This document shows, piece after piece, positions 1 to 64,000 of a stretch of DNA of 64,000 nucleotides. Within the stretch, counting starts at the first letter, position 1, and each line of letters begins with the position of its first letter. The notes under the pieces are model-generated. The model was not told the origin of the DNA and searched no databases. It saw nothing but the letters and a program-made list of their open reading frames with translations. A program made the translations under genes and the position numbers. Source of the stretch: Chitinophagales bacterium (lineage in GTDB: Bacteria; Bacteroidota; Bacteroidia; Chitinophagales; Saprospiraceae); contig JAAFJY010000004.1 of NCBI GenBank assembly GCA_013299105.1, positions 1 to 64,000 on the forward strand, in the 5' to 3' direction.

Positions 1-113
1 TTTATGAACTGGCACTCGAAAACTTCTTTCTGCAAGTCACACCTGAAAATTTGACCGAGGCATGGTTGGGGGCTTATTTCGCCAACCTGAAGCGCATCGC
101 CCAGCAGTTTTGA
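1..113 (+). CDS. C-terminal end of a gene truncated by the window
   Basis: Reading frame 3 is open from the first base and ends at a TGA at 111-113. It encodes about 36 residues ending in KRIAQQF. The fragment is helical and charged, with no recognisable domain. It is too short to name, and the start lies upstream of the window. The next gene follows about 70 bases later on the same strand. Confidence 0.5.
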   Translation, partial: YELALENFFLQVTPENLTEAWLGAYFANLKRIAQQF

Positions 114-184
114 TTATTGTACGGTGGCGTCTAGAGAGCCATTCTCTTTCCATCTAGTTTTGTGTGCATCAAAAACACAAACCA

Positions 185-607
185 ATGACGCACACTTTTC
201 ACAAATTTTGGTTGAAAATTACGGCCATCGTAGTGGGGTCCTTTGGACCAGTATTTTTTTTAGGAACCATGGGCAAGACCTCCGAATCGGCCCGATTTAC
301 CCTCGATTTTTTGAGTTGGCCTTTGGATGGCGCTACTACTTTTGATCATCCAGACACCCATTTTTTGTCGGCGCTAACTGGTGGATTTTTACTGGGCTGG
401 GGCGTAATGATCTGGGGGCTTTCCGTTTGGGTTTATGACCAAGCGCCGGAGGCAGTCAGGAAATCAGTTTTAACCGGGCTATTGGCTTGGTTCTTTTTAG
501 ACAGCACTGGGTCGTACTTGTCTGGAAATGCATCCAACGTATTTTTCAATGTACTGGTCTTGTTATTTGCAGTAGGCCCATTGTGGAAAACCGCGAAAGA
601 GGTTTAA
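185..607 (+). CDS. small integral membrane protein, unknown function
   Basis: About 140 residues with four hydrophobic stretches: near the N-terminus (ITAIVVGSFGPVFFLG), around the FLLGWGVMIWGLSVWVY segment, around VLTGLLAWFFLDS, and at the C-terminus (VFFNVLVLLFAVGPLW). This fits a four-helix inner-membrane protein with a short charged tail. The frame is open from 164, giving seven extra residues, but the ATG at 185 is an equally good start and is preferred because it begins closer to the first helix. I do not recognise the family. It is followed by the sugar dehydrogenase-like gene on the same strand after about 60 bases. Confidence 0.7.
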   Translation: MTHTFHKFWLKITAIVVGSFGPVFFLGTMGKTSESARFTLDFLSWPLDGATTFDHPDTHFLSALTGGFLLGWGVMIWGLSVWVYDQAPEAVRKSVLTGLLAWFFLDSTGSYLSGNASNVFFNVLVLLFAVGPLWKTAKEV

Positions 608-613
608 AATTAC

Positions 614-646
614 TTTGTTCGTTCAGGTTTAGCGTGCTATTTTTCG
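614..646 (+). promoter_or_regulatory. possible Bacteroidota promoter before the sugar dehydrogenase gene
   Basis: TTTG at 614-617 and TATTTTTC at 639-646 are separated by 21 bases. The second box matches the Bacteroidota -7 box TAnnTTTG except for its last base. The start codon at 670 lies 24 bases further on. The match is by eye and imperfect. Confidence 0.3.
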
Positions 647-669
647 TCTTGTACTGAAAATCACAGCGC

Positions 670-2433
670 ATGTACGGGCAGACCAATAACAACTTGTATA
701 ACTTTTGGCAAATCTTGACTTTTGGCTGCTTGTTGAGCCTTGCTCTTTCCTGTTCACAGCGCAGCGTTTTGGGCAAAAAATCAGCTGATACAAGTTTGGC
801 TTACAACCAAAATCCTGAAGTTTTGGCAAAAGGCAAGCAGTTGTTCAACAATTACTGCTCGACTTGTCACAATTTCAGCCAACGGGGGATCGGTCCTAGC
901 TTGGACCAAGTTACCAAAGTCGCATCGGCTACCTGGATCAAAAAATTTGTAAAAAACGCCCAGGTAATGATCGACCAACGCGATCCGCGTGCTTTGGAAT
1001 TGTTCAACAGTTACCAGCAGGTGATGCCGCCTTTCGAAGGGCTTAAAGATGCTGATTTGGACGCGATTTTGTCCTACATCCACAGCGAAAGGCGCTTGGT
1101 GAAACCCCAATACCCAGAGTTGCCCGGTGGGGTCATCAACCCGATTGAACCCAAAATTGCCAAAAGTGGCTTGGCCCTGGACCTAAAACACGTCGCAACT
1201 GCCCCCGCAACTGATGCCAAGGCTCCCATTGCCCGCATCAATCAAATGCGGATTTTGCCGGGCGAAAAAGAGCGTTGGTTCATACACGACTTGCGTGGCT
1301 TTTTGTACGAACTGATCGACAACAAATGGGAAATTGCCTTGGACATCAGCCAGGGGCGACCTAATTTCATCAATAGCCCCGGCATGGGTACGGGCTTGGG
1401 CAGCTTTGCTTTTCATCCTGAGTTTTACCAAAATGGATTGTTTTACACCACCCATACCGAAGCTGCGGGCAGCAAAAAGGCCGATTTTGCCTACCCGGAT
1501 TCGATCAAAGTGACCCTACAATGGGTTTTGAGCGAATGGAAAATCGACAATCCCAAGACCATTCCGCTAAAAGGTCAAAGCCGCGAACTCCTGCGCATCA
1601 ACATGGTCACGGGCATCCACGGGGTGCAGGAATGTGCATTCCGACCTACGGCCAAGCCAGGCGATGAAGACTACGGCCTGCTTTACATTGGCGTTGGCGA
1701 CGGCGGGGCCAGCGAAAATGGCTACCCTTTCATTTGTCACGACAAAAGCCGGATATGGAGCTCGGTGATTCGCATTGATCCACGCGGTAAAAACAGCAAA
1801 AATGGCCAATACGGCATCCCGGGTGGCAATCCTTATGCCAAAATGAGCGACGCCCAGGCTTGCCGAGAAGTCTTTTGCCGGGGCTTCCGCAATCCCAATC
1901 GCTTCACCTGGACCCCCGATGGCCGGATGCTGATTGCCGACATTGGCCACGCCAATATCGAAGAATTGAACATTGGCCAGGCGGGCAGTGATCACGGGTG
2001 GCCTTACCGCGAAGGTACTTATGTCATTCACCCCACTGCAAAAATGGACCGGGTCTATCCTTTGCCAAGTGACGATGCGAAGCAAAATTACTTTTATCCA
2101 GTCTCACAGTTCGATCACGATGAGGGCAAAGCCATTGAGGGCGGCTTCGTGTACCAAGGCAAAAGCATCCCATTTTTACAGGGCAAATACATTTTTGGTG
2201 ATGTAGCCAGTGGCCGCGTTTTTTTCGTCGAAACAAAGGACCTCGTGCAAGGCCAGCAAGCCACAATTCAGGAATTAGAGCTGAAAATCGACGGCAAAAT
2301 CGTCACCATGCTCGAATTGAACAAGGGCATCAAGCCCGATTTCCGCATCGGCGTGGGGCCGGAGCATGAGTTGTACTTTTTTACCAAATCGGATGGGAAA
2401 GTTTATCGGATTTTGGGGTGTGAGAGGGAGTGA
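670..2433 (+). CDS. PQQ-dependent sugar dehydrogenase-like lipoprotein with N-terminal cytochrome c domain
   Basis: 587 residues. A lipoprotein signal ends at LALSC (Cys28). Then comes a class I cytochrome c domain with the haem site CSTCH at 63-67 and a likely distal Met at 119 in QVMPPFEGL. From about residue 150 the sequence matches the soluble glucose/sorbosone dehydrogenase propeller family, with motifs such as HGVQECAFRP, YIGVGDGGASENG and ADIGHANIEELNIGQAGSDHGWP. The enzyme would oxidise a sugar or alcohol at PQQ and pass electrons to the fused haem on the membrane. No electron acceptor or PQQ synthesis gene is in the window. The family match is strong; the substrate is unknown. Confidence 0.85.
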   Translation: MYGQTNNNLYNFWQILTFGCLLSLALSCSQRSVLGKKSADTSLAYNQNPEVLAKGKQLFNNYCSTCHNFSQRGIGPSLDQVTKVASATWIKKFVKNAQVMIDQRDPRALELFNSYQQVMPPFEGLKDADLDAILSYIHSERRLVKPQYPELPGGVINPIEPKIAKSGLALDLKHVATAPATDAKAPIARINQMRILPGEKERWFIHDLRGFLYELIDNKWEIALDISQGRPNFINSPGMGTGLGSFAFHPEFYQNGLFYTTHTEAAGSKKADFAYPDSIKVTLQWVLSEWKIDNPKTIPLKGQSRELLRINMVTGIHGVQECAFRPTAKPGDEDYGLLYIGVGDGGASENGYPFICHDKSRIWSSVIRIDPRGKNSKNGQYGIPGGNPYAKMSDAQACREVFCRGFRNPNRFTWTPDGRMLIADIGHANIEELNIGQAGSDHGWPYREGTYVIHPTAKMDRVYPLPSDDAKQNYFYPVSQFDHDEGKAIEGGFVYQGKSIPFLQGKYIFGDVASGRVFFVETKDLVQGQQATIQELELKIDGKIVTMLELNKGIKPDFRIGVGPEHELYFFTKSDGKVYRILGCERE

Positions 2434-2434
2434 A

Positions 2435-4150
2435 TCAGTAGTTTCCCCATTCCCGCCATTGGTGGACTTCTCCTCCCAAAAACACCGCATAAAATCCCCG
2501 TACATCGGGCCTGGCAAAACGTTCGCTGCGCATGTAGCTGTCCAGTTGTTGCTCTGCTTCTTGAATGACCTTGGGCAGGGTGTCTGCTTGTGATTTTTTT
2601 ACGTACTTTAATTCAAAAACAATGTCAAAGGTCATAGCTCGATGGGGGATTCTTTCCAGAAAAATATCTGGATAGCCCCTTCTTGCCTCGTATTCGCTAT
2701 GAATATAGTAGGTTTCGTAAGGGAAAAGCAGCCCAATCATAAAAGTTTGTAAGTGTTTTTCCCTAAAGCTAAGTTCATCTCGGTTAGAGTGGTTTTCGGC
2801 CAGGACGTATTCTACAAGTTTGAAAAAGGGCTCAGGATTGCCGTCTTTGATGAGTGCCAATACGGAGTCACCAACGGGTCTTCTGGGGTCGCTTAGCTTG
2901 GTTTTTGCAAGGTAAATAGAAGTGAAATATTCAAAATAGAGTTTTTTCATCACATAATTGGGTATCTCGCAGCGCCAACCAATCGGAGAGTACTCGCGAT
3001 AGGTAAGCATTCCCATGTAGAAAAGCAGGCTCAAGAAATCATCTTGCGTAAAATTAAGCTCTAGATTGTACAAGCGGGTGAGTGGAAAATCGATGTAACC
3101 TTCGTTGACCAATTGATTGAGCAGTTCAAATTTTGCATCCTCGTCATCGCCGATTTTAAAAATATTGCGCACTTTGCCGTAATCCGAAACGACATTGGTA
3201 TCCAACATTACTGCAGGATATTTTTCCTTGATTTGATATTCCTTCAAAAAATAGAGTACCATATCGGGATTGAACAAGAGAGTGTCGGCATCTTCTGAAA
3301 ACAAGTAACCATCATACCAGGCACTCAAATCGGCCATTATGCCAGGTATTTTGATGCTTGAAATATTTGCTGTTTTCAATAAGCCCTCCACTTCCGGGTG
3401 GGTAAATCCCATCATTTCATTAAAAATGGGATTGAGACTGATGTTGTCACCGATGTTGAAGCCGCTCGTCAGTGAATCCAAGGTAATTGGCGAAACCCCG
3501 GTGATGAAAATCCGGTCAACGATACCATCGCGGGTAGCCGTTTTGAGACTTTCATAAAACTTTCGAACAAAGCCATTTGTGCTGACATCAGACTTAAAAC
3601 GCCGCATGTCAAAAGACAAGAGCTCATTGGCAAAATGATCGTATTCGTCAATGAGCAGATAGATTTTATAAGGAAGCTTGTTCTGCTGGCAAAAGTCAAA
3701 AATGGCATTGACTACTGCCTCCGGACTCGTTTCAGACTCAACTATTTTTTTTTGCTCAGTTGTAAAGTATTGATCGTAAGCGCTAAAAAAACGGCGGGAC
3801 CCAGAAATCACGTTCCTCAGAAAACCTCGATAAGTGTTTTCGTGGGTCGCGGTATCGATTCGACTGAACTCAAAACTCAACACCAAATAACGATTAGCGT
3901 TATCAGTAGGATTTTGCCCAATGTACAAATCGCCAAACAAGGCCTGGAAATCATCTTTGTGTTCTAAACCATAATAATGGTGGAGCATACTCACAAACAA
4001 GCTCTTTCCAAAACGGCGTGGGCGCAGGAAAACTGGGTAATTCGACTCCCATTTCTCCAGTTTTTCAATAAACGAGGTCCTGTCCTGATAAAGATAATCT
4101 TTTGTTAGGACTTTATGAAAATCACTTTCGCCGTAAGGGATTTTTAGCAT
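2435..4150 (-). CDS. AAA-ATPase-like / PD-(D/E)XK nuclease family protein, copy 1
   Basis: 571 residues. The N-terminal part has a P-loop-like motif RPRRFGKS at about 43-50 and a Walker B-like LLIDEYDHFAN at about 165-175. The C-terminal part has a PD-(D/E)XK-type core: YPDIFLERIP, then FELKYVKK. This is the AAA-ATPase_like plus PDDEXK_9 (DUF1703) arrangement, common in multicopy families of Bacteroidota and often linked to mobile DNA. The biochemical role is not established. The gene ends two bases from the convergent sugar dehydrogenase gene. A paralogue lies directly upstream on the same strand. The last 57 codons of the two copies are almost identical, while the middles have diverged. No transposase is present. 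Confidence 0.85.
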   Translation of the reverse strand: MLKIPYGESDFHKVLTKDYLYQDRTSFIEKLEKWESNYPVFLRPRRFGKSLFVSMLHHYYGLEHKDDFQALFGDLYIGQNPTDNANRYLVLSFEFSRIDTATHENTYRGFLRNVISGSRRFFSAYDQYFTTEQKKIVESETSPEAVVNAIFDFCQQNKLPYKIYLLIDEYDHFANELLSFDMRRFKSDVSTNGFVRKFYESLKTATRDGIVDRIFITGVSPITLDSLTSGFNIGDNISLNPIFNEMMGFTHPEVEGLLKTANISSIKIPGIMADLSAWYDGYLFSEDADTLLFNPDMVLYFLKEYQIKEKYPAVMLDTNVVSDYGKVRNIFKIGDDEDAKFELLNQLVNEGYIDFPLTRLYNLELNFTQDDFLSLLFYMGMLTYREYSPIGWRCEIPNYVMKKLYFEYFTSIYLAKTKLSDPRRPVGDSVLALIKDGNPEPFFKLVEYVLAENHSNRDELSFREKHLQTFMIGLLFPYETYYIHSEYEARRGYPDIFLERIPHRAMTFDIVFELKYVKKSQADTLPKVIQEAEQQLDSYMRSERFARPDVRGFYAVFLGGEVHQWREWGNY

Positions 4151-4217
4151 ACACCTTCTTTAGTGCGTTAAAAATACGCAATTTGAGGCATTAGACCAAA
4201 TAAGACAAGATCAGCAC

Positions 4218-5936
4218 TTAATAAGCTCCCCATTCCCGCCATTGGTGGACTTCTCCTCCCAGAAACACCACATAAAATCCCCGTACATCGGGCCTGGCAA
4301 AACGTTCGCTGCGCATGTAGCTATCCAGTTGTTGTTCTGCTTCTTGAATGACCTTGGGCAGGGTGTCTGCTTGTGATTTCTTGACATATTTTAATTCCAA
4401 TACCACCTCATACTTCATCATTCTGCCAGGAATGCGTTCTAAAAAAACATCTGGATAAGTTTTACGCGCTTCGTATTCGCTGTGGATCAAAAAAGCTTTG
4501 TAGGGGAAAAACAAACCAATCATTAGGGTTTGCAAGTGTTTTTCACCATACACCAATTCATCGCGATTGGAATGATTTTCAGCCAGCACATGCTCGACAA
4601 CTTTGAAAAAGGCCGTTGGATTTGCTTCGTTCACCATCGCATCAATGGACTTGGTGATGGGTTGGTGGGTATTGGCGAAGCGGGTTTTGGCTAAAAAAAT
4701 GGAAGTAAAATACTCGAAGTATAATTTTTTGATCACATAATTGGGGATGCGAAAACGCCAATCGCTGCTTAATGGCTCTTGTACAGTCAATATGCCAAGG
4801 TAAAATAACAGACTGAGGAAATCTTCTTGGGTGAAACGCTCGTCCAGGTCGAACAAAAGCGTGAGGTTGAAGTCGCGATAACCAGTTTTGATCAAATCTT
4901 CGAGCATCTCAAAACGCCCATCTTCTTCTCCGCCGATGCGAAAATAATTGCGCACTTTGCGGTAATCAGAGACCACATTGGTGTCGAGCATTACTTCGGG
5001 GTATTGGCCCTTGATACCATATTGCTGCAAGAAATACAAGACCATGTCGGGGTTGAAAAGGGCTGCTTTGTCAACATCCGAGCAGAAACGATAACCATTG
5101 TACCAACTAGCCAGATCGGACATTAGCGCAGGGACTTTGGTTCTTTCGATGTCGGTTTGGTACAAAAGCGCTTCTACTTCCTGGTGTAGAAACCCCATCA
5201 TGTCATGAAAAATGGGATTGGTGGTGATGTTGCTGCTGATGTTGTAACCACTGGTCAGAGAGTCTAGCGTGATGGGCGAAACCCCGGTGATGAAAATCCG
5301 GTCAACGATGCCATCACCAGCAGCTGTTTTGAGGCTTTCGTAAAACTTGCGCACAAAGCCATTGCGGCTCACATTTTCTTTGAATCGATCGAGATCAAAT
5401 GAAAGCAGCTCGTTAGCGAAGTGGTCGTACTCATCGATTAGGAGATAAATCTTATATGGAAGCTTGTTTTGCTGAGTAAAATCAAAAATGGCATTGACAA
5501 CGGCTTCAGGACTGGTTTCTGACTCCGTAATTTTTTTTTGTTCGGCGGTAAAATATTGACCATAAGCGCTGAAAAAGCGACGGGCACCGGAAATCGCATT
5601 TTTTAAAAACCCCTTGTAAGTACTTTCACGAGTACCCGTATCAATTCGACTAAACTCGAACCGCAGCACCAAATAGTTGTTGGCACTTTTAGTAGGATTT
5701 TTCCCAATGTACAAATTGCCAAACAAGGCCTGGAAATCATCTTTGTGCTCAATGCCATAATAATGGTGCAATGTGCTGATAAACAAGCTCTTTCCAAAAC
5801 GGCGTGGACGCAGAAAAACTGGGTAGTTGGAAGACCAATGCTCCAATTTTTCAATAAAATTCGTCCGGTCCTGATAGAAGTATCCCTCGGTCACGACTTT
5901 ATGAAAATCACTTTCGCCGTAAGGTATTTTTAGCAT
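4218..5936 (-). CDS. AAA-ATPase-like / PD-(D/E)XK nuclease family protein, copy 2
   Basis: 572 residues, collinear with the copy at 2435-4150. Both begin MLKIPYGESDFHKV and keep the RRFGKS P-loop-like motif, the LLIDEYDHFAN Walker B and the YPD...ELKYVKK nuclease core. The intergenic gap to copy 1 is 67 bases, so they could be co-transcribed. Upstream, 61 bases separate this gene from the end of hisF on the same strand, the place where hisI or hisIE usually sits in related operons. The pair therefore reads as a tandem duplication inserted or relocated downstream of the his operon. Function is unknown beyond the family. Confidence 0.85.
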   Translation of the reverse strand: MLKIPYGESDFHKVVTEGYFYQDRTNFIEKLEHWSSNYPVFLRPRRFGKSLFISTLHHYYGIEHKDDFQALFGNLYIGKNPTKSANNYLVLRFEFSRIDTGTRESTYKGFLKNAISGARRFFSAYGQYFTAEQKKITESETSPEAVVNAIFDFTQQNKLPYKIYLLIDEYDHFANELLSFDLDRFKENVSRNGFVRKFYESLKTAAGDGIVDRIFITGVSPITLDSLTSGYNISSNITTNPIFHDMMGFLHQEVEALLYQTDIERTKVPALMSDLASWYNGYRFCSDVDKAALFNPDMVLYFLQQYGIKGQYPEVMLDTNVVSDYRKVRNYFRIGGEEDGRFEMLEDLIKTGYRDFNLTLLFDLDERFTQEDFLSLLFYLGILTVQEPLSSDWRFRIPNYVIKKLYFEYFTSIFLAKTRFANTHQPITKSIDAMVNEANPTAFFKVVEHVLAENHSNRDELVYGEKHLQTLMIGLFFPYKAFLIHSEYEARKTYPDVFLERIPGRMMKYEVVLELKYVKKSQADTLPKVIQEAEQQLDSYMRSERFARPDVRGFYVVFLGGEVHQWREWGAY

Positions 5937-5997
5937 ACACCATTATTCGTGCGATAAAAATACGCATTTTTGATCATCATACCAAGCCGCAGTCAAT

Positions 5998-6750
5998 CTA
6001 CCGCACCACAATCCCTTCGCTCTTCAAATACCCCTTTAGATCGGGAATGTCCACCTCGTGAAAGTGAAAAATACTGGCCGCGAGCCCGGCATCGGCTTTA
6101 CCAGTGGTGAATACATCCTTGAAATGCTCCATGTTGCCTGCACCGCCCGAGGCGATGACTGGGATCGACAACATTTCAGAAATGCGGGCCGTGGCTTCCA
6201 GGGCAAAACCAGCTTTGGTGCCGTCGTGGTCCATTGAGGTGAAGAGGATTTCGCCCGCGCCCCGGTTTTCTGCCTCTTTTACCCAATCAAACAAGCGCAA
6301 CTCAGTGGGGATACGCCCGCCGTTGAGGTGTACGATCCACTCGCCGTCCATTTGGCGCGCATCAACGGCTAGGACCACAAACTGGCTGCCAAAATTCAAT
6401 GCCAATTCATCAATCAGGGCTGGATTGCGTACCGCTGCCGAGTTGATCGAGACTTTATCGGCACCAGCAGCCAGCATGGCATCAGCGTCGAGGGTGGAGG
6501 TGATGCCCCCGCCGATGGTGAAGGGTATGTTCAGGTGCCGGGCGATGGAGCGGGCGAGTTCCGACATGGTTTTGCGCTTTTCGTGGGTAGCGGTGATGTC
6601 GAGGAATACCAGTTCGTCGGCTCCTTGCTCGCTATAGGCCGAACCCAACTCTACTGGGTCACCTGCGTCGCGCAGGTTCACAAAATTGACCCCTTTGACG
6701 GTGCGCCCGTCTTTGATGTCGAGGCAGGGGATGATGCGTTTGGCTAGCAT
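5998..6750 (-). CDS. hisF: imidazole glycerol phosphate synthase, cyclase subunit
   Basis: 250 residues, the normal length for HisF. With the glutaminase HisH it converts PRFAR and ammonia to imidazole glycerol phosphate and AICAR. The TIM-barrel phosphate-binding and catalytic motifs are visible: [16 protein letters not shown] near the N-terminus, [15 protein letters not shown], and [10 protein letters not shown] near the C-terminus. It is the last his gene of the operon. The 50-base gap before it, towards hisA, contains the dispersed ttgaaatgttgaagggttga repeat. Start ATG at 6750. Confidence 0.97.
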
Positions 6751-6755
6751 GTGGC

Positions 6756-6794
6756 GTTGAAGTTGAAAGGTTGAAATGTTGAAGGGTTGAAAAG
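6756..6794 (-). repeat. dispersed TTGAA-type repeat, hisA-hisF gap
   Basis: Copy of the ttgaaatgttgaagggttga family that fills most of the 50-base gap between hisA and hisF. Repeat units are TTGAA words spaced six to eight bases apart. Confidence 0.8.
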
Positions 6795-6800
6795 AAGTGG

Positions 6801-7520
6801 CTAAGCCAGAAAAGCCGATAGTTCAGCCAAACTAATGTTGCCTTCGTAAATGGCTTTGCCCACAATGGCCCCAAAACAGCCGATCTCGCGCAAGCGCTCC
6901 AGCTCTGCCATGCCCGTGATGCCACCGCTGGCAATGACTTGTAAATCAGGCAATTCTTCGCGCATGCGCTGGTAAGTCTCCACCGCGCTGCCTTGCAAAA
7001 GGCCGTCTTTCGACACATCTGTAGAAATGGCGTAGCGCACGCCTTGCTGGATGTATTCCTCCAAAAAAGGGAACAATTCCAATTGGCTTTCTTCCAACCA
7101 CCCACTCACGGCAATGGTGCCATTTTTGAAATCTGCCCCCAAAATGATGCGCTCCGGTCCGTGTACCTGCAACCAATGCAAAAACAAGTCGCGGTTTTTC
7201 ACAGCCACCGTCCCCCCGGTCACTTGCTTTGCCCCCGACTCGAAAGCGATGCGCAGGTCCTCGTCGCTTTTGAGGCCACCGCCAAAGTCGATGTGCAGGC
7301 TGGTCTTGTTGGCAATTCGTTCCAACACCTTGTGGTTGACAATGCGCTGGGCTTTGGCACCGTCGAGGTCCACCAGGTGCAAGCGGGTCAGCCCGGCTCC
7401 TTCAAAGGATTTGGCTACTTCGAGTGGGTCTTCGTTGTAAACCTTTTTCTGGGCGTAGTCGCCTTGGGTCAGGCGTACACACTTGCCTTCAATCAGGTCA
7501 ATGGCGGGTATGATATACAT
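6801..7520 (-). CDS. hisA: ProFAR isomerase (phosphoribosylformimino-AICAR-P isomerase)
   Basis: 239 residues. HisA performs the Amadori rearrangement of ProFAR to PRFAR, the step before HisHF. It is a (beta/alpha)8 barrel related to HisF. The N-terminal [15 protein letters not shown] carries the catalytic Asp8, HVDLDG-like [10 protein letters not shown] follows, and the second catalytic Asp is in [15 protein letters not shown] and [11 protein letters not shown] form the phosphate site. It lies between hisH and hisF in the operon, with a repeat in each gap. Confidence 0.96.
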
Positions 7521-7524
7521 GGTT

Positions 7525-7560
7525 AGTTGAAAAGTTGAAATGTTGAAGGGTTGAAAAGAG
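7525..7560 (-). repeat. dispersed TTGAA-type repeat, hisH-hisA gap
   Basis: A ttgaaaagttgaaatgttga copy lies between the hisA start (7520) and the hisH stop (7570). It occupies nearly the whole 49-base gap. Confidence 0.8.
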
Positions 7561-7569
7561 GGGGCTCGC

Positions 7570-8154
7570 CTAAAGGTTTAAGAAGTTGCGCAAGATGCGT
7601 TCGCCGACTTTGCCCGATTTTTCAACGTGGAATTGGGTGGCATAAAAATTATCCTTTTGCAACCCAGCGCTGAAGGGCTGGGCATATTCCGTCACTGCCG
7701 TGCTGAAAGGCCCGTTTTCCACAAAATAACTGTGGACATAGTAAACGTACTCACCCTCCAAATCTGGCATAAACAGCACATCCTGGCAGTTTTGCAGGGT
7801 ATTCCAGCCCATGTGGGGTACTTTTTCCCCATTTTGAGGCACAAATCGCTGTACTTTCTGCGGAATCACCCCCAAGCAAGGCGTATCGTTTTCTTCGGAA
7901 TAAGCACACAGCAATTGCATGCCCACACAAATGCCTAAAGTAGGCTGGGTAAGCTGGCGAATGACCTCATCGAGTTGCCGATCGCGCAAGTGTTGCATGG
8001 TGGTGCTGGCCTCGCCCACCCCCGGAAAAATGACCTTCTCCGCCCCGCGAATGACACTTGGATCGGAGGTCAAAACAGCATTGGCCCCCAGGCGTTCAAG
8101 CGCGAAAAGTACCGATTGGATGTTGCCAGCATTGTAGTCGATTACCGCAATCAT
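7570..8154 (-). CDS. hisH: imidazole glycerol phosphate synthase, glutaminase subunit
   Basis: 194 residues, a class I glutamine amidotransferase that supplies ammonia to HisF. The nucleophile Cys is in [10 protein letters not shown], and the partner His and Glu are in [12 protein letters not shown] near the C-terminus. The N-terminus [14 protein letters not shown] and the FPGVGEA oxyanion-strand motif are typical. It is upstream of hisA. The 219-base gap to hisB upstream holds repeats. Confidence 0.96.
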
Positions 8155-8164
8155 GTTTTTAGTT

Positions 8165-8235
8165 TAGGAGTTGAGGGGTTGAGAAAGAGTTGAGAAGAAG
8201 TTGAAATGTTGAAGGGTTGAAAAGTTGAAAAGTTG
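8165..8235 (-). repeat. dispersed TTGAA/TTGAG-type repeat, hisB-hisH gap
   Basis: Tandem TTGAG and TTGAA words (gttgaggggttgagaaagag, then ttgaaatgttgaagggttga) fill the first third of the hisB-hisH gap. It is the longest copy of the family inside the operon. Confidence 0.8.
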
Positions 8236-8267
8236 TCGTGAGACATAAAGTTTCAACTATTTTTTAA

Positions 8268-8376
8268 ATTAACCATTAACCATTAACCATTAACCATTAA
8301 CCATTAACCATTAACCATTAACCATTAACCATTAACCATTAACCATTAACCATTAACCATTAACCATTAACCATTA
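8268..8376. repeat. (ATTAACC)n heptamer tandem repeat
   Basis: About 15.6 uninterrupted copies of the heptamer attaacc, 109 bases, with no visible sequence variation. The last partial unit supplies the stop codon of hisB (tta on the plus strand at 8374-8376). Uniform copies suggest slippage is recent or continuing. On the transcribed strand it reads GGTTAAT. Confidence 0.95.
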
Positions 8377-9513
8377 CAAAACCCCCTTGGTAGATGGCAA
8401 TTCCCGGCTATTTACATCTCTCCGCACCGCCATTTTGATCGCTTTGGCCAAGGCTTTGAAGCTGGCTTCGATCTTGTGGTGTTCGTTGTCGCCTTCTACT
8501 TTGAGGTACAGGTTGCACAGGGCCGCGTCGCTGAAGGACTTGAAAAAGTGATGAAACATCTCGGTGGGCATTTGCCCTACTTTTTCGCGGCGGTATTCGC
8601 AGTGCCACACCAGCCAGGGACGGCCACTGAAGTCGATGGCTGCCGTGGCCAGGCAATCGTCCATGGGCAAAAGGCAATGGCCGTAGCGCTCCATGCCGCG
8701 TTTGTCGCCCACGGCTTTGCGGAAAGCCTCGCCGAGGGCGATCGCCGTGTCTTCGATGGTGTGGTGCTCGTCGATGTGCAAGTCGCCTTCCACTTTGATG
8801 TCGAGGTTGCAGCCACTGTGTTTGGCCAATTGGTCGAGCATGTGGTCAAAAAAGCCCAGTCCAGTATGGTTGTTGTACTTGCCTTGGCCGTCGAGCTCCA
8901 ATTGGATCAGGATATCGGTTTCTTTCGTGGTGCGTTTCACGGTGGCACTGCGACCCTGGGCCGACTTCAAGAATTGGTAGATTTCGGCCCAGTCGGTGCT
9001 GCGTAAGGCTATGGTATCATCCAGGGCCTCGGCGCTGTTGCTGATTTCGGTAGCACCCAGGCTGGGGTCATTGGCCATCCAAATTCCTTTGGCCCCCAGG
9101 TTTTTGGCCAGTTGGATGTCGGTGATGCGGTCTCCAATGACAAAGGATTTGCTCAGGTGGTACTCCCCACCAAAGTACTTGCCCAAAAGCGCGGTACCTG
9201 GCTTGCGGGTCGGCTGGTTTTCGTGGGCAAAGGTACGGTCGATAACGATGTCTTGAAAAACGATGCCTTCGTTGGCAAAAGCTTTGAGTACCGCGTTTTG
9301 GCTCGGCCAAAAAGTGTCCTCTGGAAAAGAATCGGTGCCCAGGCCATCCTGGTTGGTGACCATGACCAATTCGTAGTCAAATTCCTGCACGATTTTGCTC
9401 AAATACTGAAATACCAAGGGGTAAAACTCCAGTTTGTCCAAAGCATCGAGCTGGTAGTCGTGGGGTTCGAGCACCAAAGTGCCGTCGCGATCGAGGAAAA
9501 GTACTTTTTTCAT
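8374..9513 (-). CDS. hisB: bifunctional histidinol-phosphatase / imidazoleglycerol-phosphate dehydratase
   Basis: 379 residues from the ATG at 9513. An upstream TTG at 9531 would add six residues but overlaps hisC. The N-terminal half is a HAD phosphatase: [13 protein letters not shown] carries the nucleophile and acid Asp pair, and [14 protein letters not shown] is the C-terminal HAD motif. It removes phosphate from histidinol phosphate. The C-terminal half (from about 190) is the dehydratase with metal-binding histidines in [15 protein letters not shown] and [10 protein letters not shown]. The stop codon is inside the heptamer repeat. The gene starts two bases after the hisC stop, so translation is probably coupled. 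Confidence 0.96.
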
Positions 9514-9515
9514 GC

Positions 9516-10571
9516 TCAAAGGTGTTTCCAATTTTTCAAAGCCTCAATCAAGGTCACATTCTCGTCAGGTCGGCCCACGGTGATGCGCAGCGAGCCTTCA
9601 CAAAGGTGCACCGAATTGCGGTTGCGCACAATGATGCCCTGTTCTACAAGGTAATTGTAAACGGCGTTGGGATCGCTCATTTTGACCAAAATAAAATTGG
9701 CGTGTGAGGGATAAACCGTTTGCACGTAAGGCAAATCGCGGCACACTTTTTCCAGTTTCACCCGTTCTTCCAGCAAGGTTTTTACCATTTGGTTGCGGTC
9801 TTCCACTTTGCTTTCAAGGGCCTCCAGGGCGGTGGTCTGGGTGAGCTGGTTGAGGTTGTAGGGCGCTTTGACCTTGTTGAAATAGTGGATCACCTCCTCG
9901 CTGGCAAAAGCCATGCCCAGGCGTAAACCCGCCATGCCCCAGGCCTTGGAGAAGGTTTGCATCACGATCAAGTTTGGGTATTTGGGCAAAAGCGAGATGC
10001 AAGAAGCCTGCTCCGAAAAGTCGATGTAAGCTTCATCGACCACTACCATACCGGGAAATTGAGCACAAAGTACCTCAATGTCGCTCAGCTTGATGTCGTT
10101 GCCAGTGGGGTTGTTGGGGCTGCAAATGAAGAGGATTTTGGAATGTTCATCGGCTGCGCTCAAGATTTCTTGGACATTCGTTTGAAAATCCGGCGTGAGC
10201 GATACTTTTTTCAAACCCACATCGGCAATGTCCGCCGAAACCTGGTACATGCCGTAGGTGGGGGGCAGGATCACGATGTTGTCCTGGCGGGGCTCGCAAA
10301 AAATGCGTAGCACCAGGTCGATGGCCTCGTCGCTGCCATTGCCCAGGAATATCTGGGAAGCTGGAACCCCCTTCAAAGCACTGATTTTTTCCTTCAAACG
10401 CCATTGCAAAGGATCTGGATAGCGGTTGAGGCCCGTTTCAAAAGGGTTTTCGTTGGCGTCCAAAAACACCTCAGCCTTGCCTTTGAACTCGCTGCGGGCC
10501 GAGGAGTAAGGCACCAGCCTCCGGATATTGGCCCTCACCCATTGGGCGATGGATGTTTGTGTTGTATTCAT
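9516..10571 (-). CDS. hisC: histidinol-phosphate aminotransferase
   Basis: 351 residues, a PLP-dependent class I/II aminotransferase that makes histidinol phosphate from imidazole acetol phosphate. The Schiff-base lysine is in [26 protein letters not shown] and VVDEAYIDF are the cofactor-binding motifs; [11 protein letters not shown] near the end carries the substrate-binding Arg. The start codon overlaps the hisD stop by four bases (ATGA type), and hisB follows after two bases, so D-C-B is tightly coupled. Confidence 0.96.
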
Positions 10572-11866
10572 TGTGCGCTTTGGTTGAAAGTGTTTAACCT
10601 GACCGTCACCGCATTGGCGTGTGCTGCCAGTTCTTCAGCGGTGGCCATGATTTCCACGGTGGGGCCGATGTTGGCCAAACCTTCCTTGCTGAGTTGTTGA
10701 AATGTGATTTTTTTCACAAAAGTGTCCACCGATACGCCGCTGTAAGCACGGGCATGGCCATTGGTGGGCAAGGTATGGTTGGTGCCCGATGCGTAATCAC
10801 CCACTGATTCGGGGGTGTAGTGGCCCAGGAAAACCGAGCCTGCATTGATTACGCCTTCCGCAAATTGTTCGGGGGTTTCCATGCACAAGATCAGGTGTTC
10901 GGGTGCATAGGCGTTGACCAAATCGAGCACATCGGTCAAGTTGGGCAAAACCAGCGCCGCGCTGTTGTTCAGGGCTGCACGGGTCAGGGCTGCACGGGGT
11001 AGGAGCGTGGTCTGTTTCTCTACTTCGGCCAGCACTTGTTGGGCCAGGTTTTCGGAAGTGGCGACCAAAACCACTTGGCTGTCGGCCCCGTGCTCGGCTT
11101 GGGCTAGCAGGTCGGCGGCTACGAAACTGGGCGTAGCCGTATCATCAGCTACCACCAAAACCTCGGATGGCCCAGCGGGCATGTCGATGGCGGTGCCCTG
11201 GCGGTTCACCGCTTGCTTGGCGGCGGTGACGTATTGATTACCGGGGCCGAATATTTTGAAAACGGCAGGGATGGTCTCGGTTCCGTAAGCCATTGCTCCG
11301 ACGGCCTGCACACCTCCTGCTTTGAAAATGCGGGTCACACCCACGCTTTGGGCCGCAAAAAGGATAGCTGGGTGGATTTTGCCCTCGCGGTTGGGGGGCG
11401 AGCAAAGTACAATCTCACGACAACCCGCAATCTTTGCTGGGACCCCCAGCATCAAGACCGTGGAGAACAAAGGCGCAGTACCACCAGGAATGTACAAGCC
11501 CACTTTTTCGATGCCCACACTTTTGCGCCAGCAGCGTACCCCAGGCATGGTTTCGACGGCAGCTTCAATTTTGTGGAGCTGGGGCTGGTGGAATTTTTCG
11601 ATGTTGGCTTTGGCGGTTTGGATGGCGGCTTTGAGTTCCTCACTCAGGCTGGCTGCTGCTTCGGCCAATTCTTCCGGGCTTACTTCGATTTGGTCAATCT
11701 TAACCTGGTCAAAGCGCTCGGTGTATTCGCGCAGGGCTGCATCTCCACGTTCGCGGATGGCCTGGAGGACCGTGCCCACCACCTGGTCAAGGGACTGCAC
11801 CTCGAAACTGGGGCGGCGGGTTATTTGTGCCCATTCGCTGGGGGCTGGGTTGATGTAGAGCTTCAT
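10568..11866 (-). CDS. hisD: histidinol dehydrogenase
   Basis: 432 residues. A zinc enzyme that oxidises histidinol to histidine in two NAD-dependent steps. Characteristic stretches are present: PGGTAPLFSTVLMLGVPAK, FGPGNQYVTAAKQ, DMPAGPSEVLVVAD, LAQAEHGADSQ and the C-terminal SGTNHTLPTNGHARAYSGVS with its catalytic and zinc histidines. The 428-base gap to hisG upstream is unusual for this operon and is built of two dispersed repeat families. Confidence 0.97.
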   Translation of the reverse strand: MKLYINPAPSEWAQITRRPSFEVQSLDQVVGTVLQAIRERGDAALREYTERFDQVKIDQIEVSPEELAEAAASLSEELKAAIQTAKANIEKFHQPQLHKIEAAVETMPGVRCWRKSVGIEKVGLYIPGGTAPLFSTVLMLGVPAKIAGCREIVLCSPPNREGKIHPAILFAAQSVGVTRIFKAGGVQAVGAMAYGTETIPAVFKIFGPGNQYVTAAKQAVNRQGTAIDMPAGPSEVLVVADDTATPSFVAADLLAQAEHGADSQVVLVATSENLAQQVLAEVEKQTTLLPRAALTRAALNNSAALVLPNLTDVLDLVNAYAPEHLILCMETPEQFAEGVINAGSVFLGHYTPESVGDYASGTNHTLPTNGHARAYSGVSVDTFVKKITFQQLSKEGLANIGPTVEIMATAEELAAHANAVTVRLNTFNQSAQ

Positions 11867-12294
11867 GGCTTCGTATTTGCGGTAGTTTGCTCTTTATAGG
11901 ATTGTGAAAACATGAGTTGACTGGGTTTTGAGTATAAGAAGCTTTTTTTGACTTACGACTTACGAGTGACGACTTACGACTTCCGAAGTGGGGACTCGCT
12001 GGCAAGATTTGGGGTTACTTGAGCATTCGTTTGCACGATTTTGACTTGTAGAAATTCATTTTTTACAAATCTTAAGCGTTTTGCAGTTGCGGATTGCTAC
12101 AAATGTCTCTCTTCTGCGAAGAAAAGCACGCTCAAAGAGATGGATTGAGAGTTTACTCGTTAAAAATCCATTTTACGTTACAAACGCATGGAAGATGGTC
12201 CTCGTCCAAGGCATTGAATCAGTCCCCTCTTTTCAACATTTCAACCCTTCAACATTTCAACTTCTTCTCAACTTCTCAACTCCTCAACCTCTCT
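11867..12294. other. hisD-hisG intergenic region, repeat-filled
   Basis: 428 bases without a gene. It contains a member of the ACTTACGA repeat family (11949-12040), a stretch containing gcatggaagatggtcc that is similar to 16485-16512 (there gaagatggtccgagacatgcg), and a TTGAA-family copy in the inverse orientation (12230-12297). I see no convincing terminator or promoter, so hisG and hisDCBHAF may still be one transcript. Confidence 0.6.
11949..12040 (-). repeat. ACTTACGA dispersed repeat, copy A
   Basis: About 92 bases beginning gacttacgacttacgagtga and ending gagcattcgtttgcacg. A close relative is at 20541-20634 and a shorter one at 16425-16470. Copies A and B both end about 80-100 bases upstream of a minus-strand start codon (hisD here, the vWA gene at 20445). 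Confidence 0.75.
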
Positions 12295-12297
12295 TCA
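12230..12297 (+). repeat. dispersed TTGAA-type repeat, hisD-hisG gap
   Basis: Complement copy (ttcaacatttcaacccttca and following ctcaac words) abutting the hisG stop codon at 12295. Confidence 0.8.
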
Positions 12298-13155
12298 AAC
12301 AATCATCTTCTGAATCGGCACGATCAAAATTCCTTGTGCTCCTGCTGCTTTCAGTTGGTGAATGATTTCCCAAAAGCGATCCTCGGCGATCACGGTATGC
12401 ACCGAGCTCCAACCCGCTTCGGCCAGGGGCACCACGGTGGGGCTTTTCATGCCGGGCAGGATTTTGATGATCGCTTCCAGGGCCTCGTTGGGGGCGTTCA
12501 TCAGCAGGTAACGGTTGTTTTTGGCGGCCAAAACCGACTTGATGCGAAACACCAATTGATCGAGGATGGTTTTGGCTTCGGGGCTCAGGTTTTTGTTGGC
12601 GTACAAGGCTGCTTCGGATTCCAGGATCACGTCTTTTTCCTCCAGGCCATTCATGAACAAAGTATTGCCAGAGCTCACCAAGTCGCAAATGGCGTTGGCC
12701 AGGCCGATGTTGGGCGCAATTTCTACCGAACCAGCGATTTCGTGGATTTCGGCACTGAGGTTTTGTTGTTTCAGCCAGCCGCGCAGGGTGTTGGGGTAGG
12801 ATGTAGCGATGTGCTTGCCGTTCAACCATTGCAGGCCGGGATATTCCGTGCCTTTGGGAACGGCAATCGAGAGGCGGCAGCGGGCAAAACCCAAATTCAT
12901 CACCAGGTCGAGCTCTTTTTCCTTTTCGATGACCGTGTTTTCGCCCAGGATAGCCAGGTCGGCGATGCCATCATGCACGTACTGCGGGATGTCGGAGTTG
13001 CGCAGGTAAAACACTTCGAGTGGGAAGGTGCGGGAGGCGACTTTGAGTTGGTCGCGGCCTTCTTCGAGGCGGATGCCACACTCGCGCAGTAGGGCCAGCG
13101 ATTCTTCCTGCAAGCGGCCCGATTTTTGCACGGCAATGCGAAGCTTGGTTTGCAT
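12295..13155 (-). CDS. hisG: ATP phosphoribosyltransferase
   Basis: 286 residues, the long form of HisG that carries its own C-terminal ACT-like regulatory domain, so no HisZ is needed. It condenses ATP and PRPP to phosphoribosyl-ATP, the committed and feedback-inhibited step. The N-terminal TKLRIAVQKSGRLQEESL and the PRPP-loop region around EIAGSVEIAPNIGLANAICDLVSSG are typical; the last 80 residues form the regulatory domain. It is first in the operon. The leader upstream holds a 257-base inverted repeat (13191-13447). Confidence 0.96.
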   Translation of the reverse strand: MQTKLRIAVQKSGRLQEESLALLRECGIRLEEGRDQLKVASRTFPLEVFYLRNSDIPQYVHDGIADLAILGENTVIEKEKELDLVMNLGFARCRLSIAVPKGTEYPGLQWLNGKHIATSYPNTLRGWLKQQNLSAEIHEIAGSVEIAPNIGLANAICDLVSSGNTLFMNGLEEKDVILESEAALYANKNLSPEAKTILDQLVFRIKSVLAAKNNRYLLMNAPNEALEAIIKILPGMKSPTVVPLAEAGWSSVHTVIAEDRFWEIIHQLKAAGAQGILIVPIQKMIV

Positions 13156-13190
13156 CAGTTGTTTGTGTTTGTTAGGTTTGGGTTGCTTTT

Positions 13191-13447
13191 GCCCCGCTGC
13201 GCGGTGCTATGTTGGAACACGGATGAAACGGATAAAACGGATGAACACTGGTTCTGATCCGTTTCCTGCGTAAAATCCATGTTTCATCCAGTCCTTTTTC
13301 TTCGAGCAGGGCTTTGTAGAGACAGGGCACGCCCTGTCTTTCCCCTTCGAATTGCTTGCGAATCGGGTCAAGATCATGTTTGCAATCCGTGAAAACCCGT
13401 TTCATCCGTTTTATCAGTGTTCCTCCACCCGCACCGCGCAGCGGGGC
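13191..13447. repeat. large imperfect inverted repeat upstream of hisG
   Basis: The left arm has gccccgctgcgcggtg at 13191-13206 and ggaacacggatgaaacgg from 13214. The right arm has their complements, ttcatccgttttatcagtg around 13401-13420 and caccgcgcagcggggc at 13432-13447. A 19-base palindrome, gacagggcacgccctgtct, sits in the loop. Related wording (cggatgaaac, ccgtgttcc) recurs near 38290-38360 and 47455-47475. It is 35 bases upstream of the hisG start and is a dispersed repeat, not a gene. Confidence 0.75.
13316..13339. repeat. GACAGGGC palindromic repeat, copy 1
   Basis: gtaga followed by gacagggcacgccctgtct. The core is a near-perfect palindrome. A second copy differing in one central base lies at 45199-45222. 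Confidence 0.8.
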
Positions 13448-13489
13448 GCGAAGCAGCATGGGCGGAAAAGGGCCATTTTTGGATAAAAA

Positions 13490-13525
13490 AAAAGAGGTCT
13501 GCCGGACAAACGGCAGACCTCTTTT
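13490..13525 (-). terminator. strong intrinsic terminator downstream of tRNA-Phe
   Basis: A perfect 15-bp stem (aaaagaggtctgccg with its complement) and a six-base loop. On the minus strand it is followed by a run of nine to ten T. It lies between tRNA-Phe and hisG, so it separates the tRNA transcript from the his operon. Confidence 0.85.
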
Positions 13526-13774
13526 CGAGTTGACAAATTGGCTAATTCAGTACATCCAATTCTTCCACCATTCGCCCCTTAGGAGAGCAAAGCATGATGG
13601 TGATGAAAATGTAAGTTTGCCAATGTCATATTCTAAAAAAATAAAGCAAAAGATTGAGAAATCAGTTTTGAAAAGCACATTTGAGCTAGAAAATCAAAAA
13701 GCGAAACTTCATAAACTTTCACGAAGCCCTTCTTCTCAACTCTTCAACTTTTCAACCTCTAAACTTTAAGAGAG
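13526..13774. other. unassigned stretch between terminator and tRNA-Phe
   Basis: About 250 bases with no convincing gene. If the tRNA-Phe transcript runs to the terminator at 13490, this would be its 3' trailer. A TTGAA-family repeat lies at 13728-13763. I looked for a second tRNA or small RNA and found no clear fold. Confidence 0.4.
13728..13763 (+). repeat. dispersed TTGAA-type repeat near tRNA-Phe
   Basis: ctcaactcttcaacttttca and neighbours, ending 12 bases from the 3' end of tRNA-Phe. Confidence 0.75.
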
Positions 13775-13847
13775 TGGTACGGGCAGGAATCGAACCAGCG
13801 ACACCAGGATTTTCAGTCCTGTGCTCTACCAACTGAGCTACCATACC
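13775..13847 (-). tRNA. tRNA-Phe (anticodon GAA)
   Basis: 73 nucleotides on the minus strand. The acceptor arms ggtatgg and ccgtacc pair. The D arm has agctcagttggtagagc, the anticodon arm has cagga-ctgaaaa-tcctg with GAA at 34-36, and the T arm is gctgg-ttcgatt-cctgc with one T-T mismatch. The discriminator is A and CCA is not encoded. Confidence 0.95.
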
Positions 13848-13892
13848 AGGTTTAAATTGACCAAGGACGTGACCTTGGTTGCAAAGCGCGTG

Positions 13893-13924
13893 CAAATATA
13901 AGGGCATGTTCACCGATTGTGCAA
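13893..13924 (-). promoter_or_regulatory. probable promoter of tRNA-Phe
   Basis: On the minus strand TTG and TATATTTG are separated by 21 bases, a full match to the Bacteroidota -7 box. It lies 45 bases before the tRNA 5' end. A short inverted repeat ccaagg/ccttgg (13861-13878) lies between. Confidence 0.6.
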
Positions 13925-14127
13925 GTCAAAAGCGATTTTTTTTAGAAAAAACAAAAAACCGCTGTAAAAACGTACCCCTGGATCGGCTTGGAATGCTCCC
14001 TTTTACATGGATTGCTGCGATTACAAGGATCAATGCTTTTGGTGTACAAAAAGTTCCTGGAGATTTGAAAAAATGCAACAGTGTGCTGTTTTTTTTAACG
14101 AGTTGTCTTGAAAATTAGTTAGGATTA

Positions 14128-14157
14128 TTGCCGAATAATGAAAAAGTATTATCTTCG
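14128..14157 (+). promoter_or_regulatory. probable promoter for the 14221-16404 pair
   Basis: TTG at 14128-14130 and TATCTTCG at 14150-14157 are spaced by 19 bases. The latter differs from TAnnTTTG at one position. The ATG at 14221 is 63 bases downstream. The rest of the 13848-14220 gap is AT-rich and carries nothing else I can name. Confidence 0.4.
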
Positions 14158-14220
14158 CCTTGCAGCGAGATCGTTAATTTTCCAGGGTGTAATTCTTTTT
14201 TTACCTAAAACTTAATCACT

Positions 14221-14604
14221 ATGTCGAGTTCAACTGACTATAGGATTTATAGTATTCTAATTACCGCTGCTGACCCTCAAACGGGCACCCTGACCTTATC
14301 CGATGACGGAAAAACAGTTTTTAGCAATAGCCTGGCTCAATTTGATTTTGTGTATTGGATTGTGCCCGATACTACTGCCAATATCGAGGCCATTACAGGA
14401 ATCAATGTTGAATCCGGCCCTCAAATCTTCTCAGCGGGGCCACTGAAATCCGACTCTCCAGGCGAAGGAAACAAATCGGTCTGGTTCGCCCAGTATTTCG
14501 CCAATGCTGAACCCGCTGGGACTGTTGAAGAGTATACTATTTCTTGGGTGGATACGGATGGGAATGAGCATGTTTATGATCCGAAGCTAATGATCAACCT
14601 GTAA
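14221..14604 (+). CDS. small unknown protein, coupled to the cyclase gene
   Basis: 127 residues beginning MSSSTDYRIYSILITAADPQ. There is no signal peptide or membrane segment. The sequence alternates hydrophobic and polar residues and ends in VDTDGNEHVYDPKLMINL, which suggests a small beta-rich soluble domain. I do not recognise the family. The next gene starts six bases after its stop, so the two are almost certainly one operon and the protein may be a partner or regulator of the cyclase. That partnership is inference from position only. Confidence 0.75.
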   Translation: MSSSTDYRIYSILITAADPQTGTLTLSDDGKTVFSNSLAQFDFVYWIVPDTTANIEAITGINVESGPQIFSAGPLKSDSPGEGNKSVWFAQYFANAEPAGTVEEYTISWVDTDGNEHVYDPKLMINL

Positions 14605-14610
14605 ATTTTT

Positions 14611-16404
14611 ATGACACGAAATAATAAGCAAGCCTATTTTTTTATAATGGGCTTGCTTTTTACGATATTTTCACCTTGTTTCAGTCAGGATCAACGTATT
14701 GCAGATAGCCTTACTTTGATTTATCGTAAAAACTATCTAAAAGGTGCCGAAAAATTGGAATTGCTCCGCAATTTGGCGTTTAATGAATTGAACAACACTG
14801 AACAGGCTTTGCGTTATGCTGAAGAGTTAATTCAGTTGTCCAAGATAGCAAAACAAGACCTATATTTATATCGAGGCTATGTCCAAAAAGGATACAGGAA
14901 GAGGATATTGGGAATCATGGATGAAGCTTTACAAGCATATTTCAATGCATTAAAGGTTGCTCGACACATTAAGTATACTCAAGGAATTGGGGCTACATAT
15001 GGGGCTATAGCAGATACCTATTCCATGTCTAATAATCCAACAGTAGCCAAGTCTTATTACAAAAAAGCAATTGAAAGCTTAAAATTCTCCGATCAGTCCA
15101 TAGCAATTGCAACTACTTTTCTCAACGCAGGCGACGAATTCTACACCACAAATTCCTACGACACTGCCCTAATCTATTTCAAAGAATCCGCCCGCATTTT
15201 TGAAAAACTAGACTACCCATCGGGCAAGGCCTACAGCCTCGGCAACATCGGCATGGTGTATGCCAAAACTGGTAAACACCAACTGGCCGAGCGCAACATC
15301 AACGAAGCGGTCAAAATCCTGGAATTGGCCGAAGACCACCAGCCTATTTGCGACTACCTGCTCTCGATGGTGGAGATTTACCAGGCCAAAAAAGACCAAA
15401 CCAGGGCGCTGGACTACGCCGCCAGGAGCCTGAAACTAGCCGAAGCCTACGGCCTGAAAGAACAAATCAGCAACGCCAGCCTTAGCTTGTCGGAGTTGTA
15501 TGAAAACCAGGGCAATAGCCAGGCTTCGCTGCGTTACTACAAAAACCACGTGGCCTACCGCGACAGCGTGAACAACCTAAAATCGGTGCAGGCCATGGCC
15601 GATTTGCGCACTGATTTCGAGGTGTCGGAAAAACAGGCCGAGGTGGACTTGCTGAATGAGCAAAAACGCAACCAACGCAACAGAATGATCGGCCTGAGCA
15701 TCATTTTGGGCCTGATCAGCTTGCTCTTGGGGGCTTTGTATTGGTTTTACCGCGCCATTTCCCGCGAGCACAAGGTATCGGAAAGCCTGCTGCTCAACAT
15801 CCTACCCGTCGAAACGGCCCAGGAGCTCAAACGCAAAGGCAAAGTGGACGCCGTGAAAATCGACCAGGTGACGGTCTTGTTCACCGATTTTGTGGAGTTT
15901 TCCAAAAGGGCCGAGCACATCGAGCCTGATCTATTGGTGCGCAGCATCGACTTCTATTTTAAACAATTCGACGAGATCACCACCCGCTACGGCCTGGAGA
16001 AAATCAAAACCATTGGCGACGCTTACATGTGCGCCAGCGGCCTGCCCACGCCCAATCAAGCCAGTGCCAAAGAGGTGGTTCGAGCCGCGCAAGAGATGCT
16101 TGAAGTGGTCCAAGCGGCCCTTGGCAGCGATGACGACTTGGTGCATTTTGAAATCCGCATTGGCATCCACACGGGCCCGGTGGTGGCTGGCATCGTGGGC
16201 ATCAAAAAATGGCAGTACGACATCTGGGGCGATACTGTGAACATCGCCGCACGCATGGAATCGGCCTCTAAACCTGGCCGCATCAACCTCTCAGAAAGCA
16301 CTTTCCAGGAAATCCAGGATGAATTTCCCTGCGAGTACCGGGGCGAAATTGAAGTGAAGAATCGGGGAGCATTGAGGATGTATTTTTTGAGTTATGAATT
16401 ATGA
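14611..16404 (+). CDS. TPR-containing class III adenylate/guanylate cyclase
   Basis: 597 residues. A signal peptide (MGLLFTIFSPCFSQ) is followed by about 300 residues of TPR-like helical repeats, one membrane helix at about 358-380 (SIILGLISLLLGALYWFY) and a cytoplasmic class III cyclase domain from about 395. Catalytic motifs: VLFTDFVEFSKRAE with a metal Asp, and KIKTIGDAYMCASGLP with the substrate-specifying Lys and the second Asp region; later WGDTVNIAARMESASKPG carries the transition-state Asn/Arg pair. The Lys favours ATP. A sensor in the periplasm would control cAMP synthesis inside. The first 500 bases are visibly more AT-rich than the remainder. Confidence 0.9.
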   Translation: MTRNNKQAYFFIMGLLFTIFSPCFSQDQRIADSLTLIYRKNYLKGAEKLELLRNLAFNELNNTEQALRYAEELIQLSKIAKQDLYLYRGYVQKGYRKRILGIMDEALQAYFNALKVARHIKYTQGIGATYGAIADTYSMSNNPTVAKSYYKKAIESLKFSDQSIAIATTFLNAGDEFYTTNSYDTALIYFKESARIFEKLDYPSGKAYSLGNIGMVYAKTGKHQLAERNINEAVKILELAEDHQPICDYLLSMVEIYQAKKDQTRALDYAARSLKLAEAYGLKEQISNASLSLSELYENQGNSQASLRYYKNHVAYRDSVNNLKSVQAMADLRTDFEVSEKQAEVDLLNEQKRNQRNRMIGLSIILGLISLLLGALYWFYRAISREHKVSESLLLNILPVETAQELKRKGKVDAVKIDQVTVLFTDFVEFSKRAEHIEPDLLVRSIDFYFKQFDEITTRYGLEKIKTIGDAYMCASGLPTPNQASAKEVVRAAQEMLEVVQAALGSDDDLVHFEIRIGIHTGPVVAGIVGIKKWQYDIWGDTVNIAARMESASKPGRINLSESTFQEIQDEFPCEYRGEIEVKNRGALRMYFLSYEL

Positions 16405-16424
16405 GTTGGGGGTTATGAGTGGGG

Positions 16425-16470
16425 GCGCTGGCGAGATTTGAGGTGGGTTGCGCATTCGTGGGCACGTTTC
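16425..16470 (-). repeat. ACTTACGA-family repeat, partial copy C
   Basis: gcgctggcgagatttgaggt and gcgcattcgtgggcacgttt match the right half of copies A (11949) and B (20541). The left half is missing. Confidence 0.6.
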
Positions 16471-16513
16471 TGATGGTTCATTAAAACCATGAAGATGGTC
16501 CGAGACATGCGTT

Positions 16514-16565
16514 CTCTTCAACATTTCAACCCTTCAACTTTTCAACTTCCTTCAACTTCCTTCAA
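16514..16565 (+). repeat. dispersed TTGAA-type repeat
   Basis: ttcaacatttcaacccttca followed by more ttcaac words, in the gap between the cyclase gene and the membrane-protein gene. Confidence 0.8.
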
Positions 16566-16648
16566 ACAGAAATTTCTCATCCGCACTTGCTCGCCAATCG
16601 GGATCAACGTACATTTGTATCGATTCTCACCCAAAAAATCAAGGAAAG

Positions 16649-17086
16649 ATGAGCGAATTTCAGGAAGTTGTCAAGGATGGAGCCCGCAGTTTGGGCCAGC
16701 GCATGAAGCGCCTATTGTTGTGGATGCTGCTGCTGGCGGTTTTGGCTGGCGGGGTTTACCTGCTGGTTTGTAATTTCACCATCAGCTCTGGCAGCACCAT
16801 TGGCCAGTTGACCAATATCACCTACAAAGGCATCTTATTCAAAACTTATGAAGGCACCCTCAATACAGGCGTCATATCCTTTAACACCAATACCAACATG
16901 CCGCCCGATAAAATGACCCAGAGTACCGGAGGCTGGTTTTTTTCAGTGCCCCGCAGGGATGTGTACGAAAAACTAGATAACCTGCAAGGCCAGCGCGTTA
17001 AACTGCATTACAAAAAGAAAGTAAGAAACATGCCCTGGCAGGGCAAGACCCGCTACTTCGTGTATGATGTGGAGGTGGTGAAGTGA
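16649..17086 (+). CDS. membrane-anchored small protein, unknown function
   Basis: 145 residues. A basic amphipathic start (MSEFQEVVKDGARSLGQRMK) precedes a single membrane helix (LLLWMLLLAVLAGGVYLLV). About 95 residues of extracytoplasmic beta-rich sequence follow, with a conserved-looking segment TYKGILFKTYEGTLNTG and a basic C-terminus (VKLHYKKKVRNMPWQGKTRYFVYDVEVVK-like). Similar small proteins occur across Bacteroidota, some carrying doubtful enzyme names; I see no enzyme motif. It stands alone between repeats. Confidence 0.75.
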   Translation: MSEFQEVVKDGARSLGQRMKRLLLWMLLLAVLAGGVYLLVCNFTISSGSTIGQLTNITYKGILFKTYEGTLNTGVISFNTNTNMPPDKMTQSTGGWFFSVPRRDVYEKLDNLQGQRVKLHYKKKVRNMPWQGKTRYFVYDVEVVK

Positions 17087-17122
17087 GTTGAAAAGTTGAG
17101 GGTTGAAATGTTGAAGAGAACA
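17085..17122 (-). repeat. dispersed TTGAA-type repeat
   Basis: gttgaaaagttgagggttga then aatgttgaagagaac, directly at the stop codon of the preceding gene. Confidence 0.8.
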
Positions 17123-17482
17123 GGGCTGCATTGAAGATTTTTGATATAGGAGCCCAGCGCGTTGCGACACCTTGACGTTTGCTAAACTTCAAAAGTTTGG
17201 TAAACGTCAAGGTGTCGTAACATCAGATTAGAAGCGCCCCAACACAATATATTCAAAATCAGCGCGATGGGTTCTAAATATAAGAACCCTATCATTTTCT
17301 TTACTTTTTTTCAAAATACAAGGAACTTTCATATGCATTTTAGGGTTGTATTGGCATCTAGTCAATACGCGTAATTGATTCATTTTTTGGGCTCAAAATT
17401 GAAGCATCAAACTACAGCTAGGAAGGCAAAAAATCTATTTTTCAACTGAAAAACCATTTTATAACCAATAATTTACACTTTC
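17087..17482. other. intergenic region with hairpin before the propeller gene
   Basis: 396 bases: a TTGAA-family copy, the hairpin at 17161-17221, then AT-rich sequence that presumably holds the promoter of the gene at 17483. I could not place its boxes with confidence. Confidence 0.5.
17161..17221. repeat. long hairpin, shared-core family, copy 1
   Basis: The left half gttgcgacaccttgacgttt and right half aaacgtcaaggtgtcgtaac pair almost perfectly. The central part gctaaacttc/aaaagtttggt is common with the hairpin at 48738-48804, although the outer stems differ in sequence. Confidence 0.85.
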
Positions 17483-19393
17483 ATGCGATTTAAACTACTA
17501 TTGGTAGCCGCTTTGGCTATCCCCGGTATGCTATTCTCCCAACGCCAGGCAGACTGGACGGTGCCAGCGGAAGGGACGCCCCAACAGGTTCATTTTCAAG
17601 CACTCACTGGCATTGCAGTGGTACAAACCGATAAGGCTTACATGGGCGTGGACCAAGAGCAAAAAAAGACGGTTTGGACCCTCAAACGCTCGGCAGTGAC
17701 GAATTTGACGGGGGATATTGATTACTACAACGTATATGGCACGCCATATGTGATCATTCGCAACAGCTTGTTGGACAGCCGTGATGGCAAAATGTTGATC
17801 GACAAAGAAAAAGAAGATTTTGCCCGCATTGAATCTTACGAAGTCCTGCCTCAATTGGGCGGCCTTTTGGTCCGCATTCAAGGCAAGGGCATGATGAAGC
17901 TGTACTTTATCGACCTCAACAAAAACGAATTGGCGTGGAAAACTGAAGTGGTTAAAAGCTCAGGCATTGAATTCACCTCTTCTAACAGCGAGCCCGTGAC
18001 TGACCTCAGTGTGCCCATTGGTACGACCATGTTGAGCAAAAACGGCCACATTATCTACGTTTTTCGCAAAAACCTGGCTTGCCTGGATGGCAAAACGGGC
18101 AAATTGTTGTGGGTGGAAAAAGCCGAGCCTGCTTATGTGACCCTTTCTCCCGATGAAAAAATGGTGTTGAGCATCCAGGCTAGTGGCAGCGGACTGGGGC
18201 TTGGTGCCGCCATCCGGGCATCCACCGGAGGCGCTACTTATGATAAAGTTGTACGTGCTTTTGACCTGCAAAGTGGCAGCGAATTGTGGAAAAAGGGCTT
18301 GGAAGTAAAGGAAAACGTCCGTTGGATTGACCCCCGCCCGGAATACCTGGTGGTGGCCCACTCAGGTGGTTGTAACCTGTACAATTATGCCGACGCCGAA
18401 CCCCTTTGGAAAAAAGATTTCGATGGCAAACGCGTTGTCGATGTGCAAGCCAACGGGGAAGGCTACCTGGTGCTTTTTGGCTCAGGCTACCGCAGCATGC
18501 AACTGGATAAAAGTGGCAAAGAACTGTGGAAAAAGTACAAGCCTGTGGGTGATACGGAAGACGAAATTGAAATCCCGGAAGAAGGCGGGGTTGACAAGTT
18601 TGCCTACGACAAAGGGACGGTGGTCGTAACCGCTGGTGCGATCATTTTCTATCCAAAGAAAGGTATGGGTATGAAGCGCTGGGCCGAAAGCTTGGATGCG
18701 GAGACGCGCATGGCTTATGACGAGGATCATAAGAATATTGTTTTGGTAAGAGGCCGCAACATTACCTTGGTGAACCCTGACCAAAACCCTGCCGTAGCCA
18801 AAACTTTGAAAAACAACATTGAAAATGGTTACTCCTTCACTAAACTCGAAATACGTGGAGAGAGCTACTTCATGAACAGTACTGAAGGCTTTGCGGTGTT
18901 GAATTTGGCCAATGATCAAATCAGTGGCAAGTATTACAAACGCCCAGCCGATGGCAAAGGTTTTTTGGCAGGACTTGCTTCAACTGCTTTGTCGCTTGGT
19001 GGTGCCGCTATGATGGTAGCAGGTACGTTCAATGCGACCCAAGGAGTCGCCAAGGAAATGGGAATGTATGCTCCTGGTACGGGAGCTTCTAGCGGACAAT
19101 CGGACTTAAAAAAAGGGACTAACCAAGCAACTGGAGGTGCAGTGATGTATAATGTAGGTAATTTCATCCCCACGGGTCGAAAAGAAGTCTTCAAACAAAA
19201 CCGCGATCACGCTTACTTTTTGACCAGTGACAAAAAAGAAGACCAAATCTTCCTGGTCAAAGTGAACAAGGATACCGGAGTTGAAGGCGACAAATTCCTT
19301 TTCGATGACCCAAGGCCAGTTTACCAGGTTGACGAGTACACCAATCGACTGTTTTACCTGAGCAAAGGCACTTTGAAGGTGTTTAATATGTAG
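17483..19393 (+). CDS. secreted PQQ-type beta-propeller repeat protein
   Basis: 636 residues. A signal peptide (LLLVAALAIPGMLFSQ) is followed by blade-like repeats of the PQQ/quinoprotein type: GKTGKLLWVEKAEPAYVTLS, VVRAFDLQSGSELWKKGLEV, DKSGKELWKKYKP. A less regular C-terminal region holds a Gly/Ala-rich segment (LASTALSLGGAAMMVAG) that could be a membrane-active helix. No catalytic site is apparent; such propellers often bind partners. The gene is monocistronic: a hairpin terminator follows at 19428. Confidence 0.8.
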   Translation: MRFKLLLVAALAIPGMLFSQRQADWTVPAEGTPQQVHFQALTGIAVVQTDKAYMGVDQEQKKTVWTLKRSAVTNLTGDIDYYNVYGTPYVIIRNSLLDSRDGKMLIDKEKEDFARIESYEVLPQLGGLLVRIQGKGMMKLYFIDLNKNELAWKTEVVKSSGIEFTSSNSEPVTDLSVPIGTTMLSKNGHIIYVFRKNLACLDGKTGKLLWVEKAEPAYVTLSPDEKMVLSIQASGSGLGLGAAIRASTGGATYDKVVRAFDLQSGSELWKKGLEVKENVRWIDPRPEYLVVAHSGGCNLYNYADAEPLWKKDFDGKRVVDVQANGEGYLVLFGSGYRSMQLDKSGKELWKKYKPVGDTEDEIEIPEEGGVDKFAYDKGTVVVTAGAIIFYPKKGMGMKRWAESLDAETRMAYDEDHKNIVLVRGRNITLVNPDQNPAVAKTLKNNIENGYSFTKLEIRGESYFMNSTEGFAVLNLANDQISGKYYKRPADGKGFLAGLASTALSLGGAAMMVAGTFNATQGVAKEMGMYAPGTGASSGQSDLKKGTNQATGGAVMYNVGNFIPTGRKEVFKQNRDHAYFLTSDKKEDQIFLVKVNKDTGVEGDKFLFDDPRPVYQVDEYTNRLFYLSKGTLKVFNM

Positions 19394-19427
19394 GTTGAAG
19401 GGTTGAGAACCCAGGCCTTTAAAAAAA

Positions 19428-19465
19428 CAAGCGCGGTGCGGAATTAAACCTCCACACCGCGCTTG
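19428..19465. terminator. bidirectional terminator
   Basis: caagcgcggtg and its complement caccgcgcttg enclose a short loop, with a run of seven A on the left and T-rich sequence on the right. It lies between the convergent genes ending at 19393 and 19537. Confidence 0.75.
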
Positions 19466-19497
19466 CTATTTATCTGAAAAGCTAAAATCGAAGCCCT

Positions 19498-19531
19498 TCT
19501 TTTCAACCCTTCAACATTTCAACTTTTCAAC
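19498..19531 (+). repeat. dispersed TTGAA-type repeat
   Basis: tttcaacccttcaacatttc and aacttttcaac, immediately beyond the stop of the vWA gene. Confidence 0.8.
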
Positions 19532-19536
19532 TAAAA

Positions 19537-20445
19537 TCACAGCTTGATCACGCCAGCATCCCCTTTCCCCACATCACTTTTCACTTTCATCAAGGCAGTT
19601 TGGATGTTTTTGGCCGTATCGGCATCAAATCCAGCGGTTACTTTGCTCAAATTGGCCCCATTGATCACGGCCACCGTGGAGGCGATCAACTCGGCGATGT
19701 GCAGGTGATTTTCGATGATCAGCAGGCGTTCGCCCAGCATTTTGCGCCAGTAGCCGATTACCTCCGGGTTGTCGCGGTAGCTGGCCTCGTTGACGTGGAT
19801 GTGAAAAACGTGGTACATGCGCTGGGCTTGGGCCAGGAGCTCTACATCCGTCATTTCTGAGGCTTCGGGGTAGCCCATCAGGTTTTTTAGGGTGTTGGCG
19901 TCGAGTTTGTCCCAGTTTTTTTCATCGCCAATGGTGAAGAGGAAACCTTTTTTGTTGCGTTTTTCAAAGCAATCAATGGAAGTATGCCGTCCGGCTACCA
20001 GCCAAGCCAGTAGGTAAGATTCCATCATTTGACCGCCGCCGCCGCCTTCGATGTAGATGTTGGCGAGGCCCTGGTCCAGCTCGTCGGTGCCCGATTCGTA
20101 CTGGCCCACTTGCAGGGGTGCACGGTCCGAGACGTGGTCGCCGATGGCCGAAAACATCACTTGGGGGTCTTCCACGTCGTGGGCGAGCAGGGTGTCCATC
20201 AAGGTACCCAGTTTTTGGCGCACCAACACCTCCGGGATCATGCCCATCGAGCCCGTGACGTCCAGAAACACCGCAATGGCAATGGAGTTGGGGTGCTCGT
20301 CAGAGTCGCGGCTTTCGCGAAAGACCAAGCCATTAGGATTGAGCGAGGCCGCCAGGTTGGAACTGAAAATTTGCGATGCGGATTGGCCCACATAAGAGGC
20401 ACTAAGGTTGGCATAAGCATCGCTAGACCAAGAAGTATAGCCCAT
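19537..20445 (-). CDS. von Willebrand factor A domain protein
   Basis: 302 residues. The MIDAS motif DVTGSMG lies at 62-68 after a hydrophobic strand (IAIAVFLDV), followed by helical and strand segments of a vWA fold: MFSAIGDHVSDRAPLQVGQYESG and IYIEGGGGGQMMESYLLAWLVAGRHT. There is no signal peptide, so the protein is cytoplasmic. The next gene upstream on the same strand encodes a J-domain/pseudokinase-like protein, 272 bases away. Cytoplasmic vWA proteins next to kinase-like and chaperone-like genes are known from TerY-P-type systems; a similar partnership is plausible here but is inference. Confidence 0.85.
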   Translation of the reverse strand: MGYTSWSSDAYANLSASYVGQSASQIFSSNLAASLNPNGLVFRESRDSDEHPNSIAIAVFLDVTGSMGMIPEVLVRQKLGTLMDTLLAHDVEDPQVMFSAIGDHVSDRAPLQVGQYESGTDELDQGLANIYIEGGGGGQMMESYLLAWLVAGRHTSIDCFEKRNKKGFLFTIGDEKNWDKLDANTLKNLMGYPEASEMTDVELLAQAQRMYHVFHIHVNEASYRDNPEVIGYWRKMLGERLLIIENHLHIAELIASTVAVINGANLSKVTAGFDADTAKNIQTALMKVKSDVGKGDAGVIKL

Positions 20446-20717
20446 GTTTTTAGGATTTAGGCACCAGGGAGAAAAAGGATTCTGTTGGCGCGGTTGAAAA
20501 AGTTAAGTTAACGCGAGTCTGGGTTGCTTAAACATTTTTCTTGACTTACGACTTACTAGTGACGACTTACGACTTACGAAGTAGGGCTCGCTAGCAACAT
20601 CTCAGGTTTCTTGAGCATTCGTTTGCACGTTTCAGGTTTTTGAGAAATGCAAACCACAGCCATTCTACCATCACAAATCATTGAAAAACAGTAAATTTTA
20701 TCCAGAACTCAGGGTGT
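20446..20717. other. gap between the vWA and J-domain genes
   Basis: 272 bases containing ACTTACGA repeat copy B (20541-20634). Outside that copy I see no gene or clear regulatory site. Confidence 0.5.
20541..20634 (-). repeat. ACTTACGA dispersed repeat, copy B
   Basis: ttgacttacgacttactagt through gagcattcgtttgcacgttt; collinear with copy A at 11949-12040 with scattered mismatches. Confidence 0.75.
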
Positions 20718-21590
20718 TTATAAATGCAGGGGAACGTATGCTTTGGGGAAATTTTTATCCAGCATTTGGCGGTACAGGTCGTAGCAAGTATATGCCTCTG
20801 TATGCCGATCAAGTAAAAACTTCAGCAGAGCCGGATTGACCTTTTTTTGCAGTTTCACGCCCGACCCCGAAGCATCGCCCAGCAGGTAAACGGCCAAGCG
20901 CTTGCAGCATTCCAGGTCGATGAACGAATCAGCAGTTTTGTGGGCAAACAACTCATCGGGGTACCAGTTTTTGTAGCGTCCGGAGATGCTTTTCATTTTT
21001 TGCCCGCGCAGGCTGAGGTGGTAAAACGAAGTCAAGACCACCCCATGCATTTCAGGTACGACAAAAACGCTCTCCGGGTTGATTCCGCCGTGCACCAAAC
21101 CTTCTTGAGCCAGCCAGGCGCTAACTTCGAGCAAGCGGGAGAGTATCCAGGTGACTTGTCCTTCTGGCAAAACCAGGCCCGAAAGGGGTATACTGCGATG
21201 GGGTAAAGAAAAACTTAGGTCCGTTTTGCTGCGCTTGCCCGTCGCAGGCAAGTATTTGAAAAAATGCTGGGCGGATTTGCCAGGTATTTTTTTCAAACGC
21301 TGGAAGTTTTGCCAGGAAGTATCCAAAAACTCAGCCTCGCCCCGGAAATGGATCAGCAAGTGCCGCGCTTCCACTTTGCCCGCATCATCGTCAAAATCCT
21401 GGCCTTTTTCGTAGATGTCTTTCAAGTCCACCAAGCGAGAAAAAGCACTTGCTGCATCAGGTAAAGCACATACATCAGGGTGCAAAACTTTGGCCGCTTC
21501 TTTGAACTGTTTGTGAAAATTAGGGGGCTCCAATACCTCCGCCAGGTAAGTAGCAGTTTTCAAATGGTCGATCAGGGTTTGAGCGTTCAT
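20718..21590 (-). CDS. J-domain and pseudokinase-like fusion protein
   Basis: 290 residues, cytoplasmic. Residues about 20-65 look like a short J-domain: helix II FKEAAKVLHPDVC contains the HPD tripeptide and is followed by a charged helix (ASAFSRLVDLKDIYEKG). From about 140 onwards the pattern resembles the C-lobe of a protein kinase: LVHGGINPESVFVV at the catalytic-loop position, NWYPDEL at the APE position, and DLECCKRLAVYLLGD as the following helix. The catalytic Asp of the HxD loop is replaced by Gly and no DFG is seen, so it would be a pseudokinase. The kinase-like reading is inference from spacing. The neighbour is the vWA gene downstream. Confidence 0.7.
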   Translation of the reverse strand: MNAQTLIDHLKTATYLAEVLEPPNFHKQFKEAAKVLHPDVCALPDAASAFSRLVDLKDIYEKGQDFDDDAGKVEARHLLIHFRGEAEFLDTSWQNFQRLKKIPGKSAQHFFKYLPATGKRSKTDLSFSLPHRSIPLSGLVLPEGQVTWILSRLLEVSAWLAQEGLVHGGINPESVFVVPEMHGVVLTSFYHLSLRGQKMKSISGRYKNWYPDELFAHKTADSFIDLECCKRLAVYLLGDASGSGVKLQKKVNPALLKFLLDRHTEAYTCYDLYRQMLDKNFPKAYVPLHL

Positions 21591-21618
21591 TGAGCTTGAT
21601 TTTACTTAGCTTGTTTTC

Positions 21619-21661
21619 TAAACTAAGCCTTGATGATTCAAATATACGGATACTTAGTTTA
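21619..21661. promoter_or_regulatory. inverted repeat CTTAGTTTA around the J-domain gene promoter
   Basis: taaactaag at 21619-21627 and cttagttta at 21653-21661 are perfect complements. They flank the -7 box on the minus strand: one arm is in the promoter spacer and the other just past the start of transcription. This is a good place for a repressor operator. Confidence 0.45.
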
Positions 21662-21669
21662 AAAGTCAA
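21639..21669 (-). promoter_or_regulatory. probable promoter of the J-domain gene
   Basis: On the minus strand TTG (21667-21669) and TATATTTG (21639-21646) are separated by 20 bases, matching the Bacteroidota consensus. The start codon at 21590 is about 49 bases downstream. Confidence 0.55.
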
Positions 21670-21691
21670 GTTAAGTCGAAAATATTTTTTT

Positions 21692-21727
21692 TGAGTTGAG
21701 AAGTTGAGGGGTTGAGAAGTTGAGGAG
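21692..21727 (-). repeat. dispersed TTGAG-type repeat
   Basis: gagttgagaagttgaggggt and gagaagttgaggag, a TTGAG-rich relative of the TTGAA family, in the divergent intergenic region. Confidence 0.75.
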
Positions 21728-21872
21728 AAAGGGCCTGAGGACGAGAAAAAAGGGCCTCCCTTCACTGTTAATTTTTATGGGGAAAAATATTTTATTTCGG
21801 TAAAATGTAAAACCTGATCCTGCGTTTAACAAAGAGTACCCAATTAATTTTTTACCATTTAAACCGATTGAT

Positions 21873-24689
21873 ATGAATTGGAGAATTACTTTAATTAGTG
21901 CATTGCTGTTTCCTTTTTTCACAAAAAGTGGGCTCAGTGCTCAAAATTGCGGGCAGATTTATTTGGAGCAAAGGGGACCTGTGGATAAAGATACAATGAT
22001 AGTGGACTTCAAAGTTCGTGGATTCAAAGACCTTTTAAGTTTGCAAACTGGCTTAAACTGGGATTCCAAAGCTTTAAAAATCCAGAAAACTTTCAACTAT
22101 AGCTTAAAGGATTTATCAGACTTAAACTTTGGACCGCTTAATTTCAAAGATGGGAATCGGTTGTTGTTTTCTTGGTATTCAACCAATGCATTATCAGTCA
22201 GTATGCCAGATAACAGTACCATTTTTAGTATGAAGTTCGTCATTTCTGACCCGAACAAAATCAAAACTCAGATTCGGTTTATCAACCCAACCACTTTTCC
22301 TACAGAAATGAATAATGTCTCAGAGAAACCAATACCAATTAGCACTATAGGAATACAAGTGAATCTGAAAGACCAGTCACTCAGCAACCGCCTCCGAATT
22401 GAAGAACTGTGCTTGAGTGGCAACGTTTGTGACCCCAGCGGCTTGGGCTCAGGCTTGAAAGTGTCGGGCGGCCAGGCTCCTTATGCTTACTTGTGGGAAG
22501 GGGTCAATGGTTTCCGCAGTACCGAAAACAGTTTGAAAGGTGTTCCAGCAGGCATTTACTCCTTGCGCTTTACTTCCGCGAATCAAGATACGGTCTTCGC
22601 TTTTGTCAATATTCCCAATCCAATATTAGGCGTTCGCACTTCCTTCAATGAAACTTGTGAAGGCGAAAACACCCGCTACAAGGCCAGCCCGCAAAGTGGC
22701 GAGCCTCCGTACCGCTATGAGTTGAGCGATGGCCGCAAAGTAACCCAAGCCACTCCTTGGGAGTTTGTAGTGCAAGCTGGAGCAAATCTTACTTTGACCA
22801 TTACCGATAGCAAAGGTTGTAAGTCTGTTTATCCAGAACTGGGCCTTTTGCCTTGCCGGGCCAATGGATTTACTGAAATCAGCTTACTACCCAGTTCGGC
22901 CCTGCGAGACCAGGAAGTTTGCATCCCCGTTTATGCAAAAGGCATGGACAAGACGGGGCTGCTCAAATTTTCGATCAAATGGCCCGCCAAGGCCTTCGAC
23001 TTTGTAGGCATTAGTAAACCCAACCCACAACTCAATATCGGCGCTCAAAATTTCAACACCGATCAAACCCTGTCAGGACTCCTTGATTTCAGTTGGGGTA
23101 GGGGAAACCTCAACATCAGCAATGCCGATACCATGCCCTTGTTCAATCTCTGCCTGAAATTCCGCAGTGCCAGGAACCAAAAGGTAATCACCACAGCTGG
23201 TGAAGCTTATTTGCTCAATGGCGAGCGACGCTCAGTTTCATTGGGCGAAATCACAGTGGTGCAGAGGAGAGTCGGACCGTATTTAGAGTTGGAGAGTGGT
23301 TCCATTAGTCCTGGCGCTACTTTTTGTACAACTTTGAGCGGCGGCACTTTTATTGGCATGAAAAGAGTGCAGGGATCTTTGGCTTGGGAGCCTGCCCAAA
23401 TTGAATTTCAATCCGTGCAGCTGTTGGACACCAGTTTTCGGATGAATAATTTGACATTAACGGCGGTAAAAAGTGGGCTCCTGGTTTTTGAAAAAAACTT
23501 CTCTACCCCTCAAGACGCCGATGAGCGCCCATTTTTCAAAATTTGCTTTTCCTTAGTAGGTCCAAAGGCAGATAGTGTTGCCGTTTTAGATTTTGTGGAC
23601 ATCCCCCTTTTAACCGCATTTCAACGCTCCAATGGGGATTTGGTTGCCCCTGCTGCTTACAGTGCAACTTTCCGCTTCCCACCACGTATCTGGCCAGGCG
23701 ATTCAGATTTAAGTGGTACCGTCGATAACCTGGATTTATTACCCATTGGTTTGGTAAATGGACAACGGGCTGCGTTTAGAGGTAGTAACCAAACCAGTTG
23801 GAAGCCTTATAATACAGTACTTACCGGACGAAAAGTTCCCGGCAGCAACATTGACCTCTCGATGGTGGACGGTGATGGCGATGGGTTCGTCTCAGTACTG
23901 GACACGCTCGTAATCCTCCAAAATTACGGCCGCAGCCACGACAAAGGCATTCCCAATCTTTTGGGCAGTGAAATCCGCAGTGCGGGTCCCGAACTCAAGC
24001 TGAAAGTAGATACCTTGTTCACCGGACCTGCACAATCGATTCCTGTACAATTGGGTTCGCCCAGCCAGGTGGGCAACAATATATATGGTGTAGCCTTCAG
24101 TATTTTTTACTCGCCCTCGGAAATCAAAGCCGAGCAAATGCGCATGACTTTTGCCGACAATTGGTTGGGCAAAAAAGGTACGGACTTCATCGGCATCCAG
24201 CGCAATGACCCGGTGGCAGGCCGACTGGATGTGGCCCTCACCCGCCTGGATGGCAAAAATGCCAGTGGGCAGGGCATTTTGGGTTACGTGCGCATGGCCA
24301 TTCAGGACCAGGTCTTGAACCAGCCCAATCGGCGCATCAATCTGCGCATCGAGCGGGTGCGCCTGATCAACAACCTGGCTGAGGCATTGTCGATCAGCCC
24401 ACTGAGCAGCAACCCAACGGCTTTGAAAGGTACAACCTCAACTTTTGACCGGATTTGGGAGACCCAAATTCGCTTGTACCCGCAACCTGCTGGCGACAAG
24501 GTTTACATCGATGCGGGTTCGGTGCAGGTGAAGTCGCTGCAAATCCTGCAAGCCGATGGCCGGGTTTTGCGAAATACTGCTTTTGACCCGGCTGGTATCA
24601 ATGTGCAAGACCTACCCAATGGCCTGTATTACCTGCGCTTGGTCGGCGAAAAGGGCATGGCGGTGAAGAAAATGTTGATTGCGCGGTAG
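21873..24689 (+). CDS. large T9SS-secreted protein with cohesin-like and dockerin-like modules
   Basis: 938 residues. After a signal peptide (LLFPFFTKSGLSAQ) a cohesin-like Ig-fold domain occupies about 30-160 (LQTGLNWDSKALKIQ, FSWYSTNALSVSMPDNSTIFS). A SprB-type repeat follows (SGGQAPYAYLWEG...GVPAGIYSL). Three more cohesin-like domains come next, around 340-450, 470-600 and 700-830. A dockerin-like pair lies at about 606-690, with calcium-loop patterns GDSDLSGTVDNLD and DGDGDGFVSVLD. The C-terminus (about 866-938: IRLYPQPAGDKVYID, LPNGLYYLRLVGEKG) is a type A T9SS sorting domain. It probably mediates surface assembly or adhesion. The first 500 bases are AT-rich compared with the rest. Confidence 0.85.
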   Translation: MNWRITLISALLFPFFTKSGLSAQNCGQIYLEQRGPVDKDTMIVDFKVRGFKDLLSLQTGLNWDSKALKIQKTFNYSLKDLSDLNFGPLNFKDGNRLLFSWYSTNALSVSMPDNSTIFSMKFVISDPNKIKTQIRFINPTTFPTEMNNVSEKPIPISTIGIQVNLKDQSLSNRLRIEELCLSGNVCDPSGLGSGLKVSGGQAPYAYLWEGVNGFRSTENSLKGVPAGIYSLRFTSANQDTVFAFVNIPNPILGVRTSFNETCEGENTRYKASPQSGEPPYRYELSDGRKVTQATPWEFVVQAGANLTLTITDSKGCKSVYPELGLLPCRANGFTEISLLPSSALRDQEVCIPVYAKGMDKTGLLKFSIKWPAKAFDFVGISKPNPQLNIGAQNFNTDQTLSGLLDFSWGRGNLNISNADTMPLFNLCLKFRSARNQKVITTAGEAYLLNGERRSVSLGEITVVQRRVGPYLELESGSISPGATFCTTLSGGTFIGMKRVQGSLAWEPAQIEFQSVQLLDTSFRMNNLTLTAVKSGLLVFEKNFSTPQDADERPFFKICFSLVGPKADSVAVLDFVDIPLLTAFQRSNGDLVAPAAYSATFRFPPRIWPGDSDLSGTVDNLDLLPIGLVNGQRAAFRGSNQTSWKPYNTVLTGRKVPGSNIDLSMVDGDGDGFVSVLDTLVILQNYGRSHDKGIPNLLGSEIRSAGPELKLKVDTLFTGPAQSIPVQLGSPSQVGNNIYGVAFSIFYSPSEIKAEQMRMTFADNWLGKKGTDFIGIQRNDPVAGRLDVALTRLDGKNASGQGILGYVRMAIQDQVLNQPNRRINLRIERVRLINNLAEALSISPLSSNPTALKGTTSTFDRIWETQIRLYPQPAGDKVYIDAGSVQVKSLQILQADGRVLRNTAFDPAGINVQDLPNGLYYLRLVGEKGMAVKKMLIAR

Positions 24690-24702
24690 GGTAGGGGCTT
24701 GC

Positions 24703-25407
24703 CTACTTTAATACATACTTGGCCAGTCTTTCTTCCAGGGTATCAAAATCTAGGGAAGGATTGCCAATCAAGTGCACCTTGTATTGATCAAGATAATAGG
24801 TGTAACCTTTGAGCCGATCGGGTTCGGGCTGGCCTAGTTTTTTGGCATAAACCTTGAGCTGGAGGATTTGGTAAAAGGAAAAGTCCTCCAGCTTTTCGCA
24901 CTCCTCCAGTTTTTTGCACAAAGTTTGATAGACCTTATTTGGCGCATTGTTTTGTTCAAAAAAAGGGATGATGTGATCCAAACACAAGCTTTCTACTTTG
25001 TTTACGCAGTTGAGGATATTGGGGAGTGGGTATTTTTCTTCAAAAGGAATTTGGGCCAGGGCTTTGAAATTCATGTCATTGGCCAAATCCAGGGTCTTTT
25101 TGGAATACATCACAGGGATGACCATTTTGTTGTTTTCCATGAAATAAAAAATGCCCCAGAGGTGGCTTCCCAGGCCCTTGCTGCCAGTCAGGTTCAAAAT
25201 GTCTTTTTCTATTTTTGGCTCCACCAATGCGTATTCGATGGCATGAATAATGGAGGTGCCACCTCGTCCGTCCCAGCGAAACTGGATCACAAAATCCAGT
25301 CCGTTTTCCTGGCGGACGAACTTGCCAGCGCTTTTTTTGAATGTAAAACCCTCGGCGAGTAGCTTGGGGGCAAAAAGTTCGTAAAATTTATCTTTGACTT
25401 CGCTCAT
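24703..25407 (-). CDS. DUF4304-like protein
   Basis: 234 residues from the ATG at 25407; an upstream ATG at 25434 would add nine. The N-terminal half resembles the DUF4304 family: FYELFAPKLLAEGFTFKKSAGKFVRQENGLDFVIQFR-type sequence, where a long helix precedes strands of a small alpha/beta fold. The C-terminal half is helical (LEECEKLEDFSFYQILQLKVYAKKLG). Function is unknown in the family. It is convergent with the T9SS gene, with a 13-base gap. Confidence 0.7.
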   Translation of the reverse strand: MSEVKDKFYELFAPKLLAEGFTFKKSAGKFVRQENGLDFVIQFRWDGRGGTSIIHAIEYALVEPKIEKDILNLTGSKGLGSHLWGIFYFMENNKMVIPVMYSKKTLDLANDMNFKALAQIPFEEKYPLPNILNCVNKVESLCLDHIIPFFEQNNAPNKVYQTLCKKLEECEKLEDFSFYQILQLKVYAKKLGQPEPDRLKGYTYYLDQYKVHLIGNPSLDFDTLEERLAKYVLK

Positions 25408-25568
25408 GTTGGTCTTTGAATTTACATGCCCCACTTATTTTTGGGCCGCCAATCCTCGTATTTTTCCATCAAGGTTTGGCGCTTCTCGGCATCAAAATAA
25501 ACAATTTGCAACCTTTGAACCAAATACCCTTGCTTAACTGTTTTGAAAAGTAAATTATCAAGCAAAAA

Positions 25569-25964
25569 ATGAATCTGATTCAATCTTTAGAACAAATAGC
25601 CAGCAACTTACCAGCTGTTTCGACTGTGCCACACAACATGGGCGGCAGGGAATTTGTGTGGCAAGAAAAAGAAATCGGCCATATCCACTGGAATGGGGAC
25701 TTAGACATTCTGTTTTCCAAGAAAATCAGGGATGTGTTGATCGCACATCAATTGGTAGAAGTGCATAAATGGGTCCCGGATTCTGGTTGGACCACATTCA
25801 AAGTTAAAAACGAAAAGGACCTAGAACAAGCGTTTGACTTGCTGCAATTGTCTTACTGCCAAAAACGCAAGCGAGTGGTGAAGGCGGAAGAAGAGGTACT
25901 GGAAATCAATGCCAGGCTGGACGCTTTGCCATTTCCTAAAGCCGTTTTAGATACCATCAAATAG
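25569..25964 (+). CDS. DUF5519 (luciferase-family) small protein
   Basis: 131 residues. The core motif of the family is clear: IGHIHWNGDLDILFSKKIRD, then HQLVEVHKWVPDSGWTTFKV and an acidic/aromatic helix (DLEQAFDLLQLSYCQKRK). Members are annotated as a luciferase family, but no light-producing activity is implied; the role is unknown. It is cytoplasmic and stands alone between divergent or unrelated genes. Confidence 0.75.
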   Translation: MNLIQSLEQIASNLPAVSTVPHNMGGREFVWQEKEIGHIHWNGDLDILFSKKIRDVLIAHQLVEVHKWVPDSGWTTFKVKNEKDLEQAFDLLQLSYCQKRKRVVKAEEEVLEINARLDALPFPKAVLDTIK

Positions 25965-26030
25965 ACATTAGGCTAGGTAATTTTACGAAAACAGAGTACT
26001 AATTCCTCGCCAAATCTCCTCTTTTTAATC

Positions 26031-26162
26031 CACTTTCAGCAGCCAATAAATTTTATTGCCCGCTGGAAGTGTGTTTTTTGGGATAGATTCAGCAGCCAAT
26101 AAATTTTATTCTTCGCTGGAAGTGCTTATTTTTGTACGAATCCAGCAAGTAATAAAGTCATG
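26031..26162. promoter_or_regulatory. tandem palindrome array, 53-bp period, before the first DUF234 ATPase
   Basis: The unit begins cagcagccaataaattttat and is palindromic (cacttYcagc...gctggaagtg in the first copy, 26031-26071). Units start at 26037, 26090 and 26143, exactly 53 bases apart. The third is a half-site (cagcaagtaataaa) that runs up to the start codon at 26160. Probably an operator array or a mobile-element footprint. Confidence 0.75.
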
Positions 26163-27602
26163 GCCAAAAAAAATACCCAGCTGTTTATCGGTAGGAAAGA
26201 GGAGCAAAAAATCCTACGAGAAGCTTTGCAATCAAATGAGGCTGAGATGATTGCAGTAATCGGGCGCAGGCGGGTCGGCAAGACCTTTCTGGTCAAAACC
26301 GTTTACGAAAAAGAAATGGCATTCGACCTGATTGGCATTCAGGATAGTGAACTGGCAGTGCAACTGGAACGTTTTCGGGATCGCTTAATGGAATATACCC
26401 AAAGCCGGATTATGCTTCCTGCACCAAAGGATTGGTTTGAAGCCTTCAATTGGCTGAAATCCTACCTCGAAACCCTGCCAAAGGAGCAAAAGCAGGTGGT
26501 TTTTTTTGACGAACTGCCTTGGCTGGCTACCCACAAGTCCAATTTTTTACAAGCCTTCGGCTATTTTTGGAACAGTTGGGCCTGGCAACAAAATTTGGTG
26601 GTGGTCATCTGCGGCTCGGCAGCTTCCTGGATGATCCAAAAGGTGGTGAACGATACGGGAGGCTTGCACAACCGCATCACACGGCGGATTTTTTTGCAAG
26701 CTTTTACCCTCGGCGAAACGGAGGAATACCTATTGGCTCGTGGCTTCAAATTCAAGCGCTACCAAATTGCTCAATTGTACATGGCAATGGGCGGTATTCC
26801 ACATTACCTCAAAGAGATCAAGCCTGGCATCAGCGCCATTCAAAACATCAACAACATTTGCTTCTTACCGAATGGATTGCTGCACGATGAGTTTTTGCGC
26901 TTGTATCCTTCTTTGTTTCCCAATGCGGATCGACATTTTGCTATCATTCGGACCCTGGCCCAAAAACAAAGTGGCCTGGCCCGTCAAGAACTGGTGACTC
27001 AAACTAAAATCAGCGATGGTGGGGGCTTGACTTCGGTCTTGGATGAACTGAGTTATTCGGGGTTTATCACACAGTACAGCAATTTTGGACGCAGTACCAA
27101 GGATAAAATTTATCGTCTTACAGATGAATACTCCATGTTTTACCTGAAATTCATCGAAAAAAATAACCTTGAAGACGAGGACGCTTGGCAACACCTGAGC
27201 CAAACGCAAACCTACAAAACCTGGAGTGGATATGCTTTCGAGAACCTTTGCTTGAAACATATTGGCATGATCAAAAAAGCCATGAGTATTGCAGGCATTT
27301 ATGCACAATCTTCAACTTTTTACAAAAAAGGTGATGCAGAGGATAGCGGTATTCAAATTGACCTTCTGCTTGATCGGAAGGACCAAGTGATCAACCTGTT
27401 TGAGATCAAATTTTACAACAAAACTTATTCCCTGGACAAAGAACACGCTGAACAATTACAAAAGAAAATGTGGCGTTTTGAGGAGCTGACCCAAACCCAA
27501 AAGCAAGTTTTCTGGGTGTTTATCTCCACTTTTGGCCTCAATCCCAACGAGCACAGCCTGGATTTGGTGAGCCAATCTTTGACTTTGGATGATTTGTTTT
27601 GA
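26160..27602 (+). CDS. AAA ATPase of the ATPase_2/DUF234 family, copy 1
   Basis: 480 residues. Walker A GRRRVGKT lies at 35-42, Walker B VVFFDELPWL at about 113-122, and the sensor-type VVICGSAASWM follows. The middle holds a winged-helix-like region (SGLARQELVTQTKISDGGGLTSVLDELSYSGFI). The C-terminus has a PD-(D/E)XK-like core of the DUF234 type: GIQIDLLLDRKDQVINLFEIKFYN. A close paralogue lies at 41665-43128. Both have palindrome arrays upstream and stand alone. These proteins are widespread in Bacteroidota and archaea; the function is not established. Confidence 0.9.
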   Translation: MAKKNTQLFIGRKEEQKILREALQSNEAEMIAVIGRRRVGKTFLVKTVYEKEMAFDLIGIQDSELAVQLERFRDRLMEYTQSRIMLPAPKDWFEAFNWLKSYLETLPKEQKQVVFFDELPWLATHKSNFLQAFGYFWNSWAWQQNLVVVICGSAASWMIQKVVNDTGGLHNRITRRIFLQAFTLGETEEYLLARGFKFKRYQIAQLYMAMGGIPHYLKEIKPGISAIQNINNICFLPNGLLHDEFLRLYPSLFPNADRHFAIIRTLAQKQSGLARQELVTQTKISDGGGLTSVLDELSYSGFITQYSNFGRSTKDKIYRLTDEYSMFYLKFIEKNNLEDEDAWQHLSQTQTYKTWSGYAFENLCLKHIGMIKKAMSIAGIYAQSSTFYKKGDAEDSGIQIDLLLDRKDQVINLFEIKFYNKTYSLDKEHAEQLQKKMWRFEELTQTQKQVFWVFISTFGLNPNEHSLDLVSQSLTLDDLF

Positions 27603-27673
27603 GCTGATTTTTTGCGTTCAACACAGGACTAAGAAGGTCTGACTGAAAAAGGTAGGCTGAAGCAAGGAAACGC

Positions 27674-28000
27674 TCACCCCCCAGTATAAGCTGAAGCAAA
27701 CCGATACATGGCCTCAATTAAAGGCAGGGCGAGCAATCCTTTTTCCGTGATGGCATAGTCCACTCTAGGTGGAACTTCGCCGTGATTGGTGCGGGTCACC
27801 AACCCATTTTCCATCAAGCTTTTCAACTCCTGGATCAGCATTTTTTCTGAAACATCGGGGATGTTTCGCTTCAATTCAGACAAACGCAACGGTGATTTTG
27901 ACAATTGGAACAAGATCAACAATCGCCATTTTCCACCCAACATTTCTAAAGTGGTTCGAATGGGGCAACGGGCACTAAGGTTAATGACTTGCTCATTCAT
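27674..28000 (-). CDS. HxlR-family transcriptional regulator
   Basis: 108 residues, a winged helix-turn-helix of the HxlR/MarR-like class. The family signature is clear: CPIRTTLEMLGGKWRLLILFQLSKSPLRLSELKR, with the N-terminal Cys used for redox or aldehyde sensing in characterised members, then LIQELKSLMENGLVTR and PPRVDYAITEKG. It is divergent from an oxidoreductase gene with 76 bases between them, the usual arrangement in which the regulator controls its neighbour and itself. Confidence 0.92.
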   Translation of the reverse strand: MNEQVINLSARCPIRTTLEMLGGKWRLLILFQLSKSPLRLSELKRNIPDVSEKMLIQELKSLMENGLVTRTNHGEVPPRVDYAITEKGLLALPLIEAMYRFASAYTGG

Positions 28001-28076
28001 ACTAACAAAAAGGTAAGTACGGTAATTTTTTTCAGTATGTAAAAGTAAGCTGATTTTTGTTCAAAATATAGCTGTC
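28001..28076. promoter_or_regulatory. divergent promoter region between hxlR-type gene and oxidoreductase
   Basis: 76 bases. ggtaagtacgg and tgtaaaagtaagc look like two related direct half-sites (GTAAGTA-like) placed near the middle. They are possible HxlR binding sites. No clear -33/-7 pair is seen. Confidence 0.3.
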
Positions 28077-28712
28077 ATGAAAAGAATTGCACTTTTTGGT
28101 GCCTCCGGCAAAACTGGCCAACAGTTTCTGGACCAAGCCATCGCCAAGGGGTACCATGTAAAAGCCTTGGTGCGCACGCCCGAAAAAATTACCCTACAAA
28201 GTGACCAACTGTCCGTCATCAAAGGCGATGTGCTCGACCCCGATGCAGTTGCAAAAACCATTGCCGATACAGACCTGGTGGTGAGTTTGTTTGGTCATGT
28301 CAAAGGTTCGCCCGAATGGTTGCAGACCAATGGCACCCAAAATATTGTGGCCGCCATGAAAGCCCGGGGGCTAAAAAGGGTTATTTCGCTTTCTGGCGGC
28401 GGCTTGCCTTTTCCAGCTTACGACCAACCCAAGTTTGCGGATAAAATGATCCGTACGATCATGAAAATAGTAGTCCCAAAAGTGCTGAACGACGCCATTG
28501 CGCACGCAGAAGTTTTGCAAAAAAGTGGATTGTCTTGGACCATTGTCCGTGGGCCCCGCCTGTTGGATGGGGACAAACGAGGCCAATACCGTGTGGGGTG
28601 GGTTGGTGTAAATGCCAGTACCAGCATCAATCGGGCCGATTTGGCTGATTTTATCCTTCGCCTAGTGGAAGACGAAAGCTTCGACCAACTCATGCCTTTC
28701 GTGAGTTATTGA
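28077..28712 (+). CDS. NAD(P)-binding oxidoreductase (NmrA/SDR-like)
   Basis: 211 residues. The N-terminal Rossmann motif KRIALFGASGKTGQQFLDQA has the GxxGxxG spacing, and KALVRTPEKI supplies the basic residues that favour NADP. Later, RVISLSGGGLPFPA and LSWTIVRGPRLLDG match the atypical SDR family that includes NmrA- and BVR-B-like proteins. The substrate is unknown. It is probably induced through the divergent HxlR regulator by an electrophile or oxidant; that is inference. Confidence 0.85.
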   Translation: MKRIALFGASGKTGQQFLDQAIAKGYHVKALVRTPEKITLQSDQLSVIKGDVLDPDAVAKTIADTDLVVSLFGHVKGSPEWLQTNGTQNIVAAMKARGLKRVISLSGGGLPFPAYDQPKFADKMIRTIMKIVVPKVLNDAIAHAEVLQKSGLSWTIVRGPRLLDGDKRGQYRVGWVGVNASTSINRADLADFILRLVEDESFDQLMPFVSY

Positions 28713-28810
28713 AGAAAATTAAAGGTTGAAACAGCAAGCCTCACACCCTTTCTACTACTCAAATTGAAGTAGAGGAAATGGATACTGCCAAATCCAAATA
28801 ACTGCAATAA

Positions 28811-28851
28811 AAAACCGGGACCCAAACGCTCGCGTTTGGACCCCGGTTTTT
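28811..28851. terminator. bidirectional terminator between oxidoreductase and sucB
   Basis: aaaaccgggacccaaacg pairs with cgtttggaccccggtttt around a four-base loop. The A-run and T-run at its ends serve both strands of this convergent pair. Confidence 0.85.
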
Positions 28852-28872
28852 ATGATTTTGCTCGAATACCAA

Positions 28873-30120
28873 TCAAATATCCAACAACAAAGTAATTGGA
28901 TCCTCCAGCAATTCCTTCACTTTCACCAGGAAAGTCACCGAAGAGCTGCCGTCGATCACGCGGTGGTCGTAGCTGAGGGCCAGGTACATCATCGGGCGGA
29001 TTTCGATCTTATCGCCTACAGCAACCGGGCGGTTTTTGATCGCGTGCATGCCCAGGATGGCTGACTGCGGCTCATTGATGATCGGGGTGCTGACCAGTGA
29101 ACCGAATACCCCGCCGTTGGTGATGGTGAAAGTACCACCGCTCATCTCTTCGAGGGTCAAAGTGTTGTTGCGGGCCTTGCCAGCCAATTCTTTGAGTTTG
29201 TTTTCGATTTCAGCATAGTGCAGCGATTCCACGTTGCGGATCGGGGGCACTACCAAACCATTGGGGGTAGAAATGGCGATCGAAATGTCCACGAAGTTGT
29301 GGTAAAGCAAGTCTTCGCCGTCGATTTGGGCATTCACCTCAGGCATGGCCAGCAGTACCTTGGCGCAAGCCTTGGCAAACAGTGACATGAAACCCAATTT
29401 GATGCCGTACTTGGCTACAAATTTCTCTTGGTATTTTTCGCGCAGGGCCATCAGTTCGCTCAGGTCCACCTCGTTGAAGGTGGTCAGCATTGCGGTTTCG
29501 TTTTTGGCACTCACCAGGCGCTTGGCGATGGTGCGGCGCATGCGGCTCATTTTCTTGCGCTCCACTTCCCGCGAGAAGCTGGCTGGGTCACTGAAGCTAA
29601 CGGTTGGCGCAGTGGCTGGCGCGGCGGGACTTGCAGGCGCGGCGGGTGCAGCAGCTTTGGTGTCAACGGCCTTTTGGGCATCGTCTTTGGTGATGCGGCC
29701 ATCGCGGCCAGTGCCTTGTACCTGGGCAGCAGGAACTGCATTTTCCTGCAAAATCTTAGCCGCAGAGGGCGAAGGGTGGCCAGTAGCGTAATTGCTGGTC
29801 GCAGGGGCAGGAGCAGCTGGGGCAGTTTCGGTTTTGGGAGCGGCAGGTGCAGCTGGCGCGGCGGATGCTTCGCCTACACTCACACTGGTATCAATTCGGG
29901 CAACCAGGGCACCAATTTCCAAGTCATCGCCTTCTTTGGCCACGTGGATCAACTTGCCCGTAGCTTCCGCCGGGAATTCCAGGGTGGCCTTGTCTGATTC
30001 AAATTCACAAATTGGTTCATCGAGTTTGATGATGGCACCGTCGGGCTTCAACCAACGCGACAAGGTTACTTCATTGATGGACTCGCCCACGGTGGGCACC
30101 CGCATTTCAACTATGCTCAT
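28873..30120 (-). CDS. sucB: 2-oxoglutarate dehydrogenase E2, dihydrolipoyl succinyltransferase
   Basis: 415 residues. The lipoyl domain covers 1-80 with the lipoylated Lys44 in [10 protein letters not shown]; the opening [16 protein letters not shown] is typical of the 2-oxoglutarate type. An Ala/Pro-rich linker leads to a short E1/E3-binding domain ([14 protein letters not shown]...[12 protein letters not shown]). The catalytic domain ends with [14 protein letters not shown], whose His and Asp are catalytic. It transfers succinyl groups to CoA in the TCA cycle. The E1 gene sucA, often adjacent, is not in the window. A distinct branched-chain E2 is less likely given the N-terminus. Confidence 0.92.
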
Positions 30121-30405
30121 AATGCTTTTTGGACTTCTGTGGCTAAATGGCTCTTTGACAAGAACCTGAACTGGAAAAAAGACCAGTTGCGGCGTAAAAA
30201 TCTGGCAAATGTGTTAAAGAAACAACTAATCGCTGATTTAATTGCAATTGCGCTTGAAGTTTTCGTCAAAATGCTAACCTCCATAGACAGTACTTGGTTC
30301 TTAGAAATGTAGGATTTTAGCATTTTTTATTGAAAACAAGCCTGCTGAGGTCAATTTTTTGTGCAAAAGCCAGCTTTTCTCTACCTTTCACCAAAACCAA
30401 AATCC

Positions 30406-32142
30406 ATGCGCGTAGCACTACTTCTCTGTACATTCTTGTTTTGCAACTTGGGCTTATCGGCCCAAGGCGGCCCCGCTAAACCCGCCGCAAAAGCTTATTT
30501 CAACGTCACTTTTCCCGCCAGTAAAGGAGCCCAGTTCGACGGGCGCTTGCTTTTGCTGATGGCTAAAAACGACAAAAGTGAACCCCGTTTCCAAATCGCC
30601 GACGGTCCGACCTCACAATTAGTCTTTGGCCTGGATGTGAATGCCTGGAAGGCAGAGCAAGTCAAAACTTTTACCTCCAGTGAGTTTGGCTACCCCATCG
30701 AAGGGTTGAGTCAAGTGCCTGCGGGTACTTATTTCGTCCAGGTTTTGCTGGACAAGTACGAAACTTTTAAACGCAGCGATGGCAAAACGGTCAAACTGCC
30801 CACCGACCGTGGAGAAGGCCGCCAGTGGAACCTCGCGCCGGGCAACCTGATGTCAAAACCCGTGAAAATCACTTTCGACCCCAAGGCCGCCAAGCCAATC
30901 AGCCTGGTGATGGACCAGGAAATTCCGGCCATTCCTGAACCAAAAGATACCAAGTACGTCAAGCACATCAAAATCCGCAGCGAGCGCTTGTCCAAATTTT
31001 GGGGCCGCGACATGTACCTGGGCGCTCACATCCTCTTGCCCGAAGGCTTTGATGAACACCCAGAGGCGCGTTATCCCTTGGCGGTGTATCATGGCCATTT
31101 TCCCAGCGATTTTGGCGGTTTTCGCACCACCCCTCCCGATCCGAATTTGAAATGCGAGTACAGCGATCGCTTCAAGTTGGATTGCTACAACCGCATCCAG
31201 CAACAAGAGGCTTATGATTTTTACAAGATGTGGACCGGACCGAATTTTCCTCGCATGCTTGTCATCGAAATTCAGCACGCCAACCCATATTATGACGATT
31301 CCTACGCCGTGAACTCCCAAAACTTGGGCCCCTATGGCGATGCGATCACCTACGAGCTCATTCCAAACATCGAAAAACAGTTCCGAGGCATCGGCCAAGG
31401 CTGGGCGCGTTTCATGTACGGCGGCTCCACAGGCGGTTGGGAAGCCCTGGCTGCACAGGTGTTTTACCCCACTGAGTACAATGGTTGTTATGCCGCCTGC
31501 CCAGATCCAATCGACTTCCGAGCTTATACGGTAGTGGATTTGTACAAGGACAAAAACGCCTATTGGCTGGAAAGCGATTTCAAAAAAACACCCCGCCCTG
31601 GCCACCGCGATTACTTGGGTCATGTATCGGCTACCCTGCGCGAAATGAACCTGAAAGAACTGGCCCTCGGCACCAAAAGTCGCTCCGGCCAGCAGTTCGA
31701 CATCTGGGAGGCTGTGTATTCTCCGGTTGGCGAGGATGGCTACCCCAAGCCAATTTGGGACAAATACACGGGCGAAATTGACCACAAAGTAGCCGAGTAC
31801 TGGAAAGAAAACTACGACTTGGCTTACATCCTCAAGCGCGATTGGGCCAAACTGGGCCCCCAATTGCGAGGAAAAATCAAAATCTACTGCGGTGACATGG
31901 ACAACTTTTACCTCAACAACGCCGTGTACCTGATGGAGGATTTTCTGAAACAAACTACCAACCCTCATTACGATGGCGAAGTTGATTATGGCGACCGCGC
32001 CGAGCATTGCTGGAACGGCGACCATACCCAACCCAACGCCATTTCGCGCTTGCGCTATCACCGCATGTTCATTCCCAAGTGGACCGAAGAAGTGCAAAAA
32101 AGGGCTCCAGCTGGGGCAGATTTGAAATCTTGGAGATATTGA
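30406..32142 (+). CDS. secreted esterase-like alpha/beta-hydrolase protein
   Basis: About 578 residues from the ATG at 30406; a GTG at 30361 opens the frame earlier but precedes the signal peptide (MRVALLLCTFLFCNLGLSAQ) by 15 residues. An N-terminal beta-rich domain of about 200 residues is followed by an esterase-D-like alpha/beta-hydrolase region: YPLAVYHGHF, MLVIEIQHANPYYDDSYAVNS, and the nucleophile elbow FMYGGSTGGWEALA. The histidine may be in DYGDRAEHCWNGDH near the end. The substrate is unknown; the protein is probably periplasmic. Divergent from sucB; a terminator follows. Confidence 0.8.
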   Translation: MRVALLLCTFLFCNLGLSAQGGPAKPAAKAYFNVTFPASKGAQFDGRLLLLMAKNDKSEPRFQIADGPTSQLVFGLDVNAWKAEQVKTFTSSEFGYPIEGLSQVPAGTYFVQVLLDKYETFKRSDGKTVKLPTDRGEGRQWNLAPGNLMSKPVKITFDPKAAKPISLVMDQEIPAIPEPKDTKYVKHIKIRSERLSKFWGRDMYLGAHILLPEGFDEHPEARYPLAVYHGHFPSDFGGFRTTPPDPNLKCEYSDRFKLDCYNRIQQQEAYDFYKMWTGPNFPRMLVIEIQHANPYYDDSYAVNSQNLGPYGDAITYELIPNIEKQFRGIGQGWARFMYGGSTGGWEALAAQVFYPTEYNGCYAACPDPIDFRAYTVVDLYKDKNAYWLESDFKKTPRPGHRDYLGHVSATLREMNLKELALGTKSRSGQQFDIWEAVYSPVGEDGYPKPIWDKYTGEIDHKVAEYWKENYDLAYILKRDWAKLGPQLRGKIKIYCGDMDNFYLNNAVYLMEDFLKQTTNPHYDGEVDYGDRAEHCWNGDHTQPNAISRLRYHRMFIPKWTEEVQKRAPAGADLKSWRY

Positions 32143-32190
32143 GTTGAGACTTGGGGTTGAGACTTGGGGTTGAGAATTTGAGGAGTTTAG
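32139..32190 (-). repeat. TTGAG-type tandem repeat
   Basis: gagttgagacttggggttga occurs as repeated 14-base units (gagacttggggttg) directly after the esterase stop codon. Confidence 0.7.
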
Positions 32191-32196
32191 TGGAAG

Positions 32197-32234
32197 AGCG
32201 TGTTCTTGGAATAATCCGAGAACACGCTTTTTTA
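32197..32234 (+). terminator. intrinsic terminator after the esterase-like gene
   Basis: agcgtgttcttgg and its complement ccgagaacacgct form a hairpin followed by six T. Confidence 0.85.
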
Positions 32235-32345
32235 TCGGTAATTGGTCTAATTTGGTCCGATATATTTCTGCCCTGAACGTAAAAACTGGACAAAGCCTAA
32301 TTTTAATGTACACCTTACCTCAATCTAACCCTTAAAACAGCGACC

Positions 32346-33278
32346 ATGCTCATTCAATTTTTAACTTTTGCCATTGCCCTTGCCATCCTTTTGTTTTCGG
32401 CAAAAATTTTCACCAATGCTGCTGAAAAAATTGGCGCTTTTTTCAAACTCCCCAGCTTTGTGATTGGCATCTTCATTGTGGGGATCGGTACTTCATTGCC
32501 CGAATTGGTGTCGGGCTCTTTGTCGGTAATGCGGCAACATTCAGAAATTGCGATCGGCAACATCATTGGAGCCAATGTTTCCAACCTTTTATTGGTTACA
32601 GGCCTTGGTATTGCCCTCCACCGCAGGACCATCGTGTTAGGTAGTAACTACATTTTCATCGACTTGCATTACCTGGTCGGCAGTTTTGTGGTCTTTGGCA
32701 TCATGGCTTATGATGGTCGCATTGATTTTGGAGAGGCTTTCATGGGCTTGGTCATTTTCACAATTTATACGGTTTATTTGCTTAAGTCCGATCCGGGCGA
32801 AGACGCTGCTGTTGAGTCTACACGCAAGGCAAAGTTTCCCTGGCTAGCGGGTTTGCTGCTTTTGGGGGCCACCGTAGGGATTTATTTTGGGGCGGAATAC
32901 ACCATTCAATCGCTGAGTAAAATTGCCAAAAGCCTGGGGGTTCCTAGTTCGATCATCGCCTTGACTTTGTTGTCTTTGGGCACTACTTTACCTGAACTTT
33001 CGGTCAATTTGCGCTGCATCAGCCAGGGCAAAGCCGAAATGGCGCTTGGCAATGTTCTGGGCTCTTGTGTGTTCAATTGTCTTGTGATCCCTGGCATTGC
33101 TACTATGTTTGGGCCAATTCTGGTGCCTACTAATATCCTCTATTTTTCCTTGCCGCTGATGCTGGTTTTTGGCCTCTTGTTTTACCTGCTTACCCAGGAT
33201 AAGCGCATGTCTCCGTGGGAAGGGGCTTTGTTTGTTTGTTTGTACGTGTTTTTTGTGGTCAAAACGGTGCAGGTGTGA
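32346..33278 (+). CDS. Na+/Ca2+-type cation antiporter (CaCA, YrbG-like)
   Basis: 310 residues with about ten membrane helices. The two inverted alpha-repeats that form the ion site are plain: GIGTSLPELVSGSLSV in the first half and SLGTTLPELSVNLRC in the second, each with the Glu of the GTSxPE motif. It exchanges sodium or protons for calcium across the inner membrane. Other cation:cation exchange is possible. It stands alone; the following 1 kb is non-coding. Confidence 0.92.
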   Translation: MLIQFLTFAIALAILLFSAKIFTNAAEKIGAFFKLPSFVIGIFIVGIGTSLPELVSGSLSVMRQHSEIAIGNIIGANVSNLLLVTGLGIALHRRTIVLGSNYIFIDLHYLVGSFVVFGIMAYDGRIDFGEAFMGLVIFTIYTVYLLKSDPGEDAAVESTRKAKFPWLAGLLLLGATVGIYFGAEYTIQSLSKIAKSLGVPSSIIALTLLSLGTTLPELSVNLRCISQGKAEMALGNVLGSCVFNCLVIPGIATMFGPILVPTNILYFSLPLMLVFGLLFYLLTQDKRMSPWEGALFVCLYVFFVVKTVQV

Positions 33279-33385
33279 TGTAATTGTTAATTGTTAATGG
33301 TTAGTTGTTAGCGGGCGGCTGGATCAAAAGAGCGGGGATTTTTAAAGGGGGAATGTAAACTTTCGCCTAAAATTCTGCCCTGTAA

Positions 33386-33546
33386 GAGCTTGTTTAAATA
33401 TTGGAGGTTTAGGCAGAAAACGAGTCAAATTTTGACTAATCGAGGCAGGAAAAGCGGAGTTATGCAGCGCATAATGAGCATTTTCCTAACGAAGAGTAGG
33501 CGAAATTGGGCCGTTTTATGACAAACAAAAAATTTTAAACATGCTC
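33386..33546. mobile_element. MITE-like element with TAA target duplication
   Basis: 161 bases bounded by gagcttgtttaaa and its complement tttaaacatgctc, with one mismatch. Both ends are flanked by TAA. It has no coding capacity. The ends and the three-base duplication fit the IS5-type (ISL2-like) non-autonomous elements found in Bacteroidota; that assignment is from memory of the end sequence. Confidence 0.75.
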
Positions 33547-33766
33547 TAAGGGTGCAACGTTGCTTAACATCGGGTGACCGCGAAGCGGGCCAATTCTCTA
33601 ATTCTTTAAAATTCTTGTTTTGGTCAACATCACGCAAGCAATTCTGTAATTCTCGGAAAACTTCGGAGAAGTCTCCAGCAAATTAATGGAAACGAGAAAT
33701 ACCATCCTAAATCCCAAAACGGGTAGCGGATTGTTCATTTTTTTGAGAAAACCTGCCAGCGAGCGA

Positions 33767-33878
33767 GCTTCGTAAGAAGCCAAAAGCTTTGTAGCAGATT
33801 TACGAACAGCGCGGGTCTGGTAGTAGGGAAATACGCATGGGTTGCCGATATCTACAAAGCTTGGGCTTCTTGCGAAGC
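33767..33878. repeat. imperfect inverted repeat with 27-28 base arms
   Basis: gcttcgtaagaagccaaaag (from 33767) and its complement region ctacaaagcttgggcttctt (from 33852) pair with few mismatches across a 57-base spacer. Confidence 0.7.
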
Positions 33879-34310
33879 GGGACCTGCGAGCTTGAATTGG
33901 GCTAATGGCATTGAAAAAACAGGAGCTGCTACTGAAACTCATAACCACTAAAAACCTTTCCGAAGTTTCCAGAATTCTGTAATTCTGCCAATTCTGATTT
34001 AGACAAAAGAAGTAGCGCTCAATTGTTCAGACCGCGTTCTCCGAAGTTTTTAGGTTTTTACCTTTTGCTAAAAAATCAGCCGCAATGAAGTAATTCCTAG
34101 CATTTTAGACTTTTGAAACACAAAAACTACTACCTTTCACTCTTAATATTTGAGCTAAAATATGGTGGACATATTTGCTTTTGAGGTTTAGCAAAAAAGA
34201 ACACAACTTCCTTGCAGTCAGTTGTTTAAACTGGTAGTGACCTTTTTTCACTAAACCTAAATCCGTCCACCTTATTTTTTTTACGCTCCCTTATCTTAAA
34301 CCCACCCTTG

Positions 34311-35966
34311 ATGAGAAAATTATCCTTCTTGATCTCCATGATATTGGGCGTTACTGCTTTAAGTGCGCAGGTCATGTACCATGCTTGCAAACAAGACAAC
34401 TTTGCTTGCACTGAAGAAAATGCAGCGGTGAGCGTAGAGCGTTTCAGGTTCAGCCCCTCGGTAGTCAGGCACAACGCGACGGGTACAGTATTGTTGGAAG
34501 CAACTATCGTTGGCACGCCTTCGCGGGTAGTGCTCAATGTCAATGGCACTTTGTATGATTTCATAGACAATGGCATGAGCGGCGACCGTGTAGCGGGCGA
34601 CAACATCTATTCGTATCGCTTTCCTGCACCAGGCATTGTAGCTTTGCTCAAGCCTAGCGACGGCTACAAGCCTTTTCTGGGGTTCTTGGAATTGTACGAA
34701 GGAGGCACCAAAACGGGACAAGCCAATATCGTGGCCCAAGTGCGCACCGCCGACATGCCCGATGTGAGCAAAACCACTTTTGCCACAGGGGTACAAGCCA
34801 CCGATGTAGTGGTCAATATTGTGGCTAAAAACGACAAAAACATCGACTACCAAGCTGTCGCCAAGCGGTTTTACCAATATTATGACGACCGCTATGATTT
34901 CCTCAATTTCGTACATGTGCCGGGCTACCTTGGCAATCGTTTTCATGCACCCCTCAAGAACACGGTTCGGGGTATCGGCATGGGGCAAAGTGACAACGTC
35001 AGTCTTTATGGCAGCCGCGGACAACTCCGGGGCATCAATGCTTTTCCTCTCACCAGTTTTTACGATCCGATTAACATTGGTTTTGTGCATGAGTTTGGCC
35101 ACCAGTGGATCAATTTCGCCGATGGTACTCCTTTGGATCTGGGTATTCCACATTGGCCTTATGCCAACATTGGCTATGGGGTAATGGGCATTTCGATCGG
35201 TGGCCGCAATGGAGCCGGGGGTAATTTTGCGCGCATCATGAAAAAAGGCACAGGTGGTTACGATGTCAGCAATGCACCAGTGGGTTCGGTCCCGGTTTTC
35301 AATAACTGGGAACTGTATTTTATGGGGTTACTGGCCAAAAAGGACGTTACGGAAAATGCCGTTATTTTCAAGGACCAAGGCGTATTTCCCTCCAAACCTT
35401 TTTACCCCGACGCCGAATTGACCCAATATTCGATCGACCAATTGGTGACCAAATTCGGCGAACGCCAACCCAATGCCAGCGTGAGCCAAAAGAAATTCAA
35501 GGTAGCAACGATTTTGGTCTCTGATACCTTACTCAATAACGACGAGCTGGCATATTACCACTTCATCACCTTGCGAGCCGATGCCCGCAGCCCACAAGCT
35601 GTGAGAGAGGGACTGGTCACCTATCAAGGCAATTCTTTCTTTGTGGCCACCGGCGGTCGGGGCAGTTTGGACGTAATCTTGAACTCACCAGTGGTCAGCA
35701 CCAGGGACGTACGGCAGGGCTTGGAGGTACAGGCTTATCCCAATCCTATCCAACAAGAGTTGAACTTGAAATTTTTATTGCCCGAAAAAGACCTCTTGCA
35801 GGCCGAAATTCTCGACTTGCTAGGCCGCCGGGTTTGGCTGGCAAAATATACCCTAGGCCCTGGGGAAAACAACCTCAACTTGAACCTGGGTGACCTTCCC
35901 CCTGGGCCATATTATTTGCATTTGGCTGGCGAAAAATACAAGGCAGGATTGCGTTTGGTAAAGTGA
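34311..35966 (+). CDS. T9SS-secreted zinc-metalloprotease-like protein
   Basis: 551 residues from the ATG at 34311. The signal peptide ISMILGVTALSAQ precedes a beta domain that resembles a choice-of-anchor or Ig fold (30-150). The central domain contains FVHEFGHQW, an HExxH zincin motif with a likely zinc ligand further on, and a Gly-rich region (GYGVMGISIGGRNGAGG). The last 75 residues (AYPNPIQQELNLKF, LPPGPYYLHLAGEKYKAG) are a type A T9SS sorting domain. It is probably a surface or released peptidase; the exact family is not recognised. Convergent with the Ig-repeat gene with a ten-base gap. Both lie inside a repeat-flanked module. Confidence 0.8.
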   Translation: MRKLSFLISMILGVTALSAQVMYHACKQDNFACTEENAAVSVERFRFSPSVVRHNATGTVLLEATIVGTPSRVVLNVNGTLYDFIDNGMSGDRVAGDNIYSYRFPAPGIVALLKPSDGYKPFLGFLELYEGGTKTGQANIVAQVRTADMPDVSKTTFATGVQATDVVVNIVAKNDKNIDYQAVAKRFYQYYDDRYDFLNFVHVPGYLGNRFHAPLKNTVRGIGMGQSDNVSLYGSRGQLRGINAFPLTSFYDPINIGFVHEFGHQWINFADGTPLDLGIPHWPYANIGYGVMGISIGGRNGAGGNFARIMKKGTGGYDVSNAPVGSVPVFNNWELYFMGLLAKKDVTENAVIFKDQGVFPSKPFYPDAELTQYSIDQLVTKFGERQPNASVSQKKFKVATILVSDTLLNNDELAYYHFITLRADARSPQAVREGLVTYQGNSFFVATGGRGSLDVILNSPVVSTRDVRQGLEVQAYPNPIQQELNLKFLLPEKDLLQAEILDLLGRRVWLAKYTLGPGENNLNLNLGDLPPGPYYLHLAGEKYKAGLRLVK

Positions 35967-35976
35967 GCAGCGGTTT

Positions 35977-37644
35977 TTAGCGCCTAATCAAGGTAAACGC
36001 TGCGCCATCTCGGCCCCGAACCAAGTAAGACCCCGACCGCAAATTGGCGAGGTTAATTTGTGGGGTTGCCAAGTATTCCGCTACCAACATACCCGCCAGG
36101 TTGAAGACTTGCAAGCGTTCGCCCGCTTTCCAGCCCTCCAGGAAAAGTACTTCTGCGCAGGGGTTAGGGAAGGCTTTGATGCGTTTCAATTGCAGCTCAT
36201 TCACGGGCGTGCTTTGCAACACTGTCACTTTACGGATGGCAGATACTTGCTGGTCGCCTAGGTCGTCCCACACCCGAATACTGAGGTTTTGCACACCGAT
36301 GGGCAAGTTATTGAGCTGGATAAGGTAAGGGGCCTGGGTGTCTTCACCTACTTTTTGGCCGTTGAGCAGCAATTCTACTTTTTCAATTTCGCCATCGGCA
36401 TCGCTGGCATTGATGCGAATGCTGAGGGCGGTATTGGCTTTGATGCTGGTGTCCTTGCTGGGATTGATGATCAAAGCTTGTGGCAAGGCATTGACCACCA
36501 GGCTCACGGGGGTAGCGTTGGTCGTAAACCCACGATTGTCAGTAGCGCGGGCGGCAAAAATATAAGGTCCAGACTTCAGCGCCGGGGTTTTGAGTGAAAA
36601 AGGAGCACCCAATACTTCTCCGAACTTTTCTCCGTTTTGAAAAAACTCCACTTTGGCGATGCCTCCATCAGGGTCGCTGGCATTCACGCTCAGGGTCAGG
36701 GTTTCTCCAGGTTGGGCTTTGGTGTTGTTATTAGGGCTGCTAAAGGAAATGATCGGCGGGGCATTGACGATGAAATTCAAAGGGCTGCTGTTGATGGCAC
36801 CCCCGGTATTATCAGTAGCGCGGGCTACCAGGTTGAAAGTGCCGAACTCGAAAGCTTGGTGGTCGTAGGTGTAAGGTGAACTTAGGTCTTCGCTCACTTT
36901 GATGCCATTGATGATGAATTCTACCTTAGCAATGTTTCCATCAGGATCGCTGGCGGTAGCCGTAAAGCCCATTTCAGCCCCAATCGCATGGACTGAAGCG
37001 TTGGCTACTCCGGCGACACTCACTACTGGCAATGCATTGACCACAATTGCCACTGGGGTAGATGAAGAATTTGCATTGCGGTTGTCAGTAGCGCGGGCGG
37101 CAAACAAGTAAAGCCCTGGTGTCAGGCCACTCACCGGTAGGTTGAAAGGTGCTTGGCCATCTTCGCCGATTTTGAAACCATTTTGCAAAAACTCTACCTT
37201 GCTGACGCTGCCGTCGGTGTCGAGGGCTTGGGCTTGTAGCACGATGTTGGCGCTGCCCTGGTAAACGGCATTGTTGGTTGGCGAAATAAGGCTCACTTGC
37301 GGTGGGGCATTCACAATGATGGTGATAGGGCCCGAAATGGTGCTTTGGTTGGCCTGATTCACAGCCCTGGCGGTGAATACATAAGTGCCTGGTGCCAAAA
37401 AGTCAATTACAAAAGAGTAGGGGGCATCACTGATTTCACCAATGCGTTGGGCATCCTGAAAAAATTCTACTTTGCTGATGGGTGAAGCCGGATCAGCAAC
37501 CGTAGTGGTGATGGTGATGCGCTCATTGAGTTGAAAAACTGCATTGTTGGCTGGTGCACTGATGCTGATGCTGGGTGCTGCATACAACAAATGAACCATA
37601 AAAAGGCCCAAAGTGACCAGGAATAGGGGACGGATCTGCTTCAT
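35977..37644 (-). CDS. T9SS-secreted multi-Ig-repeat protein
   Basis: 555 residues from the ATG at 37644. A longer frame reaches 37722, but its first 26 codons are translated repeat DNA. After the signal peptide (MKQIRPLFLVTLGLFMVHLLYA) come five tandem Ig-like domains of about 92 residues, each of the form P...ISxPxNNA...SDPDGxIxKVEFxxNGxKxGE...APY. They match the bacterial Ig-like Big_7 type. The C-terminal 75 residues (AFPNPCAEVLFLEG, LRSGSYLVRGRDG) are a T9SS sorting domain. It is probably an adhesin or a stalk for binding glycans. Expressed separately from the protease gene, which it faces. Confidence 0.85.
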   Translation of the reverse strand: MKQIRPLFLVTLGLFMVHLLYAAPSISISAPANNAVFQLNERITITTTVADPASPISKVEFFQDAQRIGEISDAPYSFVIDFLAPGTYVFTARAVNQANQSTISGPITIIVNAPPQVSLISPTNNAVYQGSANIVLQAQALDTDGSVSKVEFLQNGFKIGEDGQAPFNLPVSGLTPGLYLFAARATDNRNANSSSTPVAIVVNALPVVSVAGVANASVHAIGAEMGFTATASDPDGNIAKVEFIINGIKVSEDLSSPYTYDHQAFEFGTFNLVARATDNTGGAINSSPLNFIVNAPPIISFSSPNNNTKAQPGETLTLSVNASDPDGGIAKVEFFQNGEKFGEVLGAPFSLKTPALKSGPYIFAARATDNRGFTTNATPVSLVVNALPQALIINPSKDTSIKANTALSIRINASDADGEIEKVELLLNGQKVGEDTQAPYLIQLNNLPIGVQNLSIRVWDDLGDQQVSAIRKVTVLQSTPVNELQLKRIKAFPNPCAEVLFLEGWKAGERLQVFNLAGMLVAEYLATPQINLANLRSGSYLVRGRDGAAFTLIRR

Positions 37645-37681
37645 GACTATTTGTTTTCGGTTTTTGGTAAATACAGTGGGA

Positions 37682-37721
37682 AAAAGTTGAAATATTTGTG
37701 GTTGAAATGTTGAAAAGAACA
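37682..37721 (-). repeat. dispersed TTGAA-type repeat
   Basis: aaaagttgaaatatttgtgg and ttgaaatgttgaaaagaac just upstream of the Ig-repeat gene. It supplies the spurious N-terminal extension of that frame. Confidence 0.75.
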
Positions 37722-37976
37722 TTCAACCCAAGAACAAGATCCAGGCAAATAATGATATTGATGGCATTTACTTTCAGGCCAATGCCTAATTCTTTGAGGA
37801 GATGATGATTGTTAGTAACGGAGAATCGAGCCGCAAATGGCCTTTTGAAAATGCAAGAACACTATTTTTTGCCAAAAAATAAAGCGGGAATGTAAACTTT
37901 TCGCATAAATGTCATTTGAATGTCACAGTAAAAGCCCGTAAGTGGCACAAAATCAAGGGCAATTGCGGGAGATTTT

Positions 37977-38161
37977 GGTTCTTTGACAAATAGTGTGGAA
38001 GGGCATATTTTTCAAATCTCGTCCATATGCTCGTGTTATTGGCTCCATCTCGTGCAGGCCACGAGTTTTAGATGGATGCATCTACTGACTGCATGAAACC
38101 AGCGCATTAATCATCATAAGTGTTAAGCAGAATACTTGTCCACATGATTTGTCAAAGAACC
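37977..38161. mobile_element. MITE-like element with 22-bp terminal inverted repeats
   Basis: 185 bases. ggttctttgacaaatagtgt at the left end and its complement (agtgtgg versus catgtgg at the inner edge) at the right end agree at 20 of 22 positions. No coding capacity and no clear target duplication. It lies inside the right flank of the T9SS module. Confidence 0.65.
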
Positions 38162-38488
38162 AAGAATTTTAAAGAATTAGTCAACATCACGCAAGAAATT
38201 CTGTAATTCTGTAATCCTGAAAATTCTGGTTCATTAACGGTTCAAAAATAAACCTTACCAATTTTTTAATTGCCAGTTGTCAACATCATGGTCAACGTCA
38301 TGCCGGAAATCCGTGTAAATCCGTGTAAATCCGCGTAATCCGTGTCATCCGTGTTCCAAAAATGGCCTCGCGCAGCGAAGCAACGAAGTTGCGATTTGGT
38401 AAGGTTTATTCGTGGCTCGTCACTTAGACAAAACACCTCGCTTGATTGTTGAGGTCGCCTTTCTCCGAAGTTTTAAGAACCCATTCTT

Positions 38489-38518
38489 TTGGCATCATAA
38501 ACGGAATGTCTATTTTAC
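38489..38518 (+). promoter_or_regulatory. possible promoter of the MFS transporter gene
   Basis: TTG at 38489-38491 and TATTTTAC at 38511-38518 with 19 bases between. The start codon is 28 bases downstream. Only TAnnTT of the -7 box is conserved. Confidence 0.35.
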
Positions 38519-38545
38519 CGGAGCAAACAAAAAACAAGCAATTTA

Positions 38546-40096
38546 ATGGACACAACAAACACCGGAACCGAGCAAAAAACGGGGCGTAGGCTGATGCAAG
38601 TCATCTTCGCCAGCTCCCTTGGTACGCTAATCGAGTGGTACGATTTTTACATTTACGGGGCTTTGGCACCAATCATCGCCAAGCAATTTTTCCCTTCTGA
38701 AAATCCCACGGCAGCTTTTCTGGCAGCTTTGGCCACTTTTGCGGCGGGATTCATCGTGCGGCCTTTTGGAGCCTTGGTTTTTGGGCGCTTGGGCGACTTG
38801 GTGGGCCGCAAGTACACTTTTCTGGTGACTTTGTTGTTGATGGGCTTTTCGACTTTTGCCATTGGTTTTGTGCCGGGTTATGCCACCATTGGGGCGGCTG
38901 CACCTTTCATCATATTGGCTTTGCGCTTCATCCAGGGTTTGGCGTTGGGTGGCGAATACGGAGGAGCCGCAACATATGTAGCCGAGCATGCGCCAAAGGA
39001 GCGACGCGGCTATTTTACCTCCTTTATCCAAACCACCGCCACCTTGGGGCTGCTGCTTTCGCTCAGCGTGATTTTGTTGACCAAAAAACTGGCTGGCGAT
39101 GTGGCCTTCAACGATTGGGCTTGGCGGGTGCCGTTTTGGGCCTCTTTTATCATGGTTTTGGTGTCGGTTTATATTCGCTTGCGCATGTCCGAGTCGCCAG
39201 TTTTTGCCAAAATCAAAAAAGAAGGCAAGGTTTCGAGCAATCCGCTCAAAGAATCTTTTTCCAAAAAAGCCAACCTCAAAATGGTCTTGCTGGCCTTGTT
39301 TGGCGCTGTGATGGGCCAAGGGGTGGTGTGGTACACGGGGCAATTTTACGCCCAAACCTTCATCGAGCGCACTTGTGGGGTGGAGTTTGAACAAACCCGC
39401 TACCTGATGTTGGGGGCCATTGTTTTGGCGACTGGGTTCTTTGTTTTCTTCGGCTGGTTGTCGGACCGGGTAGGGCGCAAGTGGATCATGCTGGCAGGTA
39501 TGCTTTTGGCTTTGTTGACTTATCGACCCATTTACCGCAGCATTTACAGCGCGGCAACTGACCAAAGCAGCAGCCTGGTGGTAGCCAGAAGTGGTAGTTC
39601 GACCAAGGTCAGTGTGGCTTCCAATGGTGATTCGACCATCATCCAAAAAAGTGTGCAAGCCTTTGAAGGCGGAAATACTTACCAAACGGTGGTGACAAAG
39701 ACGGTCAAAGCCCAGTCAAGTGCCCCCTCCAAAATAGAGACCGTAAAGACCGTTTGGCTCTCCAAGGGGCATTTTTGGACCATTTTGTTCCTGGTTTTCA
39801 TCCAAATCCTGTACGTGACGATGGTTTATGGCCCGATAGCGGCATTTTTGGTGGAATTGTTTCCTACCCGGATTCGCTATACCTCCATGTCCCTGCCCTA
39901 TCACATCGGCAATGGCATTTTCGGTGGTTTGACTCCCTTGATTGCCACCCGCTTGTTTGACTTATCCAAGACGAGTACCCAGCCTGCTGGAGATCCTTTT
40001 GTGGGATTGTGGTACCCAATTGTGATTGCTGCGGTTTGTTTTGTGATCGGGCTGCTGTTTTTGCCCAGCAAAATCGATGAGCAAGTGGATGATTGA
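38546..40096 (+). CDS. MFS transporter, metabolite:H+ symporter type, with a hydrophilic insert
   Basis: 516 residues, about twelve membrane helices. SLGTLIEWYDFYIYGALAP at the N-terminus, FGRLGDLVGRKYTF in the loop after helix 2 and GWLSDRVGRKW in the loop after helix 8 are hallmarks of the metabolite:H+ symporter (ProP/ShiA) group. It imports an organic acid, osmolyte or similar solute with protons; the substrate is unknown. Between helices 9 and 10 there is a polar insert of about 70 residues (SIYSAATDQSSSLVVARSG ... KAQSSAPSKIETVKT) that the family usually lacks. A small membrane protein gene overlaps its stop codon by one base. Confidence 0.88.
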   Translation: MDTTNTGTEQKTGRRLMQVIFASSLGTLIEWYDFYIYGALAPIIAKQFFPSENPTAAFLAALATFAAGFIVRPFGALVFGRLGDLVGRKYTFLVTLLLMGFSTFAIGFVPGYATIGAAAPFIILALRFIQGLALGGEYGGAATYVAEHAPKERRGYFTSFIQTTATLGLLLSLSVILLTKKLAGDVAFNDWAWRVPFWASFIMVLVSVYIRLRMSESPVFAKIKKEGKVSSNPLKESFSKKANLKMVLLALFGAVMGQGVVWYTGQFYAQTFIERTCGVEFEQTRYLMLGAIVLATGFFVFFGWLSDRVGRKWIMLAGMLLALLTYRPIYRSIYSAATDQSSSLVVARSGSSTKVSVASNGDSTIIQKSVQAFEGGNTYQTVVTKTVKAQSSAPSKIETVKTVWLSKGHFWTILFLVFIQILYVTMVYGPIAAFLVELFPTRIRYTSMSLPYHIGNGIFGGLTPLIATRLFDLSKTSTQPAGDPFVGLWYPIVIAAVCFVIGLLFLPSKIDEQVDD

Positions 40097-40401
40097 TGGC
40101 TGCTTCTGGTTATGCAGTTATCCTTATTAATGCTGAATTAGACAAAGACTTCCTAATTCAGCTAAAAAAATCAGATATGGAAAATATCAAACGCTTTTCG
40201 GGCATCATTTGGATAGGCAGTGCTTTGCTGGCCATGTACCTGCTCTTAGCCCAGGCTGCGCACGAATTTGCGCAGTCACCCACACTCGATACCCGGATTT
40301 TTTGGTTCACGATCATTCCGGTGTTTTTGCCCATTGCCTTGGGCTTGTTGTTGTTTGGTTGGTATTGCTTGAAGGGGGAGTACGAGGGGGAACAGGGATG
40401 A
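40096..40401 (+). CDS. small two-helix membrane protein coupled to the MFS gene
   Basis: 101 residues from the ATG at 40096, whose first base is the last base of the preceding TGA. An ATG at 40177 would give a 74-residue version starting MENIKRF, which looks equally natural before the first helix. Two hydrophobic helices (GIIWIGSALLAMYLLLAQAA and FTIIPVFLPIALGLLLFGWY) and an acidic tail EYEGEQG. Unknown function; the coupling suggests a subunit or stabiliser for the transporter. Confidence 0.65.
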   Translation: MAASGYAVILINAELDKDFLIQLKKSDMENIKRFSGIIWIGSALLAMYLLLAQAAHEFAQSPTLDTRIFWFTIIPVFLPIALGLLLFGWYCLKGEYEGEQG

Positions 40402-40491
40402 GTTTGGGTATCGGGCTTGAAATGCTTTTTGTCTGAATCCATGCAAGCCTGTAACAGCTTCAGAAACCTCAAAAGCCAGCTTTGACCCAAT

Positions 40492-40547
40492 CTTCAACAT
40501 TTCAACTCTTCAACATTTCAACTCTTCAACATTTCAACCCCTCAACT
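40492..40547 (+). repeat. dispersed TTGAA-type repeat
   Basis: Three successive ttcaacatttcaac words ending at the stop codon of the TraB/GumN gene. Confidence 0.8.
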
Positions 40548-41427
40548 ACCTCACCGCCGTCAATCGATACCCCTCTTTTTGCAGCAGCTTCAACACCCCC
40601 TTGTCGCCAGCCAAATGGCCTGCACCTACGGCAAAAAAAGTTGGTTTGGCCTTGGCAGAAGCAATCATGGGGGCAACCCAATTGGCGTTGCGCTGATTGA
40701 GCAGGGTAGTGCTGAAATCCACGCCACCTGACTCTTGCTCAATGTACTTGAGCAAGCCGTTCAGGTCTTGGGCTTTGTAGAGGTCCACCATTTTTAGGAA
40801 CAAAGCCTTTTGTGATTCCATGTCTTTGAGGTGCTCGGCTAAGTAAGTAGCTTGCTTGGTGTAAGGGATGCTGCTCATGGCCTTGGTCTGGTCCTCCACC
40901 GATTCCAGGCCCTTGATTTCTTTGCTGGCTCCTTGGGCCATTTGCACCAATGACAGCTCGTAAGAAGCAGGTTGTTCACCCAGGAATTCTTTGAGGATCA
41001 GCGAATACACCAACATGGGTTGCCACTTGTTGAAGGCCGCGATGCCTACGCCCACTGATTTTTTGCACAAGTCATCCAATTTTTGGTAATCCGCTGGGCT
41101 CAAGAGTTTGTCCAGGGTACTGCCATCGCTCATCGTGGCGAATTTGAGCAATTGCATCGACATTTGCGGGTCGTCCATGTCCAGTTCCAGCACCACTTGT
41201 TCGCTTTGTTCAAAAGCGTTTTTCATGGCATCGCTGAAGAAATAGTCCTTTTGTGGCAGCATGTGGATGGTGCCCAGTACATACGAAGGCTTGCTGAGGC
41301 CCTTGCCTTCAATTTTCCAGAGCAGGGAATCTTGGGTAGAGCCAAGGGACTTGTTGGTGGTTTTGCAGGCGAAAAAAGCAATGGCCAGCAAAAGGGCACT
41401 CAGTAAGTAGGTTGTTTTGTTGCGCAT
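40546..41427 (-). CDS. TraB/GumN-family lipoprotein
   Basis: 293 residues from the ATG at 41427; nine extra residues are possible upstream. A lipoprotein signal ends LLLAIAFFAC. The TraB/GumN (Tiki-like) family is shown by SYVLGTIHMLPQKD near the N-terminus, the VVLELDMDDP motif, and FFAVGAGHLAGDKGVLKLL at the C-terminus, which together supply the conserved His and Glu residues of a metal-dependent peptidase-like fold. It is probably attached to the outer face of a membrane. Substrate unknown. Monocistronic. Confidence 0.9.
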   Translation of the reverse strand: MRNKTTYLLSALLLAIAFFACKTTNKSLGSTQDSLLWKIEGKGLSKPSYVLGTIHMLPQKDYFFSDAMKNAFEQSEQVVLELDMDDPQMSMQLLKFATMSDGSTLDKLLSPADYQKLDDLCKKSVGVGIAAFNKWQPMLVYSLILKEFLGEQPASYELSLVQMAQGASKEIKGLESVEDQTKAMSSIPYTKQATYLAEHLKDMESQKALFLKMVDLYKAQDLNGLLKYIEQESGGVDFSTTLLNQRNANWVAPMIASAKAKPTFFAVGAGHLAGDKGVLKLLQKEGYRLTAVR

Positions 41428-41555
41428 GGTTCTTGCGTTTGTGGTTCGGTTCAATGAGTTGCAAGGGCTGGTTGAAAATTACAAAATCGGCTGAAAATGC
41501 CTTATCCGCCAGAAAAATAGCCTGCAATTGGGCTGAAAAGGCTTTGAAAATCAAG

Positions 41556-41646
41556 ATTCCGCCCGTTTAGAATGGACCATAATGGGCGGAATGTGGTCGA
41601 AAAAGTGAGATTCCGCCCATTATGACTTGTAGATAATGGGCGGAAT
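41556..41646. promoter_or_regulatory. tandem palindrome array, 54-bp period, before the second DUF234 ATPase
   Basis: attccgcccgttta...taatgggcggaat (41556-41592) and attccgcccattat...taatgggcggaat (41610-41646) are two palindromes starting 54 bases apart. The start codon at 41665 follows by 19 bases. The layout matches the 53-bp array before the paralogue at 26160, but the sequence is unrelated. Confidence 0.75.
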
Positions 41647-41664
41647 GTGTATTTTTGAGCTTCA

Positions 41665-43128
41665 ATGAACCAACGCAAACCTAATCAAATGCTGCAAAAA
41701 CTAGTAGGACGCCAGGCGGAACAAGAAGTGCTGCGCAAAGCTTACCAATCCTTCGACGCGGAGTTGGTAGCTGTCTTTGGTCGCAGAAGGGTGGGGAAGA
41801 CCTTTCTCATCAGGTCGGTTTTTGCTGGTAAAATCGAACTTGAACTAAACGGTGCCCAAAATGGGACCACCGCCAGTCAATTGCAACATTTTACCAGTCG
41901 ACTGAACTACCACGCACGTCCGATCCTGCCGTATGTGAGTCCTAAAAACTGGCAGGAGGCTTTTCAAATGTTGATCATTTACCTGGAATCTTTGCAGCGC
42001 AGCGAAAAAATGGTCATTTTCTTGGATGAGTTCCCCTGGCTAGCGGGCAAAAAATCTGACTTTTTGCAGGCTTTTGGCCTGTTTTGGAATACCTGGGCCT
42101 CGCAAAACAACGTAATGGTGATTATTTGTGGTTCGGCGGCTTCCTGGATAATCAATAAAGTCATCAGGGATCGAGGTGGCTTGCACAATCGCATTACCCG
42201 CAGGATTCAATTGCAGCCTTTTAATTTGCATGAAACCGAGGCCTTCTTACAGAGCCGTGGAGTGAAATTGAATCGCTACCATATACTACAGTTGTACATG
42301 GCAATGGGTGGCATCCCCCATTACCTCAAAGAAGTAGAAGCTGGTAAAACCGCTACGCAAAACATCGACCAGGTCTGTTTTTCTAAGCAAGGGCTTTTGC
42401 GCGAAGAGTTTAATGAATTGTACCCAGCTTTGTTCAGCAATGCAGAAAACCATATCCAAGTCATCCGTGCATTGGCCAACACTCGGCAAGGCTTGACGCG
42501 TGGCGAGCTGGTGAAAATTGCCGAACTGGCTGATGGGGGCAATACTACCCGCACCTTGGAGGAGTTGGAGTACTCGGGGTTCGTAAGTACCTATTATGCT
42601 TTTGGCAAAAAGAAAAAAGAGCTGCGCTACCGCCTGAGCGACGAGTATTCACTTTTTTACCTACAATTTATTGCTGAAAAAAGAGCCGAAGGAACTGGAA
42701 CTTGGGAAAAAGTGGCCCAAACCCCAGTTTGGAAAAGCTGGAGTGGCTATGCATTTGAGAGTATTTGCCTCAAACATGTGCCAGCCATCAAAAAAGCTCT
42801 GGGAATTGCTGGAATATATACCGAGGCTTCAACTTTTTACCTGAAGAACAGTGATTTTGGTCGTGGGGTGCAAATTGACTTGTTAATTGATCGCAACGAT
42901 CATGCGATCAACCTTTTTGAAATTAAATTTTACCAGGATCGTTTTGCGTTGAGCAAAGAGCAGGCTGAAGAAATTCAGCTAAAAAAAGCCATTTTTAAAT
43001 CCAGTACCAACAGCAACAAGCAAGTGTTCGTAACTTTGTTGAGCAGTTTTGCCTTGAGCCCCAACGAAAATAGCCTCGGTGCCCTGGATAATTTCTTGGA
43101 CATGAATTGCTTGTTTGAGCCGTTTTGA
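41665..43128 (+). CDS. AAA ATPase of the ATPase_2/DUF234 family, copy 2
   Basis: 487 residues, collinear with 26160-27602. Walker A VFGRRRVGKT, Walker B VIFLDEFPWLAGKKSDF, the VMVIICGSAASWI strand, a winged-helix-like region (RQGLTRGELVKIAELADGG) and the C-terminal PD-(D/E)XK-like core VQIDLLIDRNDHAINLFEIKFYQD are all present. The same likely biochemistry applies. The pullulanase frame begins inside its last codons, but the true pullulanase start is later. Confidence 0.9.
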   Translation: MNQRKPNQMLQKLVGRQAEQEVLRKAYQSFDAELVAVFGRRRVGKTFLIRSVFAGKIELELNGAQNGTTASQLQHFTSRLNYHARPILPYVSPKNWQEAFQMLIIYLESLQRSEKMVIFLDEFPWLAGKKSDFLQAFGLFWNTWASQNNVMVIICGSAASWIINKVIRDRGGLHNRITRRIQLQPFNLHETEAFLQSRGVKLNRYHILQLYMAMGGIPHYLKEVEAGKTATQNIDQVCFSKQGLLREEFNELYPALFSNAENHIQVIRALANTRQGLTRGELVKIAELADGGNTTRTLEELEYSGFVSTYYAFGKKKKELRYRLSDEYSLFYLQFIAEKRAEGTGTWEKVAQTPVWKSWSGYAFESICLKHVPAIKKALGIAGIYTEASTFYLKNSDFGRGVQIDLLIDRNDHAINLFEIKFYQDRFALSKEQAEEIQLKKAIFKSSTNSNKQVFVTLLSSFALSPNENSLGALDNFLDMNCLFEPF

Positions 43129-43148
43129 TGCCAGTACGACTGGCGGTC

Positions 43149-43178
43149 ACCTCAACATCTCAACCCCTCAACTTCTAA
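43149..43178 (+). repeat. dispersed TTGAG-type repeat
   Basis: ctcaacatctcaacccctca and acttctaa between the ATPase stop and the pullulanase start. Confidence 0.7.
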
Positions 43179-43192
43179 TAAACTCAATCTGT

Positions 43193-45202
43193 ATGCATTA
43201 CTTATTGATTAGCTTTTGGTCCATGTTTTCATTTTTTACTGCGGGAGAGTCCTTCAAAGATTACCCGGTTTACCAGGGCAATGACCTGGGCCTCACTTAT
43301 ACGCCCCAAGCCTCGGAATTCAAATTGTGGTCGCCGCCTGCGGAGAAAGCACGTTTGCGCTTGTACGCCAAGGGCTTGGGTGGCAAAGCCCTGAAAACCC
43401 TTAATCTCAAAAAACAAGACGGGGTGTGGTATGGCCGGGTCAAAGGCGACCAAGTAGGCAAGTACTACGCTTTTCAAGTGCAAATCAAAGGACAATGGCT
43501 GGCCGAAGTGCCCGATCCTTACACCAAAGCAGTAGGGGCCAACGGCAAGCGCGGCCAAATCCTGGACCTGAAAAAAACCAACCCTGTGGCCTGGGAATCG
43601 GATAAGCGGCCAACTTTGAAAAGCGCCACCGACATCATCATTTACGAGTTGCACATCCGCGACTTGTCCACCCATCCCACATCGGGCATCAGCAACAAGG
43701 GCAAGTTCTTGGGCTTGACCGAGGAAAAAACCAAAAGCCCAGAGGGTTTGACCACTGGCTTGGACCACCTCAAAGAACTGGGCATCACCCACGTGCACTT
43801 GCTGCCCGTGTATGATTATTCCTCGATTGACGAGACCAAGCTGGAGGAAAACAAGTTCAACTGGGGCTACGATCCCCAAAACTACAACGCCCTGGAAGGC
43901 AGTTACAGCACCAATCCCGAAGACGGGGCCGTGCGCATCCGCGAGTTCAAACAAGTGGTGCAAGCCCTGCACAGCAAAGGCATTCGCGTGATCATGGACG
44001 TGGTGTACAACCATACTGGCGTGACCGAGGGCTCGAATTTCAACCAATTGGTGCCCGGCTACTATTACCGCCAAAACGACAAAGGCGGCTTTTCTGACGC
44101 CTCGGCTTGTGGCAACGAAACCGCCTCTGAAAGGCCGATGATGCGCAAATTCATGGTCGAATCGGTCTTGCATTGGGCCAAGGAATACCACATTGACGGC
44201 TTCCGTTTCGACTTGATGGGCATCCACGACATCGAAACCATGAATGCCATCAGCAAGGCGGTGCGCGAGGTAGATCCCAGCATTTTTTTGTACGGCGAAG
44301 GTTGGACCGCAGGCGGCTCACCCCTGCCCGATGAGCAACGTGGTTTGAAAGCCAATGTGAGCAAAATGGATCGCGTGGCGGTATTCAGCGACGATATTCG
44401 CGATGCCATTCGGGGGCATGTATTCACGCACACCGACAAAGGTTTTGTGAGTGGAGCACCAGGCTTGAAAGAAAGTGTAAAATTCGGCGTAGTAGCCTCG
44501 ACTTACCACCCCGAAGTGAAGTACCCGGAGGTGAAATACTACTCCAAAACGCCCTACGCCAAGGAACCCTGGCAAGTGATCAGCTATGCCTCTTGCCACG
44601 ACAACCATACGCTGTGGGATCGCCTGGCCGTCAACAATCCCTTGCTGCTGGATGAAGAGCGCCTGAAAATGTACCGCCTGTCATTGTTGATGGTGCTGAC
44701 CGCACAAGGCGTGACTTTCTTGCATGCAGGTACCGAAATGGCCGTGACCAAAGGCGGGGCTGAAAACTCCTACAACCTGGCCGACGCTGTGAACCAACTA
44801 AACTGGACCCGCAAACACCAGTACAAAGACTTGTTCAACTTCACCCGCGACCTGATTTATTTGCGCAAAAGCCACCCCGCTTTTCGCATGACTTCCTCTG
44901 CGCAAATCCGCGAACACCTCGAGTTTTTGCCCCACGAGGATGAGAACGTGACGGGTTTCTTGCTGAAAAACCACGCCAACAACGACCCCTGGCAGACCAT
45001 CGCGGTGGTGTACAACGGCTCGGGCAAAGTACAAACCATGCCCATTCCCCGCAGCGAGTGGAAAATCGTGTGCGATGGCGAAAAAATGCAATTAAACAAT
45101 CCGGTGAGTTACCGCAATTCCGGCATTTTGGTGCCTCCTTATTCGGGGATCGTCATGTACACCGATGGTTTGGGTAAGGTGAACTGGGTGGAGGACAAGT
45201 AG
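43193..45202 (+). CDS. pulA: type I pullulanase (alpha-1,6-glucan debranching enzyme)
   Basis: 669 residues from the ATG at 43193; the frame extends to 43115 but those codons read through repeat DNA. The N-terminal signal is weak (YLLISFWSMFSFFTAGES). A CBM48-like domain covers about 30-115. The GH13 catalytic domain follows with the pullulanase signature FNWGYDP at about 221, DVVYNHTG at about 269, the nucleophile Asp in DGFRFDLMGIHD, the acid Glu in FLYGEGW and the third acid in SCHDNHTLWDRL. It hydrolyses branch points in pullulan, starch or glycogen. The stop codon lies in a palindromic repeat. No other alpha-glucan genes are adjacent. Confidence 0.93.
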   Translation: MHYLLISFWSMFSFFTAGESFKDYPVYQGNDLGLTYTPQASEFKLWSPPAEKARLRLYAKGLGGKALKTLNLKKQDGVWYGRVKGDQVGKYYAFQVQIKGQWLAEVPDPYTKAVGANGKRGQILDLKKTNPVAWESDKRPTLKSATDIIIYELHIRDLSTHPTSGISNKGKFLGLTEEKTKSPEGLTTGLDHLKELGITHVHLLPVYDYSSIDETKLEENKFNWGYDPQNYNALEGSYSTNPEDGAVRIREFKQVVQALHSKGIRVIMDVVYNHTGVTEGSNFNQLVPGYYYRQNDKGGFSDASACGNETASERPMMRKFMVESVLHWAKEYHIDGFRFDLMGIHDIETMNAISKAVREVDPSIFLYGEGWTAGGSPLPDEQRGLKANVSKMDRVAVFSDDIRDAIRGHVFTHTDKGFVSGAPGLKESVKFGVVASTYHPEVKYPEVKYYSKTPYAKEPWQVISYASCHDNHTLWDRLAVNNPLLLDEERLKMYRLSLLMVLTAQGVTFLHAGTEMAVTKGGAENSYNLADAVNQLNWTRKHQYKDLFNFTRDLIYLRKSHPAFRMTSSAQIREHLEFLPHEDENVTGFLLKNHANNDPWQTIAVVYNGSGKVQTMPIPRSEWKIVCDGEKMQLNNPVSYRNSGILVPPYSGIVMYTDGLGKVNWVEDK

Positions 45203-45222
45203 AGACAGGGCATGCCCTGTCT
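45199..45222. repeat. GACAGGGC palindromic repeat, copy 2
   Basis: gtaga followed by gacagggcatgccctgtct, a perfect palindrome overlapping the pullulanase stop codon; see 13316-13339. Confidence 0.8.
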
Positions 45223-45303
45223 AAGGTGTAATTGGAATGAGTTTTTTGGGTAAAAAAGACCTGTTAAAAACGTGCAGAAGTTGGGTTACCACCAGACCCC
45301 ACA

Positions 45304-45346
45304 AACAAAAAGCGAGGCCCCCAATTGGAGAGCCTCGCTTTTTGTT
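45304..45346. terminator. bidirectional terminator between pulA and the cytochrome gene
   Basis: aacaaaaagcgaggc pairs perfectly with gcctcgctttttgtt around a short loop. It serves two convergent genes. Confidence 0.88.
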
Positions 45347-45359
45347 TCATCACAGCCTT

Positions 45360-45950
45360 TTACCCTTTCGCAGGTGGAGCTGCATTCGGCACCACGTTCT
45401 TGATCGCCTTCACTGTTTTCAGGTAGGCAAACATGGCTTTGAGGTCATCGTCGCTTAGGTTTTTGTACACAGCGATGGGCATAGGTGGTAGGATTGGGCG
45501 GCTGCTGTCTAGGCCCTTGGACTTGCCTTCGCGCAGGGCTTTGGTGAATTGTGCCTCGGACCAAGTGCCCAAACCCGTATCGTCGGGGGTGAGGTTGGCA
45601 GAGTAGGTGGTACCCCAGGGGCCTACCGCCGAGGTCATACCGGGGCTGAAAATGGCGACCATCTTTTCGGCGACCATTTTGCTCATGCTGGCGTCCACTG
45701 CAAATGGGTCATTGCTGGGGTGGCCCATCAGGCGACGTTCCAGGTCGGGCTCAGGGCCTTTGGGTCCCATTTTTTTGGGGGTGTGGCAATCGTCGCAACC
45801 CAAAACGGAGATCAGGTACTCACCACGCTCCAGAGGGGTCTCGTTTTTGATGACCACCTCCTTTTCGATTTTTTTGACTTCTTCTTTTTTGGTCTGGCAG
45901 GCGGCCAGGACCAGCAGGGCCACAAACAGGCCGAGTAACTTGACTTGCAT
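45360..45950 (-). CDS. cytochrome c lipoprotein
   Basis: 196 residues from the ATG at 45950; a longer frame reaches 45989. A lipoprotein signal ends LLVLAACQT and is followed by a lysine/glutamate-rich linker. The single haem site is CDDCH in VLGCDDCHTPKKMGP, and the distal Met is probably in RPILPPMPIAVYKNLSDDDLKAM. The arrangement matches diheme-like c-type cytochromes reduced to one haem. It carries electrons on the outer face of the inner membrane or in the periplasm; the partner is unknown. Confidence 0.88.
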   Translation of the reverse strand: MQVKLLGLFVALLVLAACQTKKEEVKKIEKEVVIKNETPLERGEYLISVLGCDDCHTPKKMGPKGPEPDLERRLMGHPSNDPFAVDASMSKMVAEKMVAIFSPGMTSAVGPWGTTYSANLTPDDTGLGTWSEAQFTKALREGKSKGLDSSRPILPPMPIAVYKNLSDDDLKAMFAYLKTVKAIKNVVPNAAPPAKG

Positions 45951-46050
45951 AGGAATTAGGTGTTTGGTGTTGATACGCGAAGATAACAATGATCTTGAAC
46001 GATGCAGGTATTCTGAATAAAAACAAGGTATTTTTTAACAAATGTTCAAA

Positions 46051-46088
46051 AAAACAACCCGCTTGATGTTCTTCAAGCGGGTTGTTTT
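46051..46088. terminator. bidirectional terminator
   Basis: A perfect 16-bp stem (aaaacaacccgcttga with its complement) and a six-base loop. It lies between the cytochrome gene start and the SH3 gene stop, so it mainly terminates the SH3 gene transcript on the minus strand. Confidence 0.85.
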
Positions 46089-46111
46089 TGAACGATTTCC
46101 TACGTTTGTAA

Positions 46112-46831
46112 TCAATCGGCGATATAAGTCTTGCCAATTTTCAAGCCATTGATGGCCTTGCTTTTTTCGATGATGATGCCCCAGCCGCCACCTTCACCAC
46201 GCCATACGTAGCGGATTGACTTGAATGAGCCGTCCTTGTTGCGCTCGGTATTCAGCTCATCATTCCAGGCGTTGGTATTCTTGTCTGGGTTGACTTGTTT
46301 GGTTTCGCCCGCTTTGGGGAAAGTGAGTTTTTGCGGCAAATCATACAGGATTTTGGCCAAGCAGAAAATCTCCTGCCAATTGTTGTTGTTGAAAAAATGG
46401 ATACCATCTTCCCCGCTGATGTAGCCACCGTGGTCGATCCGATAAGTTTCGTAGCTGCATTCCACCTGTGCTTCGCGCAGTTGATCCACATAGGTCTCGG
46501 TGCGGTCGTCTTCGTCGCGTTGCAGGTCATTTGGTTTGGGATAGACCGAGAGGTAGCCGTCGAAAACGAAGCCCGTTTTGTCGTTGTACTTTACTTTGGC
46601 CATACCGCCTTTGAGGTTGTCAACGGTCATGTTTTTACTGGCAGCGGGCGTAAGCATGGTCAGTTTGGCACCTAAAGGCAATAGCATGATTTTTTCGGAG
46701 TTTGCATCGGCGCTTTGGCGCAGGTTGAGGCCACTTTTGGCCATTACATAAAAGGTAGTTGTAGTGCTTTGAGCCATTAAGCTCCAAGTTAGGCAGCTCA
46801 AAAGGCACACAAGGGTGCTGGATTTTAGCAT
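46112..46831 (-). CDS. secreted bacterial SH3-domain protein
   Basis: 239 residues. A signal peptide (LVCLLSCLTWSLMAQ) precedes an SH3b domain at about 25-97: YVMAKSGLNLRQSADANSEKIMLLPLGAKLTML through GFVFDGYLSVYP, the usual NLR pattern. The C-terminal 130 residues are mixed alpha/beta (SYETYRIDHGGYISGEDGIHFF) with no family I recognise. SH3b domains bind cell-wall peptides. It is on the same strand as the small DUF gene upstream with 33 bases between, probably one transcript. Confidence 0.85.
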   Translation of the reverse strand: MLKSSTLVCLLSCLTWSLMAQSTTTTFYVMAKSGLNLRQSADANSEKIMLLPLGAKLTMLTPAASKNMTVDNLKGGMAKVKYNDKTGFVFDGYLSVYPKPNDLQRDEDDRTETYVDQLREAQVECSYETYRIDHGGYISGEDGIHFFNNNNWQEIFCLAKILYDLPQKLTFPKAGETKQVNPDKNTNAWNDELNTERNKDGSFKSIRYVWRGEGGGWGIIIEKSKAINGLKIGKTYIAD

Positions 46832-46837
46832 GTATAT

Positions 46838-46858
46838 TTAGTTTAGAAGTTGAGGAGT
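46838..46858 (-). repeat. short TTGAG-type repeat
   Basis: gtttagaagttgaggagtgg in the 33-base gap of the minus-strand pair. Confidence 0.5.
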
Positions 46859-46864
46859 GGGCAG

Positions 46865-47359
46865 CTACTCTTCGGTCTTTAAGGCCAGCAGGAGCTTGTA
46901 CATTTGCCCGTCCTTGGAAATACTTGCTCCGGCTTGCATCATACGGAATAGCTCGCCGCTGCGGTCGTTGTCTTTGTAAGTTTTTTCGGCACTGTACATT
47001 TGGAGTTTGGCATCGCTTTCCTGCAAGAGTTTGGCCAGGGCTTCGGGGCTTCTGAGGCTTTCGAAGTTTAGTTCGCCCTCCCCATCAATTTTTAAACCGA
47101 GGAGACTGATTTTTTCCTCTTCACAATGAAATACCTTGATGTCTTGCGGACTCCTTACTTCCAGGTACTCCACTTTGCGCAGGATGCCCTCAAAAACAGC
47201 ATCGCTGAATTGTTCTACCAGCGAGTCTACCTTTTCGGTATCGCTTGCTTTGATTTTTACCCATTCGGGGCCATCAATGCCGTGCAGTGCCAGGAAACTG
47301 ACAAATTCTTTTTCCAATGATTCCAGCTCTTGCAGGTTTAGGCGGCGGTATTTTGGCAT
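46865..47359 (-). CDS. small conserved protein (DUF6495-like), unknown function
   Basis: 164 residues from the ATG at 47359; the frame extends to 47458 but the added segment is not convincing. It begins MPKYRRLNLQELESLEKEFV and contains GIDGPEWVKIKASD and ALLQESDAKLQMYSAEKTYKDND-like helices. This pattern recurs in Bacteroidota hypothetical proteins named DUF6495. Cytoplasmic, no catalytic motif seen. Upstream partner of the SH3 gene. Confidence 0.7.
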   Translation of the reverse strand: MPKYRRLNLQELESLEKEFVSFLALHGIDGPEWVKIKASDTEKVDSLVEQFSDAVFEGILRKVEYLEVRSPQDIKVFHCEEEKISLLGLKIDGEGELNFESLRSPEALAKLLQESDAKLQMYSAEKTYKDNDRSGELFRMMQAGASISKDGQMYKLLLALKTEE

Positions 47360-47629
47360 TTTGAAGTATAATTTTGTTGGTATAAAGAGCCACCGATTGA
47401 ATAAAATAAACAATTCAAGAAGGCTTTGCGCTACTGTGCAGCTTTGAGTTGGGAACACGGATGAAACAGCTTAAACTGATCTTCACAGATTTTCCAACAC
47501 GACGCTGACCCAAAAGTCAAGCCTTATCGAATTTCAAGTGTTTACTTTTTCGTGTTCCGAGGGCAAAAATGGGGTAAATTCTGCTAAAAACTACGCATTT
47601 TTTCTTTACTTGGGTCAAAATAAACAAAC

Positions 47630-48733
47630 ATGAACGATCGCAGACGCTTCCTTCAAAACTCAGCATGGGCAGCAGGTGCTTTGGCCTTGCCCAACTTGGG
47701 GTTCTCCATCCTGAAAAAAAGCGATTCTCCTGAAGACAGCTTGATTGGTCACGGTGAATTCAAATACAAGGTAGACAAAAACTGGGCTAAAATTGGTCCC
47801 AATGACTACCCGCTGATCAATTGTCACGAGATGGTGCAGGACAGCAAGGGGCGTTTGATCATGATTGGCGATAGTGTGTACAACAATATCCTGATCTTTG
47901 ACAAATCTGGTGTGCTGCTAGATTCATGGGGCCATGCTTACCCTGGCGGGCACGGCCTGACCATCAGTAAGGAAGGTGGCGAGGATTTTCTATGGATCGT
48001 GGATTGTGGCTATTACCAAGACAAAACTGGCCAGGGGAAAGCCCAAGCGGGTCAAGTAGTCAAAACCGACCTCACTGGCCGCATCATTTTCACCATCGGC
48101 CATCCTCGCACCATTGGGATTTACAAGGATACTGAAAAGTTTCAACCCACCGAGACCGCAGTAGCGCCCAACGGCGACTTGTATGTGGCGGATGGCTATG
48201 GCTCAGACTACATCATTCAGTACAACAGCAAGGGGCAGTACATTCGGCATTTTGGCGGCCGCAACAATGCCAACAAAGACCACAACCTGATCAATGCACA
48301 TGGGGTAGTGGTGGACACCCGTGACCCGAACAAACCAACTTTGATTTGCACCTCTAGGGATGAGAACTGCTTCAAGGTATTCAGCTTGGATGGGAAGTTC
48401 ATCAAAAAAATCGACTTACCAGGACTGTATGTATGCCGCCCAGTGATCCAGGGCAAAAACCTGTATGCCGGAGTGTGTTGGTCGAAAGACAAAGAGGGGA
48501 AACGCCAAGCCAACACAGGTTTTGTGACCATTCTGGATACAGATAATAAGGTAGTATCAAACCCTGGAGGCACTGCACCTACTTACCTCAATGGTCAGTT
48601 GCAACCAAGCCTGGCGTTGGAAAACCGGGTATTTTACCACGGCCATGACGTTTGCATCGACGAAGACCAAAGCGTGTATGTTTGTCAGTGGAACGCCAAT
48701 CGTACTACGCCAGTTAAGTTGACGCGGGTGTAA
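47630..48733 (+). CDS. Tat-exported NHL-type beta-propeller protein
   Basis: 367 residues. The N-terminus DRRRFLQNSAWAAGALALPNLGF is a twin-arginine signal. The body is a six-bladed propeller of the NHL/peptidylglycine-amidating-lyase type: SKGRLIMIGDSVYNNILIFD, GGHGLTISKEGGEDFLWIVD, VAPNGDLYVADGYGSDYIIQY and HDVCIDEDQSVYVCQWNANR. Tat export implies folding, perhaps with a metal, before export. Catalytic residues are not certain; it may be a lyase or a binding protein. A large hairpin follows the stop codon. Confidence 0.83.
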   Translation: MNDRRRFLQNSAWAAGALALPNLGFSILKKSDSPEDSLIGHGEFKYKVDKNWAKIGPNDYPLINCHEMVQDSKGRLIMIGDSVYNNILIFDKSGVLLDSWGHAYPGGHGLTISKEGGEDFLWIVDCGYYQDKTGQGKAQAGQVVKTDLTGRIIFTIGHPRTIGIYKDTEKFQPTETAVAPNGDLYVADGYGSDYIIQYNSKGQYIRHFGGRNNANKDHNLINAHGVVVDTRDPNKPTLICTSRDENCFKVFSLDGKFIKKIDLPGLYVCRPVIQGKNLYAGVCWSKDKEGKRQANTGFVTILDTDNKVVSNPGGTAPTYLNGQLQPSLALENRVFYHGHDVCIDEDQSVYVCQWNANRTTPVKLTRV

Positions 48734-48737
48734 TCTG

Positions 48738-48804
48738 GTTCAGCGTCAAGGTTCACGTTTGCTAAACTTCCAAAGTTTGGTAAACGTGAACCTTGACGCT
48801 GAAC
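48738..48804. repeat. long hairpin, shared-core family, copy 2
   Basis: A perfect 23-bp stem: gttcagcgtcaaggttcacg with ttt, and its exact complement on the right. The inner gctaaacttccaaagtttggt is the core also seen at 17161-17221. It lies between two convergent genes and may terminate both. Confidence 0.88.
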
Positions 48805-48810
48805 TGGTCA

Positions 48811-49137
48811 CTACTTCCGCTGCAAAAGCCGGATTTGCCGCTTCAACTCAGCAATCTCCAGGTCTTGCTCGCGGATGATTTCTTTGAGGTCGGCATTTTC
48901 AGTTTTGAGAGCTTCCAAGTCTTTGCTCCCTTTTTTGCTGAAAAGCGAAAAACCGTCCTCGCTTTTAGGGTCAGCGGAGGCGTTGCTCCCTGAAGATTCT
49001 ATGCCGATCAGGTTTTTTAGGTTTTGGATTCCATCCTGACCATTGTAATAGGATGCACCGATGTAGGCAAGGGGCACTACAAACAACATCAGTATAAAGA
49101 AACGGGCGAAGCCAGTCATTTTTGTCTTTCCAGGCAT
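48811..49137 (-). CDS. small membrane protein with C-terminal coiled coil
   Basis: 108 residues. A membrane helix (FFILMLFVVPLAYIGASYY) near the N-terminus is followed by a low-complexity Ser/Gly/Asp linker and a C-terminal coiled coil (ALKTENADLKEIIREQDLEIAELKRQIRLL with heptads). It resembles a FtsB/DivIC-like layout in miniature but shows no family motif. Unknown function; single gene. Confidence 0.7.
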   Translation of the reverse strand: MPGKTKMTGFARFFILMLFVVPLAYIGASYYNGQDGIQNLKNLIGIESSGSNASADPKSEDGFSLFSKKGSKDLEALKTENADLKEIIREQDLEIAELKRQIRLLQRK

Positions 49138-49279
49138 GGCTGTTGTTTTTTTGCAAAAATACGCTTGTTAGGCAAAACGATCAATTCCTTTCTACTGGTG
49201 TAGCAAAAGAGGCGACGAAAAGGAGGGATTGGAGGCTTAAAGCAAGCTTTATTATTGAATCATCAACAGCATTCACAGC

Positions 49280-49696
49280 ATGGAAACCATTCTTACTTTG
49301 ACCATTGTATTAGATGCACCGCCTATTGGCGTGTTATTTGCCTTGCAAAAGGGCAGTGGAAATGATTTTGAACCCATTCAAAAGCAGCAGTCGCAAGGCG
49401 AACCCCTGCACTTTGAAGCGGTATTCAAGGTAAAAGGTGATCTTAGCAAAGAGTCTTGGCCAGTTTTGTTGGGCCCCTTTGCGCAGGGCCCGGCAGCAGA
49501 GCGATTTTTGTACCTCGATATTGGGGCCATTGCTGGGCAAATTGGCTCGGATTGGCGCCGACGCCTGAAGGTGCCCCTCAAAGGAATCACCTGGGAACAA
49601 GTCGAGATGAAGCAATTGTCTTGTAAAGTACCCGGAATAGGGCGCGACGGTGGGCCTAACTGTGGCACCGTACGTGATTTTGAGGGCTGGAGTTGA
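49280..49696 (+). CDS. DUF5990 family protein
   Basis: 138 residues. ILTLTIVLDAPPIGVLFALQKGSG at the start, FKVKGDLSKESWPVLLGPFAQGPAAERFLYLDIG and SDWRRRLKVPLKGITWEQV match the DUF5990 family. It is a compact beta protein without a signal peptide. The role is unknown. It stands alone upstream of the DUF3179 gene, with 138 bases between. Confidence 0.8.
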   Translation: METILTLTIVLDAPPIGVLFALQKGSGNDFEPIQKQQSQGEPLHFEAVFKVKGDLSKESWPVLLGPFAQGPAAERFLYLDIGAIAGQIGSDWRRRLKVPLKGITWEQVEMKQLSCKVPGIGRDGGPNCGTVRDFEGWS

Positions 49697-49834
49697 GAAG
49701 AGTTGTCGCCAAACTACATTGTTGTAAAATTGTTTCGACCAAAGCGTGCATGAGAAGGGATTGAAGGGTATTTTTGAAAGATTGTTAGGCCAATCCCGAA
49801 TACGTCCATTTAATTTTAGCTCAAACACATTAGG

Positions 49835-50956
49835 ATGAAACCGAAACTGATTTTACTGCTTTGTTTATCCGCCTTTTGGTCCTGCCAAGCGCCAGAAGAA
49901 CCCAGAGCGCCACAAGTACCAGGCCCCGCGATAAGCAGCGTCAAAGTGATCCAAGATGAGATTGAGGGGGTTGACTATGTTTTGACTGCGGACCTGAAAA
50001 CGGGCTACGCGGTGGCCTTCTCGCGCGACTTGAATGGCCAAACGCTGGATTTCAAACCGAGCAGCGAAGCTTTTCCTGCCATGCTACAAGACCGTGAAGG
50101 AAATATTTGGGACGTATTTGGCTACGCCACAAGTGGGCCAAGGCGTGGAAGCAGGCTCCAACCCATGCGCTCGACCTGGGGGCATTTTTTTGCCATCGCG
50201 GCCATGTATCCAGGGGCAACCTTGGTAGGGGGAACTCCCGCCCAAGCGCCTCCGCATGTTTATACTCCTGGCGAATGGTTGGTAGATGTCCGTTTCTTGT
50301 ACCGGGGCTCACAGACAGATGCTATTCCAGCGCTGAATCGGCCTGCTTTGCAATCCTATCGTCCCAGTTTCGAAAAAGAGAATGAGTATTATGTGAGAGA
50401 TGAGGATTTGGTGATGGCGGTTCGTATTGGGGAACAAGTGCGCTTTTACCCTTACCGTTTGCTGCATGTGCATGAGATCATCAACGACACCTTGGAAGGA
50501 AAACCAATTATGCTTACTTACGCGCCATTTTCTGGAACAACGCAGGTGTGGAGCCGTGAAATTAGGCCAGGATTACTGAGTGATTTTGGTTTCACGGGAT
50601 TGCTTTACAACGCCAACTCTTTGCCTTATGATAGTGAAACCGAGAGTATTTGGTTGCAATTGGATGGTCGCTGTGTACAAGGAGCACTGCGGGGAAAAGA
50701 GATACCTGTATACAATGGCGTAGAATTACCCTGGGGGATTGTGAAAGGGGCATTCAAAAACCCTCAAATTTTGGCGGAGCCACAAATCCAAGGTATCAAC
50801 TACCGCAACAACTTATATGTAGGATACCGCAATCAACAGGCTTTTCCAATAGCACCAGTATTTTTTCAAGACCGAAGGCTACCGCCCAAGGAAAAAGTGT
50901 TCTGTGTAATTGTCGGGAATTTGTCAAAAATCTATTCTTCTGCGGCATTGCGCTAA
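49835..50956 (+). CDS. DUF3179 lipoprotein lacking the family cysteines
   Basis: 373 residues. A lipoprotein signal ends CLSAFWSCQ. The DUF3179 core is recognisable in EQVRFYPYRLLHVHEIINDTLEGKPIMLTY, GFTGLLYNANSLPYDSETESIWLQLDG and GKEIPVYNG. In most family members I recall, the TY segment is followed by CPLCG; here it reads APFSG, so both cysteines are missing. That suggests loss of a metal or redox site. The C-terminus (KEKVFCVIVGNLSKIYSS) is the usual final motif. Function of the family is unknown. Confidence 0.8.
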   Translation: MKPKLILLLCLSAFWSCQAPEEPRAPQVPGPAISSVKVIQDEIEGVDYVLTADLKTGYAVAFSRDLNGQTLDFKPSSEAFPAMLQDREGNIWDVFGYATSGPRRGSRLQPMRSTWGHFFAIAAMYPGATLVGGTPAQAPPHVYTPGEWLVDVRFLYRGSQTDAIPALNRPALQSYRPSFEKENEYYVRDEDLVMAVRIGEQVRFYPYRLLHVHEIINDTLEGKPIMLTYAPFSGTTQVWSREIRPGLLSDFGFTGLLYNANSLPYDSETESIWLQLDGRCVQGALRGKEIPVYNGVELPWGIVKGAFKNPQILAEPQIQGINYRNNLYVGYRNQQAFPIAPVFFQDRRLPPKEKVFCVIVGNLSKIYSSAALR

Positions 50957-51352
50957 GCAGCGTTTTAAAAGTGTGTTACGTTTGTGTGATAGATTTGCTT
51001 CGTCCTGATGAATGTAATACTTGTTTTTCGATTTTTACGCTCTATTTCGACACGTGGAAACAATTTTGTGCGAAGAGCAGCCAAACTTACACTAATTTTT
51101 TTGCCAAAAATGAGCAAAAATAAGGTTCCTTAAAAAAATCAAAAATTGGGTTTACCTTTGCTTTTTCCAATTTACTCTCCAGTCTTTTTTCCTTTTTCCA
51201 AACAATTTTCTGGAACAAAAAACAGCGTTTTTTGCCATAACGTGCTGACTTTTGCCATATTGCCACAAATTTTTAGGAAAATTTGGTGAAAGTTTTGCAA
51301 ATCGTTTAAATTTGGGCGCGGATTTTTTAAAACCTTATAAAATCGGATTAGT
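50957..51352. other. regulatory region before the first SusC gene
   Basis: 396 AT-rich bases with no gene. The promoter at 51282-51314 is the only site I can support. A second TACCTTTG at 51153-51160 has no clear upstream partner. Confidence 0.5.
51282..51314 (+). promoter_or_regulatory. probable promoter of the first SusCD locus
   Basis: TTTG (51282-51285) and TAAATTTG (51307-51314) are separated by 21 bases, a full match to the -7 consensus. The ATG at 51353 is 38 bases downstream. Confidence 0.55.
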
Positions 51353-54300
51353 ATGAAAAAACACTTACTAGGGCTTTGCCTAGTACTGTGCGCTTTTATG
51401 GGTGCCTATGCCCAGCGCAGTATCAGTGGTAAGGTGACCGACAAAAACGGTGAAGCACTGATCGGAGCAAGCATCCTTGCAAAAGGAACGTCCTCTGGTA
51501 CAGTCACCAACGTAGATGGGACTTACACTTTGAATGTCCCTGAGTCGGCTTCCATCTTACAATTCAGCTACACGGGCTACACTGCCCAGGAAATTGCCCT
51601 TGGCGCTTCCAATTCCATTGACGTAACCTTGATCGAAAGCTCACAACAGTTGGGCGAGGTGGTAGTAACTGCTCAGGGTATTCGCCGGGAGAAGAAGGCT
51701 TTGGGTTACGCCGTTACGACAGTTAACGAAGACCTTATCCAAGACCGCCCACAAGCCGACGTAGGCCGTGTGCTTCAAGGCAAGGTACCAGGCGTAAACA
51801 TCACCTCTACTTCTGGGGTATCGGGTACGGGCACCAATATCACGATTCGTGGTTATACCTCCATCACTGGTTCGGTACAGCCATTGTTTGTAGTGGATGG
51901 GGTGCCTTTCAACTCCAGCACCAACTCTTCTGGTGGCTTTACAGGGGGTGGTCAGTCGGCTTCCAGTCGCTTTTTGGATTTGGACCCCAACAACATTGAG
52001 AGCATCAGTGTATTGAAGGGCTTGGCTGCAACTGTAACTTATGGTGACCAAGGCCGTAACGGGGTAATCCTTGTAACGACCAAGAGCGGTAGCCGCAAGA
52101 CACGTAAAGCAGAATTCCAATTGACTCAGTCTTTGTTCACCAACCAGGCGCATTTGCCTCGTTACCAGAACGACTATGTAGGTGGTTTTCAGCAGAACCT
52201 GGGTTACTTCTTCTCCAACTGGGGTCCTACCTTGGCTGAAGCAAGAGCTTATCCATCGCAGAACACCAACGCTGCGCTGAACCAGCACCCTTATGCATTC
52301 TTGACTACCAGTGGCGGTTTGCGTGCTGGCCAGGCGGACTATGTAGCTTCATTGGGGCAATACCAAATGCAGGTATTCCCCAACAACGTGAGCGATTTCT
52401 TCCGTACGGGCCGCATCAGCAACACTTCATTGGGAGCCACGGGTGGTAGCGACAATGTGAGCTACAACATTTCTGCAGGTTATGTGGATGAGCAAGGCTA
52501 TATCCCAGAAAACAACCTGAAGAAGTTGAACCTGAGCTTGGGTATGAATGCCAAGTTGAGCAAGAAGTTGTCAGTGGTAACTTCATTCAGCTACGCCAAT
52601 ACCGACCAGACCACTCCACCGCTGAACGCGGGTACGGGTAACAACACCCTTGGTGGTTTTCCTTCGGTTTTGGCCAACGTATTGTACACCCCACGTCAGG
52701 TGGACTTGAACAACTGGCCTTACCAGGACCCCGTTACCAAGGGCACAGTTTATTTCCGCAGTGGCAATGACATTCCGAACCCACGCTGGATCCTGAACAA
52801 CTACAAAACTTCGGATGTAGTTAACCGTTTCTTCTCAGCTACTTCTTTCAACTTTGAGTTGACGAAGAGTTTGAGCTTGTTGTACAAAGTAGGTTTGGAT
52901 ACCTATACCGAGCGCCAGGAAGGCCGCTTCAACAAAGGTGGTGTGGACCTCGTAACCGGGGCATACTTCACCCGCGACCTTCAAAACACCATTTGGGACA
53001 ACTCAGCGATCCTTTCTTACCAGGGCACCAAGCCTCTGCTGGGCAAGTTGAACCTTTCTGCTCGATTGGGTGCCAACGTGCGCAACGACATATTCAGCGG
53101 CTCGAACATCAGCAGCGACTTCCAGCTGGCCCGTGACCTGTTCCGCCACAATAACTTCATCAACAACGTAGCTGGTGACTTTATTGTTGAGCAGACCCGT
53201 ATGGGGGTATTTGGCGAGGTGACTGCTGATTACAACAGCTTCGTTTATTTGAACCTTGCTGGTAGAAATGACTGGACTTCTACTGTAGAACCAGAGAACC
53301 GTCGTATTTTCTATCCATCTGCTTCTTTGTCGTTCATTCCAACTTCAGCCTTCAAAGGCTTAGATGGTGGGTTCATGAACTTCCTCAAGCTTCGGGCAGG
53401 TGTGGGAACTTCTGCTGGTTTCCCCAACCCATACAACACGCGTAACGTGTTGGCACAGAATGCACGTGGTTGGTTGACTCCAGGTGGAGCTGCCATTCAA
53501 ACGCACGCTGTGGCTGATGCACTGGGTAACCCTAACCTCAAGCCAGAGTTGCACACCGAATATGAGGCTGGCATCGAAGCCAAGTTCTTCAATAACCGTA
53601 TTGGAGTTGATTTGACCGTTTATCGCCGTGATACCCGTGACCTGATTACCAACTCTCCATTGGACCCATCTACGGGTTACACCTCTACTACGATCAACTT
53701 GGGTAAGATTCGTAACCAAGGGGTTGAATTGGCATTGACTGCATCTGCGATTAAGACCGAGAAAATGGGTTGGGACTTGACCTTGACCTTCAACCGCAAC
53801 ACGCCAGAAGTATTGGATTTGGGTGGAACTTTGTCTGAAGTACAGATTAGTGGTTTTGGCGGTGGTTTGGGTAACTACGCCATCGTTGGTAAACCGTTCA
53901 ACATCATCAAAGGTACGGGCTACCGCCGCAATGAAAGTGGTCAATTGTTGGTGGATGCACAGGGCTATTTGCAATCAACTGCATCTCCGATCATCCTTGG
54001 TGATCCAAACCCAGCGTTCAACACCAGCTTGATCAGTGGGTTCAATTACAAGAACTTCTCTTTTGACTTCATGGTTACTTACCGCCACGGTGGTGCCATG
54101 TACAGCTCCACTGGTGGTGCTTTGATGGGTCGTGGATTGACTGAAGACACGGGCTTGAGCGCTGGTTATGACCGTGCACAAACGTTCATCTTTCCAGGCG
54201 TAAAGGCTGATGGTACACCCAACGACATCCAGGTGACTGCTGCCGATGTAGGCTTTAACAACCTTTATTTCTTTGGTGACGAAGGTCGTATCTGGGATGC

Positions 54301-54553
54301 TTCTACGATTCGTTTACAGGAGGTATCATTGACTTACTCTTTCCCTAAGAGTTTGATTTCCAAGACTCCGTTCAAGGGTATTTCTTTTGCAGTATCTGGC
54401 TCAAACCTTTGGTTCAAGGCTCTGAACATGCCAAAAGGTTTGAACTTTGACACCGACAACCTCGGCTTGGGTGTAGGCAACGGTTTGGGCTTTGAATTCT
54501 TGACTGGTCCTAGCGCCAGAAGAGTAGGCGGTACTCTTAAAATGACCTTCTAA
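51353..54553 (+). CDS. SusC/RagA-type TonB-dependent outer-membrane transporter, locus 1
   Basis: 1066 residues. The signal peptide (GLCLVLCAFMGAYAQ) is followed by a CarboxypepD_reg-like domain (SISGKVTDKNGEALIGASIL...FSYTGYTAQEI), the SusC signature QLGEVVVTAQGIRREKKALG, a plug domain (GVSGTGTNITIRGYTSI...PLFVVDGVPF) and a 22-strand barrel that ends ARRVGGTLKMTF. With the SusD partner it imports an oligomeric nutrient under TonB energy. No enzyme, sigma or anti-sigma gene is nearby, so the substrate cannot be inferred. First gene of a three-gene operon. Confidence 0.95.
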   Translation: MKKHLLGLCLVLCAFMGAYAQRSISGKVTDKNGEALIGASILAKGTSSGTVTNVDGTYTLNVPESASILQFSYTGYTAQEIALGASNSIDVTLIESSQQLGEVVVTAQGIRREKKALGYAVTTVNEDLIQDRPQADVGRVLQGKVPGVNITSTSGVSGTGTNITIRGYTSITGSVQPLFVVDGVPFNSSTNSSGGFTGGGQSASSRFLDLDPNNIESISVLKGLAATVTYGDQGRNGVILVTTKSGSRKTRKAEFQLTQSLFTNQAHLPRYQNDYVGGFQQNLGYFFSNWGPTLAEARAYPSQNTNAALNQHPYAFLTTSGGLRAGQADYVASLGQYQMQVFPNNVSDFFRTGRISNTSLGATGGSDNVSYNISAGYVDEQGYIPENNLKKLNLSLGMNAKLSKKLSVVTSFSYANTDQTTPPLNAGTGNNTLGGFPSVLANVLYTPRQVDLNNWPYQDPVTKGTVYFRSGNDIPNPRWILNNYKTSDVVNRFFSATSFNFELTKSLSLLYKVGLDTYTERQEGRFNKGGVDLVTGAYFTRDLQNTIWDNSAILSYQGTKPLLGKLNLSARLGANVRNDIFSGSNISSDFQLARDLFRHNNFINNVAGDFIVEQTRMGVFGEVTADYNSFVYLNLAGRNDWTSTVEPENRRIFYPSASLSFIPTSAFKGLDGGFMNFLKLRAGVGTSAGFPNPYNTRNVLAQNARGWLTPGGAAIQTHAVADALGNPNLKPELHTEYEAGIEAKFFNNRIGVDLTVYRRDTRDLITNSPLDPSTGYTSTTINLGKIRNQGVELALTASAIKTEKMGWDLTLTFNRNTPEVLDLGGTLSEVQISGFGGGLGNYAIVGKPFNIIKGTGYRRNESGQLLVDAQGYLQSTASPIILGDPNPAFNTSLISGFNYKNFSFDFMVTYRHGGAMYSSTGGALMGRGLTEDTGLSAGYDRAQTFIFPGVKADGTPNDIQVTAADVGFNNLYFFGDEGRIWDASTIRLQEVSLTYSFPKSLISKTPFKGISFAVSGSNLWFKALNMPKGLNFDTDNLGLGVGNGLGFEFLTGPSARRVGGTLKMTF

Positions 54554-54603
54554 TTTCAAAATGTGCTTTCAAAGTACTTTTTGATTTTTTAAAAAAACAA
54601 GCG

Positions 54604-56250
54604 ATGATTCGTAATATCAAGATACTTTCTTTGGTATTGGCAGTTTCTTTGTTTGCTTCCTGCGATTTGGATTTGCTCGACAACCCCAATGCAGTGAACG
54701 TGAACAACGCCGATGTCAATTTTATCCTCAGCCGCATTGAGTTGGCTTCAGCGGGGAACTTCAACAACTTCAGCGACCCAGGCATGCGCCTGACGCGGAT
54801 GTTGAACCAAGGTGCTGCCATTTATGACAACGCGGTAACTCCAGCCTTCACAGGTATGTGGTTTTCTTCTTACGCCGACATCATGTCTGACGTAAATGCA
54901 CTGATTCCACTGGCTGAAAAGGGAGAATTGTTTGTACATGCGGGTATTGCCCGCACTATCCGTGCATCGGTGTTGATGCGCTTGGTAGATGTGTACGGCG
55001 ACGTACCTTATTCTAAGGCTTTGGATCCCAACGAGTTCAACCCAACTGTTGACCCAGGTGCGGATGTATATGCAGCTGCACTGGCTGATTTGAACAAAGC
55101 GATTGAAAACTTCAACGCCAAGTCCAAGTCTGGTGCTACTGGAGACCTGTTCTATGGAGGCAGTACAGATAGTTGGATTCGTTTGGCCAATACCCTCAAG
55201 CTGAAGCACCAATTGAACTTGCGTTTGGTAAATAAAGGTGGTGCTACTTCTTCGATCAACGCCTTGATTGCTGAAAACAAGTTGATTTCTACGGCTGCGC
55301 AGAACTTCACTTTCAAGTATGGTTCTAACCTGTCAAACCCTGATACCCGTCATCCACGTTACCAAGGACAATACAGCCCAACAGGCGGTGGCGACTACCA
55401 GTCGAACAGCTACATGGCGGCCCTGTACAGTGCCAAAGGCTTCCAGGATCCACGTATCCGCTACTACTTCTACCGCCAAACGGTGAAGAACCCGACGGAC
55501 GTGAACCAATTGCGTTGCATCACCAACCAGAAGCCTGCGCACTATGGTGAAAACGATGTATTCTGTTTGCCAACTACCGTAGGCTACTGGGGTCGTGACC
55601 ACTTGAGCAACGAAGGTATTCCACCCGATGGTTTGTTGCGTACTGCTTGGGGCTTGTACCCTGCTGGTGGTTTGTATGACAACGACGCTGGTGTGCCCGT
55701 TTCATTGGGTGCAGGTGGAGGAGGTGCAGGTATTCACCCCATCATGATGCGTTCTTTCGTTGATTTCATGTTGGCAGAATCCGCCCTGACCTTGGGCACC
55801 ACTGGCGACGCACGTGCGTTGTTGAAAAGTGGCATTGAAAAGTCGATGGCTGATGTACGCAGCTTGGCACTTGGAACCACTGAGTCAAGCAAAATTAGTG
55901 CTTTCGAAACCAGCAAGTCGATTGTGTGGGCGGATGAAGTAACCAAGTACGTAAACAAAGTATTGGCCGACTATGACGCTGCTGCTGACAATGACGCCAA
56001 GTTGAACATCGTAGCTACCGAGTACTGGCTTGCTTTGCATGGCAACGGGATTGAAGCTTACAACTTGTACCGCAGAACGGGTAAGCCTGCCCTGCAACAA
56101 CCTGGCTTGGACCCCAACGTTGGTGCTTTTGTACGCTCTTTCTATTATCCAGTGAGCTACATCACTGCCAACAAGAATGCCAAGCAAAAGAGCAACATGT
56201 CGGTACAGGTATTCTGGGACACCAACCCAGCCAACAACTTTATTCGCTAA
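54604..56250 (+). CDS. SusD/RagB-type surface lipoprotein, locus 1 (SusD-like 2 type)
   Basis: 548 residues. Lipoprotein signal SLVLAVSLFASCDLDLLDNPNA. Helical TPR-like framework typical of SusD: NFILSRIELASAGNFNN, VLMRLVDVYGDVPYSKALDP, SWIRLANTLKLKHQLNLRLVN, and the C-terminal TEYWLALHGNGIEAYNLYRRTG that matches the SusD-like_2 subgroup common in peptide- or varied-substrate systems. It caps the SusC barrel and binds substrate. 50 bases after SusC. Confidence 0.93.
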   Translation: MIRNIKILSLVLAVSLFASCDLDLLDNPNAVNVNNADVNFILSRIELASAGNFNNFSDPGMRLTRMLNQGAAIYDNAVTPAFTGMWFSSYADIMSDVNALIPLAEKGELFVHAGIARTIRASVLMRLVDVYGDVPYSKALDPNEFNPTVDPGADVYAAALADLNKAIENFNAKSKSGATGDLFYGGSTDSWIRLANTLKLKHQLNLRLVNKGGATSSINALIAENKLISTAAQNFTFKYGSNLSNPDTRHPRYQGQYSPTGGGDYQSNSYMAALYSAKGFQDPRIRYYFYRQTVKNPTDVNQLRCITNQKPAHYGENDVFCLPTTVGYWGRDHLSNEGIPPDGLLRTAWGLYPAGGLYDNDAGVPVSLGAGGGGAGIHPIMMRSFVDFMLAESALTLGTTGDARALLKSGIEKSMADVRSLALGTTESSKISAFETSKSIVWADEVTKYVNKVLADYDAAADNDAKLNIVATEYWLALHGNGIEAYNLYRRTGKPALQQPGLDPNVGAFVRSFYYPVSYITANKNAKQKSNMSVQVFWDTNPANNFIR

Positions 56251-56282
56251 ACTGAATGGACTGGTAAGTGAATCAGTCTAAA

Positions 56283-56858
56283 ATGAAAGTCAACATGAAA
56301 AACATCATAAAATTTGTTTGCTTGTTTGCGGTTATTGCGTTCAGTTCCTGCGAAACGGAAATGATCGAAAGACTGGACGAGTTCAACTTTGAGCAAGGTG
56401 GTTACATGCGTACGGTTACGCCTTTGACCAACGTGTTCACGGTAAGCAAAGCCAACATGACGGGCACCAAAATGGAAATCCTAGCGGAAGCCGTTACCCC
56501 TGATTTTGGCGCTTTATTTTCTACTTATGACTTGGTGATCCGCTATGTGGATGCTACGCCAACCAATGGCAATGCTAGCAAAGCAGATGCTACTTTCAAG
56601 TCATATGCTGCATCTGCCTATGCCAAAGATCCTACTACGGGATATCCTCGTGCAACGATCTCGATCACTGGCAAGGAAATGCAAGATGCCCTGAAGCTGG
56701 CTGATGCAGACGTTAGTAGCGGTGACCGCTTCGAAATCCGTGCGACCATGCGCCTGACCAATGGCAAAGCTTTCAATGCCAATAATACAGGAGTAAACAT
56801 CACGGGTGGAGCATTCTACAGCTCACCATTTTTTTACCGTATTAACGTAGGGAATTAA
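56283..56858 (+). CDS. small lipoprotein of the SusCD operon
   Basis: 191 residues from the ATG at 56283; GTG 56268 and ATG 56295 are alternatives. The lipoprotein signal is FVCLFAVIAFSSCETE. The mature part is beta-rich: TNVFTVSKANMTGTKMEILAEAV, FEIRATMRLTNGKAFNANNTG and the ending GGAFYSSPFFYRINVGN. Proteins of this kind often follow SusCD in Bacteroidota and probably add a surface binding domain. 32 bases after SusD; a terminator follows. Confidence 0.75.
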   Translation: MKVNMKNIIKFVCLFAVIAFSSCETEMIERLDEFNFEQGGYMRTVTPLTNVFTVSKANMTGTKMEILAEAVTPDFGALFSTYDLVIRYVDATPTNGNASKADATFKSYAASAYAKDPTTGYPRATISITGKEMQDALKLADADVSSGDRFEIRATMRLTNGKAFNANNTGVNITGGAFYSSPFFYRINVGN

Positions 56859-56896
56859 CATTTGACAGTTAATTCACGGTAAATAAACATTTCTAG

Positions 56897-56936
56897 GGCG
56901 GGACGTTTGGAAAAACGTTCCGCCTTAGTATTTTTG
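56897..56936 (+). terminator. terminator of SusCD locus 1
   Basis: ggcgggacgttt and its complement aaacgttccgcc form a 12-bp stem, followed by tagtattttt. Confidence 0.8.
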
Positions 56937-57237
56937 TCGGGTTCTACGAAGCAAACAAACACATCACATTAGTCATTCTACATCAACATCGCCAAGATTT
57001 TTGACAATCCCCCTACGCCTCGTATTTGGTCACACTATGCCGCCTTTTGTCAGTTTACTTGCAAATTGTGACAAAGCAACCCAGTACCAAGCAGCGATAA
57101 CAATGTTCACATTCGTTATATTTGCTGCTCGTTTATCAGATCGGCACCTTTCGTATAATCTCACTGCTCTCATTTTTCCCGTGAACGAATAAAATTTTGT
57201 CTTGCCTTTCCAAAAAAGGTGTGGATGCACATTTGCA

Positions 57238-57268
57238 TTGTAACCAAGCTGGAAAACAAGTATATTGT
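57238..57268 (+). promoter_or_regulatory. possible promoter of the second SusCD locus
   Basis: TTG at 57238-57240 and TATATTGT at 57261-57268 with 20 bases between; one or two mismatches to TAnnTTTG. The ATG at 57307 is 38 bases on. Confidence 0.3.
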
Positions 57269-57306
57269 TAGGATTTTCTGACCAAATTCATAAAACAGAG
57301 TTAAGT

Positions 57307-60300
57307 ATGAAACAACACTTACTCACCTTGGCGTTGGTGCTCTTTGGAGCGACGTTGGGCCTTGCCCAGCGTACCATCAGCGGTAAGGTCACAGCCGAAA
57401 ATGGCGAACCCCTGATTGGGGCTAGCGTAGTAGCAAAAGGTAGCACTGCGGGTGCTTCTACGGACTTAGATGGCTCATTTAGCCTGACAATTCCAGCCAA
57501 TGCTACCATCCTTGAAGTATCTTACACGGGCTTTGCCTCCACTGAAGTGACCATTGGCACAAGCAACGTGATTGATGTGACTTTGCGCGAGTCAATTACC
57601 CAGCTCTCTGAAGCTGTGGTGACAGGTTATGGTGCATCTCAAATCAAGCGCACCCTCACGGGGAATATCGCTAAATTGAAAGGCGAGGAGATCCAGAGCC
57701 TACCCGTACCAAGTATCGAACAAGGTCTCCAAGGCCGTACTGCTGGGGTTTTTGTGGAAGCTACGAACGGTAAACCCGGCGGCGCGATCCGGGTACGAGT
57801 GCGCGGTGCTTCTTCGATCAGCGCCAGCAGCCAACCTTTGTATGTAATTGACGGTATTCCGATCACCGTAACTTCGCAAAACCAAAATGGGGCTCCATTG
57901 AACCCCCTGGCCGACTTGAACTTCAACGACGTGGAGTCGATTGAGGTGCTGAAAGACGCTTCTGCTGGGGCCATTTATGGGGCACGTGCAGCCAACGGGG
58001 TGGTTTTGATCACCACCAAAAAAGGCAAATCGGGCCGTACCAATCTCGAATTCGACGTTCAGCGTGGGGTAGGCCAGGCTTCTGGTTACCGCGAGTTTTT
58101 GAACAGCGCACAGTTTATCCAGTATTTCACGGAAGCTGCCAATAACTCTGATGCCTTGGATGGTGTTGCACAAAATGATCCAGACTCATGGACTACCTTT
58201 GTAAAAAGGCGTTTTGTACGTTATTCGGGTTATGCCGATTACACCAAGGGTGAAATTGAGACGGACTGGCAAGACGAAGCCTTCCGCTCCGCCAACTCTA
58301 CCCAGGCTTCTTTGTCGGCCAGTGGTGGCAATGATCGCACCCGCTTCTTTGCCAGTGCAGCGTTGAGTGATCAAGAAGGTATTCTGGTGGGCAACGCATT
58401 CCAACGTTTGAGCACCCGCTTGAACTTGACCCAAAAAGCCAGCGAGCGTTTGAGCTTTGGCTTGAACATGGCTTTATCGCGTACCTATACCAACCAAGTA
58501 CCCGACGACAACGCGTTCTCTACGCCGTTGCAGTTGGTGGCTTTGGCCCCTATCACGCCAGTACGTGACCAGACTGGCCGCTTGTACGACCGCCCGACTA
58601 CGACCTATTACAATGGTTTGATCGACTTGGAAGATGCTCGCCGTGATGTGATCTCCTTCCGTACCTTGGCCAATGCGTCGGCCAATTACCAAATCGTGAA
58701 AAACTTGGTTTTGACCGGAGAAGTAGGCGCAGATGTGTACAACGTGCGCGATAACCTCTTTGCCAGCCGCCGCACTTTCGCAGGTCAAGGCACCAACGGT
58801 ACAGGTAACTCCTTGTATGGCCAAGTGGTGAACATCAATACCAAGGCTTACCTTAACTACAATGGTAAAATCAGTGAGCGCCAAAACTTGGGCTTTACAG
58901 CCGGAACGGAATTCCAGCGCTCACGCAACGACCAAACCAGCGTCACGGGTAATGAATTTCCCGTTGACGATTTGAAGACCTTGGCCAGCTCCGCAAAAAT
59001 TACTGCGGGTAGTTCAACCGTCACGGAATTCTCGTTCTTGTCTTACTTTGGCCGCATCAACTACGATTTTGACCGTAAATACCTGTTGACTTTGAGTGGC
59101 CGCGTGGACGGTTCTAGCCGTTTTGGCGCCAACAACCGTTTTGGCTTCTTCCCCGCTGCTTCTGCTGGTTGGGTGCTGTCGGAAGAAGGTTTCTTGGAAA
59201 ATGGTCCATTTAGCTTCCTGAAGTTACGTGGTAGCTATGGTTTGACGGGTAATGCTGAAATTGGCAATTTCCAACAGTTGGGTCTTTTGGGCTCTGCTGC
59301 TTACAACGCTGTATCTGGTTTGGCTCCAACTCAAATCGCCAATGACAACTTGCAGTGGGAAAAAACGGGACAATTGGACATCGGCATTGACTTCGCGATC
59401 TTGAACGACCGCATCAGTGGCGAAATCGACTACTACAACAAGAATACTTATGATTTGCTCTTGAACGTACCCGTTCCTGGTACCACAGGGTTTCAAACCC
59501 AAACCCAAAACGTCGGTCGGGTTGAAAACCGTGGTTTTGAATTCGTGTTGAATGGTCGTATCCTCGATGGAGGCTTCAAATGGAACACCGCTTTGAACCT
59601 GGCCTTCAATCGAAATGAGGTAAAAGAATTGGCACCTGGTCAAGATATTGTGGATCCAGGAAGTGCTCGTCTGATGAATGTTGTTCGCATCGGAGCTCCA
59701 TTGGGGGTTTTCTACGGTGCAGAATATGCAGGTGTTGACCCAGCGAATGGTGATGCCCTCTGGTACCTGAACAAGCCAGGAGAAGAACGCAAAACCACCA
59801 ACGACTTCAACGATGCCCAGTACATTGAATTGGGTAGCCCACAGCCCACAGTGATCGGCGGTATCACCAATACCTTTAGCTTTAAAGGCTTGGAGTTAAG
59901 CGTGACCTTCCAAGGTGTTGGTGGCAACTCAATACACAACGGTGGTGGCGAATTCATGTCGGCGAACGCCAACTGGTTCGATAACCAAACGACCGATCAA
60001 TTGGCCGCTTGGAAAAAACCAGGCGACATTACGATGGTACCACAGGCTCGCTTGGGTTACGTCAACGGCAACCAGTCTCGTTCCAGCCGTTATTTGGAAA
60101 ATGGTGATTACATCCGTTTGCGTACTGCAATTTTGTCTTACCAATTGCCAGCCAGGACTTTGGAGAAATTGAAGTTGAGCAAGATGCGCATTTACCTGAC
60201 GGGACAAAACTTGCTGAAATTCACCAAATACACTGGATGGGATCCTGAAGTAACCACCGATGCTTTTGCGACAAACATCGTTGCTGGGGTGGATTTTTAT

Positions 60301-60351
60301 GCTGCTCCTCAGCCACGTACCGTAGTATTAGGTGCAACAATTGGATTCTAA
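57307..60351 (+). CDS. SusC/RagA-type TonB-dependent outer-membrane transporter, locus 2
   Basis: 1014 residues from the ATG at 57307; the frame opens at 57265 before the signal peptide (LLTLALVLFGATLGLAQ). Same layout as locus 1: CarboxypepD_reg domain (TISGKVTAENGEPLIGASVV), signature QLSEAVVTGYGASQIKRTLTG, plug (GGAIRVRVRGASSISASSQP, LYVIDGIPI) and barrel with a C-terminal aromatic residue (VVLGATIGF). Sequence is well diverged from the SusC of locus 1 beyond the N-terminal domains, so a different substrate is likely. Confidence 0.95.
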   Translation: MKQHLLTLALVLFGATLGLAQRTISGKVTAENGEPLIGASVVAKGSTAGASTDLDGSFSLTIPANATILEVSYTGFASTEVTIGTSNVIDVTLRESITQLSEAVVTGYGASQIKRTLTGNIAKLKGEEIQSLPVPSIEQGLQGRTAGVFVEATNGKPGGAIRVRVRGASSISASSQPLYVIDGIPITVTSQNQNGAPLNPLADLNFNDVESIEVLKDASAGAIYGARAANGVVLITTKKGKSGRTNLEFDVQRGVGQASGYREFLNSAQFIQYFTEAANNSDALDGVAQNDPDSWTTFVKRRFVRYSGYADYTKGEIETDWQDEAFRSANSTQASLSASGGNDRTRFFASAALSDQEGILVGNAFQRLSTRLNLTQKASERLSFGLNMALSRTYTNQVPDDNAFSTPLQLVALAPITPVRDQTGRLYDRPTTTYYNGLIDLEDARRDVISFRTLANASANYQIVKNLVLTGEVGADVYNVRDNLFASRRTFAGQGTNGTGNSLYGQVVNINTKAYLNYNGKISERQNLGFTAGTEFQRSRNDQTSVTGNEFPVDDLKTLASSAKITAGSSTVTEFSFLSYFGRINYDFDRKYLLTLSGRVDGSSRFGANNRFGFFPAASAGWVLSEEGFLENGPFSFLKLRGSYGLTGNAEIGNFQQLGLLGSAAYNAVSGLAPTQIANDNLQWEKTGQLDIGIDFAILNDRISGEIDYYNKNTYDLLLNVPVPGTTGFQTQTQNVGRVENRGFEFVLNGRILDGGFKWNTALNLAFNRNEVKELAPGQDIVDPGSARLMNVVRIGAPLGVFYGAEYAGVDPANGDALWYLNKPGEERKTTNDFNDAQYIELGSPQPTVIGGITNTFSFKGLELSVTFQGVGGNSIHNGGGEFMSANANWFDNQTTDQLAAWKKPGDITMVPQARLGYVNGNQSRSSRYLENGDYIRLRTAILSYQLPARTLEKLKLSKMRIYLTGQNLLKFTKYTGWDPEVTTDAFATNIVAGVDFYAAPQPRTVVLGATIGF

Positions 60352-60397
60352 ACGGACCTGTCCTCGGTTCTTTTACCAAGCCATTAATGTAAATAAC

Positions 60398-61738
60398 ATG
60401 AAGTCAAATAAAATATTCTACTTGGTTCTGATGCTGGCTTTGTATTTGAGTGCCTGCCACGACCAACTGGAACTCAAACCATTTCAAAGCATTGACGATG
60501 CCCAGGCTTCCGCCAACGAGAGCAACGTCAAAGCAATTCTCACTGGGGCTTACGATGCCTTGGCGGATGGTGATGTATTGGGCGGCAACGCCCTGCGCAA
60601 TGCTGAACTACAAGCAGGCGAAGGTGAAATCTTGTGGGTCGGTACCTTCTTTGATCCCCGCGAGATTTTCAACAAAACCATGCAAACAGCCAACAACGAT
60701 GCTACTCAATTGTGGTTAGATGGCTTCAATACCATCAACTCTGCTAATAACGTGCTGGCAGCTTTGGACGTAGTTGCTGAAAAAGACCGTAAAACAGTTG
60801 GTGGAGAAGCACTTTTTATCCGTGCAATCACCAACTTTGAACTGATCCGCTTCTTCGGTAAACCATATGTTGCTGGGCAGCCCAACGCGCAGTTGGGTAT
60901 TCCGCTTATTACCACACCTACTCGTGGTATCAACGATGCAAGTAAGGTAAGCCGCAGCACAGTTGAGCAGGTTTATGCAGCCATCATCGCCGATCTATTG
61001 AAGGCAGAAACTGACTTGCCACAAACCAATTCTTGGAGAGCCAGCAGCTTGGCTGCTTCGGCTTTGTTGTCAAGAGTTTATCTTCAGCAAGGCGATTATG
61101 CCAAGGCGCGTGATGCTGCTAGCAAAGTGATCGCTTCTGCAAAATTCACCTTGTTGGCCGATTATGAAGATGTGTTTAACCGGGATGCCAACTCAAGTGA
61201 GGACATCTTCGCCATCCAGTTGACCGACCAGGATGGGGTGAACAACATGAACACCTTCTTCTCGATCCCCGACTTCGGTGGCCGCGACGGCGACATTGAA
61301 ATCCTGGATGGTCACTTGAACCTGTACCCTGCCGGGGACAAGCGCAAAGACCTTTTCTTTGATGGTAACGCTGCGATGCGATCTGGCAAATGGAACAACC
61401 AGTTTGGTAACGTAGGCATCATCCGTTTGGCGGAAATGTACCTGATCCGTGCAGAGTGTAATGCCCGTTTGAATACCAGCACTGGTGCAACCGCAGTGGC
61501 TGATTACAACCGCACCCGTATCCGTGCTGGTTTGGCTGCTGCTACCACGGTGACTGTTGACCAAATCCTGTTGGAGCGCCGCCTGGAATTAGCCCACGAA
61601 GGTTTCCGCGTACACGACCTGAAGCGTACCAAGCAAAAAGTTGGCAACTTCAACTTCGATGCGGATAAGTTGGTTTTCCCGATTCCATTCCGGGAAATCG
61701 AAGCCAATAGCAACTTGCAGCAGAATCCTGGGTATTAA
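60398..61738 (+). CDS. SusD/RagB-type surface lipoprotein, locus 2
   Basis: 446 residues from the ATG at 60398; an overlapping earlier frame start (60332) is inside SusC. Lipoprotein signal LVLMLALYLSACHDQLELKPFQ. Typical RagB/SusD features: AILTGAYDALADGDVLGGNALRNAEL, AEKDRKTVGGEALFIRAITNFELIRFFG, AASALLSRVYLQQGDYAKARDAASKVI and the C-terminal LLERRLELAHEGFRVHDLKR. It is compact for the family. Partner of the SusC 46 bases upstream; a terminator follows. Confidence 0.94.
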   Translation: MKSNKIFYLVLMLALYLSACHDQLELKPFQSIDDAQASANESNVKAILTGAYDALADGDVLGGNALRNAELQAGEGEILWVGTFFDPREIFNKTMQTANNDATQLWLDGFNTINSANNVLAALDVVAEKDRKTVGGEALFIRAITNFELIRFFGKPYVAGQPNAQLGIPLITTPTRGINDASKVSRSTVEQVYAAIIADLLKAETDLPQTNSWRASSLAASALLSRVYLQQGDYAKARDAASKVIASAKFTLLADYEDVFNRDANSSEDIFAIQLTDQDGVNNMNTFFSIPDFGGRDGDIEILDGHLNLYPAGDKRKDLFFDGNAAMRSGKWNNQFGNVGIIRLAEMYLIRAECNARLNTSTGATAVADYNRTRIRAGLAAATTVTVDQILLERRLELAHEGFRVHDLKRTKQKVGNFNFDADKLVFPIPFREIEANSNLQQNPGY

Positions 61739-61766
61739 TCCAGCAACTGTTGTAATACTTTGAAAG

Positions 61767-61800
61767 AGGGCTGTTCTCACATACGAGGGCAGCCCTTTTC
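61767..61800 (+). terminator. terminator of SusCD locus 2
   Basis: agggctg and cagccct form a stem with a 15-16-base loop, followed by tttt and a T-rich stretch. Confidence 0.7.
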
Positions 61801-62023
61801 TCTTTCACCCATCTCTTTTTTCCTAATCCATTCGCATTCGCAACTATTTGATGCCGTAAGTGCACACTTTCAAAGTGCTGTTCAAAATATTTTTACGCAA
61901 AAAAACTGTTGATAAAGCATTCCTAACGATTTTTCAAAGCTCGGCAACTCAAGCACTTGTAACTTAAACGGCCTTTATTATATTTGTAGGACACCCTATT
62001 GATCATCCACTTAGTTGGCAATC

Positions 62024-64000
62024 ATGATCTCTGAAACCGAAAACACCGAAAACCAAGGCCAAGACGCCGAACACTTGGCCAGCCGCCGCGATTTTTTGAA
62101 CTGGATGGCCCTCCTGGGGCTTAGTTTACCCAGCAGTTCACTTCTGGCGGAGGAAGGCGAAGCAACCTTTGCCGAAAACCTCATTTTTCCTTTCGAGACC
62201 AGTACCAATCTGGTCATTTTTCGACCGCAGGATTTGCTTTACCTGCAAATGCAGTTCGTCAATTTCAAACGAGGGCGCAACCAACTGGAGCGTGATGGAG
62301 TAGGGCAGGCTTATCTCGTGGTGCATTTTCAGCCCCAGAGTATCGCTGAACAGGCTTTTGACCTGATGAACGACCCACGCCAATACCCGGCTGCGGCCTC
62401 CCTGGCCGACGCCAGCCGCTTGGTATTTCGCATTGGGGATGAGGTCAAAACCATTCCTTTTACCGCTGAAAAACTACTGGATTGGACGGGCTACGAACTG
62501 GTGATCAACCCCAGGGCCATCGCCAGCCCCAAACCACCGCCTACCTTTAATGTACAACCCGCTGCAGGGCGGGCAGTCCAAAACGTCGATGCCAGCAAGC
62601 TGCAAGTAGGGGCCAAAGCCAGCCGTGCCCTCACCCGCTACCAGCAAATCCCCCGTAATACCAGCCCTAAAATCCGCACCCAACGCCTCAATGAATCCTA
62701 TCGCTTGGGTGGACTGGAGGCCAGTGAAGCCTTGCTCAATACCCAATTGCCAGCCTTCAAAACCAGCCTGGACCCCCGTGGTGTGGCCATGAAAGAGCCC
62801 GATCAGCTCGAAACCGCCATTGAAATGCCCTGGCGATTGCTGCTCTCGCCCAACCAATATGCCACTTTTGCCCACGACCACGCCCTGCGCTTGTTCACCG
62901 ATTTTGCCAAATTGAACCAAGGCAAAAACGCCAGTTTGGAAGTATATGAATTGTGGCATACCCGCCTGGCCCTGAAAACTGCCCAAGGCCCCGATGAAAG
63001 TGAACTGGCCCGCAAAGCCTTGTTTCTCCGGGCCATTTGGGGTTTTGGCATCAATACCGACCCGCAACAAGTACCGGAAGCCGACCTCAAATTCAAAACA
63101 TCATTGAGCAATGCCGATCGGCACCAGATCGTACACAAAAGCAGCAACTGGCAACTGCCAGGCTATGTGCCCAAGGAAATTGACGTAAAAAGATTGATGC
63201 TCAGTACGCTTGGGGCCTGGTTGGATACCAGTTTTACTCCACCCGTGCCGCCCTTGAGTCTGAGCAAGTGGGCGCATTTGGCTACGATGGGCCGCGACCA
63301 TTACGTGGAGGTGGTGAACGTGGGCTACGTGATGCCTTTTGGCCACAAAGCCGCTTACGTGAAAATCACCGAGCGCAAAACCGAGGAGGGCTTTGCCGTG
63401 AACCGCACCCGCGAGTTTGTGATCATCACCGAGGAAGTGAAAAAATACCAGGCCAATACTTTTCGGGCCTTCCCATTCCGGCAAATTCGGATCAATACTC
63501 TCGTCTCGCCTAACCTGGATCAGCCGGTCAAAGCCTTTGAAAACTCGGTTAAGCCTGGGGACAAAACCAATTTCGCCATCGCAGTGGCAGGAAAGGGGTT
63601 CCCCTTCAAGATGAGTGGGGTGGACCCCGAAGGCCGCGAGATCGCATTTGAACTACCCTTGGTTTTTGTCAGTACGCTTTTGACTGGCAACGATAAAAAA
63701 GCCGAACTGGAAATACTGACCAAGCAGTACAATAGCTACCAGATTGCCAAAAGCCAGGGAGTCAATCCGGATACCAGGGCCGAAACCAAGAGCCAAAAAA
63801 TGGCCATCGCCGAAAGCCTGGTGCCCGGCGATACTAGTTTCGAAGTGGACATGATCCAGTTTGGAGTGCAGCCTTTGCCGGGCGAAGCAGGTGGTTTTTA
63901 CCCCAATATCGTAGAAATCGACTTGCATGAACCCGCCTACGAAGCCATGACGGGCAAAAGGGAAACGGTGTCAGTAGAGTTGGTGGACGATACCAAAAGC
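62024..64000 (+). CDS. long Tat-signal protein, unknown function, truncated by the window
   Basis: The frame is open from the ATG at 62024 to the last base: 659 codons without a stop. Near the N-terminus, SRRDFLNWMALLGLSLPSSS (residues 20-39) is a twin-arginine signal. The rest shows no domain I recognise. Notable conserved-looking stretches are WALLATM-like SKWAHLATMGRDHYVEVVNVG, VMPFGHKAAYVKITERKTEEG near residues 420-450, and VNRTREFVIITEEVKKY. Strands dominate and charged loops are frequent, so it is probably a large folded periplasmic or surface protein. No neighbour downstream is visible. Confidence 0.8.
   Translation, partial: MISETENTENQGQDAEHLASRRDFLNWMALLGLSLPSSSLLAEEGEATFAENLIFPFETSTNLVIFRPQDLLYLQMQFVNFKRGRNQLERDGVGQAYLVVHFQPQSIAEQAFDLMNDPRQYPAAASLADASRLVFRIGDEVKTIPFTAEKLLDWTGYELVINPRAIASPKPPPTFNVQPAAGRAVQNVDASKLQVGAKASRALTRYQQIPRNTSPKIRTQRLNESYRLGGLEASEALLNTQLPAFKTSLDPRGVAMKEPDQLETAIEMPWRLLLSPNQYATFAHDHALRLFTDFAKLNQGKNASLEVYELWHTRLALKTAQGPDESELARKALFLRAIWGFGINTDPQQVPEADLKFKTSLSNADRHQIVHKSSNWQLPGYVPKEIDVKRLMLSTLGAWLDTSFTPPVPPLSLSKWAHLATMGRDHYVEVVNVGYVMPFGHKAAYVKITERKTEEGFAVNRTREFVIITEEVKKYQANTFRAFPFRQIRINTLVSPNLDQPVKAFENSVKPGDKTNFAIAVAGKGFPFKMSGVDPEGREIAFELPLVFVSTLLTGNDKKAELEILTKQYNSYQIAKSQGVNPDTRAETKSQKMAIAESLVPGDTSFEVDMIQFGVQPLPGEAGGFYPNIVEIDLHEPAYEAMTGKRETVSVELVDDTKS

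Follow-up and report, generated by a model that had tools for sequence, protein, structure and literature searches.

Private operator arrays in a STAND-like ATPase-nuclease family that is probably autoregulated

Genes of one ATPase-nuclease family carry, just upstream, arrays of inverted half-sites whose variable letters correspond to residues in the winged helix of the protein encoded downstream. Two such genes lie in the window, by which is meant the whole stretch of DNA analysed, 64,000 nucleotides of a Chitinophagales contig (JAAFJY010000004.1; Table 1). Because winged-helix residues predict the letters of the sites, it is very probable that each protein binds at its own gene and regulates it. 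The best explanation, in which we have good confidence, is a STAND-like ATPase-nuclease that controls its own expression through a private operator.

Table 1. Genes, protein domains, half-sites and promoter-like boxes in the window
Feature	Position	Strand
Half-site 1 of 26160 array	26031..26050	-
Half-site 2 of 26160 array	26052..26071	+
Half-site 3 of 26160 array	26086..26103	-
Half-site 4 of 26160 array	26105..26124	+
TATTTTTG, promoter -7-like box between half-sites 4 and 5 of 26160 array	26127..26134	+
Half-site 5 of 26160 array, 3 nt short of ATG	26140..26156	-
ATPase_2 / PDC-S27 gene, 480 aa	26160..27602	+
Half-site 1 of 41665 array	41554..41571	-
Half-site 2 of 41665 array	41578..41595	+
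Half-site 3 of 41665 array	41607..41624	-
Half-site 4 of 41665 array	41633..41649	+
TATTTTTG, promoter -7-like box directly 3' of half-site 4 of 41665 array	41650..41657	+
ATPase_2 / PDC-S27 gene, 487 aa (479 aa if the start is the likelier 41689)	41665..43128	+
Winged helix, residues 260-324 of 41665 protein	42442..42636	+
PD-(D/E)XK-type motif, residues 405-421 of 41665 protein (D405, E419, K421)	42877..42927	+

The preliminary description placed units at 26037, 26090 and 26143 upstream of gene 26160, 53 bp apart and the third a half-site, and palindromes at 41556 and 41610 upstream of gene 41665, 54 bp apart; both arrays were found as described. The 180 bp upstream of each gene were compared with 500 dinucleotide shuffles. 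The best 36-nt self-match at a shift of 45-64 was 33/36 for 26160 and 28/36 for 41665, against a shuffle maximum of 22 for both. Inverted 10-mers with at most one mismatch numbered four upstream of 41665 (equalled in 0/500 shuffles) and three upstream of 26160 (12/500); with at most two mismatches there were six (0/500) and five (5/500), respectively. Since shuffles reach 12/500 and 5/500, inverted sites alone set the 26160 array only moderately apart; its tandem repetition clearly exceeds chance. The two motifs had been thought unrelated. Their inner letters do differ, but once brought into the same register, TTATTGCCCGCTGGAAGTG and TCATAATGGGCGGAATCTG turn out to be versions of a single scaffold common to the family.

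The proteins themselves had been taken for two DUF234 paralogs, and neither the name nor the number holds. At E<=0.001, Pfam gives ATPase_2 (PF01637) in both and no DUF234, whose cut-off is reached at two other places in the genome, and the genome has about 22 paralogs. The PDC-S27 profile of PADLOC covers both window proteins nearly end to end (E 1.5e-193 and 2.2e-188; 4-473 and 2-473 of 474), and by this class both genes are candidate single-gene phage defence systems. As excerpted, one survey describes PDC-S27 as an ATPase fused to PD-(D/E)XK and counts 3503 archaeal and 4562 bacterial systems, most such defence candidates still awaiting validation (PMC12988326). Walker A (GRRRxGKT), Walker B (D121 E122), and D405, E419 and K421 are invariant in 73/73 aligned proteins. 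From its PD-(D/E)XK-type motif, the C-terminal part is a candidate nuclease. In a fold search, the best matches over the ATPase and winged helix were archaeal PABY2304 (2qen; Z 20.0, rmsd 3.3 over 306 residues) and SSO1545 (2fna; Z 19.7, rmsd 3.2 over 299 residues), at 17% identity. The STAND arrangement, a nucleotide-binding domain followed by a winged helix, is present: archaeal ATPases, plant NLRs, CED-4 and Dark are among the best matches, and STAND-like matches have Z of about 14-20 across residues about 8-340. In the 41665 protein the recognition helix spans residues 292-303 and the wing strands 307-312 and 320-324, and the code residues are D290, N293, R296 and K318.

Arrays are a trait of the family. 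At least three inverted copies of a gene-specific 10-mer lie just upstream of 122 of the 160 family genes, compared with 9/320 shuffles and 19/576 control windows, so the proposed link of gene and array, which homologs generally without arrays would have undone, extends beyond the window. Adjacent half-sites alternate in orientation (325/351), and those of the same orientation are 51-54 bp apart in 193/229 steps. Fewer than three sites are present in 38/160 family genes and in 9/29 newly fetched ones. There were 161 distinct genes with an N-terminus, 160 of which had at least 150 bp upstream and were counted for arrays; the 160 are not independent, because near-identical genes are among them. 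The search of genome contigs for the family used the best 80 of 563 matches. For PDC-S01, 30 loci were taken, three of them too short, and 27 were tested.

The arrays have in common the scaffold TTATAnnTnGCnnAAwsT, and its inner bases vary between paralogs. The alignment, made from DNA alone with the 122 genes having at least three sites, scores 574, versus at most 147 in 20 column-permuted nulls. Covariation between array and winged helix, foreseen in the preliminary description, was then evaluated in 102 genes (score at least 3 and more than 440 aa): mutual information peaks in the winged-helix block, and the tables read as a code. Residue 282, which is D290 of the 41665 protein, shares 1.14 bits with base 12 (permuted mean 0.15); further covarying pairs are 282-13, 285-8/9, 288-9 and 310-14. 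Serine at 282 goes with C12 in 29/30 genes and threonine in 9/9, while asparagine goes with T12 in 20/23 and aspartate with G13 in 18/19. R288 is paired with G9 in 27/31, R310 with T14 in 21/24, and K310 with A14 in 56/61, whereas base 14 of the 26160 array is G. In the structure model the code residues occupy the cap and the first turns of the recognition helix, and the wing. Outside the winged helix, residue 57 gives some signal with base 12 (0.60 vs 0.20 bits). When disjoint pairs are used, residues 282 and 285 come first of 385 columns, with unrelated columns close behind; residue 310 is 7th for base 14 and residue 288 is weaker (p 0.013). Residues 371 and 68 have very high Z, arising from near-invariant columns at about 0.1 bit.

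The code also predicts. Among 32 genes fetched for a held-out set, three were already in training; 20 of the 29 new ones had at least three sites and 17 could be aligned. Base 12 was predicted correctly in 14/17 (baseline 4), and the 285-to-9 pair was weak, with 9/17 right (baseline 7). When arrays were ranked for the paralogs of four genomes, the own array came first in 10/15, 8/14, 7/13 and 6/7. In the window genome, where 15 of about 22 genes could be aligned, the own array had a mean rank of 1.8 versus 8 expected; gene 26160, with its own array 9th of 15, is the sole paralog of the 15 outside the top two. The six residue-base pairs were picked on the 102-gene set, which includes many of the genes ranked later, so only the 17-gene held-out test is fully independent. 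By computation, then, arrays, covariation, held-out prediction and ranking point to sites in the gene's own promoter that its own DNA-binding domain would read. The earlier proposal that each ATPase recognizes its own palindrome through its winged helix is strongly supported, gene 26160 excepted, and physical binding would follow the same pairing.

The position of the arrays suggests what binding would do. The TATTTTTG boxes of both window genes resemble TAnnTTTG, which we take to be the promoter -7 consensus. This box occurs within 100 nt of the start on the gene strand in 100/160 genes and on the opposite strand in 28/160; the exact box is absent in 60/160. In the 79 genes with box and array, the box is inside the array in 59 and just downstream in 18, and a half-site reads toward the box in 47/67 genes only. 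In gene 41665 the first ATG is just 7 nt past the box, and the second, at 41689, is the likelier start, being a better match to that of the family. As the array often contains or adjoins the box, the most likely effect of binding is to block transcription, although activation instead of repression would also be compatible with the sequences. We envisage one gene whose product joins three parts: a STAND/Orc1-like ATPase (in the 41665 protein, at about residues 8-240), a winged helix, and a C-terminal portion bearing the PD-(D/E)XK-type nuclease motif. Over the promoter would lie the gene's own operator, in which orientation switches roughly every 26 bp and a palindrome recurs per 51-54 bp; 3-6 inverted half-sites are typical. 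A few winged-helix residues of the protein would read the half-sites of its own gene, each paralog acting, perhaps as an oligomer, on its own array and mostly not on those of its sisters. Autorepression of this kind would keep a potentially harmful nuclease low. Until some trigger, perhaps phage, frees it, the nuclease may also sit parked on the array.

The unit consists of a single gene. Toxin-antitoxin-like autoregulation had been suggested, but among ORFs of 80 aa or more lying no further than 1500 nt from the 161 genes, the largest neighbour family is common to just 8/161 loci and the next to 4; without a recurrent neighbour, a two-gene module is rejected. Nor do the palindromes occur widely away from the genes, which would have spoken against the earlier proposal: neither window motif has a second cluster in the genome, and REP-like dispersal is rejected for the two motifs searched. 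Four of six genomic matches to the 41665 motif are in its own array and the others are single; around the two lone exact matches (L273, L274) no second half-site is present in 400 nt at each, and we attribute them to chance. For the 26160 motif, 5/22 matches are in its own array; more lone sites of this type are possible, because the other 17 are single matches elsewhere, versus 5 for the reversed pattern.

Some data bring movement to mind, and the array could chiefly mark the end of a mobile unit made up of array and ORF, or serve as its recognition site, bound for moving or copying, with promoter overlap secondary. Six of 13 pairs at >=92% protein identity are without common flanks, their homology starting at -187 to -100, on or close to the array's outer edge; in complete copy pairs of this kind it ends -7 to +17 nt from the stop. 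The distribution is patchy (17/41 genomes of the family), with fragments, and one copy lies 3' of head genes of Wolbachia phage WO. However, no target duplication was found, nor any empty site with the flanks of L033 and L048, and L033/L036 probably represent a single locus that differs by a local indel. The pairs L035/L058 and L055/L070 share upstream flanks, yet here too the homology breaks off close to the stop codon (-6, +1); a border of that kind alone is therefore no sign of movement. The promoter elements suit regulation, and we consider a primarily mobile role unlikely. In four congeneric genomes, relatives of the window's TraB-like neighbour lie elsewhere, without adjoining pullulanase or ATPase in the stretches examined. 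A rather unlikely extension is that array and ORF form a 1.6-kb selfish or defence unit spreading between genomes, with the private operator setting the immunity group: newcomers would be silenced by a resident copy of the same specificity, and only new recognition-helix codes would establish. Such groups would be like those of phage immunity or plasmid incompatibility, but on one ATPase-nuclease gene, and would explain more than 20 units with different codes in one chromosome. Selection for distinct codes inside a genome is not claimed: pairs identical at the six code bases make up 2/317 within genomes and 35/2168 between genomes, and means by identity band are nearly equal for the two kinds of pair.

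The array might instead be a loading or parking platform, where an ATPase oligomer holds the nuclease off or turns it on, with a minor effect on transcription. The fixed geometry of several half-sites, the ring-forming STAND and Orc1/Cdc6 fold relatives, and the conserved ATPase and nuclease motifs are in accord with this; a platform need not sit at a promoter, yet the box is mostly inside or just downstream of the array, and we regard a platform of this sort as quite improbable. The arms of the palindromes could also pair in RNA, and some last half-sites reach the start codon, as would suit hairpins in the leader. Most of the array, however, is 5' of the promoter-like box and would stay untranscribed, and the way particular bases covary with the winged helix speaks for DNA, which makes hairpins scarcely credible.

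An autoregulated ATPase-nuclease with a private operator would have practical consequences. PDC-S27 is a widespread defence candidate, and a readable code would tell which DNA each copy binds. An operator-reporter assay would be at hand, and swapping specificities would test the code directly. The findings point to a STAND-type winged helix reading DNA sequence, and many repressor-operator pairs in one genome form a natural set of possible interest for synthetic biology. In the open-licence literature, we found no paper on operator arrays of this ATPase-nuclease family.

Phage repressor immunity groups also have one protein fold and many private operators, but here a single gene has ATPase and nuclease motifs, and same-genome pairs are not measurably more distinct than between-genome pairs. 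RAYT/REP elements have a gene with its own palindromes beside it; unlike them, the two window motifs are not dispersed genome-wide. Both window proteins match PDC-S27 nearly end to end, but the excerpted survey treats prevalence and origin, with no mention in that part of a private operator array, a recognition code or a PDC-S27 mechanism (PMC12988326). PABY2304, SSO1545, STAND/NLR proteins and Orc1/Cdc6 are the best fold matches over ATPase and winged helix, but the nuclease part of the 41665 protein is outside the range aligned with 2qen and 2fna, whose entry titles make no mention of self-operators. RptR, as excerpted, is a separate 9-kDa autorepressor of a phage defence island that recognizes a conserved 6-bp motif in direct repeats and works, as the proteins considered here may, via repeated palindromes over the promoter's -10 box, repressing defence genes and its own promoter (PMC12255303). 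In the PDC-S27-like family, by contrast, reader domain and effector belong to one protein, and each paralog has a motif of its own.

The preliminary description had placed palindromes 53 bp apart upstream of the ATPase gene starting at 26160 (at 26037, 26090 and 26143) and 54 bp apart upstream of the one starting at 41665 (at 41556 and 41610), and re-inspection of the sequence bears out these coordinates and spacings. The 26160 array has five half-sites and the 41665 array four clear ones. Their tandem-repeat self-matches, 33/36 and 28/36, respectively, exceed all 500 shuffles (maximum 22), and the observed count of inverted 10-mers is reached by 12/500 shuffles for the 26160 array and by 0/500 for the 41665 array. 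Each is accompanied by a TATTTTTG box, which, from its consensus, we take to be a Bacteroidetes-type -7 element. The first ATG of the 41665 gene is 7 nt downstream of the box; the second, at 41689, agrees with the start of the family and is the likelier one. A degenerate form of the 26160 half-site has 17 lone matches elsewhere in the source genome, versus 5 in total for a reversed control.

Promoter-like boxes in the two window arrays
Feature	Position	Placement
TATTTTTG box, 26160 array	26127-26134	between half-sites 4 and 5
TATTTTTG box, 41665 array	41650-41657	directly 3' of half-site 4

Upstream arrays are the rule among genes of the family. When non-overlapping 10-mer copies with at most one mismatch were counted within 180 bp upstream of the start, both orientations being required, at least three copies were found in 122/160 genes, compared with 9/320 shuffles and 19/576 control windows taken from those loci; four or more were found in 79/160 genes, 0/320 shuffles and 2/576 control windows. 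Adjacent half-sites alternate in orientation in 325/351 cases, and the step between sites of the same orientation is 51-54 bp, about five helical turns, in 193/229. A TAnnTTTG box lies within 100 nt of the start on the gene strand in 100/160 genes and on the opposite strand in 28/160. Where box and array are both present (79 genes), the box is inside the array in 59 and downstream of the last site in 18; the half-site preceding it is oriented toward it in 47/67 genes. Gapless alignment of the 122 half-site profiles, using DNA only, yields a shared scaffold, TTATAnnTnGCnnAAwsT (score 574; 20 column-permuted controls, mean 134, maximum 147), within which letters vary between genes.

The variable letters were compared with protein columns by mutual information in 102 genes (effective number 82). 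The mean Z is highest in protein block 281-300 (1.69; remaining blocks 0.38-1.0). The top pair is residue 282 with base 12 of the half-site (1.14 bits; permuted mean 0.15), and further leading pairs are 282 with base 13, 285 with 8 and 9, 288 with 9, and 310 with 14. At position 282, S and T go with C12 (29/30 and 9/9), N with T12 (20/23), E with G12 (9/12) and D with G13 (18/19); R288 goes with G9 (27/31), T285 with A9 (16/21), K310 with A14 (56/61) and R310 with T14 (21/24). In the 41665 protein, whose numbering is higher by 8, the four residues are D290, N293, R296 and K318. Its AlphaFold2 model (pLDDT 93.6, pTM 0.92) has a winged helix at residues 260-324, in which the recognition helix (292-303) begins just after 290 and has 293 and 296 in its first turns; 318 belongs to the wing. 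Recognition helix and wing are the usual DNA contacts of winged helices.

Since the residue-base pairs were selected on a set containing many of the genes ranked within genomes, the independent test is that on 29 new genes, 20 of which have at least three sites and 17 of which were aligned. Base 12 was predicted correctly in 14/17 (baseline 4), base 13 in 13/17 (9), base 8 in 13/17 (10), base 14 in 17/17 (14), and base 9 in 11/17 from residue 288 and 9/17 from residue 285 (7 each). The observed likelihood was reached by 0 to 2 of 2000 permutations, and by 0 to 20 in the 13 genes less than 70% identical to training genes. A ranking of 385 protein columns over 59 disjoint closest pairs puts residue 282 at the top for bases 12/13 and residue 285 at the top for bases 8/9, in both cases with unrelated columns close behind; residue 310 comes seventh for base 14. 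Within four genomes, with training genes restricted to less than 70% identity, the own array ranked first in 10/15, 8/14, 7/13 and 6/7 (mean rank 1.8, 1.5, 1.7 and 1.3 versus expected 8, 7.5, 7 and 4), and 0, 0, 0 and 1 of 5000 shuffled pairings reached the own total. Of the window genes, 41665 ranked its own array first and 26160 ninth of 15.

The source genome has 21 near-full-length matches, including one with an early in-frame stop (L005), plus another gene split into two pieces (L024/L025). Both loci are broken copies, but long palindromes persist at L005. A separate repeat lies beside four copies (L017, L016, L019, L020; aligned pieces of 157-321 nt, 76-89% identity). Four congeneric genomes have 6, 10, 13 and 22 matches, and matches are present in 17 of 41 genomes of the taxonomic family and absent from the other 24. 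Array and gene may be a unit that travels between genomes. Of the 13 pairs whose proteins are at least 92% identical, 7 have upstream flanks in common and 6 do not; in the latter, homology begins between -187 and -100 and, in the five with complete ends, ends at -7 to +17 nt relative to the stop codon. The border at the outer edge of the array is sharp in the locus pairs L048/L056 (93% DNA) and L061/L074 (95%). However, L033/L036 is probably a single locus with a local indel, and homology is also lost at the stop codon in two pairs with common upstream flanks. In genome G003, a remnant of an L048/L056-type unit (L339:3139-3413) consists of the array joined directly to the final 128 nt or so of the gene; the part in between is missing.

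The best 80 of 563 loci in the genome scan are mostly Bacteroidota by title, with a few others. Directly 5' of the gene, the Wolbachia phage WO copy has a pair of 38-nt repeats with inverted arms, spaced 56 bp apart, an array that escaped the 10-mer test; gene and array are immediately downstream of head genes (L369:2409-2507). In the copy on a Butyrivibrio plasmid, a 15-nt inverted pair matches perfectly. The 10-mer test gave three sites each in the Malaciobacter and Rhodothermus copies, two in Desulfosarcina, and none in a fusobacterial copy or in two distant copies from haloarchaea. The Rhodothermus copy (L372 and L187, probably the same plasmid) has a motif of another kind, ATTATACTC/GAGTATAAT, at its start codon; two viral contigs (L357, L358) have a similar word in their upstream sequence. 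On L372 the copy is situated about 1.4 kb downstream of the type III-A CRISPR gene csm5 (L372:1-90). Related PDC-S01 ATPases (loci L211-L240, e.g. L226, L225, L218) have at least three inverted 10-mers upstream in 8/27 tested, L226 having AAATAAGTGA in alternating orientation at 16-bp steps, which may reflect the same principle at a different spacing.

The predicted binding of each protein to its own promoter array is strongly supported on computational grounds. The simplest use for the array would be a single gene regulating itself, because no second cluster of either window motif was found in the source genome and no recurrent neighbour gene beside family loci. Repression of the own gene is the most likely outcome, since promoter-like box and half-sites overlap. 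Both window proteins have Pfam ATPase_2 and match the PADLOC profile PDC-S27 nearly end to end; the Walker A, Walker B and PD-(D/E)XK-type (D...ExK) motifs show no variation among 73 aligned relatives. Judged from these conserved catalytic motifs, the product would also be an enzyme. Among solved folds, the archaeal ATPases 2qen and 2fna come closest to the 41665 model, followed by plant NLRs, CED-4, Dark and origin-recognition proteins, the C-terminal part falling outside the range of these matches. A putative nuclease might in this way be kept down until a trigger arrives, which would fit the listing of PDC-S27 as a single-gene phage-defence candidate.
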